From Amphibalanus amphitrite (Eukaryota; Arthropoda; Thecostraca; Balanomorpha; Balanidae), in contig NW_024881595.1 in assembly GCF_019059575.1 (NCBI RefSeq), forward strand, positions 868,001-932,000: a stretch of 64,000 nucleotides of DNA, written 5' to 3'. Shown here piece by piece: positions 1 through 64,000 of the stretch. Made by a program: the position numbers and the translations under genes. How positions within the stretch are numbered: position 1 is the first letter of the stretch; each line of letters begins with the position of its first letter. Under the pieces are notes generated by a model. That model ran no database searches and had not been told where the DNA came from. It saw only the letters and a list, made by a program, of their open reading frames with translations.

Positions 1-1
1 G

Positions 2-109
2 GCGCCCACCGAAAAGCTGTTTGTCACACCCATGTATAACGCGCTGCTCATCGACCAGTCGCTGGCGCTGAACCGGAAGCGCGATGAGCAGCTGGGACTC
101 GTCGGAGAG
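2..109 (+). CDS. CHS: Gene 1 exon a (window starts inside it)
   Basis: Thirty-six codons containing FVTPMYNALLIDQS, which aligns with the start of the catalytic exon of gene 2. Donor GAG|gtacgc, phase 0. Gene 2 has no intron at this point. Confidence 0.85.
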
Positions 110-3100
110 GTACGCCAAGGACGCTCAACGGCACATGCTAGAGCGGTAATTTCACACCCTGAGTGATTATTTTATGTATCGAAGTACAAATCCAAGGGCC
201 TTTCACCGAACAGTTCACCGATGCTTCGCGTTTTCATTTCATGAATAGCGAAATGGGCTAACTTGTTTTTTCTGCCCTCAGGGTGTAGACATTGAGGACA
301 CGATGGAACGCCGCCCGGACGACGGTATGGACAGCGTCTCCACCCGCTCAAACAACGAGGAGGAGTCCGCGGTGCGCCACAGCGACCACATCACCCGCAT
401 CCTGGCGTGCGCCACCATGTGGCACGAGGAAAAGAGCGAGATGCTTCTGATGCTGCAGGCCGTGGCACACATGGACGCAGACCAGTCGGCGCGCCGCTGT
501 GCTCAGAAGTACCTCCAGATCGTTGACAAGGACTACTATCACTTCAAGACTCACATCTTCTTCGACGACGCGTTCGAGATCTCCGATGACGAGACTGAAG
601 AGATGCAGGTGGTGAACCGCTGGGTGAAACAGCTGTGCCATTGTATTGAGGAGGCCTGCTCCAACGTGCATGGCGTGGCACTTGCTCTTCCACCGCCGGT
701 GAAGACGCCGACGCCCTACGGAGGCAGGCTCATCTACACGCTTCCCGGCAAAACTCAGATCGTCGTCCATCTGAAGGACAAATCGCTGATTCGCCACCGC
801 AAGCGCTGGAGTCAGGTGATGTACATGTACTACCTGCTTGGCTTCAACCTCATGGAGCAGCCCATCGACCCAGAACGGAAGGAGGTGATCGCTGAGAACA
901 CCTACCTCCTCGCGCTGGACGGAGACATCGACTTCCTGCCGGACGCCGTGAAGCTGCTCGTGGACCTGATGAAGAAGAACGCGAACCTGGGCGCCGCGTG
1001 CGGCCGCATCCACCCCGTGGGCACCGGACCCATGGTGTGGTATCAGCTGTTCGAGTACGCCATCGGCCATTGGTTCCAGAAGGCCACCGAGCACATGATC
1101 GGCTGTGTGCTCTGCAGTCCTGGCTGCTTCTCCCTGTTCCGTGCCCGCGCTCTGATGGACGACAACGTGATGAAGACCTACACGACGCCGGCGTCTGAGG
1201 CCCGCCACTACGTGCAGTACGACCAGGGAGAGGATCGCTGGCTGTGCACCCTGCTGCTGCAGCGAGGCTACCGCGTCGAGTACTGCGCTGCGTCGGATGC
1301 CTACACCCATGCTCCAGAAGGCTTCAACGAGTTCTACAACCAGCGCCGTCGCTGGGTGCCCTCGACCATGGCCAACATCCTCGACCTGCTCGCGAGTCAC
1401 AGCCGGACTGTCAAAGTCAACGACAACATCTCCACCCTGTACATCATGTACCAGGTAGGTCATTCAGCATGCATTGTAGCTAGTCCGTAAGGTGTCAAAC
1501 CCGATACGACACAGGTTACCGTGGTTTCCGCACAACGAAAAATTATTTTACATTTTACATCATTACGACGTTCAGGGTGTGCTGACATTCACTTGAAAAA
1601 CAAAATCTCAAACAATGAAACTAAACAGTTATCTATCACAGCACGGTTGGAAGTCTTACGGGTGCTAGCCAAACAATAGTTACGATCGCGGACCTGCGGG
1701 GACCTGGAGTTATGTATCATGCTTGGAAGTCATCTGATTTCCATCGCCAGGTGATGCTGATGGTTGGCACGGTGCTCGGACCAGGAACCATCTTCCTCAT
1801 GCTCGTCGGATCGTTCAACGCCGCCTTCGGTATCAGCAACTGGGACTCCCTGATCTACAACTCGATTCCGGTCTTCATCTTCATGTTCGCCTGCATGACA
1901 ATGAGCTCAAAGATACAGGTGAGGCTAGTTTTTGTGCTGATGGCTCGCATATTTAATCTGTAATCCCCAAACAACTGAAAAGAGCACGCTAGTTATCACC
2001 TATGGACTAAGTGATTTGTTGACCGAACTGTGCGCCCTTTCAGCTGATGATAGCCCAGCTACTGACAGCGGTGTACATGGTCGTCATGGTAATCGTCATC
2101 ATCGGAATGGCACTGCAATTCGCAGAGGAGGGCTTGGAGTCACCATCAGCCATCTTCTTCATGGCCACCATGGGGAGCTTCGTCGCCACAGGCGAGTGGC
2201 AATGTGTGCAGTCACATGCAATACAATTAGTCCTTTTCGGCAATGAACCTCGCGAGTCTGCAATACGTAGCATTAATCTTCATACCGGACCGAAGTCGGG
2301 TCATCACCGACACTTTCTTCATTCGTAGGATCTAATAAGTGATCAGTACGAGCTGAACGTCGTGGTGCTTCCGGAACCTATCTCACATACCTGACATCTA
2401 AATGTTAATGCGATCATGGCAGCGCGACTGCTCCACAAAGCGTTTGGATCTGTTCGGCCCTTAACTGACATAGACAGAGTAAAACGTTCCTCGGCACGGA
2501 ACTGTGCGTTTACCATCCCCCTGCCCGCACCAGCGCTGCTCCATCCGCTCGAGTTCTACTGCCTGCCGGCGCTGGTGGTGTACTACATCACCGTGCCCAG
2601 CATGTACTTCCTGCTCATCGTCTACTCCTTCACCAACATGAACAACGTCACCTGGGGAACGCGCGAGGTCGCCGTCAAGACCAGGAAGTCCAAGGAGGCA
2701 AGTGAAATCACGCTCAATGTTCTTTTTATCAAAATTCTCTCCGAATGGATGAATGGTGGTTATGGATCGGGTGCCCCACTAAGCAGTGCTTGTGCTCAAA
2801 CGTTCGCGACAACGGACGAGAGGGTTCAGGGTCATGAAAGTATGAATAGCTGGAGCCCATTAGCTTCAGAACTAGATAAGTATTATCGGGTCCACGACTA
2901 ATTATCTGTGCGAAGAAAAATACTTTGGCGATCCCCTGGGTAAAGATAACCGAGGAACGTTATGAGCATTGGACAATTAACGTCCGATCATAGGGACCAA
3001 TAAACATTTCTTGTCGCATAAATCCCTACTGTGTAAGGTGTTTCAACGATTCCAATCAGTTAGACGCTATCGCTATTTCCTTCTCACTAACGTAGGAGCA

Positions 3101-6100
3101 AGAGGCAGAGAAGAAGGCACTGGAAGCCGCAAAGAAGCAGCCGGGAGGCATCATGGGCTTCCTCAGTCAGTTCAACAGCGGCGCCAAGGAGGAGGAGGGC
3201 TCCGTGGACTTCTCACTCGGAAACGTGTTCCGCTGCATGTGCTGCACATACCCCAAGGCCAACGACGAGCGTGAACAGCTGAAACGCATCGCTGACTCTA
3301 TCGACAACATCAACAAGCGAATGGACTCTATTGAGGGGTACGTCATACGAGAGTATTCTGGAGTTGGTTCCTTTACCTGAAGATTATCTTAAGATTTAAA
3401 ATAGTACAGTTTCTATCCGGAACACGGCGAAGGACTAATATGACAACTTCTTTCGAAGTGTTAAATCAAATTTAAGTATGTCGTATGTGATGAGCTGTAA
3501 GATGCCTATTTCGAGAAAGGCGCACACATTTTCACAGCTCAGATTGCCCTGTGAATGCGTTACGCTTGTTTGCGTTGTTGCCAGCTCCGATACGTAACTT
3601 GTCCTTCTGTTGGCTCAGAGGCGGCCTGGGCCGTCGCCGCACCACCAGCCGCAGCTCGGTGCGCAGCGCGATGAGTGCCATCAAGGAGTCTGCCGGGGAC
3701 GAGACAGAAGGAGACACCTCCGATGACCTCAGCGCCGCCGAGAGCGAGGGTGAGAACGCAACGGTCGCATTCGGTGGGCCTTTCGCGCGACGGGACGAGA
3801 CATTCAGACAGTTTTCATCTCCAGTGACTATGTTAACTTCATGGAAATCGGCGTTACATTAACAGTCCGTCTTCGCTGCAAAGCTCGCTTCCTGGAACTA
3901 TAAGAACGGTGCATTACCACGTACTTGGCCACGCTGTTTTCAGAGGACGGAGGATCGTGCCTACGGCAGTGTTACTTAGTATGTAATTACCATCTCGTCT
4001 GTTTAAAATCAAAGTCCAGCAGTGTTTGTGAAGTGCATGATACATTTCATGCCGCTCTTCATCGAGAGTGAGTCATAATTCAGCTCACGACACAATAGTA
4101 AGATCATAGCCAGAAAGTAGGTTATAAGGCATCAAATATTATTACTCTCAACGACCGATCCTAACACCGAGTCACTAAGCAGCCCTCCGTCGACTAATAA
4201 GTGTAGGTTTGACTGCTTTGTTTCATGTGTTGCAGAGAAAATCGTCACGAAGAAGAGGGACCTTCTGAGGAACCCGCTATGGATAGAAGACGAAATGTTT
4301 GCTGACAAGGGGAATGTTGAACTGCTTTCAACAAAGGAGATCGATTTCTGGAACGACCTGATCAAAGCGTACCTCTTCCCATTGATTGAAGATAAGGCAG
4401 AAAAGGTAGAGACGCATCACACAACTTACGGTCCTTGTTGCTATCCAAATAATAAATGAAGCGAAATATTGTTTCGGTTGAAACCTACCCTGCATGACGT
4501 GACGCCGTAGAATCTCCAGTGGCATGTCATCGTCATCTGATGACGTTTAGCAAGTAGTAAGTACAGTAATTGGAGTTAGCAGGACAGTTGTGTTACGCTT
4601 TGTCAAAAACCACACACGCCGTGCGGGCTGGCCTGTCCCTGTAGAGTTTAGACCGTAGAGGTGCTCCTAGCGCGTGACTACCACCCTATGCCCGTACCTC
4701 AGGCCCGGATCGCCACCGAACTCGAAGAGCTGCGCTCCAAAGTCTGCCTCTTCTTCTTCATGATCAACCTGGTGTTTGTGGTGGCCATCTTCAACCTGCA
4801 GCTGCACCAGGACGAGCTGCACCTCAACTGGCCCTTCGGCGCCATGCACGAGATCACTTACTCGGAGGATGCCAGCGGCAGATCGGTACGGACGGGCGGG
4901 CGGGCCCATCGGGACCGGTCACGGCGTCTATGGCGGGGGAGGGCGCTTCGTCCCCATTTTAGTGCGAGGGAAGAGATGCTGGGTCAGTCTTGAACACACC
5001 TAAAAGCGACTCCCGACTCGCAAATGACACCAGTCACAATCTGAACCGTCACAAATGGCCCCAGACAATCGTCATGGATGACGAGTGCCCACCATGCTTA
5101 TTGCTTATACCTGACAAACACGTCACAAGTCTCAGACCCTGCCCTCCTTTGGAAAATTATTAGGTTCGCGATATGTTCAGTGATCGTAACTTGTTTCTGT
5201 TGCCTTCTCTCCTCAGATCAAGATCGCTATCACATACCTTCAGCTGGAACCGATCGGCTTCATCTTCGTGCTCTTCTTCGCGGTGATTCTTCTGATCCAG
5301 TTCACTGCCATGCTGTTCCACCGATTCGGCACCATCTCTCAGATCCTCTCACTGGTGACGCTCAACTGGTGCAGCAGCAAGGTGGGTCACAGGGCGAGCG
5401 GATCCCTCCCTTCCGATGTGATGGTCATACGAGTGACGGGAACAGGAATAATGAATTTGGTTCAAAGTTCAAACTATGCCCGCATAATAAGATGTTGCCA
5501 CACGTAGCTATGGGAGGTGGTAAGAGTCCAGTGTAGGTGGACGGTTACCATCGACAGCGCAACAGTCCTGGGTGAACCCCGCTTTAGCTTGGTCGGCAGT
5601 AGTTGTAGCCAGGGTAGGTATACGAGCTAGGCTAGGTATAGCGAGCTAGGCTCGTATGTGGCAAGTTGCAAATCTGGCATTGGCAAATCTAAATACCTGC
5701 ATAACAATTAAAACATGTCAAATGCCTAAGACTTGACATTTTGATAGGATACATTGATTGCTGCGGCTAGTTGAGAGCCATCTCCCATAGCTTTCAGTCG
5801 CGCCCCTTCATCGCGAAAATTCATGACACCTGATCCGGAAGCTAACATCAATGAATACTATGCATACAATGATGGTATAGTCTTCCTCTGACGCCCATGG
5901 TCTCCGCCCCTCTGCAGAAGGAACAGAGCAGCACCGACCTACTCATGAAGGAGGGCATCAAGATGGTCACCCAGATGCAGAAGGCCAGCGTGCGGCAGGC
6001 ATCCGTCTCGAGCGGTGAGGGCGGCGGCCGCCAGCTCGACCGCAGGAAGACCATCAGCAGACTCGCGGACGAGAAGCGCAAGTCGCGCAAGATCACCTTC

Positions 6101-7422
6101 TCGCTGGACGACAACTTCAAACAGACGCTGGAGGACCTGGATGAGGTCGGAGAAGCCGGTAAGCGTGACGTGACAGCTATTGCTAAGACAAGGCTGATGC
6201 CGTGCGAGAGCATGTTATAATGCGCAGCAATTGACGATGTGTGATCAAGTTTGAAATATTGCCACGAGAAGCCCACGTTAAATCATAAATGTATAACTGA
6301 TTTCGTCAAGCTGAAAAGGACGCCTATTGCAGCTCACCGGGACTGATTCCCTCCGTTCCCTTGCAGCCGGCGGCCGACTCACCAGCGCCAACCTGCGCAT
6401 GAGCATGAACAAGAGGCGCGCCACCATCAAGGCCATCCAGGACCGTCGCAAGTCGGTGGCGGAGCACCGGCGCATGTCGCGCATGAACTCCATGTCGGGA
6501 GCCGCAGTAAGTACTGCCATTACGGAACCGCGACATCACGTAGCGCTTAGTCGCAAAGTTATCCTACGCGTAACACCGATTGTGGATTGCTCTTGATCGT
6601 CAATACATACATACATACATACATACATACATACATACATAACACGTTCAGGCCAATGAAGCTGGCAAATCGGGTCAAAAGACCTCGACAAGGATGAGAT
6701 TCGAACTCACGCGGGGAGACCCCATTGGATTAGCAGTCCAACGCCTTAACCACTCGGCCACCTTGTCTTGGCAATCGAATGTTAAAATACAGCTTTATAT
6801 TCCAATGGTACTTTCAGCTATTATCCGGCTCATGTTTCACTATGTTATGTAAATGTTTTGTCGTTGCGTAACTAAATAGAATGCATACCTAACCTATCCA
6901 CAACCCGAGGCATATCCAGCTCTATGGAGTGGCATTCCATGGTGCTGCCCTCTACGGAGCATTTAACCCCGACACCTGGCGGATATTTAGGTACCTATGT
7001 ATAGGTATAGGCATTGCCGAGCTCTTCCATTCGAAAATTGACGATACTGCAGCTTCCGCTTCCCGATCCAGCCATTCCCACAGTTTCAAAATATTGCTTC
7101 TTCAAAGTGTCCCTCACTCAGGGTAGCCTCGTACCACTACCCAGCCCCCATGGAAACAAAGGCGAGTTACAGTTACTAGTTAGCCTACAGCCTTCAGCAC
7201 AGCTTGCACAGCCTTCAAACTGAAACACAACCTTCAGCTGCCGCGTGACGAGCCGGCCTGTCCCCGTTGCAGATGCGGTCGCACGTCTCGACCCCGTCGA
7301 CGAGCAGCCAGCAGTACCCGCTGGCGCCGTACACACGCACCTCACACGACGGCGGCTACGACAACGGGGTATTCCAGGACTCTGGGGAGGACTCTGACTA
7401 CGACCGGCCGCAGCGGGCGTGA
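2..7422 (+). CDS. CHS: Chitin synthase, 5'-truncated (gene 1; 13 exons in window)
   Basis: Membrane GT2-family enzyme polymerising UDP-GlcNAc into chitin at the apical plasma membrane. Exons, all joining in frame: 2-109, 282-1454, 1751-1918, 2044-2191, 2534-2697, 3096-3337, 3619-3749, 4236-4405, 4703-4885, 5217-5381, 5918-6158, 6367-6506, 7273-7422; 1060 residues plus TGA. Visible signatures: CATMWHE, DGDIDF, EDR (1230-1238, catalytic), QRRRW (1341-1355, product binding) and WGTRE (2653-2667). Five membrane segments follow the catalytic domain, then a charged coiled-coil-like stretch, two more membrane segments and a basic Ser-rich tail. The N-terminal membrane domain (about 450-500 residues in gene 2) lies before the window. 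It is a paralogue of the convergent gene at 28305-57188, which has the same intron phases at most sites. Two introns appear to be GC-AG. No disabling change is seen. Confidence 0.95.
282..1454 (+). CDS. CHS: Gene 1 exon b, catalytic domain
   Basis: 391 codons after a ctgccctcag acceptor. Holds CATMWHE, DGDIDF, QGEDRW and NQRRRW, the chitin synthase donor, catalytic and product-binding motifs. Ends CAG|gtaggt, phase 0. Confidence 0.95.
1751..1918 (+). CDS. CHS: Gene 1 exon c, membrane segments after the catalytic domain
   Basis: Fifty-six codons with GTVLGPGTIFLMLVGSF and a second hydrophobic stretch. Same length and phases as the gene 2 exon 32013-32180. Confidence 0.93.
2044..2191 (+). CDS. 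CHS: Gene 1 exon d, ending in a GC donor
   Basis: Forty-nine codons plus one base. The only donor giving collinearity with gene 2 is CAG|gcgagt, a GC-type donor. Joining to 2534 yields FVAT-A-LLHPLEF, aligned with FMVIAAILHPQEF in gene 2. Confidence 0.85.
2534..2697 (+). CDS. CHS: Gene 1 exon e, WGTRE motif
   Basis: Two bases plus 54 codons. Contains the membrane span before NNVTWGTREV, a chitin synthase hallmark. The donor is GAG|gcaagt, which matches the GC-AG intron consensus. Confidence 0.85.
3096..3337 (+). CDS. CHS: Gene 1 exon f, cytoplasmic charged region
   Basis: Eighty codons plus two bases. Starts EQEAEKKALEAAKK and ends in EREQLKRIADSIDNINKRMDSIEG, a short heptad-like helix shared with gene 2. 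Donor gtacgt, phase 2. Confidence 0.93.
3619..3749 (+). CDS. CHS: Gene 1 exon g, Ser/Arg and acidic linker
   Basis: A basic RRRTTSRSSVRS segment followed by an acidic DETEGDTSDD segment. It enters in phase 2 and leaves in phase 1, like gene 2 exon 30656-30780. Little primary identity remains. Confidence 0.88.
4236..4405 (+). CDS. CHS: Gene 1 exon h
   Basis: Encodes RNPLWIEDEMF and FWNDLIKAYLFPLIEDKAEK, collinear with NPLWIEDKAL and the YLFPIDEDKAEK end of the gene 2 exon 30365-30528. Donor AAG|gtagag. Confidence 0.93.
4703..4885 (+). CDS. CHS: Gene 1 exon i, membrane segment equivalent to insect exon 8
   Basis: Sixty-one codons, ARIATELEELRSKVCLFF and one hydrophobic span. It sits where insect CHS1 carries mutually exclusive exons 8a/8b. 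No second copy is seen in the flanking introns. Confidence 0.92.
5217..5381 (+). CDS. CHS: Gene 1 exon j, last membrane segment
   Basis: Fifty-five codons with EPIGFIFVLFFAVILLIQF and MLFHRFGTISQI, aligned with gene 2 exon 29560-29727. Donor AAG|gtgggt. Confidence 0.93.
5918..6158 (+). CDS. CHS: Gene 1 exon k, cytoplasmic tail
   Basis: Eighty codons plus one base, rich in Lys, Arg, Gln and Ser (RRKTISRLADEKRKSRKITF). Position and phases match gene 2 exon 29176-29410, which also carries an RRRTIQNLV motif. Confidence 0.9.
6367..6506 (+). CDS. CHS: Gene 1 exon l, basic tail
   Basis: Encodes NLRMSMNKRRATIKAIQDRR and a following basic, Ser-rich stretch. Enters in phase 1, leaves in phase 0, donor GCA|gtaagt. 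Confidence 0.9.
6603..6641. repeat. (ATAC)n microsatellite
   Basis: About ten uninterrupted ATAC units in the last intron of gene 1, just upstream of the tRNA gene. Confidence 0.95.
6687..6767 (-). tRNA. tRNA-Ser(GCT)
   Basis: An 81-nt class II tRNA gene on the minus strand. The acceptor stem GACAAGG pairs with CCTTGTC. The A box GTGGCCGAGTGG and a B box ending GAGTTCGAATC are intact. The anticodon loop CTGCTAA gives anticodon GCT (6732-6734 on the opposite strand), reading AGC/AGT serine codons. A long variable arm with GGGG/CCCC pairing is present, as expected for tRNA-Ser. It lies antisense in the last intron of gene 1. All paired regions look intact, so it is probably functional. Confidence 0.95.
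7273..7422 (+). CDS. CHS: Gene 1 terminal exon
   Basis: Forty-nine codons plus TGA (7420-7422) after a ccccgttgcag acceptor. Encodes a Ser/Thr-rich start and an acidic DSGEDSDYDRPQ end. Poorly conserved against the gene 2 C-terminus. Confidence 0.88.
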   Translation: MRSHVSTPSTSSQQYPLAPYTRTSHDGGYDNGVFQDSGEDSDYDRPQRA

Positions 7423-7825
7423 GCGGTCCGGAGTACGGACCCGACGGCCGCGGCCGGCACCCGCCGCATGGAATACTGAACGATTATACGGCAACTGATG
7501 GAGTGATGGAGTAGAGAACGGCGGGTGTGAGCGGTCTCGGCCCGGAGACCGACACCCGCCGCAGGGAGTACGGGCCGATTATACGGCACTCTGGTGAAGG
7601 ACTGGAAGACAGCGGGTGTCCTGTCAGTGGACGGTTGGTTGTCCGGTGCAGGACGCATAGCGCGCACGGGTGCATACTATGATGTGCAAATGATGGTGCT
7701 ATTGGTGAAATCGACCACCACTTACGGAAATGCATCACATGCAATATTGCATGGGCATCAGTTATGATAGAGGACTTGTGAAAATTTTCAAAGCCTTTGT
7801 ATCCCGGGTACTATGCAAAACTACG

Positions 7826-7831
7826 AATAAA
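7826..7831 (+). terminator. Candidate poly(A) signal of gene 1
   Basis: AATAAA about 405 bases after the gene 1 stop codon, in AT-rich DNA. It is the first canonical hexamer I see after the stop. Confidence 0.55.
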
Positions 7832-9125
7832 AATCCTTACAGTTATGCCTAGGCTATTTAGCCTGAAAACACCTGAAAACAAAAGGTTTGTCAAAAATAT
7901 ATTTATAGCCTTGTATTTGTGTATAATGAGAAGTTAGAACAATACTTAATTCAGTGTTCATGTTAAATGCAGTAGGTATAACATAAACAAACACTTTATT
8001 ATGCCGTGTTCTGTCCAATAAAATGGCGGAGAGAAACGACGCGTTTTCGCACCCGTAGGCAAGGGAGTGGGCAGGTATTTATTACTGCATGCCAAATATG
8101 AAACCGTTTCATCAAAGTGCATTCTGCTGATACGATAGGTATTCATAGACCCAGGCAGAAAGTAGAAGCCAAAGTTTTCCGTCGTCATTAGCGTTGGGCC
8201 TCAGCAGCGGGCTATGCAGAGCGTAATATTGCATCGCGCGCTTTATGTTAAAAACATGAACATTGAAGAAGCATACGCGTATTCTGAATTTATTCACACG
8301 TCCGATCGCCGCCTGACACCACGTATCCGACTAGACCTTGATCCATGGATGCAGGAAGCACGACCCCGTACCCAGACGGGACGACCCAGATTTGAACGGA
8401 ACTCAGATAGCCATACAGACGGTGTTTGTGGTCACCCTCACCCACATTACATCACGTTATCTGGTGATGGGATACGAGTGTGAAGAAGACGATAGTTCCG
8501 CGACCAACGCTGAATTGCACCCTATGACCTTTTCAAAGTTGTTTGGAATTCATTTTATCTACCTTTATGAAGTTGTTACCGCGACTAAATAGGTCCTAAC
8601 TGTAAGAGTTGAGACTGCTGATAACAAAATACTTGAATGTTCGGCATTATTCAATGCCTCACATACATACATCTACTCCTTACAAAGGAAAGCATGTGGC
8701 TCACAGCACATCTGCATTACACAGATCATGTCCGTATCCAATATAATTCACTTATCAACACGGCAACGAAAGGACAAAGCGATACCCAGCAGACACTTTT
8801 ATGAGACCCTTTCACCTGACGCGCCAGACAATCGGAACTGGGGTCGCCCCTGCACGTCATATCGCCGCTACGTGAGGTGTCACTATCAGGCGGCCGTAAG
8901 CTGTCCGGCGCGACGGTGGCGGCAGTTTTTTGCAGAACAGTGCCACATGGCAGAGAGCATAGTCACGAGCACGGCGACATCCGGGGACAGCTCGGACCGA
9001 GGTCAGTGTCGCAGGGCACCGGCTCGCACGGCGGGCGGGCCACTATCGGTCTGGGAGGGCACCAGCTGCGTCCCGGGGTCCGCCACGACCGCGCTGGCTC
9101 AGTCGCCGCCGCCGTCTCAGCCCCG
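7832..9125. other. Spacer between gene 1 and the GILT-like gene
   Basis: AT-rich to about 8800, then GC-rich toward the GILT-like start. Only short unrelated reading frames are present. The promoter and 5' UTR of the GILT-like gene must lie here, but no TATA box or clear initiator can be assigned. Confidence 0.5.
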
Positions 9126-9773
9126 ATGGCGCCTCTGCTGCTGCTCCCACTGCTGCTGACCGCGCTGAGCCCGGCGCCGGCCCGAGCCCAGGCGCCGCTC
9201 AACCTCACCGTGTACTACGAGGCGCTCTGTCCGGACTCTAAGCACTTCGTGGTCGACCAGCTGGAGCCGCTGTGGCGGAGGATCGGCAGCAGCGATGTGC
9301 TCTCGCTGCAGTTTGTGCCATGGGGCAAGGCGTGGGAGCACGAGGACCCGACCGGAGGCGGAGCCTACGTCACCTGTCAGCACGGCCCGGCCGAGTGCTG
9401 GGGGAACCGGCTGCACGGCTGCGTGCTGAGCCAGCTGGCCGACGCCGGTCAGCAGCTGGCAGCCGTCAGCTGCCTGATGCGCAACTATCGCTGGCTGCAT
9501 GCGGCGGCGCCCATCTGTGTGCGCGCCGCCGGCCTCGACTGGCGGCGGGTGGCGCGCTGCTCCTTCTCCGAGAGCGCACTCGCTGACGCGCTGGCGTTCG
9601 GCCGGCGCACGCGGCAGCTGCAGCCGCCGCTCACGTTTGTGCCGACCGTCACCGCCGACGGCCAGCAGGACGGCCAGCAGCTGATGCTCTACAACCTCGA
9701 GTTCTTTGTGTGCGAGACCTGGCGGATGCGCACCGGTGAGCCGGCGCCCGGCTGTCCGACCGACTCCGCCTGA
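9126..9773 (+). CDS. GILT: GILT-like (gamma-interferon-inducible lysosomal thiol reductase family) protein
   Basis: 215 residues, one exon. The ATG at 9126 is chosen because it opens a signal peptide (MAPLLLLPLLLTALSPAPARA); the same frame is open upstream to 8877 but without one. The family signature CQHGxxECxxNxxxxC is complete at residues 84-99. The thioredoxin-like site is CPDS at 35-38 (9228-9239), so the second redox Cys is replaced by Ser, a CXXS form reported from several arthropod GILT-like proteins. Further Cys residues in the C-terminal half fit the conserved disulphides. Family role: thiol reduction of proteins in lysosomes or secreted fluids, including immune roles. Whether this copy reduces disulphides is uncertain. 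Lack of introns is notable; retroposition is possible, but I see no poly(A) tail or flanking duplication. Confidence 0.88.
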   Translation: MAPLLLLPLLLTALSPAPARAQAPLNLTVYYEALCPDSKHFVVDQLEPLWRRIGSSDVLSLQFVPWGKAWEHEDPTGGGAYVTCQHGPAECWGNRLHGCVLSQLADAGQQLAAVSCLMRNYRWLHAAAPICVRAAGLDWRRVARCSFSESALADALAFGRRTRQLQPPLTFVPTVTADGQQDGQQLMLYNLEFFVCETWRMRTGEPAPGCPTDSA

Positions 9774-10117
9774 ATGCTGTCACCGCTCGGTGTACGGACC
9801 AGAGCAGCACACCGCCGTCACAGCAGCAGCACGTGACTCTGATTGCTCAACTTCATTGGTTGTGACCAATTGGATATTTATCAGCATTTCGTGCATGCAT
9901 GTCTACTGCCAATCTTCAATGAGACTTCGAATCGGAAGGACAAAAATATACAGCTTGCCTAACAGTTTTTGTTTGGTGAAATTGGTCCCAGACCGAAATT
10001 ACCGAATAGATTTAGCATGTGTTTTTTAACAAAAATGCATACCTACATTCCTTTACTTGGCGAAGGACAGGTAAGATATGACAGTAGCAGCCTCAGCAGA
10101 TTTTTAGACGGTCAGAG
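9774..10117. other. 3' flank of the GILT-like gene
   Basis: AT-rich non-coding DNA. No canonical AATAAA close to the stop and no recognisable element before the MITE at 10118. Confidence 0.4.
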
Positions 10118-10556
10118 TTAGCCCTTGCATGTGTGCGGCGTTTGCCAGCTTCTAACGTGTCGGGGGGGGGGGGGGTCGTTTGGACCCCCCCCCCCCCCCA
10201 TTGCCGTTTGGCCCCTGATCGAGCTAGAGCTTCGCGGAAAAAACGAACGTGTTGCCCGTGACGATAGAAAGCCAATGATACCCAATTTTAAAGGTCCTAG
10301 GTCATCGGTTGACCTTCCAGGTCAGGTCAATGACCCAAAAGTCGGGAAAATCGGGACCTATTAGAAAGTCGTTAAGTGTGGCTGCTATGGGGGTTTACGG
10401 GGTGCTGATCACGAATATCGTGTTAGTTTTGATCACATGTGATGTCTTTAAGCATTTAGACCAGGTGAGGTCAGGCCAGGTCAACCAGTAGCGGTCGTGA
10501 CGGGTATTCGTAGTACGAGTTAACCACCTCTGACAGCTTCGTGGCATGTTACGAAG

Positions 10557-10822
10557 CATAGGCGCGGGAGCCGGGGGGGGGGGCAGTGGGGGCAGCTTGC
10601 CCCCCCCCCCCCAACTCTGGGGCCGTGGGGGCGGTGCCCCCACAGCTTTGAGACGGAATACCACATTTTTTTTGCAAATGTTTTCTTTTTTTGTTGAAAA
10701 ATCCGAGGGGTGAAAAATAAGTGGCCTAAAACCGGTGAGAAACCTAGATTTGGGGGTACCCTAGGTTAATCTCTATTATGGTGTGCCCCCCCCCCAGTCG
10801 GAAAGTAGTTCCCGCGCCCCTG
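10557..10822. mobile_element. hAT-like MITE nested in the piggyBac-like MITE
   Basis: Flanked by a perfect 8-bp duplication TTACGAAG (10549-10556 and 10823-10830). Terminal inverted repeats CATAGGCGCGGGAGCC and CAGGGGCGCGGGAACT. The other family 1 MITEs read through the insertion point without it, which confirms an insertion. Contains long G and C runs and no reading frame. Confidence 0.85.
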
Positions 10823-10938
10823 TTACGAAGGCATCAAAACTACTTCGTAAATGTTCAAATAGTTTCTAAATTCGAATTCAGCTCCAAAAACTAGCCCAGA
10901 AACATGTAAAACTCGAAAAAGTGAACCGAGGTCACCAA

Positions 10939-10951
10939 AGGTCAATGACCT
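10939..10951. promoter_or_regulatory. Perfect IR-1 nuclear-receptor-type palindrome in MITE i
   Basis: AGGTCA-A-TGACCT, the idealised inverted repeat with one-base spacer recognised by EcR/USP-type receptors. Activity is not shown by sequence. Confidence 0.4.
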
Positions 10952-11580
10952 GACCTGACCTTCAGGTGACCTCGACATCCACCCGAATGCATGGGGGCAA
11001 CATCAAATCACATGTTTGAACGTTTGAAACCACGAAAAGCTTGCAAACGCGCGGCTAATGCGAGCCGACATACGCCGAATCGCGATTCCGGCCAAACATG
11101 GCCTCAAGAAATAGGTCACAGGTCAAAAGTCACTTGGGTCAGGGTCATCAAATATTCAGAGTAGGTGTAAAATTGATCAACTCGAGGGTACTAAAAGTTT
11201 CGCCGCGATCGGCCCCTTTTAGCGCGAGTTATTCGCGAAAAACCATAGGGGGGGGGGGTCCATCCGACCCCTCCCCCTCCCCCTCCCCCACCATCCGACA
11301 TGAGAGGGTTAACATTCAACGCACCAAGACCTTGGTTTTAAAAAATTCGATATAGGTATCTAAAAATGTAGCTACCAGCCTACCCCCCCCCCCCCCCAAA
11401 AAAAAAAAACACGCACGCATCGAAGTAGGTATGTCGGACATAATATCCTCTTCATTATAGAGTTCAGTGCCTCTTCCTCTGCTAACCGAAGTCCGAATAA
11501 GACTTAGCTTAGCAGGGCCAGGGGATCGGTCCAAATAGACGAAAATGGAAATCAGAGTCAGGGCGTATTTTAACATGTTA

Positions 11581-11606
11581 ACTGGGTCGGCAATTGCCGA
11601 CCCAGT
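11581..11606. repeat. 26-bp perfect palindrome near the left end of hAT-like element A
   Basis: ACTGGGTCGGCAA followed by its exact reverse complement. The half-site CCGACCCAGT recurs twice just downstream and once near the right end of the element, as subterminal transposase-binding repeats do in hAT elements. Confidence 0.75.
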
Positions 11607-11639
11607 CACGGAGAATGCCGACCCAGTGACAGCCGTTTG

Positions 11640-13064
11640 CCGACCCAGTTGCCGCCCCCTCTAGGATGCAGCACGCACATGCAGGCAAGGTGCCGTCATT
11701 CATAGTGAGGCTGCTGCCCTCCGAAATGATAATGCCGCCTCTTAAAGTGAAGCAGCCGTCTATAGAAAGTGATGATCCCACAACTCAATGTGACAGTGCC
11801 GCCCCTAAATCTGTTAGTAGTCCCACTCAATGTAATGGTGCCGCCCTTCTAAGCATCTGTGGAGCCCCTCAATGTGATGATACCGCCCCTCAAGAAGATG
11901 ATGCCGCCCCTTTCAGTATCGAAGCGCCCCTCAATGTGATGGTGCCGCCCTCAAAGTGCCGGTGGCGCCCCTGAATGTGATGGTGCTGCCCGCCAACGAG
12001 TCGATGGCGCCCCTCAAAATGATGCTGCCGCCCCTTAAAGTGTTGGCGCCGCCCCTTATAGTGTCAGTGACGCCCTTCAAGTGTCGGAGGAACCCACTAA
12101 TATAATGGTGCCGCCCCTCTAGATATCCACATAGCCCCTCATTGTGATGGAGCCGCCCCTCAAGCAGATGATGCCGCCCCTGAATGTGATGGTGCTGCCC
12201 GCCAACGAGTTGGTGGCGCCCCTCAAAATGATGCTGCCGCCCCTTAAAGTGTTAGTGCCGCCCCTTATAGTGTCAGTGACGCTCTTCGAAGTGTCAGAGG
12301 AACCCACCAATATAATGGTGCCGCCCCTCTAGGTATCCACATAGCCCCTCATTGTGATGGAGCTGCCCCTCAAGCAGATGATGCCGCCCCTCAAGAAGAT
12401 GATGCCGCCCCTTTCAGTATCGGTGGCGCCCCTCAATGTGATGGTGTCTCCCTCAAAGTGCCAGTGGCGCCCCTAAATGTGATGGTGTCTCCTGTCAACG
12501 AGTCGGTGGCACCCCTCAAAATGATGCTGCCGCCCCTAAAAGTGCTGGTGCCGCCCCTTACAGTGTCAGTGGCGCCCTTCAAAGTTTTGGAGGAACTCAT
12601 CAATACAATGTTGCCGCCCTCTAACTTTCTGTAGCGCCCCTTCATATACATAATGGTGCCGCTTCTCAAACCATCCGTGGCGCCCCTCAAAGTGATGGTG
12701 CCGCCCCTTACAGTGTCGGTGGTGTCTTCTCAAAAGTCAAGGTGCCGCCTCTCAAAGAAATGCTGGTGTCCCTCGAAGTGTCGGAGGCGCTCCTCAATGT
12801 CATGTTGCCGCCCCTCAAACCTTCCGTAACGCCCCTCCACGTCATGGTGCCGCCCCCTCCCCCCCCCAATGTGCTCACGGCGCCCATATGTGATAGTAAC
12901 GCCGGTCAAAGTGCTCCTGGCAGTGTCGGTGGCGCCCCTTATAGTGTCGGTGGCGCCCCGAACAGTATCGGTGGTGGCCCTCAAAGTGATGACGTCACCC
13001 TCAAACAAACGGTGGCGCCCTTCGAAGTATCGGAGTCCCTAAATATCATACCTATTGCCGCCCA
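11640..13064. repeat. GCCGCCCCT degenerate minisatellite, left block
   Basis: Imperfect units of about 25-35 bases of the form atggtgccgcccctcaaagt. A longer duplication is visible: 11971-12179 and 12180-12388 are near-identical 209-bp tandem copies. The array continues at 13945, after the nested MITE. No coding function is credible. Confidence 0.85.
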
Positions 13065-13944
13065 TTAACCCTCGCCCGTGTAGGGGGGGTCGAACGGACC
13101 CCCCCATGGTTTTTCGCAAATAACTCGCGTAAAAAGCGGCCGATCGCGACAAAACTTTCAGTACCCTCGCGTTAATCAATTTTACACCTACTCTTAAAAT
13201 TTCATGACCCTGACCCCAATGACCTTTGACCTGTGACCTACTTTTCGAAACCATGTTTGGCCGGAATCGCGATTCGGCGTATGTCCTCGGCTCGCATTAG
13301 CCGCGCGTTTGCAGTCTTTTCGTGGTTTCAAGCGTTCAAACATGTGATATGATGTTGCCCCCATGCGTTAGGGTGGGTGTCAAGGTCACCTGAACGTCAG
13401 GTCAGGTCATTGACCTTTGATGACCTCGGTTCACTTTTTCGAGTTTTACATGTTTCTAGGCCAGTTTTTGCAGCTGAATTCGAATTTAGCAACCATTTGA
13501 ACATTTACGAAGTAGTTTTGGTGCCTTCGTAACATGTTACGAAGCTGTCAGAGGCGGTTGACACCTACTAGGAATACCCGGCAGGACCCCTACTGGTTGA
13601 CCTGACCTGACCTGACCCGACCTGGACTAAATGCATGAAGACATCATCTGTGATCAAAACTAACATGATATTCGTGATCAGCACCCCGAAAAACCCCGTA
13701 GCAGCCACACTTTACGACGTTCTAACAGGTCCCGATTTTCCCGACTTTTGGGTCATTGACCTGACCTGCAAGGTCAACCAATGACCTAGGACCTTAAAAT
13801 TAGGTATCATCGGCTTCCTCTCGTCGGGCAATTTTTTCCCCGAAGCTCTAGCTCGATCAGGGGCGAAACGGCAAGGGGGGTCCAACGGACCCACCCCCCT
13901 TATACGTTCGCGGCTGGAAAAACACCAATACGGGCGAGGGTTAA
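13065..13944 (-). mobile_element. piggyBac-like MITE, family 1, copy ii
   Basis: 880 bp including TTAA at both ends; termini TTAACCCTCGCCCG and CGGGCGAGGGTTAA. TTAA targets with CCC...GGG termini are the piggyBac pattern. Inserted in the GCCGCC minisatellite, whose units resume on the other side. Opposite orientation to copies i and iv. Non-coding. Confidence 0.85.
13404..13416. promoter_or_regulatory. Perfect IR-1 palindrome in MITE ii
   Basis: AGGTCA-T-TGACCT, at the position equivalent to the site in copy i, with further AGGTCA copies on both sides. Confidence 0.4.
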
Positions 13945-14357
13945 AGATCTGTAGCGCCCCTCCATATGATGGAGCCGCCCCTTAAAGTATCCGTGGCAGT
14001 CCTTAAAGTTACAGTGCCGCCCCTTACAATGTGGGTGGCGTACTCAAAATAACAGTGATGTTGCCCCCCCCCCCCCCGAGTACTGTTGGCGTCTCTTCTT
14101 TAAGTATCGGAGGCGCTCCTCATTGTCATTTTTGCCCCACATCACTGCTCACATGGCGCCCTTCAATGTAATGGTGCCACCCCTCAACGCTCAAAGAGAT
14201 AATTGCTCTCCTCACAGTGTCGGTGGTGCCCCGGCCCTCAAAGTGGTTTAAGTGCCATAAAAAATTGGTGGCGCGCCTCAAAAATCAAAATGATGCTGTC
14301 GTCCCTTAGCATATCTGCAGCGCCCCCAAAATGATAGTGCCTTCCCTTAACCGGCGC
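13945..14357. repeat. GCCGCCCCT minisatellite, right block
   Basis: Continuation of the array at 11640-13064, more decayed, split off by insertion of the MITE at 13065-13944. Confidence 0.75.
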
Positions 14358-15311
14358 CGGGCTGAGTTTGTTTAAACCCCCCTCCCGACCCCTATAACTT
14401 GGCTACTTAGGCCACGTAGCGACACGCGGTAAGCGGTATTCGGAAGAGTGTCAAAAACTACTTGGGTTAGTTGGTTAGTTGGTACTTTGGTTAGGTCAAG
14501 TCAAATGTCAAATATCAGGTGACCAGAGGTCATCAAAGGTGAAATGTGGGTGAAATGTTGTCTGTTTCAACATTTATTGACAAACTGGCGCATAACTCGG
14601 GGAAGAATAGAACTACAGCACCGCGAAAAAGCGCATTCGATAGCTCTTCAACGTTCCTATGAAGTCCTCAGACTTGACCTAACATCAACGGCTTAACCTC
14701 CAGAGCACAACTTGTTTAACCGTGCCGGGCCGGGGAGGGTTGGAGGGGACAGTGGACCCCCTCCGCCCCTCTACTGAGCTGTTTTAATGAAGAACCTTTT
14801 TACTGTAATAATTATTGACTCACGAAAGTTATGACATTGTTTTTTCAGTACTGTGCTCCTCTCGTCGAGATGCGTCGAATGAACTATAATTTGACATTCA
14901 AACGTCATTTGGGAAATTTGAGCTCAGGTCCAGGTCATGACCTGGCTGGTAAAGGTCATGTTGCATATCAGTCGATTTGTATCGTCAAACTGAAATCATC
15001 TACATAAGGTGTGTTCATCGCTCAGGCATGTCGCATGTCTCTATCAGAAGTTATTGGAAAAAACTGCTGGAGGCCTACCATGACCTGACATGACCTCAAG
15101 GACATAACGAGGGGTCGTGGGTGGCAATTTTCCGATTAAGTGTGTCATTTTTAATTGTTTTCTGATGTTTAAATTCGTTAACTTTGACATTTGTCTACCT
15201 ATAAAAAGAGGCACATGCCCTGATTTTCTCCCATTTCCTTATACCTAATGGAAGGGTCGCAAAATTGTCCTTACCTTTGGTCAGAGACATCGCAATTTCG
15301 AGACTTACATT
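14358..15311. repeat. Decayed repeat resembling piggyBac-like MITE family 2
   Basis: Starts TTAACCGGCGCCGGG. It includes GTAGCGACACGCGGTAAGCGG, similar to GATAGCGACAAGCGGTAAACGG in the element at 37965-38972, and scattered AGGTCA motifs. A second TTAACCG...GCCGGG sequence lies at about 14716 in the same orientation. No matching right end was found. Confidence 0.35.
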
Positions 15312-16193
15312 TTAACCCTCGCCGGTACAGGGGGGGGGGGTTGATGCAACCCCCCTCCCTAAGGTTTTTCGCGAATAACTCGCGTAAAAAGCGGCCGATC
15401 GCGACGAAACTTTCAGTACCCTCGAATTGATCGATTTTACACCTACCCTGAAAATTTTATGACCCTGACTTCAATGACCTTTAACCTGTGACCTCTTTTC
15501 CGTGACCATGTTTGGCCGAAATCAAGATTCGGCGTATGTCGGCTCGCATTAACCGCGCGTTTGCAAGCTTTTCGTGGTTTCAAACGTTCAAACATGTGAT
15601 TTGATGTTGCTCCCATGCATTAGGGTGGGTATCAAGGTCACCTGAAGGTCAGGTCAGGTCATTGACCTTTGGTGACCTCGGTTCACTTTTTCAAGTTTTA
15701 CATGTTTCTAGGCTAGTTTTTGGAACTGAATTCGAATTTAGCAACCATTTAAACATTTACGAAGTAGTTTTGGTGCCTTCGTAACATGCTACGAAGCTGT
15801 CAGAGGCGGATGACAGTTACTACGAATACCCGTCACGACCCCTACCGGTTGACCTGACCTGGTCTAAACGCTTAACGACATCATCTGTAATCAAAACTAA
15901 CACGATATTTGTGATCAGCACCCCGGAAATCCCCTTTAGCAGCCACAATTTACGACTTTCAAACAGGTCCCGATATTCCCGATTTTTGGGTCATTGACCT
16001 GACCTGGAAGGTCAACCGATGACCTAGGACCTTGAAATTGGGTATCATTGGCTTCCTCTCGTGACGGGCAACACGCTCGTTTTTTTTTGCGAAGCTCTAG
16101 CTCCATCAGGGGCCAAACGCGAGGGGGGGGGGGTCGTACCAACCCCCTTGTGCCGTCGAAGGACTCAAAATGGCCTGTGCCGGCGAGGGTTAT
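15312..16193 (-). mobile_element. piggyBac-like MITE, family 1, copy iii
   Basis: About 882 bp; left end TTAACCCTCGCCGGTACAGG, right end CCTGTGCCGGCGAGGGTTA, so the inverted repeats extend to about 20 bases. The right target is TTAT rather than TTAA. Same orientation as copy ii. Subterminal G-run/C-run hairpins and AGGTCA clusters are present. Confidence 0.83.
15656..15668. promoter_or_regulatory. Perfect IR-1 palindrome in MITE iii
   Basis: AGGTCA-T-TGACCT, preceded by AGGTC repeats. Confidence 0.4.
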
Positions 16194-16284
16194 ACCCGTA
16201 TATACAGTTACACACTGTTTGTCTTATCAATCGCTGAAGTTATAAAGGGATCGTTCAGTCGGTATATCTATGGTGAGCATTTGC

Positions 16285-16320
16285 CTGTTCCGTGGCTCAG
16301 TTGGTAGAGCACCGGACTCC
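16285..16320 (+). pseudogene. tRNA-like 5' half (SINE head or tRNA relic)
   Basis: Contains a perfect A box TGGCTCAGTTGG followed by TAGAGCACCGGACT, the D arm and anticodon-stem start of a tRNA. No B box or 3' half follows, so it is not a functional tRNA. Confidence 0.55.
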
Positions 16321-16771
16321 CCGCATTGTCTTCGCTTGCGTTTTGTCCGCCGGCCGAGCCGGAGAGAAAGTTACCGAGTGAAGGTCATTCAAATTTCAAA
16401 AACTCAATGACAATGTCACTGGGGTCACGAAAATGTTTGAGTAGGTAGGTATAACATTCATTAACTTGGGGGGGGGAGGGATGAACGTATCGTTGCAATA
16501 CGCTGTTCATTACGCGAGTAACTAATAAATAAAAAATGTATGAGTTAATCCTTATTCCACCCGCTCTCCCTCTCCATAAAAAAGAGAGTTAATTGTGTTG
16601 CATTTTATTTATACCTATGCAGAAAATAGAGGCGTCAAAGGATATGACCGAATATCAGCGACCCTTGCTGTGTAAGCAATGGGGTATGACAAGTGGGGGT
16701 AATGGCCCCGTCCAGCGCCCATAAAGTGGGCACACTCGTGCGACCTGCCGACCACTGTTCTAGATAGAGTC

Positions 16772-16993
16772 ATGAAACGCCGTGAATATTTTAAGCTTGA
16801 CGACACGAATCGACTGGTATGTAACATGTTTACCTCAGGTAAAATTTTAAAATTATTTTTTGGTAAGTCAAAAGTTCATTTATCGCATTATGATGAGAGA
16901 AATACTATATCCCGGAAAAATAAACGTAATACCGCTGAGCTTAGGTTTAATCTGAAATCATTACTTAGGAAGAGTTATAAAAGAACCGTCTAA
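16772..16993 (+). pseudogene. Possible hAT transposase remnant (BED-finger-like)
   Basis: Seventy-three codons beginning MKRREYFKLDDTNRLVCNMF. A WxYF-like aromatic start, a Cys near position 17 and a later HLSH resemble a BED zinc finger whose second Cys is lost (F for C). It lies inside hAT-like element A, near its right end, which supports the guess. Too short and degenerate to be sure. Confidence 0.35.
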
Positions 16994-17134
16994 CGTGTCT
17001 TTTTTGGTCATTAAATATCAGTAGGTATGCCGCCCCCTCAGATGCCAAGTGCCGCCCCTATGAGTGCAAAATGCCGCCCCTAATTGTGATTGCCGACCCA
17101 GTGAAAATCCCTTAAAATACGCCCTGATCAGAGT

Positions 17135-17582
17135 GATATCAATAACCTCACCAGACACCAAGTCACCAAGTCACTCATGCATGAGAAGCAGCCAGTCAGT
17201 CAGTGTGAGTGTCTGAGTGAGGTACTCGCCAGTGGCAGTGTCGAAACAGATCTCCCAAATCGACTTGCTCCGAAAGTTCAGTCTTCCCGCTTCGGAAAAC
17301 TCACTCAAACTGGCCATCAGTAAATGACTATTCACGCAAATCAAAATGGTTGTCGGTTGACTTGGACGTACCTAAAACGACACACAAACCTGAACTAAAC
17401 AAAGTATTCACGAAAAATAATTTCGTCATTCTAAGAAATCCACCTTAATTCACAATTCACAATTATAAGGCATCACTCGCTACCACTCCTCGCTTGTCGC
17501 GTCAAATTCCCACTTCCTGCTGCACGCGCACGCTACCGCCTCGTGCGAACTCAATGGTCAGCTGAGCCGCTGAAAAAATTTT
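17135..17582. other. Gene-free stretch between hAT-like A and the satellite
   Basis: Unique-looking sequence with short GTCAGT repeats at the start. No gene or named element recognised. Confidence 0.4.
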
Positions 17583-20500
17583 CAGCTGAAAAACAGACAT
17601 CACCATTGGAATCAGCGTCCAAAACTGTACCCATGGACCAGTTTTTATGAAAATCTAAGGGGGTCCACCTTCGCCCCAAAAAACTTTGAATGCCTCTAGG
17701 GGCCAAAATATAATATGTGGCGAAAAACAGACTTCTTCATTGGAATCAGCGTCCAAAACTGTACACATGGACCAGTTTTTATGAAAATCTAAGGGGGTCC
17801 ACCTTCGCCCCAAAAAACTTTGAATGCCTCTAGGGGCCAAAGTATAATATATGGCGAAAAACAGACTTCACCGTTGGAATCAGCGTCCAAAACTGTACAC
17901 ATGGACCAGTTTTTATGAAAATCTAAGGGGGTCCCCCTTCCCCCAAAAAACTTTGAATGCCTCTAGGGGCCAAAGTATAATATGTGGCGAAAAACAGACT
18001 TCACCGTTGGAATCAGCGTCCAAATCTGTACACATGGACCAGTTTTTATGAAAATCTAAGGGGGTCCCCCTTCGCCCCAAAAAACTTTGAATGTCTCTAG
18101 GGGCCAAAGTATAATATGTGGCGAAAAACAGACATCACCATTGGAATCAGCGTCCAAAACTGTACCCATGGACCAGTTTTTATGAAAATCTAAGGGGGTC
18201 CACCTTCGCCCCAAAAAACTTTGAATGCCTCTAGGGGCCAAAATATAATATGTGGCGAAAAACAGACTTCTTCATTGGAATCAGCGTCCAAAACTGTACA
18301 CATGGACCAGTTTTTATGAAAATCTAAGGGGGTCCACCTTCGCCCCAAAAAACTTTGAATGCCTCTAGGGGCCAAAATATAATATGTGGCGAAAAACAGA
18401 CTTCTTCATTGGAATCAGCGTCCAAAACTGTACACATGGACCAGTTTTTATGAAAATCTAAGGGGTCCCCCTTGCCCCAAAAAACTTTGAATGCCTCTAG
18501 GGGCCAAAGTATAATATGTGGCGAAAAACAGACTTCACCATTGGAATCAGCGTCCAAAACTGTACCCATGGACCAGTTTTTATGAAAATCTAAGGGGGTC
18601 CCCCTTCGCCCCAAAAAACTTTGAATGCCTCTAGGGGCCAAAGTATAATATGTGGCGTAAAACAGACTTCACCATTGGAATCAGCGTCCAAAACTGTACA
18701 CATGGACCAGTTTTTATGAAAATCCAAGGGGGTCCCCCTTCTCCCAAAAAAACTTTGAATGCCTCTAGGGGCCAAAGTATAATATGTGGCGAAAAACAGA
18801 CTTCACCGTTGGAATCAGCGTCCAAAACTGTACACATGGACCAGTTTTTATGAAAATCTAAGGGGTCCCCCTTCGCCCCAAAAAAAACTTTGAATGCCTC
18901 TAGGGGCAAAAGTATAATATGTGGCGAAAAACAGACTTCACCATTGGAATCAGCGTCCAAAACTGTACCCATGGACCAGTTTTTATGAAAATCTAAGGGG
19001 GTCCGAATGTGATTTTGAAAGTGAATCTGAATGCCCTAGGGGCCAAAGTATAATATGTGGCGAAAAACAGACTTCACCATGGGAATCAGCGTCCAAAACT
19101 GTACACATGGACCAGTTTTTATGAAAATCTAAGGGGGTCCCCCTTCCCCAAAAAAAACTTTGAATGCCTCTAGGGGCCAAAGTATAATATGTGGCGAAAA
19201 ACAGACTTCACCGTTGGAATCAGCGTCCAAAACTGTACACATGGACCAGTTTTCATGAAAATCTAAGGGGGTCCCCCTTCGCCCCAAAAAAACTTTAAAT
19301 GTCTCTAGGGGCCAAAGTATAATATGTGGCGAAAAACAGACTTCACCATTGGAATCAGCGTCCAAAACTGTACCCATGGACCAGTTTTTATGAAAATCTA
19401 AGGGGGTCCCCCTTCGCCCCAAAAAACTTTCAATGCCTCTAGGGGCCAAAGTATAATATGTGGCGTAAAACAGACTTCACCATTGGAATCAGCATCCAAA
19501 ACTGTACACATGGACCAGTTTTTATGAAAATCCAAGGGGGTCCCCCTTCTCCCAAAAAACTTTGAATGCCTCTAGGGGCCAAAGTATAATATGTGGCGAA
19601 AAACAGACTTCACCGTTGGAATCAGCGTCCAAAACTGTACACATGGACCAGTTTTTATGAAAATCTAAGGGGTCCCCCTTCGCCCCAAAAAAACTTTGAA
19701 TGCCTCTAGGGGCAAAAGTATAATATGTGGCGAAAAACCGACTTCACCATTGGAATCAGCGTCCAAAACTGTACCCATGGACCAGTTTTTATGAAAATCT
19801 AAGGGGGTCCGAATGTGATTCTGAAAGTGAATCTGAATGCCCTAGGGGCCAAAGTATAATATGTGGCGAAAAACAGACTTCACCATGGGAATCAGCGTCC
19901 AAAACTGTACACATGGACCAGTTTTTATGAAAATCTAAGGGGGTCCCCCTTCCCCCAAAAAAAAACTTTGAATGCCTCTAGGGGCCAAAGTATAATATGT
20001 GGCGAAAAACAGACTTCACCGTTGGAATCAGCGTCCAAAACTGTACACATGGACCAGTTTTTATGAAAATCTAAGGGGTCCCCCTTCGCCCCAAAAAAAC
20101 TTTAAATGTCTCTAGGGGCCAAAGTATAATATGTGGCGAAAAACAGACTTCACCATTGGAATCAGCGTCCAAAACTGTACCCATGGATCAGTTTTTATGA
20201 AAATCTAAGGGGGTCCCCCTTCGCCCCAAAAAAACTTTGAATGCCTCTAGGGGCCAAAGTATAATATGTGGCGAAAAACAGACTTCACCATTGGAATCAG
20301 CGTCCAAAACTGTACACATGGACCAGTTTTTATGAAAATCCAAGGGGGTCCCCCTTCTCCCAAAAAACTTTGAATGCCTCTAGGGGCCAAAGTATAATAT
20401 GTGGCGAAAAACAGACTTCACCGTTGGAATCAGCGTCCAAAACTGTACACATGGACCAGTTTTTATGAAAATCTAAGGGGGTCCCCCTTCGCCCCAAAAA

Positions 20501-20645
20501 AACTTTGAATGCCTCTAGGGGCCAAAGTATAATATGTGGCGAAAAACAGACTTCACCATTGGAATCAGCGTCCAAAACTGTACCTATGGACCAGTTTTTA
20601 TGAAAATCTAAGGGGGTCCGAATGTGATTCTGAAAGTGAATCTGA
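17583..20645. repeat. 134-bp satellite array with higher-order structure
   Basis: Twenty-three tandem monomers counted by the shared segment GGACCAGTTTTTATG (mean spacing 134 bases). Monomer landmarks: GGAATCAGCGTCC, GGACCAGTTTTTATG, CTTTGAATGCCTCTAGGGGCC, TATAATATGTGGCG. From about 18.6 kb, marker variants recur every six monomers (about 806 bp). The segment GAATGTGATT(T/C)TGAAAGTG replaces the usual C-run at 19003, 19809 and 20617; GGCGTAAAAC occurs at 18654 and 19462; GGGGCAAAAG at 18903 and 19709. All frames inside are repeat translations. Confidence 0.95.
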
Positions 20646-20727
20646 ATCTGAGGCTGTCTTGACAGACGTCGTGGTGGCTTGAATATTTACGTGGCGCTTC
20701 GCTTGGCAATGGCGACATGGCGACCAA

Positions 20728-20946
20728 GGCCTCGTTTCATAAAGCGAGTCCGTACTTTACGGCAGTTTTTGGGCTTGTATTGCAAGCGCATGTGAAGCGA
20801 TAAATTTATTTCCCCTTCTCCCTTCTGTTCTTGCTTGCAAAATAAAGAAATTCAGCGATTCAAACTATCGTCATCGCTTCACATGCACTTGCAATACAAG
20901 ACCAAAAACCGGCGAAAGTTACGGACTCGCTTTATGAAACGAGGCC
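20728..20946. mobile_element. Foldback MITE with arms of about 75 bp
   Basis: The left arm starts GGCCTCGTTTCATAAAGCGA and the right arm is its near-perfect reverse complement, ending TCGCTTTATGAAACGAGGCC. Similarity continues to ATGTGAAGCGAT on each side of a loop of about 60 bases. The whole element is about 219 bp and non-coding; superfamily not assignable. Confidence 0.8.
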
Positions 20947-20949
20947 CAA

Positions 20950-21580
20950 AGCGTTTTTAGGGCCTTGATGGTGACGATCTGCAGCAGACACCGTGAGGTG
21001 CTAGGTGGAATCGGAGCGTGAGTGCGTGGCATAAAGATGCACGAACTGAGCAATTTAGGTTTTGGTTTGTAATTTAGTGTTACGGATGCGGAGTCGTCTG
21101 CCCCGTGCCCGATGTCTTCGATGCTTGGTTTGAAGAGAAGAGGGCTTGTCGATGGAATAACCTTCAAGGTGAGTGATTTATTTCAATTTGCGCAGTGATT
21201 AGTAAATATCCGAACTGTTATTTTCCTTATGCACTACCTTCCTGGGTCGATTGATATCCGCGATGCGCAGCGCGACCTCCTTTATTTTATATAGGGAATA
21301 GGTATCTAATTTTTCCGGTAAGCTGGTACATTGATGAATACGGTATAGGGTATGGTGTTAACCAGCTCCATTGCCCTTAATCGCTCAGTCAGTCATGAGT
21401 CATGTTTATTTTTTTTTATTCAATGTCATGGAATAATTTACCGGTTGAATGATTCCTACAAGCTGAAGTGGGTCACAAAACTTTGTAACCCATCCCTGAT
21501 CCCGACCATCTCGATTAGGGCCTTGGCTGGCCATTGATTTCGTTAAGGCTGAAAAATATTGATGGCGTATTCTAGCCTCG
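20950..21580. other. Gene-free stretch
   Basis: No repeat, RNA gene or credible coding exon recognised between the foldback MITE and hAT-like element B. Confidence 0.4.
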
Positions 21581-21655
21581 GCATAGCCCAGTGGCGCAGC
21601 CAGGGGGGGTCAGAGGGTCAGCTGACCCCCCCGAAATTTCTGTCGGGGGCCCGCT

Positions 21656-21656
<1 letters not shown>

Positions 21657-21712
<56 letters not shown>

Positions 21713-21718
21713 AAGAGA

Positions 21719-21789
<71 letters not shown>

Positions 21790-21790
21790 G
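21657..21790. repeat. (GA)n microsatellite
   Basis: About 134 bases of nearly pure GA with a few GAAA and GGGA interruptions. Confidence 0.95.
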
Positions 21791-21857
21791 TCCTAATCTA
21801 ATTGGACGAGCCCGCTTCGAGAAATGCCTACTGGGACACCACGGGTGAGGGGTCGGC

Positions 21858-22360
21858 CTGGGGCTCCAGGTGGATGGGGCCCGAACCCCCGGGAGAACGG
21901 GTCCGGGCCCCCGGATGAGAGCGGGCCCGGGCCCCCAGGAGAACGGGCCCGGGCCCCGGGTGGATGGGGCCCGGGCCCCCGGGAGAACGGGTCCGGGGCC
22001 CCTGGTGGATGGGGCCCGGGACCCCCGGTGGATGGGGCCCGGGACCCCCAATGGATGGGCCCGGGCCCCCGGGAGAACGGGCCCGGGCCCCCAGGAGAAC
22101 GGGCCCGGGCCCCTGGGTGGATGGGCCCGGATCCCCGGATGGATGGGGCCCGGACCCTTGGGAGAACGGGCCCGGGCCCCCTGGTGGACGGGGCCCGGAC
22201 CCCCGGGTGGATGGGGCCCGGACCCCCGGGTGGATGGGGCTCGGGCCCCCTGGTGAACGGGCCCCGGAGCCCCGGGTGGATGGGGCCCGGAGACCAGGTG
22301 GACGTGGCCCGGGCCCCCGTGTGGATAGGGCCCGAGCCCTCGGGTGAATGGGGCCCCCTA
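21858..22360. repeat. GGGCCCGGGCCCCC minisatellite
   Basis: Imperfect units of about 18-24 bases (gggcccgggcccccgggagaac, with variants gtggatg). The period keeps several frames open on both strands, giving Gly/Pro/Arg-rich translations that are repeat artefacts. Confidence 0.9.
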
Positions 22361-22546
22361 GGGTGACCCGCTTGCTCCGCAACGCGAATAATGGGTATTT
22401 TCGATCGGTGGGCGTTTGGTTGGTCTTGTGTCCATGGGTTATGTATCCATTTCGGTCGATTGCCTTTTGACGAGTAAGTATTTTGGTTTGGGAAAAAATA
22501 TCCATCGCATCGAGGTGCTCGTGTCTGATAACCATGCGTTCTAATT

Positions 22547-23243
22547 ACGGAGCGAGCGAAGCGAGCGGAGTCTTTCCTTAGATTAACGGAAATTTCTGAG
22601 TATGAGCGGCCGGCCGGCCGGCCGGCCGGCCGGCCGTGCGGACGCTTTTGCGAGGCTTATATCTCAGCAACCACTCGACCGATTTACACGCGGTAATTTT
22701 TGTAGGGTAGCTTCATTCCTTCTACCAAGTATTGGACTATTCCCGATGCATGTGGGTGACCCCTTATGCACGTGCCACGTGCAAAACAAAGAGGTGTCAC
22801 TTTTGTAATTGTTACAATATCTCGGTAACTACTTGGCCGATTGCGCTGAAAGTTGGCATTTAGGTAGGCACCCACTAGGCAATGCGTATACATGTGCCAG
22901 AGTTGGGGTGCTGCTGCACGTGCGCACGTGCAGGGGTCGTTTCCAGATCTCGAGAACGGCTCGACCGATTGCGCTCAAATTTGGTACACAGTTAGGGACC
23001 GGTTAGTAGGGTGCCGTGCAAAATTCAGTCGGGACCCATTTTGCACGTGCGCACGTGCAGGGTGCCGCTTCCAGATCTCGAGAACGGCTGGGCCGATTGT
23101 TCTCAAATTTGGCACATCGCTAGAGACCGGTTAGTAGGGTGCCGTGCACAAGTCAGTTGGAGGTACCTTCTCGCAAGTTCGCACGTGCAAGGCCCACCCT
23201 CTCGCTCGCTCCGTTAGTCGCCCCAAAAGGCGTTATACTGGTA
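22547..23243. mobile_element. Helentron/Helitron-like repeat, copy 1
   Basis: Starts ACGGAGCGAGCGAAGCGAGC and has the inverted ACGGAGCGAGCGA as CTCGCTCGCTCCGT ending at 23214, a 668-bp core. It is followed by a hairpin CGCC-CCAAAA-GGCG and TTATACTGG. Interior: a (CCGG)n run and two diverged copies of a segment of about 120 bp carrying AGATCTCGAGAACGGCT and CACGTGCGCACGTGCAG. Copy 2 lies 722 bases downstream. A subterminal inverted repeat, 3' hairpin and CTRR-type end suggest a non-autonomous rolling-circle element; class uncertain. Confidence 0.55.
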
Positions 23244-23268
23244 TAGAACATGCGAAGTATATTTTATT

Positions 23269-23965
23269 ACGGAGCGAGCGAAGCGAGCGGAGTCTTTCCG
23301 TAGATTAACGGAAATTTCTGAGTATGAGCGGCTGGCCGGCCGGCCGGCCGGCCGGCCGTGCGGACGCTTTTGCGAGGCTTATATCTCAGCAACCACTTGA
23401 CCGATTTACATGCGGTAAATTTTGTAAGGTAGATTCATTCCTTCTACCAAGTATTGGACTATTCCCGATGCATGTGGGTGACCCCTTATGCACGTGCCAC
23501 GTGCAAAACGAAGAGGTGTCAGTTTTATAATTGTTGCAATATTTCGGTAACTACTTGGCCGATTGCGCTGAAAGTTGGCATATAGGTAGGCACCCACTAG
23601 GCACTACATATCCATGTGCCAGAGTTGGGGTGCTGCTGCACGTGCGCACGTGCAGGGGTCGTTTCCAGATCTCGAGAACGGCTCGACCGATTGCGCTCAA
23701 ATTTGGTACACAGTTAGGGACCGTTTGGTAGGGTGCCGTGCAAAAGTCAGTTGGGACCCATTTTGCACGTGCGCACGTGCAGGGTGCCGCTTCCAGATCT
23801 CGAGAACGGCTGGGCCGATTGTGCTCAAATTTGGCACATCGCTAGAGACCGGTTAGTAGGGTGCCGTGCACAAGTCAGTTGGAGGTACCCCTTCGAAATT
23901 TCGCACGTGCAAGACTCACCCCCTCGCTCGCTCCGTTAGTCGCCCCAAAAGGCGCTATACTGGTA
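23269..23965. mobile_element. Helentron/Helitron-like repeat, copy 2
   Basis: Same structure and identical 668-bp core length as copy 1, with scattered substitutions, the same CCGG run and the same 3' hairpin CGCC-CCAAAA-GGCG followed by CTATACTGG. Same orientation as copy 1. Confidence 0.55.
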
Positions 23966-24775
23966 ACATAGGTTGACGTAGGCTACCTATTGAAAAATTG
24001 AGGCCATCGATGAATCACTATGTAGAGGTTTGAAACGTTTATATTTTTAAGAATATTGTTGCTCTTCATGCAAAAGCGATGAATGGAAATTGGACAAAAT
24101 TGAATGCTCTTTTCAACTACCTATGCCATTTTCAATTGTCAAACGTACCAGTTTATGCAGCAAAACCCGCGTAATTAAGTAGGTAAGTCATGAACAAATG
24201 CGATTTTCTTCAGCGATTTGTTCCACCTTGTTTTTGATCAATTAGCTTTTCACAATTTTTCCATGAGAGGCGGTACGTTTCTCTTGACAACAGGCATTGT
24301 TTGAACCCGCTCCGTCTGACAGTCACCCGAAAATAGCATTAAGTCCAAAATCCGTCCAAAAGTCAATTTTTCAACCATAAGTGCGCTACCAGGTGCACGT
24401 GGCACGTGCCATCCCTGCACCGCACACCATTCGATAGCCCGTTCGATTATCATTTACGATACTGTGCTCCCCGTGCTGATCGGACCCACGGTTACCCAGA
24501 TACTGCACGGGTACCGGACCCGTGTCGGGCAAATTAAGCTATTTTCGCCCGATTTTGCAAGCCGATTTATACATGTAAAGTCTATGACGCGAATGTACAC
24601 TTTTTGAGCACGCGCCATGTCCTCACCACCGGCCCATTGCATATTTTTGGCCCATATTGAGCTGAGACCCTCACAGGCACGTTGCCCATCCTTGTTCCAT
24701 CGGTTGCGCAAACTTCAGCGCACTGGGTGCAACGGTCACTCTAGCCTATACCTACCCCGCGCTAAGTAACACCAT
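23966..24775. other. Interior of hAT-like element B, nothing recognised
   Basis: Only short frames with no family resemblance. It may hold eroded transposon sequence. Confidence 0.35.
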
Positions 24776-24783
24776 GCCGGGAC

Positions 24784-25371
24784 CAGTGACGTACCCAAGG
24801 GGGGGGGGCCACGGGGGCCATGGCCCCCTCCTGAGCGCCGAAGGCGCTCAGGGGGCCTCTCAGGCCCCGGTATATTTTTTTCGAACACTGGATAAAACGT
24901 CTTTTACGAGGAAGAAAAAATGATATCAAAGTTTCATTTATGTGTCCCTGGTTACCCGACGGGCCCCTGATGACCCGATGGGCTACTGCAGTCATCCAAG
25001 GGCCCCAGTTTCCTGGCCCCTGGTCGCCTAGGGGGGCCCCTGGTAGCCGGGGCCTGGTCGCACGGGGGCCCCTGATTGCCTGGGGTCCCTAGTCGCCTAG
25101 TCTGGTCGCATAGTCTAGTCTGGGGTCCCTGGTCGCATGGGGGCCTCTGGTCGCATGGGGCCCCTGATCGCCTGGGGCCCCTAGTCGCCAAGGGGGCCCT
25201 GGTAGCGGGAGCCTAGTCGCATGGGGGCCCCTGGTTGCCTGGGACCCCTGAGGGCCCCTGGTTGCCTGGGGGCCCCTGGTCGCCTGGGCGGCCTGGGGGC
25301 CCCCGGGTGACCTAAGGGCCCCTTCGGAAGCAGGTGGCCCCCTCCTGGGCGAAATCCTGGGTACGTGCCTG
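24784..25371. mobile_element. hAT-like MITE (C) nested in element B
   Basis: 588 bp with a perfect 8-bp duplication GCCGGGAC (24776-24783 and 25372-25379) and imperfect terminal repeats CAGTGACGTACCCAAGG and CAGGCACGTACCCAGG. Most of the interior is a GGGGCCCCTGGTCGCCT minisatellite (about 24960-25330). Non-coding. Confidence 0.85.
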
Positions 25372-25464
25372 GCCGGGACCACGGTAACATACATAATCTA
25401 CGTCACCACATCATCACACCACAACAAACCCGGCCCAAGGCAATACATGTCTCATGTGAGCGCG

Positions 25465-26363
25465 TTAACCCTCGCCGGCACAGACCATTTTGCGTCCTTC
25501 GACGGCACAATTACGACCCCCCTCGCGTATGGCCCATGATCGAGATGTAGAGCTTCGCGGAAGGTCCTAGGTTAGGTCATTGGTTGACCTTCCAGGTCAG
25601 GTCAATGACCCAAAAGTTGGGAAAATCGGGACCTGTTAGAACGTCGTAAATTGTGGCTGCTACAGGGCTTTTTGGGGTGCTGATCACGAACATTATGTTA
25701 GTTTTGATCACAGATGATGTCTTTATGCATTTAGGCCAGGTCGGGTCAGGTCAGGTCAGGTCAGGTCAACCAGTAGGGATCGTGACGGGTATTCGTAGAA
25801 CATACGTGTCAACCGCCTCTGACAGCTTCGTCACATGCTACGAAGGCACCAAAACTACTTAAATTTTCATATGGTTGCTATATTTGAATTCAGCTAAACA
25901 AAAACTAGCCTAGAAACATGCATAGCTTGAAAAAGTGTACTGAGGTCCTCATAGGTCAATGACCTGAACTGACCTTCAGGCTTCAGGTGACATTGACATC
26001 CACCCTTATGCATGGGAGTAACATATCAAATCACATGTTTGAACGCTTGAAACCACGAAAGGACTGCAAACGCGCCGCTAATGCGAGCCGGCATACGCCG
26101 AACCACGATTCTGACCAAACATGGTCTCGGAAAGTAGGCCAACTTTGGCCTACTTTCCGACCTTTAGGTCGGAATTTGACCTTTAGTTCATTTGGGTCAG
26201 GGTCATGAAATTTCTAGGGTAGGTGTAAAATTGATCAACGCGAGGGTCTGAAAGTTAAGTCGCGATCAGTCCCTTTTTACGCGAGTTATTTGCGAAAAAA
26301 AAAACTTTAGGGGGTTGCATCAAACCCTTCCCCCTGCTGCGAGGGTTGTGCTGCGAGGGTTAA
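25465..26363 (+). mobile_element. piggyBac-like MITE, family 1, copy iv
   Basis: 899 bp from TTAACCCTCGCCGGCACAG to GCGAGGGTTAA, the right end locally duplicated (GCTGCGAGGGTT twice). Same orientation as copy i. Contains (GGTCA)n at about 25743-25767 and the IR-1 site at 25953. Confidence 0.83.
25953..25965. promoter_or_regulatory. Perfect IR-1 palindrome in MITE iv
   Basis: AGGTCA-A-TGACCT, at the equivalent place to the site in copy i. Confidence 0.4.
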
Positions 26364-26831
26364 AACTTCTTGTGAGCGAATTCACGTAATGAAGAAGAAT
26401 AAAGGCACAATCTACTACAGCAGCCAATAGATGACTTAGAACAGGCACATGGGACTAGTTAAATATTGTCCGACACCTGGAAGCAGGCAACAGTTCCGAT
26501 TGCATATATGCTATGCATATTGCGGAAGGGGCACATTTCGGCCTCGAAAGATACGAATTCTTACGTCATAGTAACATATTTCTGTCGTGGTCAATTTGCG
26601 TAAAAATTGAACACCGAGTGATTACCGAGCTATTGTTCTATCCAAATGTTCTGATTCAAACTCGCTCAGGGTTATCGTGCAGGTAAAGGGGGCCCGCTCA
26701 GCAGAATGTGTATGAAATATGGAGAGATTCTGAAAAATGGGTGAGGGGCCCGCACACCAGGGGGCCCGCTTTGGAGGCGATGACCCCCCCCCCCCCCGAA
26801 ATGAAATCCTGGCTGCGCCACTGGCATAGCC

Positions 26832-28304
26832 TTGCCTCAACTCTGTTGAAACGTAATCAATCGTTTATAGGTATCGTCTATCGAGTTCGACCGCTAACGG
26901 CTCTTGATATTTTTTTTCGATCGGTTATTCAGACTCCAGAGGACCCCGCACCCGCATCTGACTGCTCAGTGCTCCAGTTCTCCCGGCTCCAAACAGCTAA
27001 CCATCGTCACCATCAGTATATTTCGCACATGGCATGATTCTACTCTGACTCTACACCAGTAACGGCCACGGGCGGCAGAAGTTTGCTAAGTCACAGTCGT
27101 CCCTCATTGCCAGCCCGTGCCGGGAGGACGTAAGAGCCCCGTGCGAGCGACCACTCCGTCCACAACGGGTTCAGCTCGTCACTCGTCAGAGAACGCTCAT
27201 CGAGGCAGTCGATAGGTATCAGCCACCGGCTGGAGGCGGTTTCTGCATTCATGGCATTTATGGTGGAGAGTTCGGCTGCAGCGTTTCGAGAAGTGCTCGG
27301 AATGACCCAATGTTGTCGGATATGTGCACAAGGCAATTGAGGAATGCCTGACCACCATGGCTGCCTGAAGGTATTTACAGATTGTCATGTTAGATCAATA
27401 GTGGAAGTTAAGCAGGGAAACGGTCGAAACGAACGTTTTTGGAAAGTATTATTTTGCAACTGACGCAAGCTTCTCGAAACGCCGTCCGCCTCCGCCTTCT
27501 GCTGCTATTTTACCAAACGTTCGCAACCAAGCCTTAGCCTATCAGTTACAAGGAGATAAGACAGCCGAGCCTGACCAAGAGATTCTCCATGAGATTCCTC
27601 TCCGTGTAAAGCTCAGAAGCATTTACTCAGGGCGTCCCGACTTAAAAAAAAAAATCGATTTTTGCCGTCGATCCTGCCGACTGCTCGTTGAAATATAAAA
27701 CTGGTACAGAGTCAGAACTGGTGCACGGTTTGTCGATGGCTATGCTCAATATTCTCTCGCATAAATATCGTCTCGGCTATAACAATAAGACATTTCAATA
27801 GAAGATATTACGAATAAACGAACCGTAGATGGTCTCTTTCTGACAACAGTCAAAAAGGTTCTTAAAAAAAGCGTTTCTGACAATGAGCATGCCCTGCATC
27901 TTTTCACAATATCTACATAGCCAGGAATTACATGGAAGAAACATGCAGATCAATTTTTCACATGGAGAATAGTTGCGCAATGACATTTCAGACAATGGCG
28001 CTCTCCTCGCAGCAGACATCACACCACCTTCGAACACATTCACGTATCACAGGTTATGGGATCCGCGGCGCCGGCGGCTTCGGGCCGGGACAGTTTGCCA
28101 CCACCTTCGCCCTGTACCTCGGCCAGTGGCCAGCTCTCAATCTATGAAGCTCGGCCCGGTTCGCGCGCCCGGCAGCTGCCGTCCGGATTCCATGTCATGG
28201 CTCTCGCCGCACCGAGCGGGCCGCGCCGCTGATTGCACCATCTGGCGGCGGCCGCCCGCTGCCGAGCCGCGCTGGCCGGCCGCCAGGCGGCAGCACGGTC
28301 AGTC
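26832..28304. other. Spacer and presumed 3' UTR side of gene 2
   Basis: No gene recognised. The 3' UTR of gene 2 should extend down from 28304 on the minus strand, but I see no clear minus-strand AATAAA close to the stop. Confidence 0.4.
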
Positions 28305-28490
28305 TCACCGGCGGCCGCCCATCTCGGGGTCGTGCCAGGTGACTCCGGTGGCTCCGCCGGAGCGCGTGGGCGCCTCGTCGCCCGAGCTGTTCTCGTAGCC
28401 GTCGTTGACGCTGCCGTTGGGCCGGGTGCTAGGCGGCGCGAACGCGCCCTGCAGGCTCTCCACGCCGGATACGTTCGAAATGCGGTGACG
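28305..28490 (-). CDS. CHS: Gene 2 exon 19 (terminal)
   Basis: Sixty-one codons plus TGA (28305-28307). Starts RHRISNVSGVESL and ends ATGVTWHDPEMGGRR. Acceptor cag at 28491-28493, phase 0. Confidence 0.9.
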   Translation of the reverse strand, partial: RHRISNVSGVESLQGAFAPPSTRPNGSVNDGYENSSGDEAPTRSGGATGVTWHDPEMGGRR

Positions 28491-31400
28491 CTGCGGAACA
28501 GAGCATTAGTCAGCATGGGACTCGAGGGTCGAGAGATCATTTCCGTTTGGGACAGATGTCTTTTTCAAGCTGTTTAGCCGCCTCTCGCGCTGGTATTGAA
28601 CCAGACTCGGCATGAGGGTAGATGCCTACTGGCGCTTTCTCTTGAATCACGGTGCTTTTTATTTTGTTCGGGGCATTATGTCTCTAAATGAATGTGTCTA
28701 AACGGGAAGCCCATGTGGTAGTTCGCTTAAAAAATGTTTATCATTTAAGCGTCGGCAACGTCGCTGGTCCTACTCAACAGAACAATAAAAGAACAGGCAA
28801 TATTTACCTTCGGCTGGTTGTTATACTTGTTTCCAACACCAAGGGTTTCCATCTTCTTCTTTTGCTTTTCTTGCATTACTGAGTTCTTCCGCTGTTCCAA
28901 AGCCTTCAGCGCGTCAGCCCTCAAGCTTGCCCTTCGAATATTTCCCAGAATAGGAGTTGCTGCAACAAACGGTTTCCGTTATCATACTGATACACGGGGA
29001 AACTAAACTACCTAGATGATTAACCGACCTTAGCCTCGCACTATGTCAAATGCCTGAAAAGAAATGTCTATAAACGAAGAATGCTTGATGTTTCATGAGT
29101 AGCTTTAACCTTTACATGCGAGCAAGATCAGGGATCCATCAGCGTATCATTTGCCGGTGCATCTGCGGTACGCACCTTCGCTGGTCTGGTTGCTGAGCTG
29201 CTGGAACCGTTTCCGGAAGGCGACGTCCAGGGTGCCGATGGGCTGTCGCCGCTGCTGCTGGTTGACCAGGTTCTGGATGGTTCTGCGGCGCGCCAGCCGG
29301 TTCTCGCCCTCCACCGACTCGGCGTCGCCGCGATCGTCTCGTAGCCGCTGCATGTTCTTCACAATCTCCACGGCGTTCTTACGCAGCATCTCCTCAGGCG
29401 AGTCGGTTTTCTGCGACAGAATCGGGTGTGTGTCAGGGATGTCGCTCGTTCGGACGGCCGGTGTGTCGCACATACTGGTTCTGGCATTGCATTGCATTAG
29501 GTACATTAGTTACAATGTCTTTTACATTTGGCAAGCTAAAGCTGTATGGTAATGCATACCTCGTTGTGACAGCAGGTGTTGAGTTCGCAAGACGACATGA
29601 TGTGCGACAGGGTGCCAAAGCGATGGAACAACATGGCGAAGAACTGGATGACCAGGATCAGTGCGAAGAAGAACACGAACACGAGACCGATGGGCTCCAT
29701 CTGGAGGTACTCCTTGTTGATGAGAACCTGTCGAAAAACGTAGAACGGTCAGCAGATTGTACTTCGTTTTTTGTAACATTTTCACTAAGACACTCACTCT
29801 GAACTCTGAAGCACAATGACGTGGGAGCCTGAAACGCGACAGTTAGGTATTTAATTGAATTGCATGATGACTTAATTAAATTTTGGAAACGGTTGTAAGA
29901 GCGTAGACATATGCTCTTACAGGTAGCCGGTAATGGTGAAACGCAGGTTCCTTGAGGACAAGCGACACTACAATAAGAATATTGAGATAATGGACGCGCA
30001 CCTGTCCGGTCTCCTCGATCAGAGTAATGTTGTACTTGACGCCGAGCGGCCAGTTTACGTGCAGGTTGTCCTTGTTCAGCTGCAGCAGGAACACGATCAG
30101 GCAGTAGAGGGCGTTGCACATGAAGAAGATGAACACCGACTGGTTTCGCAGCTCGGCCAGGTCGTTGGCAATACGGGCCTGCGGGAAGGTCGGGCATGTG
30201 TCAACAATGCGAACAGTGTGTCAGCAATGTGTTCGTGTACCGGTTTGAACAACGAACAATGTTACGATTGAATGGTTGACTTTCTAGATCACGTCGAATC
30301 AAAACAGGTTGTTATTTTGACATTGAATAACATAAGAAGTGCACCGCGAAATAAGAGCACTGACCTTCTCTGCCTTGTCTTCATCGATGGGGAACAGGTA
30401 CTTGGCCAGAAGATCGTGCCAGAATTGAACCTCGTTCGGTGACAAGAACTCGACCTTGCCCTTGCGGAGTGCCTTGTCCTCAATCCAGAGAGGGTTCTTC
30501 AGCTGATCTCTCTTCTCCTTGGGCTCTCCTGTAAGGGTGACGTTCGGTCATTCTCTGCGCATAAGGATTGAACATGCGTATCGAAGCAACTTTGATACAT
30601 TGCCTTGTCAGTCAATGACTGGATATGTATTAACGAATACAAAACCGTCACTGACCTGAGGTCTCGCTGGAGGACTCGTCGCTCTCGGAGACAGCACTAT
30701 CGTCCTCTTTCACTGTGTTGATGCCGCCATGAGCCGAGCTGCGACTGAAGCTGCGCCGACGTCCGTGGTGGTGGTGACCACTGCGAAAGCGATGCTTGGT
30801 TAGCACCACATACCATACAACAGGTTACATACGTATACAGGGATGTGGATGTTGTAGCACAGCTTCATGAATATGGGTTAGACAGTTGGTGGTGCGTGAG
30901 GGAGTTCCGGTTCATTCAACTTCTGTGACTATGAGGCACACACTTTTCAAACTTTTTTTTGTTCCTGGTGAGTGGTGACGTTGTTGTGTTCCTCCTTAGT
31001 GCTATATTCTACACACTTACCCTTCCACCTGGTCCATGCGTCTGTTGAGAGCATCCAGCGAGTCGGCAATCCTCTTCAGCTGTTCGCGCTCGTTGACCTG
31101 CTTGGGGTAAGTGCAGCACATAATGCGGAACAGGTTGGCGAAGCTGAACTCGATCGAACCGTCCAGGTCTTCCGGCTGCGTGTTGTACAGGTAGCCCAGG
31201 ATGCCGTCCGGTCGCTTCTTGGCTTGTTCAGCTGCCTTCCGCTCCTCCTCCAGCTCCTGAAAAAAAAGACGAAGAATGAGTTTCGTCAGATTGATCAAAT
31301 ACGGACTACAGTCTGCCGAGCCAGTGCCAACTCTGAGGAATGTAAAACATCCGTGAAATGGCGGTCTGCTATAGGCTAGGAGATACCTTAAATTAAGCAA

Positions 31401-34400
31401 GGTGAGATACAAAAGTAGCACAGTTCGATATTTCTCATAGGTCGTTCCTCATATATCGGTAGCAATGGCACCTTTGACATACTCTCGGGTACTTTGAGAA
31501 CATAATTTATCTTAGCGAACGTAAGCGGACGTACCTTTTTCGTTTTCTTGGCGAGCACCTCGCGTGTTCCCCAGGTGACGTTGTTGAGGTTAATCAGCGA
31601 GTACAGGATAAGCAGCAGGTACATAGACGGGATGGAGAGCAGGTAGATGAAGCCGGGGATGATACACTTGAACTCCTGCGGATGCAGTATGGCCGCTATC
31701 ACCATGAAAAGGATTGTGGCCATGAGGAAGATGAACGTGGGCGATCCGGGACCGTCCTCGTACAGCTGCAGCGTCTGACCGACGATCACGGCCATCATGA
31801 TGAGTGCATAGCCGGCAGACAGGATCTGGGCCACCAGAAGCTGAAATAGATAGGGCAACGATGGTGAGGAGAGAGTGCGACACATCTGGGAAGATGGAGA
31901 CAGACAACAGTTGAATAGTGACCATGCGATTCTCATGATCGGTCATCTCATTGCTATATTTAACTCGTAAATGCGACATATCAACAGTAAGATAGATCTG
32001 CAACCCTCTCACCTGTATGTTTGACTTGAGCGTGAAGCAGACGAACATGAATCCGATGATGGGGTAGACGTTGTACTGGAACGAGGTCCAGTTGTCGATC
32101 CGGAAGGCGGCCACAAAAGCTCCCACCAACATGAGGAAGATGGTGCCAGGTCCCAGAATCGTACCGGCCATCAGGAACGTCTGCCACGAAAACAGAACGT
32201 TAGACAATGCCTCTGGTCTTGTATCAAACTGTCATATCGTACGGGACATCCAGTGTTCAGCTTTTGTCACTACGATTGAATCTATCGCTGAAAATACAGA
32301 ATGGGCTTAAAGCTGAAACTGAAAGGATGTCATTTTTGCTGCTCACCTGGTATCCGATGTAGGGAAGCGAGATATTGTCGTTGATCTTGATCGTGTTCTT
32401 GTAGTCCATGAGCAAGTCCATGATGTTGGCAATGGTGGAAGGTACCCACCGACGGCGCTGGTTGTAGAACTCGTTGAAGCCTTCAGGACAATGAGTGTAG
32501 GCGTCAGAGGCGGCCGAATATTCCACACGGTAGCCTCGCTGCAGCAACAGGGTGCACAGCCAACGATCCTCTCCCTGATCGTACTGCACGTAATGGCGAG
32601 CCTGGTGAGAAGTCAGCGTGTACCGCTTCATCACGTTGTCGTCCATCAGACCCTTGGCGCGGAACAGAGAGAAGCATCCAGGACTACAGAGCACACAGCC
32701 GATCATGTGCTCGGTGGCCTTCTGCAGCCAATGGCCGATAGCGTACTCGAACAACTGGTACCACACCATTGGTCCGGAGCCGACGGGGTGGATACGGCCA
32801 CAAGCAGCGCCCAGGTTCCTGTTTTTCTTCATCAGATCGACCAGCAGCTTGACAGCGTTCGGCTGGAAGTCGATGTCTCCGTCCAGAGTCAGCAGGTAGG
32901 TGTTGTCGGCCATGATCTCCTTACGCTCGACAGAGATGTCCAGCTCCATCAGCCTGTAGCCGAGCAGGTAGTACATGTACATCACCTGGCTCCAGCGCTT
33001 CCTGTGACGGATCAACATCTTGTTCTTCAGGTGAGCAATCATCTTGGTCTTTCCGGGCAGGGTCCAGGTGAGCCGACCGCCGTACGGAGTCGGGGTCTTC
33101 ACCGGGGGCCTCAGTCTGATCGGGATCTGATGGACGTGGGAGGCCGCCTCGTCGATACACTCGACCAGCAGCTTGACGAACCGGTTGGCCACCTGCTCGT
33201 CTTCGTCCTCATCGGACATCTCAAACGCGTCGTCGAAGAAAATGTGCGTCTCGAACTCGTAGTAGTCCTTGTCGCGCACCTTGAGGTACTCCTGGGCGAC
33301 CTTCATGGCCGACTGATCTTCATCGAGACGCAGCACCGACTTGAGCATCTCCATCATCTCGTCACGTGTCTCGTGCCACATGGTGGCGCAGGCCAGGATG
33401 CGGGTGATGTGGTCCGAGGGTTTGACACCACCGGTCTGCGATGAGTCGGTGTGGATGCTGATGGTCTCGTAGTGCTGGGTGCTGTCCGGATCGTCTGGGT
33501 CGATGACGCGAGTATCCGAGTCGAGACGCTCCGGCTCGTCGTCCTGGCGACGGTTCATCGAGAGCGACTGGTCGATCAGCAGTGAGTTGTACATGGGTGT
33601 CACGAATAGCGTCTCGGTGGCCGCCAGACGCTCGCAGTGAGGAGTCCAGATGTGCAGTGTGATCCATGTTTGTGAAAACAGCCACAGCACCCAGATCCAG
33701 ACGTGCTGCAAAAGGAGAAGGAATTATCTTAGCCAAGTGCCTTCAACCAGGACCGTCGATGCGTACCAATGCAACCTCTGAGTGGAACATGCGCAAGGGA
33801 AAGCGCGCAAATTGAAGATAAGCATTCCTGTAACTCCTAAAGCCATTCCACCGTTCTTCTGATTCAGTTCGATGCTCACCTCTCCAGCGATGAAGTCCTT
33901 GATGTAGTCTCCAGACGGGCACTCGAAGAACAGGTAGCTGGGGATGGTGTCGCGCATGAAGCACGAGTCACCGGCTCTCAGACCGCAGCTCATCAACAGC
34001 AGCGACAGCGTCACCGGGATGGTCAGGTTCACCGGGAACGCGAAACTGAAGCCCTGGATGCAGATCTTGCAGGCGAACTTGCCTGTGGGTCGATGTGAAT
34101 AAGCGTTATTAGACGGCGTTAGCAGAACATGAAGCAAGACCAAGAATTAAGACGGATTGCTTTGTTATCAGCGTGAGAAGATGGCTATCTCGGCCTGGTG
34201 TTTTGTCAACCTACCGAAGATGTAGGCGAGGTAGGCGCACAAGATCTGGATCAGGGCCACGTAGACGGGCGCGTTGCCGTCGGAGAGGATGGTCTTGGTG
34301 TCCTGGAAGCGCGCGAAGTCGGCCGTGTCGGTGACGGCTCCGATCGGGACGCCAGCGGTCTGCGAAGAAAGTGAACGTCAGCTTACGACACATCAGGTTG

Positions 34401-37400
34401 GTGAGCATCGTCATCAATCGGTTCCGCAGTGCAATGGGGATTCCACAATACCATGAAGAGAGCAACCAGTGCAAGAGAACCCACCTCGTTGACGAACAGC
34501 TTGTGCTGGTCGAAGCTGTCCGTGAACCTCGAGAAGAGGTCGCCGACGTTCTCCAGACGGAAGTACATGAAGAGCACCATGCAGGCAAAGAACACCATGA
34601 TCTTCCACAGAGACACGAACAGGTAGGTGAAGTAGCGTGTCGTCTTCATCCGCTCCTTAATGGTTCCCAGATACTGGATGGCCTCTGTGGAGCGGAAAAG
34701 TCAGACCGTTACAGTTACCAATTATTGCGGGGTTATATTTTTTATTAGCCCACTAAGCTTTTCCATTGGAAAAGCTAGGAATCAAGTGTCAGGTGATTTG
34801 CACAATACACATCTAAGATCATTCCGATGCCAATTCAGCATTAGATGACCATTCGGATGGATTTTGAATTGTCTGCGGATTAATTTCGCTAAAACTGTTG
34901 CAGCTTCGAGATGCAAGACGCTGCATAAGCATAGTGAAATAAGACGAGCACATCTCATTCCATAGCGGTGCTTCTTGCTAACATATCTGATAGCAAAAGA
35001 ACCAGATCTCATCACACACCCAAATGAGTGATACATAGCGTGTCGAGATGCTGGCGGGCGGGATCACCTTGGGAGAGCATTAGTGTCCCGCAAAGACCGG
35101 TTCCCGTCAGCGATCCTCGCCTGGGATCGATGTGGAAAAATGTGAGGTGGCTGTGCACAGGTTTTGCATCATCGAATCAATTAGATGTTTAGATGAACTC
35201 TCGAAAACCATTGATGCAACGAACTGATGTGCTTTTTCGCCATTGTGTGTGAGGCATGAGTCATTGGCCTTGCTTTTTGTCTCAAGACGTGTTCGTTCAA
35301 CATTTATTATTTACCCAGAAGAAAAATAAGAGTCAACCCAAGCGAAGGTTTTATAATGTTCGCTTTACGGCCTTCCTGTCGTCCAGAGGTGAGCTGGGCG
35401 TTGTTACTTACTGACGCGCGACTTCTTATCGACGTAGTTCTCCCACCAGCCGAAAGACGTCAGCACCACCGCCAGAGGGATGGACCAGCAGGCGTTGACG
35501 TTTCCGCGCTGGTACTCGATAATGGGCCACACGATAAAGCCGGTGGCCTGGCCCAAGATGGCCGCGATATCGCACACCGTCTTCAAGAAGCGTTTCGACT
35601 CCTTGTTGGTGCGCGACAGCATGCCTGAGGGAGTAGGGGCCGGTTAGGGTGTTTTGTTTCGCTGATAACGGCTGGATAAATTGGAGGCCGCTTCAGAGGC
35701 TAAGTGATGTTGGATGTCACAAGGGGGCAAAAACTTGCCAAACAACGATTAGATGATTGTATAGTTAGATAGTTACAATTGCTTATTATGCATTATGTAC
35801 TTACATCCGCCATTGTTCGCATACTACTGTTGCTTTTTACTGATTGTTTGATACAGCGTTGGGATTATTGTGGCAGTGTGGCATTGTAAGTTTTAGCTCG
35901 CTACGCTTTGTTAAAATAAGAATCGCATCATAACCCTCAATAAAGCTACGGTACAACATTGTCCGCCAGACCGCCCGTTGGAATTCGTAAAAAAAAAAAC
36001 GTTTTACTCCCAACGCATGGTTGGGTCGCCAGGAATTAAACGCGAGCAAAGACGGAACTGGAAGTTGATCGATACCTTGAGCATGTTGACACTTGGTAAA
36101 TACGCTCAAGAAATCGGCTCTCTAGTAAGTCTCCTCCCTTCCTTCCTCCCTTCCCCTTCCTCTTCCCTTCTCCTCTCTGCCTCAGCGTATCAAACATTCC
36201 AAAGCTCCGCGCCAGCTCACGTACCGAATATTCCGGGCACGATACAGACGCAGTTGGTGAGCATGACGCCCTTGACGGCGTCCAGGTCCGGCAGCACGAA
36301 GAAGACGAGCAGCGCCAGGCCGATGATGTGTAGGGTCTCGAACATCACCACGACGAGGAAGTCGCGGAACCCGGGACGGCGCACCGACTGTCGGGAGGGA
36401 CATGGGACCGTCAGCAACGGAGGAGAGACAATAGCATTGGAATGTTTCGACGGTTGGAACACGGGCATGAGACCTCAGAATAATTAAACGCTGCCATGTA
36501 AAAAAAGATGAAGACTATAAGGTTAGAATGTGCATCTAGATTGAGCAAAATCTTGCACTTAAATTGAATCAAGGATTACGACTTAATGCCCTCTCTTTGT
36601 CTGTATGCTAGGCTCGCCGTCACCCCTACATGATCACCAATCACACGATTCCTATCGGCACTCACCATCCAATGATTACGTAACGGGAAAAACTCAGCAC
36701 TGTTTGGTCATTGCCCGACGATCAGATAAGCAGTGAGTGCTCTCAGCGGCGCTTAACGACGGCTCAAGATCGCTGCCCGCGGTGACACTGCCGCCTTTCC
36801 CCGTCTTATCTCGGTCCCGCCCGAACCAGCCTGTGTCCCGTTCCTTTGTACAAATCCCTCTTTTATGCTTTCACTGTCTCTTTTCGTCCATACCGCATCA
36901 CATACCCTCCCTCCCTAAGAACATTATGGTACATCACTCTGTTTCATTCTATTCCTTTGTTTCTTCATCTCGTTTATCCTTTTCCTTCATAATCCAGTCA
37001 CATATCACTTCATAGGTCCCTATATTGTGGCAGTCCCATCTTAGAACCCTGTCTCATCCCTGTCCCATCTCACAAAGACATGCCCCAGCCCTGTCCCGCT
37101 CCATTTCTTATTCCCGCTCCCATTCCATCCCAACCCGTTCTGGGGCCTCCCTCGCTCGGCCGGCCCGGGATGGGGGAGGACCGGTCGTCTTCCGAGAAAG
37201 TGGCTGACCTTGAAGAAGCACATCCTGGTGGAGCGAAACAGAGTGCCGGCCTCGGGTACCATGAAGCAGAAGAAGATGCACCATACCCAGGCGACCTTCT
37301 CCAGGTCCGGAAGCTGCACCCGCCATGTCTTGTCCAGGCCTGGTGACAGAAGAAAGGGTATATTAATACACGCACAGCAGGGCGCTACGGAGACTGCAAT

Positions 37401-40400
37401 AACTCAGTGAAACGTAGCACCAGGACTCGTGGGAACTGCAACGCAGCAAAAGAAGGTAACACTAAAATGGCTGGAAACTGCATTACAGCACAAGACGGTA
37501 ACACTGATGTAATCAGGAACAGCATGGCGGCTAATGCGTCACCTCAGCTTGTGAATAAGTAGTGAGTGAAGCTGAAGGATACCAGCTCGAAATATTCTCA
37601 GAAGGATATGAAGTCATTGGCATTGCCCTAGCACATGTGCCACTTATGGAGCAGAATTGTTCAGCACGCCAATGCATAATTTCGTTGAACTAAATCGGAT
37701 CGATTGCGTGCAGTTGAACATGCAAAGGTTTCAGCGCTTCATGTTCTGCACCTCAGAACTTCAGAAGCGAGCAATTTAGTTTCCTAAGGAAAATCTGCGG
37801 TTCGTAGGTACTTTGGTGTAACCTGCAAAGTTTGCGTCGGTGTCTTTTAGTGTGCTGGTTATCCGAGCCGTCCTCGGGTGTTCACGATATGATGGTAGTT
37901 ACCCGTGACATCGCGTGACAAGCTATGAAAAAAATTGACTTGCTCATGCGGCAGCAGGGGCTATTTAACCCGCGCACCGACGGGGGTCTGCGCCAACTTA
38001 GTACCGACGGGGGGGGGGCGGATGACCGCCCCCCCCTGAGATCTCGAGAACGAAGCAAGATAGCGACAAGCGGTAAACGGCATCGGATACGCACGGTCAT
38101 GATCTACAATTTTTACTAAGGTCATTTTCAGGTCAGGTCAAAGATGACGTCACAGGGGTCGAAAAAGTCAAAATGGCGGCGCTAAATATGGAGAGAGTCT
38201 TTCTCGAATAACTTTCGAATTAGTCAAGATAGGAACAAACTAAGGGCATCATCGTGATCCTCTCGTCAATCCGCATCGAATGATATATATGTTGACCTCG
38301 AAAGGTCAAGGTCAAAGGTTGACCTCAGGTCACGTGACCTCGAGGTCATCATGTATATCATTCGATGCGTCTTGACGAGCTGAACACAATGAGACCATCC
38401 ACGCGTCTGTATCTTGTTCCTGTACGGAGTTATTGGCCAAAAACCTTTGGTGACCTTTGATGACGTCACATGACCTCACAGCTGCCCAACAGCAAAACAG
38501 ACCTCAAGGTAGTGAAGGTTGATCGTATATGAAGTCATGTATGGTATATGGGGCCATTCCGACCCGTTTTAGTGGTAAAAACAGGGAGTTGATTTTTCCC
38601 CCATTGACTTATAATGGGGAGGTCGCGAAATTGACCTGACCTTAGGTCACCGATATCAAAATTCCGAGATATACAAATTGTAGCTACTAATGACCTTATA
38701 ACATCCTGCGACTTTCAAAGGCCTCCGACATCTACTGTAGCTCTGGCACGGTGACAAAGTTGCAAAAAAGTGACTTGAGGTTGGGTCATTCAAAGTGACC
38801 TGGTGACCTGACCTTGAAAGGTAGGAGGTTCAAACTTGCACACCATGTGTAAAATTGATAAGGGAGTAGTCATACCAAATTTCGCGGCGCTACGCGCCGC
38901 GGTTTTCCCGCTATTCGCGAAAAACCTCAGGGGGGCGGATATCCGCCCCCCCCCCGTCGGTGCGCGGGTTAAAGCTTGACAGCGTGAGTGCTGAGCAGCC
39001 CAGCAGTTGGTATGTTTGTTTGATCGGGAAAATAGTTCCACGTGGTTTTCGGTGCCATTGTCAGTGCTGTCCCACCTAGCGATTATATAAGATCTTCCGA
39101 ACTTTATGCTCTGAAGTCTGAAGCAATTGCACACCTGGAAGTTTGCAATCTGATATCAAGTCTGCTAAACAGTTCTTATACGTTGATTTTTTCATAAATA
39201 CCATGCACTCATTGTGCTTGTTTTGAAGGACAACAGATTTACGCCTTTCGCTCAATCAACGACGATCCCTTCACACAGAATCAAACAATACCGACCACTT
39301 TCAGTCAACAGCTGGAACAATACCACCCTGATTAGAGCGGCCCTCTGCCCAAAGCGGCGGCGTTACTGGAGCGTCTCGGGCGGGGGGCTGGCGGTACCAT
39401 CCCGGGCAGCCGGCGGCGGCGGCAGGCCTTGGAGCACCCCGCCCCGGCCCGCCCCGGCCCGTCCCGGCTCCGACCGACCGCAGGGCGTGGTCCCCAGCTG
39501 CGCCACTCCCGACCAAGGACAGAGCCCGGTTTTTGTGGCCGCCGGACGCGGCGCGCACGTCGCCGGTTTCCTGGAGACCGGCCCTCCTGGCGAGATGGAC
39601 ACCGTCCTAATGGCGTGGCGGTCGAAACGGCTGTTGGCCTTGTAAATGATGAGTTTGGTGGTCTCTTTATATGCAAACAAACCCGGAAGATGCCGACATT
39701 GACGGATGTGAATTAAGATGCGTACACTTCATGGTTTGATGGCTCTTCGTTGAGTGTTACCTTTTGATGTCAAGAATCTCTTCATGCATAATTTCATCTG
39801 GCTGTTGTCTTTTGGAGTGTTGATATTGATCAGATAATAAATGTAAAAGCGGACATTTTCAGCTTTCAGCATTTACGATGCACCGACAGGTAATCAATTT
39901 AGCGAGAAAGTATTCGCTGAAATATATGCTGGGTTTGAGGGTAGATCAGTGGAGCGACAGCCGGATTTAACGAACTACTTCTGACCCCGATAAGTCTACT
40001 TTTGCTTTCATGCAGATAAAGGATTCCTTTGTTCAACTCTTTGCCAAACTGTGTGCTGCGCTGGGTTTTATCCAATAACAATGCCTTTATCGTATCGAGT
40101 GACACAACGAATCCCGTGCTCACGCCCCGATGCACAATGCAGATAGCACTTTCATTTACCTCAGAAACACGTGAGGTTCAGTCTCCAGCCAAGGCGAGTG
40201 TGTCGGGTTTCCCGTCCGGATAGGGCGGCTCCCTCTGCCGCGCCACTGCTGACCATCGGACCTCGCCCGTGTTGGGGGCGCCTCACCCGTCCCAGGACCT
40301 CGCCCCTCCGTCCGGCCGACCGGGCCGCCAAGGCCGGGAGCTGTCACTGGACCGGACGGCCACCGGAGGGCAGGGTGTGGTCCCGCCCGAGCCGGACGGA

Positions 40401-43400
40401 GCTGCGCACCTCCTGAACTGGTCCAGGATGTTCTCAGGGCGGTATCAGATGGCGGAGCATGAGAGGCGGTTTGTGGATGACAAACAACGCTGTGTTTGTC
40501 CGGAGCAAACACGATCAACGGCCCCCAGTTCAGCCAAACACATCGGGAATTCTGTTGACAGAACGCGTTCTTCTACTTCCCGAGTTTGAGGCAAGTGGTC
40601 AACGCAAGCTGCAACTAAAATCACATGCATGTGCCCTTGCTCGGGATGAATCATCGGATGATGAGTTGCCGTTTTAGCTGACATTCCAGCGCAGAGGACC
40701 GGAACTGAGATACCGACTGGTCGGTCGTCCCGCAACCTGGACAACGGAGTCAGCGAATTTCCAGAGCTATCGATGCATGGCGGTGTCATGAGTGGTGACG
40801 ATTCTTTGGAACTGCGTTGGCATCGGCGGCACCTTAGTCGCAAGGGATAGGTACAGTCTTTCAACCAGTCAGCGTCCAGTCACTGCGCAGTTCGATCGGT
40901 GGCGGCGACTTGACGCTGATCTCCCATCAGATTCGGACTGAGTTCACATGATCTCCAGCATTCATCAGCCGTCACTTTCCATGACCTTCTGGAGTAGCGC
41001 GCGCGTCAGCGGTAACTCACGGTGGCCGTGATCTGTCCGCGAGCGTGTCGAGCTGTCTGATGACCCGGAACCACCCCTTGGCACGTCATCGAGCTGTCTG
41101 CGTGGGCGGCGGCCGGAAGCCGTCTGCGCCCGCGGCGGCGGCGGGAGGGGGCCGCCCGACGCAGCCCGGCCGCCCGGCACCGTCCAGAGGAGCGGCGCGG
41201 GTGCGACTGTACAAAAAACGAAAGTTAACCGGTCGACCTTGGGGCGGCAGCTGAGCCGGCGCGGCGCGGGAGAGAGACACCGTTACACCTCTCCCGGCCG
41301 GCGCCGCAGCTCTCCGTGGCCTCTCGAGTCTTTGTAGGGATCTCCGGTGACTCTCAGTGACTCAGGAGTCAGCCCGACTCTCTATGATAATTAGGAACGG
41401 GTGTGATCCTTACTGAGTTTACGCGACTCTTTACTTTTTGGAGAGAACAGAACCGCAGCACTTTGTTATATCCGAACCCTCCACAATAAGCCCAAACTTA
41501 CTGCTTACCAACTGGCATTCGGTGTGAATGTCGATGAGACAGCTATTTCGAACCACTTCGAGTGGTTTGGACTGGAATCCATATTTATCTTGGTTATTCC
41601 TCTTTTCACAATCCGTAGCCTGTGACTCGGTCCATGGTCGTTTTGTCCGCCTGACATGTTACTATCAGTATCAGTAGCTGCCGTGGCTATGGCAGCCCTG
41701 CGGCGGTTCATGGGGCACTGGCAACTAAAGGATGAGGTGAATAATAAACGGACGGGATTAGGAGACGGCGGCTGTGCCAACGGCCTCTGAGGGACACGTT
41801 CCCAGAACTGAAAAGACAAATGAAGCAAGCAGAGAGGCTATGCTTATTCGCTAGCGATGTTTCTATGTAGAATACCTTAGTGGCACTTTTCACGACTGCC
41901 CCATGTTAGGCGGCAAGTCTGCTTGGTTAATCTTATCGCTAAGCCAATCTTCTCCGATATAGCCGGAAATCGTGTCCGAGAGATGTTAAGTGTCTGGGCT
42001 GAGATAATCCTACAATCTCGAAACTACTTTCTAAATATGATCCTGGGTGTATTTCTTGCGATGAAATCATATGTACCAAAGTAGGTATCACCAGGAATTA
42101 AAAGACTGGTTATTAAGGTCTTGAAAACCAAAGACATATATACGATTAGCTTGGCATGGAGTTTGTTCAAAACACTCAAGTCACCGCTGCGCTCCGAGAC
42201 ACACAGCTCGGCGTCAATCCAATGCTGGCATTCAGCCTCTGCGTTCTTTCATCTCGGCCGTCAGTTTGGACTGTGTTTGTTGCCGGTCTCACGCCCTGAC
42301 CGTGGCGCGGGCCCTTCACTTTGGCCGGTGCTGGCAGCGGGCCCGCACCCCCACTCCTTCTCGGCCGCTTGACCCACATTCGGGCGTGACCGTCTCCCAT
42401 TGCGGCACTCTGGAATGGGCCGACAGCCTGCCGCGTGCCACGCCCTCCCCCTCTCTCCCCTCCCCGGCGGGCCGGTCAGCTCAGCGGCCGCCGCAGTCGG
42501 ATCTGTCGTATCAGAGGCTACCGGGGGCAACAAAAACGTGCAACAGCGCTACCTGATCACAGACGACAGGAGTCGCTGCTGCCGGTGTAAAAACTGGAGC
42601 CCGAACCACGGAACAGGAAGACGGCGGGGTTCTATAGGGCTGGTATTGTACTGAGAGTGAGACGGCAGCGGCTCGCACGGGCGGCGGCGAACGGGATTTA
42701 ATTGCTGCTGGGAACAGCCCGAATGTGCAGCCAAGGTCGCTTGGAGTAAATAGCGACAATAACAGCTAGTGCAGTGCTTCCTGTAGTTAGGCGGCTGTCA
42801 GTGGAATTACTTTGGTCGTTAATTTGGCAGCCACGTAATTGTATAACAGTCGTTGGCATACTTGATGAGAATCTGGATGCTGCTTCAGGGCGTGAGACGA
42901 TTGTGAGTCATTGGATGTTTTTTTTAAGCTTCATATGTCATCTCAGGGATATATCTTGAAACGGTCTGCAGATTTGCCGTTATTCTTCCATTGCCAGACG
43001 TCTAATCCTTTCTTTGTCATCGAACAGTCCCATACCCTGCAGAATTTCGGCCGATGAGATCATCCTGTTGCCGGCATGTTCTCTGAATTCATACTCTGAA
43101 TACCGCCCAGCTACGCCTAATTTTCAGGAAGGCTGCACCTCTGCTCGCATAGCTTCTACGTCCTCACATCTGTTCTTTGTCTGATACCGTGTGGAGCTCC
43201 ACCCAAATCCCTTTTTACTGTCCAACGGCTCCCAGGTCTTCTCGAAACTTTGCGCCCTCTGGTCTCTGTCGCCGCTAGTAACTGCCAGTCTAAATGCGCC
43301 CACACTCCGTCTCCCCTGTTCATCTCGTTCACCACATAAGGACACTGTTTGGCCGCGGCCACAAATCAGCTCGTGTAGATCGGACTTGTATGACGTCATC

Positions 43401-46400
43401 GTGGGGCCAGGGTCACCCTCCGCGGCTGGACAGTGGACGGGAGAGCGAACGAGCCGGTTTTGACATTGAGGTTTTGTCCGAACTCCGAACAGCCTGGTGG
43501 AGTCCCGTGAATTGAGCGTCAACAAGCTCACGGATATGAAGCGTGGTTGGAGGAGTGGGGACTGGGAGGACCAGTCAGAGAGAAAGGGCACAGTGACAGT
43601 TGTTTACCGGACGGCGTGTGATTGATGGCGAAAGTCAGTGAGATCGCGCCGGAGCTGTTCACGCTTCACCGGGCAGAACAAGTCGAGTCGAGCACTAGAG
43701 CAGCATGAGTAAAGGTTACGGTGAGACATGCGTACGGTTACTTGTGGTGTCTTGTGCGCCATCACACTTCATCACATTGTGACCTTTGACATGATGCATA
43801 GGCAGATGTCATGCATCGTCTTCAGGGCATGGAGTCTAGAAAGCAAAGCCTGCTGCCAACACGAATTCCTACACAGCTTGATCTCAACACAATTATTGCT
43901 TCGATTGTGCTCCGAACTCGACGCCTCCCAGACGGAATCCCGCAGCTCCGCTCTAGGCCCGGTCCCGACTCGGGCAGGAACTTGCAGCTCTATTCCGGGC
44001 GGGCCGTCTTCCCAATAGCGGCCCGACCGGGTGTGGTGCACTGCGCCGGCCGCCCGATGACCCCAATGAAGCTCGGCTGGCGACCGGCCCGGGAACTCTC
44101 GCTCTCACTCGGAGACTGGGCCGCGGTCAGCTGATTAACGGGGCACGGCGGCTCGGCGACAGACGACAGAGTTTTGGTCGCAGCGGCGAAACTATCAGCT
44201 GGGAGTCACTGACATGCTATAATGGCCAAATGCCGCCTCTCAAGATTGTGGCAGACTGGAGGTGTGTCAATAATTCATGAGACCCATTGTAGAGATATGA
44301 CTGGATGCAAAACTTTCATGCGTTTTGTATAAGGATTGAAATTTTTACGTCGTTTTTGCGTGAAGAGATGCTAAAGAATACTGCGACTGGCGCCAAAGGA
44401 TTTTGATGCTGTTCGCCCACCACATATCCATATTTCAACACTGAGCACAAGTCCAACAAAGAAAATCGCCTCCGCTCCTGCCTTCCAGCTCTGCTAGACA
44501 TCCCGGTGGCCAGCCCATCTTAGAGCTGCTTGCGGGCACAGTGAGCCAAAAAACAGGCCGGCCTTCTACCTAGACCGGTCTGCCGGGCGGCATCACCGTC
44601 AGACAAAACACGACGGGCGGACTGTCCACGGTTACCGGCGTCTACCAGCGCGGTATCGACTGGTTACCGATGGATTACCAGCGCGATTACCGGCGGGACA
44701 CGTCACCGGTCGTCAGTCGGCCCTGGCGTGGGTGGCGCGACAGCCGCCCCTCTCCTCCGCCGCAGTACCTGTCACCGCAGAGAACCGGCACGTGACGTCA
44801 CTGCGGGAGCCGTCCGTGTACCGGCATTACCAACACCAGGCGTTAGCAAGGTATTTCTGGTGAGGGGCAGCCCTGTCGGGAATGCCTCCCGCATGTCCAA
44901 GTCCGCGTGTTTTACCACCCATACGATGACTTAGGGCAGTCCGTCGTGCTCCCGATGGAAGCATTGTGTTATTGGAGGCTGTTTCCAGGTCGGTCGCCGG
45001 ACGTGGCTGGTTTGATCGGATCTAGCTCAATGATTGGTTAGTGGGGGGCGCTGAGATCCGCCAGCTGCTGCACCTCAGAGATTTTCCGTCAGATTTTTCG
45101 TCAGCAATGGAAGATGGTGACGTTTCAAGGCTAGGGCTGATGTTCGACAGGCTGAACGGTGGTGGCGAATTTAGTAGCGTCTGGTTGTCACGGGAATCGG
45201 CATCAAATATAAAACCGATGACTTATCACGCGCACTGCAGGGGGGGGGGGGGTTGTTTTCAACCCCCCCCTGTGGTTTTTCGCAAATCGCGAGAAAACGG
45301 CGGCGCGTAGCGCCGCCAAATTTTGCATACCTGTTCTCCCAACTTTTGCACACCTTGAGTAAAAATTTTGACCCCAGGTGACCTATGGTCAGGTCACCAG
45401 GTCAGGTCAAGTGACCCTACCTCGAAACGTAAATTTCGAAGTTTGCAATCCCACCAAGCCCACAGTTGTTGAGATATGATCTTGAAACCCACAGGAAATA
45501 GTAAAGTCATCACGAGCTACAACTTGTATATCTCGGAATTTTTATATCGATGACCTAAGGTCAGGTCATTTTTGCGACCGGCCCATTATAAGTCAATGGG
45601 AGAAATTTCAACTTACTCTGAATGCCATCCTATGACTTCAATACGCTCAGGATCATAGTATTACAGGTCCCTGTTGGTGATTTCACCGAAACATATCACT
45701 TATGACCTTTGGAAGGTGATCTCCAGGTCATCTTAGGTCACCTGAGGTCACCAGCGGTTTTTCTTCAATAACTTGAGATTGAATAGAGATAGAGACTCCG
45801 TTCGACGTTTATCGTGTTTTTCTCGTCAATGCGGATCGAATGATATGCAACATGACCTATTTCGGTCAGGTCATGACCTTGACCTGAGGTCAATTTTTCA
45901 ACTTGACCTTTCGAGGTCATATTATATATCATTCGATGCGCCTTGACGAGCTAAGAACGATGGCGTTCGAATCGATCCTCTGTCTTGTGTGCAAGACAAG
46001 TTATTCAAGAAAAACTACCGCGAAATTCCTGTTGTGAAAATCGTAACATTTTGTCTTCGGTGACCTCTGGTGACCTCGTTTTTGTGTTTTTGTGACCTGA
46101 CCCAAAAATGATCTTAGTATTTCTTGTAGATCTCATCTTAACCTATCCAACGCCGTTTACCGCTTGTCGCTACGTTGCGCCGTTTTCGAGATCTCAGGGG
46201 GGGTTGTTTTCAACCCCCCCCCCCCTGCAGTTCGTGTTCGGCTCAGACCCGCTGCAGTGCGCGTGTTATGTTGACGGTAACTAAAAAATCGGCATACATA
46301 CACCCCTACACAATTACTTTTTCACTGAAGCGGGGCGGTCATCGGATGATTTTAAAAGTGTACTGGATTTCCATCTCATCAGACTAACTTCGTCTCCTTG

Positions 46401-49400
46401 CTCAACTTTTTTTGCTGGAAAAATCACACGATACGCCCAAAACAAGTTCTCGTTGCAGGTGCTGTAAAATATTGTTATACAAGCTACCCCTCCGGTCACA
46501 GCGAGCACTAATCTTAGCAACAGCTTAGCAGTGCTTCTGTCTATACTATTCGGTCGCCACCACATGTCTTTTCCTTCCGGCCTACAAGTCACGAAATTTG
46601 CCGTATATATCGTGTTTTCGTAGGAACAGCTGCACCTTAATGTTCATGTTCTGGGCTGTTAACGTTCCTGGTTGAGTTTCCTTTCGGGGTCGATGGCTGG
46701 AACGGTTGGATCGCATAACGGCATCACGAAACAGCCTTCCGTACAGAAAAACTGCTGGAGTATAATGACTCAATCTGATACCAGATACTGATATACCCCG
46801 AAGTTGACTTCCCGTACCTACAGACAGTGCATGCATTAAGTTTTTCCATTGGCGCCAGGATTACGTGTCATATTAACCGTGGACATTCATGTCAACATGC
46901 ATGATGTTATGTTCTACTTCGGCACATTTCGCTACGTCAACGCAACGGATGACCTGAAATGCAAATCGCTTCTGGAACACGCCTCCAATTCAGAGGTCCT
47001 TGTTTGCATTTGCACATCTTCAGGATGCATCTAATTGCGTTGCAGCTTCTGACGCGGCATCATGATTCGCCATACACCGGAGTATTTCCAAACATGAAGA
47101 ATGTAGATCGTATTCTCGGAGGTCGTCTCGCTTCCACTAACATGGATCTACAGCACAGTCGAATGCACCCTGGCATCCGGCTGAGGTCCGGAGACTCGGT
47201 AGTCAGTAGTAGTACCCACCGCATCCTGCAGTCTGTGGATCAGTGCAGCTCTCTGTCCGTAATCGGACTTCGGAGAGACGCGGGCCGGTCCTGTCTTCAG
47301 ACGTCCAGCCCGGTGGTCGCCGGCGAAAGCCAGCCGGTCCGCCGCGCCGTCCCGGCCCCGGAGCCCGACACTAGATAGCCTTGGCCGCCGGAGCTACGAG
47401 ATGCCGACCCTCTGTGTTTGCTGCGCAAAAGTCTGGCCGGGTTTGGACTGATTGGAGGTCCGTCAGAACAGCTGGACCACGAAAGACTATGAGGGCTTGT
47501 CGCCGGAAGGCACGCATGTAGTATTGCCTGCTTGCATCGATCGGCTCTTTTTATGGCTCGAGCTCTGGCGACTATTCTTAATCACCTTGCGCCGGCATGT
47601 CGTTCTCACGAGAAATTTCTTCTCACGCCTATATCGCACCGTGAGCGGCCATTTTTACAGCCGCAGCACGATATTCAGCCCTTTGTTTGGTCAGCCGGCT
47701 GTTCAGGTAGCCGCCGCACCAAGTTCATGACTGCACCCCATCGAGGCGTGTTCCGATCGCTCACGAGCGCGGTGTCTGGCGGCCTTCCTCGGCCGCTAGT
47801 CTCTGCTTCCTGTTCGGCGGCCACGCCGCGCCGCCCTGTGCGCACGGCTGCCGTCGAGCCATTACGGTGGTCACCGCCGCGGAGCGATGAGGCAATCATG
47901 GCGCAGAGACGACCTTGCTCGTCAGTCGTCTGAATACCGACCGGTCACGAGAGCGGAACGGACGCGGCGGCTGTGGCGTCACATCCAGTGTCGCAGAAAT
48001 TGACGGCTATTGAACTGGGGCGTGGTAACCTTCTTTGTGTTGGTCACAGCCGGCGACGATTCGTGACCATTGGTGGTCGAAATGGGATCGATTTTGCTGC
48101 TCGACTTCAAAACCACACATGGACAAAAAGCTGAGACAAACAGACATCAATAAAGAGCTCGTCCAAGGTGTGACCTCACACCTCATAACCATACGCATTC
48201 GGTACTCACCAATATTCCTGTTGCAGTATTCGACGCTCTTGTCCGTCTTGAGCTGTGAGGTCATGAAGAGTGTGGTGCCCTTGGCGATGACGCCGCAGGT
48301 GAGGACGACGCCGAATGTGATGATGATGACGATCACCTTGATGATCTTGACGGTGATCTCGAGGCAGCGCTGGTTGGCCTCGGAGCCGGAGTCGTTCTCC
48401 GGGGGCAGCACGCGGAACACGTCCCATCGCTTTGTTTCCGGGACGATACTCCGCCGACTGCGGGTAGAACGATGGGTCAGAACTCAGACGGTGCGGTGGG
48501 GTGCGCCGGGGTGTTGATTTGGTTTGGTTTGCATTGTTTAAGATACGGAATAATGTCAAAGGGTTTACTTCAACGGACTCATTCATATTCAGTGGTAATT
48601 ACTTCGAATCGAAACATCTAGTAGAATTAGGTCGTAATTTGTGTAAAAGGGAAAGCAGTATGGTAATGGTCGCTGAAGCCTAGATGCTAGAAAAAAAAAA
48701 CAAGCACGAACACTCATCGCATATGTAATGCAAGGCATGTAGGTGCAATGCAATGTATGTATGCAAGGCACTAAACAATGCTTTAAAAAAGATAACTTCA
48801 TCGTCATTTTATGCACCAATCACCGGGGAATAGATGCTATCCGTGGGCCTTGTGTCCTCAGGTCTGGCTGTGAGTTGTTTAAATTACTCAATTATCTCGG
48901 GCCGTTATGCCGCCGGCGGACCGGTATTGGGCGTTCATTATCGGTAATCATTCACTGGTAACCCCCCAGGGGGACGGTGGGGGGGGGGAGGTTCCGATCG
49001 GACAGAGGTCGAAGGTCGGGTCGACCCCGGGCCCTGACACTAGACAGACCGGCACCGGACGGAAAACCTCAGGTGGGCCACCTCTCCCGTCTCCGTGACT
49101 TCGAAATACGCTGAGCTGGATGAGCCGACGCAGCTCTTCAGGGATTTAGGTCTTGTTACTTGAAGGATAGACAGAATAATCAGGAACATAAATTTGTCAT
49201 CCTGGATCTAAGGGCTTCTGCTTGTCCTTGAGCTCTTGGACATCTGAAAGTGAACGTCTGGATAACGAAATGACTGGGGTGCTATCGCCATATTATACGT
49301 CATAGTGCAAGTCACATACTGAATCACCTGACTTGACCCTTTCTTTCAGGGCTGGAGCACGACCGACATGCTCTCAAAAGAACCTCAAATAAAAAAATAC

Positions 49401-52400
49401 TTCTAAGATCGATCACGTTATCAACACCCTCCGGCGTCAAGCCGTAACTAAAAGACCGACCCTCCGACTGCGAGCCCTTGAGAGCCGTCCCGATTGTGAA
49501 GATCGCGAGCGCGCCCCAGATACAACGTCAATCGCTCTCCGGCGGTCAGTTTTCGCCGTGAGGGGTGGAGAGAGCGGAGGAGTGGACAGAGCGGGCCGGG
49601 AGCCGCGCTGAGAGCAGCCCGCCAAGGTTAGATGCCGTGACGTCGGAGGCTGGCCTGCCCCGGGAGCGCAGTAACATATACCCGTTGGCCTTGGGTAATG
49701 GCCGCTGCCCGCGGCTGGGGAGAGAATGAGCCCCCAACACCGTTAGGAATAGGCACACACAGGGTTATTGATGAAGTGGGAGGGAATGGGAGGCTGAGGC
49801 AGATGGCGGTGGTGAGGGAAATGTACGATTGACATGTGATATGAATATCGGAGCAAGGGCGAAATGGAGACGTTATGTGTCTGACCTTGCTGGTCTGATG
49901 GCTTAGCCGAACGATGGACTCCAAAGCTAATAGCCAGATACAGACAAGATAACAGTGTTCAACGCCAACAGAAGTCCATTCGTTTTACAGCAATCAGGAT
50001 TGTGCAAGGTTACGTAAACCTCACAAGTCGAGGCCCATGAATACGCGAAAGAGCGAAAGTGCGTCCATTTTCATGGTACGCTGCACGTGCTAGGCACTGG
50101 ACCCTGTCTGCGTAGACGCAACGCGTGTCGCTATGTTGACATGACCTCCGTACCGCTGACGGCTGAACTCCGCAGGAGGTAAACGGCACAGGAGGAAACT
50201 GCTGCTGGCTGCTCTGCGTGACCGTCGCACATTCTTCTGCAGGGAGCTACTCGGTCAGTTTCCCACGTGTTGCACTCGCACCGCCTGACTCCTGAGACTG
50301 GCATTGACCGACGCCCGGAGAGCAGGATGACAGAGCCACGGAGCTGCATTTTGCAAGTATAGTGGCAGAGCCACGAAGTTCCTTGAGGAAACAGACTCGC
50401 GGAGTTGCCTCAGTCTGTGAGCGGGACTCCGATCACTGAAGACAAATGCACTGCCGACAGTGGCGGCGGAAGGTAATTTTGGATGGGGGTGCAAAGTTTT
50501 CCCAAGGGGCCCCTCTGGAAGTTTTGGGCCCCCCTCCAGTGTTTTTTTTTTTTTTTTTTGAGTGATCATTATTGATTCATGAAAAATGAAGATTTTGGAA
50601 AACTATCCCCATACACACAAGTTCTGTAAAAGGTTTGAAATTGCAGTGTACCTACCTATCTCAAATAATGAAAAAAAAAGAAGTAAATGCAGCTAGTTTT
50701 TTATCGCCTAATCTTTTAGTCTAGCCACCACCCGCAGCGTCTCAAACCACTTTTCTGGATCCGCAGTGGACCATTGAGTGCCCTACGACACCGTTCCAAG
50801 AAGACCGTGTTTAGATGCCCCTTGGAAACCGACCACATAGAGACTCCTCCAAAGACCTACATGACTCCCCAGACTGAATGAGCCCTCCGATCACAGTCGG
50901 TCCCTTGAAAGTTGCTGAAAGGTTTCAGAAGACAGTATAGGCTCGTCTTTTTGTCTTTTGTCTTTTGAGGGCTCTTAGAAACCGGTATCGGACCCAAAAA
51001 AGCCTGTATGGAGGCCCTCCAAAGCCGGGGTGGAGGCCACAGGAGCCGATGTTTAGCCTAAAGAGCCGGTATGGAGGACTGAGTAGAGGAAAGGGGTCTC
51101 AGTGGGGCCTTCGGGGGCAAACTTTTGAGCCCCAAAAGTATGTGTGGGGTCTTAGAGGCAGGTAGGCCCCTGGGGTATGCACGGGGTCCCAGGAGCTCGC
51201 GTGTGAGCCCATATATTCGGCTGGCGGCTACTAGAACCAGCATGGTGATTCTTAGAAGCCGCTTAGACCCACATTTCATGGGTCATGAGTCCCAAGAGTC
51301 GATGTATGTATGAACCATAAAAGCCGGTGTAGGGCCCATGGCCCTATAAGTTCCGACATTGAGACTCTCAGAGGCCGGCGACGGGGCACCAAGAGCAGAT
51401 AAAGTGCCTCAACAAGCCGACATGGGGCCTGAGAATCAGTGTGGAATTCTTGACCAATTTTTGACCACCCTTGTGGCGCAGTTGGCAAGTGCGTTCACGT
51501 TTGGTGTGGGAGGTCCTTGGATCAAAGCTGACCTCTGGCAGCGTTTTCCTCGGCCGGCTCCTACCCAGGAGATGGCAGTAACTGGGGAGTGTTCGCTCGG
51601 TCGTGGGGATTAACGCTGTGCCAACCAGCGCCCCCGGCCGCAGGTACACGGGCCTGATCCGCCTTTAAACAGATCCTTCGGTCCGGTGACATGTTCCGAG
51701 GGCACGGCCTCGCTTCATGTCCCGGAGCAGCCCTCTGACCTGCCGGGCCCGAGAAATCGGGATAGCCCCAGCGTGCGCACCAGTGCGGTGCCACCTGGGG
51801 CATGTGACAGGAAGCGTGCGGTCAAGGCTGTCCCGCGTAGCGGGTGCCGAAAACGATTCGTACCACTGCCGTGTGTATAGTGTACTAACCCAGTATGAAT
51901 GTGTGCTACTAACGACAAAAGCCCGAGTCGGGCACCAAAAAAAAAAAAAAAAAAAAGTTCCGACATTGAGACTCTCAGAGGCCGGCGACGGGGCACCAAG
52001 AGCAGATAAAGTGCCTCAACAAGCCGACATGGGGCCTGAGAATCAGTGTGGAATTCCAGGAGCCTGCGTGAGCTCTCGGAGACCTTCGTATTTCGTAAGG
52101 TCCACAAAGGTCGTTGGATCCTCTGAATCTGAACTTTGTGGGGCCCTCAGAGGCCAGCATGTCTCCTGGCACCTGCCTGCGTTGAGTTGAGACCCTCCGA
52201 GGCCGTCGTAGGGTTCTTCAGAGGCCAGCGTTGGCCCTTGAAGCCTTCGTTAGGCCCTAGAAGCCGTCAAGAGGGCCCTCAGAGGTCAGCATGGCCCTGG
52301 AGCCTGCCTGCGTCGAGGCCCTCAGAGGCCGTCGTGGGGCCCTCAGACGCCAGCGTGGGCCTTCGGAGCTTGCGTTGGGTCTTAGAGACCATCGTGAGGG

Positions 52401-55400
52401 CCCAGAGAGGTCGTCGTCAGGGCTCTCAGCCCCTCAGGGACCGTCCTGGGGTCCTCAGAAGTTGTTGTGAAGCCTTCGAGAGGATCATCAGAGGTCGTCA
52501 TGAGGGTCCTTGACCATAGTGAGGGTCTTCATGGGCCCTCAGATACCTTTGCAGGGCTCTCAGAGGCCTTGGTAAGACCGCTAGAGGCCATCGTTGTTAG
52601 GGCCCTCAATAGACCGTTGTAGGGCCCTCAGATGCCAGCATAGCCCCTGCAACCTGGCTGTGTTGGGGCCCTCAGAGGCCGTCGCTGGGCCATCTGAAGC
52701 CAAATGGGCCCTCAGACTTGAGTTGGGTCTAGGGCCGTCACGAGGGCCCTCAGATACCGTCGTAGAGACCCTCAGAGGCCAGTGGGGCCCCTGGAGTCCT
52801 GTGGGACCCTCAGCGGTCGTCATGAGGGCCTTAAGTGGCCGTTGTAGGGCCCCAGGGGACAGAGTTCGTCGTGGGAGCCCTCAGAGATCGTCATAAAAGG
52901 GCTCTCTGAGGCCGTCGTGGGGCCCTCAGATGCCGCGTGGAGCACCAAACGCGGCTCGGGACACTTCTAGGCCGGTGTGGGGGCCCCAAAGACTAGCATG
53001 GGGCGCTCCTGACCATAATTGGACATCCCGGATGATTCCACATCAGTGTTCGTTTCCCGATCACTGGTTTTCAGGAGAAAATGTATTGGATGGTGCGATG
53101 GGCCCCTTGTACGAATTTTGGGGGTGCAAAAAGATATATTTGCACCCCCATGTTCTTTGATGGGGGTGCAGCTGCACCCCCTGCACCCCCTATTCCGCCG
53201 CCACTGACTGCCGATCTGATTCAGAACCAAACCGAAGGAGAAGCATTCCAGCGGCGACGCTCCATCCGCAGCCAGCCCCGCTCGACAACTCGGCCCTTAT
53301 CCGACCCTGACACGGGCCGCGCTATACCCTCCCCGTCCGTCCGCCGATGTAATCAGGTCTCAGCGGACCGGCGCCGGCCGCCCGCCACCGCGGGGCCACC
53401 GCCGCCGAGCCCGTGTCGGTCCTTCGGCCGTGCCGTGTCAGGATTCAGGTCAGGTCGCCGCCAGCGGCGGACTGGGGCAGTTTTTGTACGGGGATGGCCC
53501 GATCTACTGGCGGCTTGAATTGCCATCAGCTGAGATCGAGGGTCGTGTTTCAAGGCCGGGCGATAACACGGACTCGCTTAATGTTCATAGGAGTGGACAG
53601 ATGTTTTGTGCTGTTAGTCCGTGTGGTCCCGTTGGTTGACAAGTGGTAACAACGGACAAGAGTTCGCGCACGCTCCTCCGCTGTGTCCAGTTATCGTGTC
53701 CCTTTCTTTTTATCCCGGATGTTCCAACAAATGCCCTGTCTCTGACCGGATGGAGGTTGGAATTATCCAACTGGACTGCTCAGGACGGCCAAAGTAGGAC
53801 TATCATGTTCCCACATCTTTCAGTTAGGAACAATCACTGTGGTTTGAGTCTTGAGATGTATGATACCTACTCTCGGGAGAAACCATCCATTATTTTAACC
53901 CCGCAAGTTCAGAGAGCACGTGAAGCATAATCCCCTCCGCGCACGAGATCACCGCTGGATCTTCTTCAAAGAACCGCCAGCAAGTCGGCACTTCAGAGCA
54001 GCGTGCTTTTGTTTCACGCCCTAATGCATCTCGGCTGCAATGAATCAGCCCATCAGCGTCCTACTGCACCTCGGCGCGGCGTTCCGGACCAGTGGCTATC
54101 GCGGGTGTTACAACTACCCCGGGGGTATGTCGGGTGGGTCGGTCGGCCAGTGGGACGGCTGCGCGAGTGACACCTCGTGCTGAACAAACAACAGGCGGCG
54201 TTACTAGGGCGTTAGGAGAGCTCAGCGGGGTAAGGCCAGACCGGACCTAGGCGAGGTATGCCCGTTTACGATTAGCAGACACGGAGGGGTGCCTATTTAA
54301 CGTCCCCAATGCGGACAATTGGACTTTTAGCGGGTGAGCCGTTCAGAACTAAATGTCTGTGAAAGAAATTTTAAGTGTCTCTTACTAACGATAGCAAGCG
54401 AAGTTCCCTTCTAAAGAAAACTCTTGAATAGCTAATGTTTTTTTTTGTAAAACTTGGCTGGGCCCGCCTCTTCCTGCAGTGCTCCGCCTCGTTTCCGCCC
54501 CTGACGGAGCGGTTATCACGGGTGTCGGTGGGCGCGACAGGTGTCCGCGGACCGGCCGTGTGTCCCAGTTTGGGGCGTGGTGAGCGGACACCAGATGGGC
54601 GCGCTGTGTCGGTCAGCCAGCACCGCCGACGGGAGACAACAGCGGCACACTCCGTAATGAGGCCAGCGGCTATCGTGCAATCGCTATGCGAAGATAAACG
54701 CACTTCCCAAGTGATACTTGGAATAGTAAATTAGGCTATTCTTTTCACGTTTCGGTTCGTTATTACTCACCCATAGGGAGCTTCGAGCACTGACAAATTT
54801 TTAACCGAAATACAGACATCACCGACAAACGGTTAAAGATAATGAGCCTATTGTGATTGACAGGCTGTCTCCTTTGTCATCGAAATCGCTCAAGGATTTG
54901 AGTGATCGACGGCCTTGGGCGTCCAAATTCAATTGCGTTTTATATGCGTGCATTCATTGCATATTTCTGGTTAGTGAGCAATCAACTGAAACCATGTACT
55001 CTTGCGAATGCTCCCATACAGGGTGGAAAGTAATTACGCGAACATGTATTTTCTTACAATTTTGACCGTCAGTGGAGCATTTTTATGAGTGCGGGCTGTC
55101 ATGGAACATAATTGGTCGTGTTTGTTGTCGCCTCATCTACCAAAAGTGACCTAACTTTGAACAATGACCTGGAAGGTCTTAAACAACCTCTCGACTTAAA
55201 ATGGTGCAGACACCATACGCTGCACAAGACCGAAATGGGCAAAGAGCTCAATTTGGAGCTGCCAGGGAAAGCGTTTGTGATTATTTTCGCCGGACTGGCG
55301 GAGAAGGGATTTGTAGCGGTCTCAGCACCAGCATTGCACAATTATACGTTTTTTTTAAACATAATAACACTTGAGAGGACTTAAAAAGCAAAGCCGTCCG

Positions 55401-57188
55401 CGGCAGCAACCCCTCGGCGAATTCTGTCGCCGGATGGGTGGTCACCATGTCGGCGACAAAACGACGCCAGTCGACCCGAAAACTGGCAAATTAGCTTACT
55501 CTGGCCGGGTACCCGATCTAGGATATCACGATTCGCACATTAATACGCAAAAATTCGAAAATTAAGCCGTAGAAACCCTCGGGATGACCAAAATTCACAA
55601 ATTAACAGCAGAATTGTTAATTGAAGCTTTTCAAAGACAATCAAAGATGGACAGAGGAGGACAGGCAGCTGGATTTGTGGTTGGGTGAGACATCTGTGGA
55701 CTGTGAAACTGTTTCATCCGTCAAACCTGCAGAACAACTGCTCTAAGGGCTGCTGTTGCGTCCTATGTCCCGTCCGTCCCAACCTTCAAACATCCGGCAA
55801 AGGAACACATCAGTGGGTCACGAGCCCCCGGGTGGTGTCAGAATTGCGTGTAGCGCTAAAAAAGGTCACTAAAAATAAAGTATACAACCGGTGGAACATC
55901 CTCCAAGACGAGTGTCTCTGTCTAATCCACCGTGCAACGAAAGGGGCAAAATGATTGAGCGCACTTTTGTGCCCGACGCAAAGAAACTGCTCTTCGTGAT
56001 TGGTGAAGTCCTTACTTTCATGGCCAACAAAACGCAATACTGGTGCTGTGAGAACCTGTTTTTCTTCAGGACATACAAAAGCTGATCTGGGAAACGCCTG
56101 GGCCTCAATTCGACTAAAAATCTCCAGATGACTCCTCAGGAGACCGTCTAAAAGCTGCAAGGAGCCACCAATACCGATTACCTCACTGGACAGCTCTATA
56201 AGGTGTGGGCTGAGCTTTGGCCAACAGATCTTCACATGCTGATGTAAATCATGCCGGAACGCCTATGTCAATGTATCGCAACGAGATAAGGATAAAGTAA
56301 AACATATATTGTTTATGTCACCGCCGTTTTTTTTTTCATTACTAGAAGACGAAAAAGTATGTTCGCGTAATTACTTTCCACCCTGTAGGTATTACGTTTA
56401 AGATATTCACTTGTATGAAGTGGCGGTCAGGGATGATTAGCTTTCCACTTCTGCTAAGATGCTTAGAAACGATAACCGCAATATGCATTAGAGACACATT
56501 AAACGCTAACGTTTAGCCGGATATTAGCTTTATTATCGACGCCGCGGTGATAATCGGCTATGAGCGACCACTAACGACGAAACTTCTGTTCCAAGGCATG
56601 CCAGAGAAAGTGTGGCTTTGGGTCATTGTGTTGTAATAATGTGAAATGGTATCTCGATGAACTTTCGTCTATTGTATTACGTTATCATTTATCACCTACA
56701 GACTAACTTGTTTTACAATGCCCCGACTGCGACATAACTCTAGCGCGACAGGCGTTCCTATGGGTCCGTAAATATTCATCTACTCATTCCGTGCGGCCTT
56801 TCTCACCGTTCCGTGTCGGTGCGTCTCTTCCCGGGTCTCTCACCCATAACCCTAAGGTCTCTCATCCCCGGGTCTCACGCCCGTGTCTCTAATCCCTTGT
56901 GTGTCTCAGTCTCGGGTCTCTTACCCTGGTACTATATTTCATCCCTCAGGTCTCTCACCCTTGGGTCTCTCACTCCCTGCTCTCTCACTCTCTGTTCTCT
57001 CACCCCAAGCCAACTCACCTGCCACCGTAGATGTCTTCGGTGAGCGGGGTCTTCTCGTCGGCGTCATAGTCGTCCTCCTCGAGGCCATAGGTGGCCGACT
57101 GGGCGTTAGGAGCGGCCGGCATGGCGGCGGGCGCCGGCGAGCGCGCCGACGGGGTGCTGCTGCCGGCGGCTCGTGACGAGGCCGCCTT
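28305..57188 (-). CDS. CHS: Chitin synthase, near-complete (gene 2; 19 exons)
   Basis: Converts UDP-GlcNAc to chitin at the plasma membrane. Exons in coding order: 57188-57019, 48457-48210, 37339-37209, 36387-36225, 35624-35412, 34684-34485, 34359-34215, 34082-33880, 33705-32347, 32180-32013, 31840-31535, 31256-31021, 30780-30656, 30528-30365, 30178-30002, 29727-29560, 29410-29176, 28959-28808, 28490-28305. They sum to 4749 bases, 1582 codons plus TGA, in frame throughout; arthropod enzymes are of similar length. N-terminal half: PLTEDIYGG motif and about nine membrane spans. Centre: catalytic domain with DGDIDF, EDR (about residue 870) and QRRRW (about 907). Then five spans, WGTRE (about 1090), a charged helix, two more spans and a Ser-rich tail. 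The start is unresolved: exon 1 follows a strong acceptor, so translation begins in an unseen upstream exon or at an internal ATG (57122). Confidence 0.96.
28808..28959 (-). CDS. CHS: Gene 2 exon 18
   Basis: Encodes TPILGNIRRASLRADALKAL and a Lys-rich helix ending in NKYNNQPK. Phases match gene 1 exon 6367-6506. Confidence 0.92.
29176..29410 (-). CDS. CHS: Gene 2 exon 17
   Basis: KTDSPEEMLRKNAVEIVKNM followed by a Gln/Arg-rich tail with RRRTIQNLVNQQQRR. Donor gtgcgt, phase 1. Confidence 0.92.
29560..29727 (-). CDS. CHS: Gene 2 exon 16, last membrane span
   Basis: Fifty-six codons: EPIGLVFVFFFALILVIQFF then MLFHRFGTLSHI. Phase 0 at both ends. Confidence 0.94.
30002..30178 (-). CDS. CHS: Gene 2 exon 15, the insect exon 8a/8b equivalent
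   Basis: 177 bases, 59 codons, phase 0 at both ends, ARIANDLAELR to TLIEETGQ with one membrane span. Size and position equal the mutually exclusive 177-bp exon of insect CHS1. Flanking introns (274 and 186 bases) hold no second copy. Confidence 0.94.
30365..30528 (-). CDS. CHS: Gene 2 exon 14
   Basis: Encodes KNPLWIEDKALRKGKVEFLS and ends YLFPIDEDKAEK. Collinear with gene 1 exon 4236-4405. Confidence 0.93.
30656..30780 (-). CDS. CHS: Gene 2 exon 13
   Basis: Variable linker with HHHHGRRRSFSRSS followed by an acidic SESDESSSETS segment. Confidence 0.9.
31021..31256 (-). CDS. CHS: Gene 2 exon 12
   Basis: ELEEERKAAEQAKKRPDGIL to NRRMDQVEG. Includes FSFANLFRIMCCTYPK and a heptad-like helix, both shared with gene 1. 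Confidence 0.93.
31535..31840 (-). CDS. CHS: Gene 2 exon 11, three membrane spans and WGTRE
   Basis: 102 codons. NNVTWGTREV at 31559-31573. Gene 1 splits this exon in two with a GC-AG intron. Confidence 0.95.
32013..32180 (-). CDS. CHS: Gene 2 exon 10
   Basis: Fifty-six codons, GTILGPGTIFLMLVGAFVAA and a second hydrophobic span. Same length as in gene 1. Confidence 0.95.
32347..33705 (-). CDS. CHS: Gene 2 exon 9, catalytic domain
   Basis: 453 codons in one exon. Starts with the span HVWIWVLWLFSQTWITLHIW, then CATMWHE, DGDIDF, QGEDRW (EDR at 32563-32571) and NQRRRW (32446-32460). Ends CAG|gtgagc. Gene 1 has an extra intron within the equivalent region. Confidence 0.97.
33880..34082 (-). CDS. 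CHS: Gene 2 exon 8
   Basis: FACKICIQGFSFAFPVNLTI and following hydrophobic residues, then RDTIPSYLFFECPSGDYI. Part of the N-terminal membrane domain. Confidence 0.93.
34215..34359 (-). CDS. CHS: Gene 2 exon 7
   Basis: TAGVPIGAVTDTADFARFQD, then the span VYVALIQILCAYLAYIFG. Donor gtaggt, phase 1. Confidence 0.92.
34485..34684 (-). CDS. CHS: Gene 2 exon 6
   Basis: AIQYLGTIKERMKTTRYFTY, the span LWKIMVFFACMVLFMYF, then FDQHKLFVNE. Confidence 0.92.
34685..35411. other. Gene 2 intron 5
   Basis: 727-base intron with no recognised repeat or gene. Confidence 0.6.
35412..35624 (-). CDS. CHS: Gene 2 exon 5
   Basis: MLSRTNKESKRFLKTVCDIA, two membrane spans and GWWENYVDKKSRV. Donor gtaagt, phase 1. 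Confidence 0.93.
36225..36387 (-). CDS. CHS: Gene 2 exon 4
   Basis: SVRRPGFRDFLVVVMFETLH, then two spans ending VPGIFG. Donor gtacgt. Confidence 0.93.
37209..37339 (-). CDS. CHS: Gene 2 exon 3
   Basis: LDKTWRVQLPDLEKVAWVWC and MVPEAGTLFRSTRMCFFK. Joins exon 2 across a 10.9-kb intron. Confidence 0.92.
37965..38972. mobile_element. piggyBac-like MITE, family 2, copy v
   Basis: 1008 bp, TTAA at both ends, perfect terminal inverted repeats of at least 22 bases beginning TTAACCCGCGCACCGACGGG. G-run/C-run hairpins next to each end. The centre has an inverted repeat (38263-38378) enclosing AGGTCA motifs. Lies in intron 2 of gene 2. Non-coding. Confidence 0.88.
38263..38378. promoter_or_regulatory. 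Inverted repeat enclosing a nuclear-receptor half-site cluster
   Basis: Arms TCGTCAATCCGCATCGAATG and CATTCGATGCGTCTTGACGA enclose AGGTCAAGGTCAAAGGTTGACC and AGGTCA-CG-TGACCT (38327-38340). The same layout recurs at 45833-45949. Regulatory role inferred only. Confidence 0.4.
38973..45222. other. Gene 2 intron 2, middle part
   Basis: Alternates between AT-rich DNA and CpG-rich patches (about 39340-39600, 40200-40420, 41090-41300, 42260-42700, 43930-44180, 44560-44840). Reading frames there follow base composition and show no family. Some patches could be enhancers or alternative promoters; nothing specific can be claimed. Confidence 0.4.
45223..46269. mobile_element. piggyBac-like MITE, family 2, copy vi
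   Basis: About 1047 bp, related to copy v. Imperfect termini TTATCACGCGCACTGCAGGG and, at the right, CTGCAGTGCGCGTGTTAT. Subterminal hairpins G-run GTTGTTTTCAAC C-run on both sides. An internal inverted repeat with AGGTCA/TGACCT lies at 45833-45949. Confidence 0.72.
45833..45949. promoter_or_regulatory. Inverted repeat enclosing a half-site cluster, second copy
   Basis: Arms TCGTCAATGCGGATCGAATG and CATTCGATGCGCCTTGACGA. The loop contains AGGTCATGACCT (IR-0, 45868-45879) and more half-sites. Same length as the structure in copy v. Confidence 0.4.
46270..48209. other. Gene 2 intron 2, upstream part
   Basis: No element or exon recognised. A GC-rich patch lies at about 47240-47960. Confidence 0.4.
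48210..48457 (-). CDS. CHS: Gene 2 exon 2
   Basis: RRSIVPETKRWDVFRVLPPE, the first membrane span (KIIKVIVIIITFGVVLTCGV), then TSQLKTDKSVEYCNRNI. Enters in phase 2, leaves in phase 1. Confidence 0.93.
48458..50449. other. Gene 2 intron 1, 3' part
   Basis: No element or gene recognised. Short G-run at about 48979. Confidence 0.4.
51349..51449 (+). repeat. 101-bp direct repeat, left copy (candidate target duplication)
   Basis: From AGTTCCGACATTGAGACTCT to GTGGAATTC. By eye identical to 51956-52056, the two copies flanking the SINE. Confidence 0.9.
51450..51955 (+). mobile_element. tRNA-derived SINE with poly(A) tail
   Basis: About 506 bp. Near the 5' end a perfect A box TGGCGCAGTTGG and, about 40 bases on, a B-box-like CCTTGGATCAAAGC. 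The 3' end is CCCGAGTCGGGCACC followed by about 20 A. Flanked by 101-bp direct repeats. No coding capacity, as expected for a polymerase III-derived SINE. Confidence 0.82.
51956..52056 (+). repeat. 101-bp direct repeat, right copy
   Basis: Begins directly after the SINE poly(A) tail and matches 51349-51449 at every position I compared. Confidence 0.9.
53215..55016. other. Gene 2 intron 1, middle part
   Basis: GC-rich to about 53500, then mixed composition. No gene or element recognised. Confidence 0.4.
55019..56385 (+). mobile_element. Tc1/mariner-like element, decayed
   Basis: 1367 bp between TA dinucleotides (55017-55018 and 56386-56387) with about 27-bp perfect terminal inverted repeats CAGGGTGGAAAGTAATTACG and onward. 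The size and TA target fit Tc1/mariner. The interior has several interrupted frames; a plus-strand stretch near 56200 (LWPTDLHMLM, then MPERLCQCI after a stop) faintly resembles the C-terminus of such transposases. No intact transposase. Confidence 0.75.
56390..57018. other. Gene 2 intron 1, 5' part
   Basis: Includes a GGGTCTCTCACCC-like short repeat (about 56830-57005). Otherwise nothing recognised. Confidence 0.5.
57019..57188 (-). CDS. CHS: Gene 2 exon 1 (first coding exon seen)
   Basis: Fifty-six codons plus two bases: an Ala/Ser/Pro-rich start, then ATYGLEEDDYDADEKTPL and TEDIYGG, the conserved N-terminal motif of arthropod chitin synthases. Preceded by a strong pyrimidine tract and cag, so an upstream exon is likely. 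An in-frame ATG at 57122 (MPAAPNAQSATYG) is the alternative start. Confidence 0.85.
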
Positions 57189-60100
57189 CTGTGGACGAAC
57201 GGGAGGAGAAGGGTTAGGGCCGCCGACAAACAGACAGGAGGGAGGCAGGGGTGTGACAGACACAAGGGAGAGAGGGCGTCTCCTAAGTGCAACGGTGACA
57301 TGACGAGAGGCATCTGGTTGTCGAGTGCTACGCGTGGTATCAGAGCTGGGTTGGTGTGAAAAAGACAAGATCTATGTGAGTGAGAAGTTCAAAGCAAAGT
57401 TTTTATACATACGTTTCTTGAACCGTTTCTGTTGGAAAATGTTGCAACACCTGGGCTGTAATCCTGGCCACACCCATGTCTCTTCTATTGCCATTCCGTG
57501 ACCGATCCGCGACGATTGACACCGTTCCGATCAAGCTACCGTGCTCATCCCGAGCCTGCTGAAACCTAACCGTGACCCGTATCGCAACGATCGCTTACAA
57601 ATCGTCACGATTCAACCCTAGATGCGGCTGACTAGTGTTAGTTTATCGTCTATCGCCCAGTGTTCTCTTATTTCTCGAATTTCACGGCCTGTTACAGCCG
57701 GTGCACCGATGCCGGATCAAGATAGGTGAAAATCCTCTCCCGATCGCTCAGTTAGCGGAACTGCTGAACGCTCTGTCACGGCGAGCGAGCAGGCTGTGAT
57801 CGGATCTGACTTCCGCTCCAGCGCCCCGAGGCCAGAGAGAAGGCTGGAGATATGCACGGCGCGGCAGACCACTGAGGCGGGCGGCCGTCCTGTGGTGAGG
57901 AACGCCGTCTATCTCGGAATGCACGTCTGCGATCTCGGCAAGTCTTTGGTCACACCTACAGTCCGTGACTCAGACTCGGGAATTCCTTCGGTCAGCATCA
58001 CCCCACCTCTGTGCCGTGTCAATGCCCGTTCCGTGCTGTGTCGGCGGCCGCTCTCAGCTCCATCGCCTGCCGCATGGAGCTAGACCGGTGCGGGCTAGTC
58101 CGCTTATTCTGCCATTGCAGGACACTACCCGGGTCCGCCCCGTACTGTCGTGCCGGTTTATGTCAGGGCGTTGCCATAGGATTTCTGTTGAGCGGTTCAC
58201 CGACCGGGTCACTGGCCCCATAGCGCCAGTACTGGCGGTGTGAGTCCTCTGGCCTTCTGAGGCTGTCTTACGGAGGTGTCAGCCTGTCTCCTCTGCGGTA
58301 ATCTGTCTCCGCTCCCGCTCAATCCCTTCAGGCGTCTGTGATCCTCCGCCATTTGTCCACCTATCCCCGAAGGGAGATTACGACTGTATTCTCTAGCCTG
58401 CAGGTGCTGGTTGGGATTATAAAACTGAGTGATATACAGCCGTATACCAGCGGATTGCGTCCTCGACTAATGTTCACCTGTCATCTACGCCAGTCTTTTC
58501 TATTACTCTCACCTGTTCTTTTCGCTTCAGTCGCCTTCGGCGGATGAGCTGTATTGGTTTTGGAAAATCGCCATCGCGATCACCAACTTCACACGCAAAG
58601 AAGTCGATTTAAAACAATTCGTGGTGATCCGCTTGGTGAAAAGTAGTGGGTTAAATGGTATATTCTGTACGACGGTGGAAGAGCTTATGGCTCTCGCCAA
58701 TCCTCATGAATGCGCCAAGTAATGACCCGTAACGAATGATCATATATTCGGCCAACTATCTACTACCGTAGATCCACGACCAGACCACACGAACGGCTCG
58801 CATTCTATACCTTCTGCCTTGAGCTCAACCGTCTCAGTTCAGTGCATTCACGCTGCAGCCTTTGTTACCGCGCTGTTCGGAGTACCGGTACCGGAGGGAG
58901 GGGGTCAGCTAAGGGGGGGGGGGAATACGGTCCACGTAGGCCACCGCGCCCGTCTGGTCCACACAGCGGGCAGAGCACTGGGGGCGGCTGGAATGTCGAG
59001 CCGCATGGATTGGTCGGGCTCTGAATACAGCCAGCATTAGACAACTGCATGAGAAAGATCTTTGTGACATTAAAAAGCCCGAGACGATAAGGTGATTTGC
59101 TCGTTGGAACGCTGGAGGCCGCGGCGGAAAAGGAATGGTACTGTGGTGTGCTGCGTTGCAGTTACTGGTGCTAGGCTCTGAGTCTGCGTTGCAGCCACCG
59201 GCTGGGCCTGTGGTGATATGGCTAGTCGGATTTTGTGGATGGCTGGTGTTCCTTTCTTAGTGTGCAGTGCAGTCACTGTTACGCTGTTGTTGTGCGTTGC
59301 AGTCGCTGTAGACCGTAGCCGGGACTGATGGTTAGTCAGGTGAAAAGCTATTGATAACACGCTAAGCGGACGGTACTTTGCCGATGCTTTCTTCAAAGCC
59401 CTTTTCCTTTGTGTATCACCAGTTTCGAAAGTCAGCCGAGAGTCAGACAATGGTTCCACGTGCACACGCCACCCGAGGCCCGGGCGGCTCTGTCCGGGGT
59501 CGGGTCACAGGCCGCCGTTCTGCACGGCCGGCTCGTGCAGCGGTCCTGCCGGCCGGTCAGGCCAGAAAATCCCGTCTGCCGGGTGGGAGTTCTAATTTCT
59601 CTCTCGCTCGTGGCACGCGGTCCCCCGACCCGTCCGGCCGCCCTACCACGAGTCGGTCCGCCCGGCCGGCCGGTTTCTCTCGTTAAAGTGCGTTAAAAAT
59701 GGACAGTGATGGGGACGACGGGTGGGCCGATAGTGAAATCACCACGCAGTCGATAATATGGGAAAAAGATTGTAATGCGGGTGGTGATAGGGTGCTGACA
59801 CTTCACCGATTTCATACATGCAGGTGTGTCGTTTCCGGTGAATATTTTGAATGTCTATTATTGTCAGTAAATTTTATCTTGGTAATAGCATGCAGCTTTT
59901 TTAGTCATGAAACTAATGTTGGATATACCTACTTATGGCCTCTGCTGTTTATAATGCATGCACGTTATAGAAATATTGCTACAAATTACATTGAACATAA
60001 CGCTACCGGCACCCGTTTCATTACAAACTCCTTTCCATCTCATCACTCTGAGAGATATTGGCCGATAGACCAGCTGTTGGCGCTTTCACGTGGCCGGGGA

Positions 60101-62190
60101 CCCCCGCGGTTAGGTGGGCCGACCTGCCTCCGTCGGAAGCCGCCCTGGTCGACCGCGCACAGTTGCGTCACCACTCAGTTCAGTGGGGCGCGGTCGAGGG
60201 CATGAGTTTGCCCCAGCGCGTGCGTCAAAGGGTAACATCAGCATGTGACATTGAATCGAAAATGGGACGAACTTGGTCAGCTGTGCACGTCGCGGAACTT
60301 GCAGCATCGATGGCTGGTTTACGATGCCGCGGATGCATCGTGTCGTTACATGAAGTCTGTGAGAATAGCGGTTACTCATTCATTGCGCAACCATTTTTAT
60401 AGCCTGCTGAGCCGTGTAGGTCAGACTTCAGATAATTATCGGAGCGTTCCTTCACTTTCGCTGCAAAGCACTTTGTATTATCCATGAAGGTTAGATGATG
60501 GAATATGTGCCGAGAGGAACAAGCGGGAAGATTGAGAGCCCATTAAGTCTAGATCTCGTTTGCTTGTTTGCTCAAGATGACAGCGGGGTGCGGCTGCGGG
60601 ATTATAAACCTTTATATCAGCTTACGCAAAACACGATGTTAGGAAAGGCTGAGAACGAAACCATCAGACCGGTAGCCCTTAAGAGCATTCCGCCAGCGGC
60701 GTAAACGGTAATGATGATAATATGCATAATTATATTATTACTCCAGCGTAAACCAAGCTTACGGCCCGGAAATTGTCATGATCTCCGGGATTCAGCATTA
60801 TTTTAGCGTGGTTCTTTTAAGAGTGGCCCAATAATCTGACTTAGGACAAATACCGATTGCTATAACGACGCGCTATCACTGCAAATTTCCACAGCCTTGG
60901 ACCAAACTAGCCAACCGCCGTGGTTTCGTTCCGCATTACCGTGCGAGCCCACGGCCCTGAATGGCACCGGTCTATAAACGTGACCGGTGACCACACCCGG
61001 CCGGCCGCGGTACCGGAGCCTTGGCGGTCCGCAGTGCCGCCGCACCGGGCCTCCGCGGGCCGGCCCGGACCCAAGGACTGTCCACGCGCCGTGGCCAACC
61101 CACCGCGCCGAGATACCGCCGGCCGGCGCGGCTCAGTGAAAGCGGCGCACCGGCGGCGGCCGGCGCGGCTGGCCTTCGCCGCCGGCCGCGACGGCCACGA
61201 CGCGCCGGTCCGTGACGAAACCGAGAGCACGGGCCGCCACCCACCCCTGGCGGCGCGGCCGAACTGGGTCACCAGCCGACCGCTCCCAGTCTCCGGGAGC
61301 CGCGGGACCTCCTCGGCGGCTACCCAGAGCGCCACCGGCACTCATCAGTCATCACCTCTTTCATCTCCCCTACTCTGTCCTCTCGGGGCTGTCCGGCCGT
61401 GTGTTGTCACGTAAGGCCATAGAATGTCGGAATTGAGAGTCTCTTCCAGTCGCCGTGTCTTCGATGTTCATAAATATGTCGTTGATCAAAATCATTCAGC
61501 TCTCGCTCCATCTGTCGTATTGTGCTGAGTAGCACCGGGTGTCTCTTGCAATTGAAGCTATAGTTTTCCCATATCTCAGTTGCTGTACTCTCCCTTTCAA
61601 TTATTCCCACAAACCCCAAACAGCTGCAACCGCGCAGACATTGTGCATGATCACATGCCGGGCTCCGCTGCCTTGCCGCTGGGCACGAGAACCTTCCCAC
61701 TACACAACACGCAAACATCCCCATATTGGTTCCTCACGATCGTGCCTCAAGGAGGTTCCCCTAGTGGTAGACACGGCATCAACTCGTGCCACAGCGGGGA
61801 TCGTGTCATTTGAGATTACAGCGGCCCCTCGGGTGCCGTGAACAATGTTGGCGTGCAGGACCACTGCATGGGCAGGACTGACGGGACAGGACAGGTAGCA
61901 CGTGGACTGTATGAGGGGTGGCGAGGACCGTGCATGCACGACACGCAATATCATGTCACGGCACGAAACATCACGGCACCTTGGCCCTGCGGCGGTCCCT
62001 ATATCGGACAGTGCCGACTCACCTGGTCTGGATCCGGCGCTGCCGGCGCGCGGGCGACCTGCGCTCGCTCACTCTCCCCCGAGTCCCTCTCTCACTGCAC
62101 GAGCCGCGAGCTCCGGCGGCGACTGCCACTCTCCACCGACAGGGCCGTTCTCCCGAGAGCACAGCCGGCCGGCCGGCCGCAGCCGCCGGC
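57189..62190. other. Upstream region of gene 2
   Basis: Should contain the 5' UTR, a possible ATG-bearing exon and the promoter of gene 2. GC-rich patches lie at about 57780-58200, 59460-59690 and 60960-61340. A 168-codon plus-strand frame at 59699-60205 has no recognisable family. No gene supported. Confidence 0.4.
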
Positions 62191-62197
62191 CGCGCTG

Positions 62198-62222
62198 ATT
62201 GGTCAGCGGCCCGCTGACGTCA
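62198..62222. promoter_or_regulatory. CCAAT-box plus CRE-like element in a CpG-rich patch
   Basis: ATTGG (inverted CCAAT, 62198-62202) and the full palindromic CRE TGACGTCA (62215-62222) lie 12 bases apart in a GC-rich island (about 62000-62300). This resembles a housekeeping promoter. It could serve gene 2 (start 5 kb away) or a gene outside the window. Confidence 0.35.
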
Positions 62223-62299
62223 TAACGCTCGGGAAATGCACAGGGCAGTCCTTGGGGGGGGGGGGGGGGTCGACCTGGCCGGACAATGGCCGTCTTGGA

Positions 62300-64000
62300 G
62301 GGGGCTGGACAGTGGACACGCCTATGGTCACCGTTACTGCCCGGATGGTGGGAGTCTGGCGGTGACCGGCCGAATGAACCAAAACGCCACGCGCCCGCAA
62401 ATGAGCGCACGCTAATGTCAAGGGCATTCCGGAACACTGGCGGCATGGGCTTTGATCTTTGTGGCTGGTCCTAATTGAGAGCAAATATTTTCATGAAAAA
62501 TGAGCCGCTTTGTCGAAAAAGCAAGAAGCACTTAAATAAGAAAATTAGTTTTGATGTAAAAATGGAATGAATAGGACCTTATGAAGATAGTCGCAAATCA
62601 TCCCATTCGCAATTCCTTAGCAGCTTACAGATGTAATGGGAAATAGGTAAATGCATCTACTAAGTTCGATTGGATATTCGAATTTGATTTAAAGCATGCC
62701 ATCGTGTTTTCGTGCATTCAAAATGGAACATTCCGTGCCCTTGCTGTCCTGATTGACGGAATCTTTGAACATTTAAAGCAGCACGCACCTGACAGTTAGT
62801 TCTAAGGACTCTGCGCAGGCTGGCAAGAACTTAAGTGTCCGAAGAATTTACTATTTTACAATGTTGTATTTTCTTCTATTGCACGATACACAAGCTTACT
62901 ATTGGACAAATTATGCAATTATTAGTCTTATGTGCTCAGTCACGGGTAAATTTATTCTTTTAAATTGATCACCATTCACCACCACCAAAATTCCAACCGG
63001 CAGCTTCTGTATCAAATCACATTCGATCCTCACTCTAGCACGACGTAATCACGGCGATGCTCAATTTCACGGAGTTTAAACATCCATGTCAAGGCCGATG
63101 CCATGCCACACTCCTGAGTCATGGCTTCGCTGTGTGTCTCGGCGTTGATCCCCGATTCCTCACCCTTCCCCGGTGACGCCGCTGTGGTCTCCCCATCCCT
63201 TGTGGCGGGGATCTGCCGGGATCCGCCACTGAGAGGCGCGTCACGACCGTGCGGCGTGCGTCACGGTAACGGGTTACCCCCGGCCGGCACGGGCACCCTC
63301 TCACGAGGGACGGGAACGATCCGCACGGCAGCAACTCACAGACAAAGGAATGCAATTTATGCGGTGAGAGGAGGTAGTAGGGATGAAGGTCGGCTGTGAT
63401 CGCGAATCATGCAGATCGGGCGCCAAGGTTGAGGGGAGGAATCAATAGCCGGTATTGTTCGGATTGCCGAGAGCGCCAATCTATCGTCTTAAGAAGGTAT
63501 TGGAATGCGGTTCACATTGCACCCATGCAGATATGTGAGTGCATGTTTGTATCATTGTCCGTGTAAGCGGGTTATCTCCCCCAATGCAACTAAGTGCTTT
63601 CAATAAATGGCTTGGTATGCCAACCCATTTTTTTAGGGAGGAGTTATTGACACTGGACTTAACATATGTATATTCGGTTTTAGGCTTGCTGGAGATAATA
63701 ATCACGGCTTTCGCAACAAACGAAAGCTGGTAAAAATATGTGTAACTACAATTTGTTTTTCATGCTGGCTTCGGCACCAATGGATATCATCTTTCACAAA
63801 AGGTGAGCGTTCCGCAGATAGTAATGTTTTTTTTTTTAGAAGATGTGTAACTGTTACCTACACTGAAAAAAATCGGGGAACCCCATTTCTTAAAATCTGA
63901 CACCACATACTCCAAAATACTCCTAAATTAGGCTCCGTTTTCATGATTTTAGGATGTCATGGGTGTTGTGACACCCGACACGGGAGCCCCATTACCTTTT
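62300..64000. other. Right end of window
   Basis: AT-rich DNA without recognisable genes. A sequence starting CACTGAAAAAAATCGGGGAA at about 63862 resembles a transposon terminus, but its partner would be outside the window. Confidence 0.35.

Follow-up and report, generated by a model that had tools for sequence, protein, structure and literature searches.

Nuclear-receptor-type AGGTCA arrays in a piggyBac-type transposon clan of Amphibalanus amphitrite

Non-autonomous repeats that scatter nuclear-receptor elements are known from the human genome, where 90% of 108,582 consensus DR2 elements are reported to lie in Alu, the Alu-DR2 retinoic acid elements having arisen mainly via CpG deamination in the copies (PMC1785376). 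HNF4 sites in Alu are likewise repeat-borne nuclear-receptor elements (PMC3252374). Among DNA transposons, Caenorhabditis Helitrons with heat shock elements (HSEs) have spread the sites of a host stress factor (PMC6927752), and motifs of 45 factors are reported to be more than 20-fold enriched in the transposable elements of C. elegans (PMC8896005). The elements of Amphibalanus amphitrite described here are alike in these respects, and with the piggyBac superfamily and its MITEs (PF13843) they have in common the TTAA target, CCC-type terminal repeats, a transposase and short copies derived by deletion. Unlike those of Alu-DR2, their sites stand in arrays, occur in transposase-bearing copies and are kept between two diverged lineages. 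Unlike the Helitrons, they belong to another transposon class, the motif that they spread is AGGTCA, and their HSE arrays were observed only upstream of the transposase, with no four-unit HSE in a 200 kb sample of the genome. The C. elegans study, unlike ours, concerns a nematode, and the part of it drawn on here makes no mention of a piggyBac clan with AGGTCA arrays (PMC8896005). A literature search for ecdysone response elements or AGGTCA nuclear-receptor repeats in transposable elements found no earlier report on an arthropod MITE.

Half-sites and element families in the window

The window is a 64,000-nt stretch of A. amphitrite (contig NW_024881595.1) from an assembly of 807.6 Mb in 2,644 contigs, and all positions are window positions unless stated. 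A half-site is AGGTCA on either strand, and IR-1 is AGGTCA-N-TGACCT (AGGTCANTGACCT), a 1-bp spacer being the optimum for an ecdysone response element (EcRE). Dinucleotide-preserving shuffles served as window controls (100 for IR-1), and the half-sites of each element were compared with 500 shuffles, with borders within about 6 bp of the listed coordinates (Table 1).

A preliminary description of this DNA had reported a perfect IR-1 in all four family 1 MITEs and an IR-0 or IR-2 in both family 2 elements, and each of these palindromes was found at its exact position; a further IR-0 lies inside a degraded family-2-like copy. The four IR-1 compare with a mean of 0.00 in the shuffles. The half-site excess also withstood the shuffle check, with 128 AGGTCA observed versus 30.7 (sd 4.9, largest 42). 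The six elements hold 12-21 half-sites each versus shuffle means of 0.39-0.59, namely 15, 14, 12 and 14 in the family 1 copies (means 0.39-0.54, maximum 3-4) and 19 and 21 in the family 2 copies (means 0.55-0.59, maximum 5), and the degraded copy holds 8 (mean 0.57). The window thus contains the sequence form of an EcRE, which is an inverted AGGTCA repeat with a 1-bp spacer (or DR4/IR0).

Table 1. Coordinates of chitin synthase exons and MITEs in the window
Feature	Position	Strand	Remarks
Chitin synthase gene A, catalytic-domain exon	249..1487	+	PF03142 (Chitin_synth_2), E 8e-26
Family 1 MITE copy d	10118..11312	-	borders TTAG/TTAA by reading; IR-1 10939-10951
Family 1 MITE copy a	13065..13944	+	TTAA both sides (script); TIR CCCTCGCCCGT; 15 half-sites; IR-1 13404-13416
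Degraded family-2-like element(s)	14347..15310	.	between two family 1 copies; IR-0 14932; borders uncertain
Family 1 MITE copy b	15312..16193	+	borders by reading, TTAA/TTAT; 14 half-sites; IR-1 15656-15668
Family 1 MITE copy c	25465..26363	-	TTAA both sides by reading; 12 half-sites; IR-1 25953-25965
Chitin synthase gene B, catalytic-domain exon	32257..33720	-	PF03142, E 7.3e-25
Family 2a MITE	37965..38972	+	TTAA (script); TIR CCCGCGCACCGACG 14/14; 19 half-sites; IR-2 38327-38340
Family 2b MITE	45223..46269	-	TSD TTAT (script); TIR CACGCGCACTGCAG 14/14; 21 half-sites; IR-0 45868-45879

The assignment of both families to piggyBac-type MITEs was upheld by the TTAA/TTAT borders, the CCC repeats and a layout in common with C44, a transposase-bearing element described below. 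Borders with CCC terminal repeats were delimited by script for three window elements, whose terminal inverted repeats begin with CCC (or CAC) and agree in 12/14 to 14/14 positions. The terminal repeats are CCCTCGC in family 1, CCCGCGCACCGACG in family 2a, CACGCGCACTGCAG in family 2b and CCCTCGCCGG in family 3, L005, L010, L024 and L027, and there are further ones. The window MITEs are short and non-coding (880-1047 bp where uninterrupted), and copy d is broken at ~10557-10820 by another insertion. Three of the six are nearly identical to copies elsewhere: the 13065 copy lies 1.5% off the family 1 majority, and the 37965 and 45223 copies share 96-98% identity with sampled copies. A first look at the genome gave 4,243 candidates for the family 1 probe and 1,350 for the family 2a end, 40 of which were scored in each case. 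Family 1 is rich in young copies: the 19 that were fetched and that of the window lie 0.3-3% away from the majority sequence of the set. The fetched copies are the best-scoring matches to a probe outside IR-1, and young copies are therefore favoured among them.

A left-end layout of TTA, G/C runs, GGTTTTT and half-sites at ~155-175 bp is common to families 1, 2 and 3 and C44, with GGTCAGGTCAC aligning across families 2, 3 and 5 and C44. At the right end, AGGTCA-N5-TGACCTAGGACC aligns across families 1, 3 and 5 and C44, where AGGTCA is present in all eight rows and the second half-site in seven, C44 having one changed base. The end layouts in common with C44 thus tie the window families to piggyBac. 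Delimitation by script, with a minimum of four half-sites, gave 12 elements whose outermost half-sites are 104-187 bp away from either end. The 12 cannot be counted as independent, since their families are related.

Genome-wide abundance and arrangement of the sites

With the same pattern reversed as control, the genome holds 20,300 IR-1 versus 27, or about one per 40 kb, 150,702 inverted pairs with spacers of 0-12 versus 866, and 265,299 forward plus 268,293 reverse direct pairs (DR0-12) versus 2,373 plus 2,156. The background sample of 200 kb consists of 20 pieces of 10 kb drawn pseudo-randomly from the 97 first-numbered contigs. Counting both strands, it contains 573 AGGTCA, which is 6.1-fold what a first-order Markov model predicts, and of the 6-mers with 60 or more occurrences TA and GA repeats alone are ranked above it. 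Extrapolation from this sample gives a total of about 2.3 million half-sites, and their density is 7.9/kb in repeated versus 0.98/kb in unique DNA.

IR-1 is one among several enriched layouts, which include DR4, IR-5, IR-6, IR-11 and ER-1; IR-5, IR-11 and ER-1 are at least as common as IR-1, and these three are not classical EcR layouts. IR-1 is frequently extended by another half-site: in the first 100 listed places with a TGACCT no more than 9 bp behind an IR-1, the gap is exactly 4 bp in 86 and 5 bp in 10. In the 264 kb of window and sample together, with related copies counted, 40 pairs of neighbouring half-sites are DR4 and use 21 different spacers; the other direct-repeat spacings from 0 to 16 reach no more than six different spacers each, the possible maximum being 1 at spacing 0 and 4 at spacing 1. 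The CRE palindrome TGACGTCA occurs 64 times in the 200 kb, where uniform base use would give about 3. Of the 64, 25 lie within 100 bp of a half-site, and the family 2a MITE of the window carries two. The receptor-tolerated variant AGTTCA showed no enrichment in clusters by relative ranking.

The commonest neighbour arrangement is overlapping (AGGTC)n arrays (106 pairs), and direct repeats are often spaced with a period of 5 (4, 9, 14). Both would agree with the half-sites being a neutral by-product of (AGGTC)n slippage in prolific MITEs, spread by transposition and bound by nothing. However, the 21 different spacers of DR4 indicate that it is not mainly a decayed array. Isolated half-sites are kept as well, 141 of 217 in diverged pairs of 60-70% identity versus an expected fraction of 0.16, a figure that alignment anchoring biases upwards, and the masked and randomised alignments of families 2a and 2b reported below agree with each other. 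We therefore consider a neutral origin improbable.

Constraint on the half-sites and the chitin synthase genes

A pooled word-retention table, which left out two window stretches (a satellite and a 21-bp repeat field), places AGGTCA 29th of 932 words. Such a table is biased upwards by BLAST anchoring, and we therefore relied on alignments of hand-chosen pairs in which the half-sites were masked (ten pairs) or randomised (five pairs). Families 2a and 2b are ~63% identical outside the half-sites, and 13 of 19 half-sites stand in exact register when N-masked. When the half-sites were randomised before alignment, so that they could not draw it into register, family 2a gave a mean of 9.3 (7-12) with the window 2b copy and of 10.6 (7-13) with the L016 copy of family 2b, versus 1.1-1.2 expected in both cases, and other words of the same composition were kept in 4 of 36 cases. 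This retention concerns a single pair of lineages. Among family 1 pairs, which are 84-89% identical, three comparisons exceeded expectation (11-14 of 15 versus 5.8-7.5), and those with the 25465 copy did so little or not at all, whether randomised (6.0 versus 5.3 and 6.3 versus 5.6) or masked (9 versus 5.4, 4 versus 5.0 and 7 versus 6.4). In the unmasked right ends of families 1, 3 and 5 and C44 (eight rows), the half-site columns have a pairwise identity of 0.90 versus 0.70.

Private mutations were counted in 20 young family 1 copies and showed no significant deficit in half-sites (p 0.34), with 8 changes in 91 x 20 half-site cells (0.0044) versus 75 in 568 x 20 others (0.0066); two of the 8 fall inside IR-1 itself. 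One copy, L033, lies 23.6% off the family 1 majority and was dropped from this count; with it kept, there are 28 changes in half-sites and 202 at other non-CpG sites. A modest host constraint on landed copies may be compatible with 8 versus 75 events. Retention between families 2a and 2b together with near-neutral loss in young family 1 copies argues for selection on the lineage and not for host use of each copy. As far as sequence comparison reaches, the constraint seems to act on the moving transposon lineage, with none measurable per landed copy.

Chitin synthase gene A probably enters the window from its left edge. The family 2 copies sit between minus-strand exon-like ORFs at ~48.0-48.5 kb and 37.0-37.4 kb, which we take to be chitin synthase N-terminal exons, and thus apparently lie in an intron of gene B upstream of the catalytic exon (~37.4-48.0 kb). 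They had been assigned to intron 2; their position between the two ORFs holds, and the intron number is plausible but unproven because Pfam gave no match for either ORF. A special link of the sites to chitin synthase, which had also been proposed, was not borne out. The genome density predicts 1.6 IR-1 per 64 kb, and 4 were seen (P of 4 or more, 0.08), while AGGTCA clusters, defined by five or more half-sites, number 8 in the window versus 9.3 expected (29 in the 200 kb sample). Since these densities are at genome background, the chitin synthase region is average and the association was rejected. With regard to enrichment near moult genes, this locus alone was compared with background and is not enriched. 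Being no denser near chitin synthase, the sites look like the elements' own machinery and not like gene switches.

These results bear on the idea that the MITEs are mobile ecdysone-response modules adopted by the host for chitin synthase and other moult genes. The perfect IR-1 and the location of elements in or near chitin synthase would suit it, as would the DNA-binding-domain exons of EcR and RXR present in the genome (L056 and L049; best PDB matches 4umm, ecdysone receptor, and 4cn3, RXR-alpha). On the other hand, the density equals the genome average, an IR-1 recurs about every 40 kb genome-wide, and private half-site mutations are not significantly fewer, and hence nothing suggests that single copies are kept by the host as modules. 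Of the reading as mobile response modules, the piggyBac-type MITEs and their half-sites far above chance stand, the connection with chitin synthase falls, and adoption by the host appears very improbable to us.

The transposase-bearing element and candidate readers of the sites

At least 116 piggyBac transposase matches were obtained (116 of the 232 candidates scored), and 17 were first examined with flanks, 7 as 3.3-3.5 kb and 10 as two flanks. Only C44 among the 17 has MITE-like ends, half-sites and IR-1, and it begins and ends like a MITE. It measures 3,975 bp, encodes a transposase (PF13843, E 5.6e-70) and holds 9 half-sites in 1,418 bp of 5' sequence versus 0 in the 1,898 bp of its ORF that were compared. 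In reverse-complement coordinates of the element, half-sites lie at 749, 932, 937, 1119, 1124, 1511 and 1683, IR-1 at 1494, CREs at 763, 951, 1138 and 1331, heat-shock arrays at 1646 and 1764, TATAAA at 1933, TCAGT at 1962 and the first ATG at 2003; CRE, HSE, TATA and initiator are putative designations of these motifs. Four further copies match the C44 upstream sequence; C171 departs from it further upstream and C42 differs on the 3' side, and C44 is the only one delimited among these five related transposase copies. A genome search with the 501-bp upstream segment gave five near-full matches at 99-100% identity and, on three further contigs, partial matches. All five copies carry a perfect IR-1 ~440 bp before the TATA-like box and HSE arrays of at least four units.

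The family 5 MITEs L014:6130-7084 and L020:5289-6233, both from the 200 kb sample, are internal deletion derivatives of C44: their left ~395 bp are 91% and 82% identical to it, and their right ~315 bp 90-91%. Descent from a transposase-bearing piggyBac element is thus direct for family 5, and for families 1 and 2 it would run via the common end layout alone, no transposase copy of their own having been found among the 17. Five other delimited piggyBac copies, which have CCCATTAG-type repeats (L069, L070, L074, L088/089 and L094/095), hold 2, 0, 4, 1 and 1 half-sites in their fetched parts, and 11 undelimited copies hold 0-6 scattered ones in the fetched DNA (L071 4, L075 6). None of these 16 has an IR-0 to IR-2 in the fetched DNA. 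Where flanks were fetched they covered ~1.15 kb outward of the transposase domain, and element ends at a greater distance may be missed. Within this reach half-sites were not seen as a general piggyBac feature, and the dense AGGTCA arrays and CREs distinguish the present elements from the superfamily.

The canonical EcRE is an inverted repeat of AGGTCA (PMC4777130). Insect EcR-USP drives yeast reporters from DR4, DR5, IR0 and others, and the part of that study cited here names ER6, IR0, IR4, DR1, DR4 and DR5 as strong, but not IR-1 (PMC5494300). With a probability of about one half, judged from sequence, we regard the AGGTCA arrays as cis-acting sites that belong to a large clan of piggyBac elements and are read by a putative host receptor of the EcR/RXR type. 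The clan would have flooded the genome carrying the arrays as its own cis-acting sites, MITEs arise by internal deletion from a transposase-bearing element, and an AGGTCA-binding protein would help the element to express its transposase or to move. The most economical candidate reader would be a dimer of host nuclear receptors such as EcR/RXR, because such a dimer recognises IR-1 and DR4, and because the upstream region with these sites also contains CREs and heat-shock arrays. The DR4-IR1-DR4 arrangement fits EcR/RXR and equally allows other AGGTCA-binding receptors. Chitin synthase and other host genes would perhaps be affected by chance, the sites not being there for them.

MITEs without a transposase gene hold more half-sites than the C44 element, and promoter function alone is therefore insufficient. 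The modules that stand 104-187 bp inside either end could be transposase sites. Plant hAT and CACTA elements have subterminal or internal transposase binding sites, and the half-sites may similarly be sites of the clan's own transposase or of an element-encoded accessory protein, their likeness to hormone elements being coincidental. This would account for the recurrence of the modules near both ends of the 12 delimited elements and for the alignment of the left-end and right-end motifs across families, and MITEs require transposase binding and no promoter. However, the middles of the elements are also filled with sites, CRE and HSE motifs adjoin the half-sites, and known piggyBac footprints lie near the element tips. 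The 0-4 half-sites of the five other delimited copies and the lack of IR-0 to IR-2 in all 16 (11 of them undelimited), both for fetched DNA, also speak against it, and we regard this explanation as possible but unlikely.

A more far-reaching form of the receptor reading is that the clan is wired to the moult-hormone and stress signals of its host, with the transposase controlled through IR-1/DR4, CRE and heat-shock sites and with MITEs that retain receptor sites as mobility signals. Such sites would, for example, open chromatin when transposase appears; transposition bursts would be timed by hormone and stress, and about two million half-sites would have been sown as a side effect. We offer this form tentatively and consider it doubtful.

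The sequence pattern first described was right and is larger than could be seen from the window. The case corrects a tempting inference, as hormone-response elements adjoining a moult gene need not serve that gene. The interest that remains is that a piggyBac clan seems to keep hormone-receptor-type sites, with IR-1 and stress-type motifs upstream of its transposase. If receptors bind them, the ~20,000 perfect IR-1 would compete for or serve the hormone receptors of A. amphitrite, which would make the genome a natural test case for how a hormone system of the steroid type copes with decoys in such numbers, and for whether transposons time their own movement by hormone signals.

Motifs associated with the transposable elements

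Putative heat-shock-element arrays, taken as at least four alternating GAA/TTC units, lie 5' of the piggyBac transposase in all five copies of one group that share an upstream segment with IR-1 (L079, L098, L100, L103 and L104), and arrays of this length numbered zero in the 200 kb genome sample (20 pseudo-randomly drawn 10-kb pieces). The putative CRE palindrome TGACGTCA, present twice in a family 2a MITE, was about 20-fold more frequent in the same sample than uniform expectation, with an AGGTCA half-site within 100 bp of 25 of its 64 occurrences.

Repeats and insertions in the window

The family 1 piggyBac-type MITE bordered by 21-bp repeats looks, judging from the sequence, as if it had been inserted into that field. 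Within the window, the first 300 bases of the duplicated stretch recur 722 bp further on at 96% identity, and both of its parts contain 128-bp repeats.

Features located in the window
Feature	Position	Strand	Remarks
GILT thiol reductase gene	8820-9770	+	PF03227; downstream of chitin synthase A
Distinct insertion	10557-10820		within family 1 copy 10118-11312
Degenerate 21-bp repeat field, GCCCCTCAAAGTGATGATGCC-like	11600-13060 and 13924-14057		flanks one family 1 copy on both sides
Satellite, 134-bp unit	17588-20619		22.6 copies, 93% matches
Duplicated stretch	22544-23882
Putative CRE palindrome	38145 and 38461

Nuclear receptor exons in the genome

Because several nuclear receptor exons among the genomic PF00105 matches form near-identical pairs on separate contigs, e.g., the EcR-like exons on C131 and C488, their sequences suggest either duplication or unmerged haplotypes.
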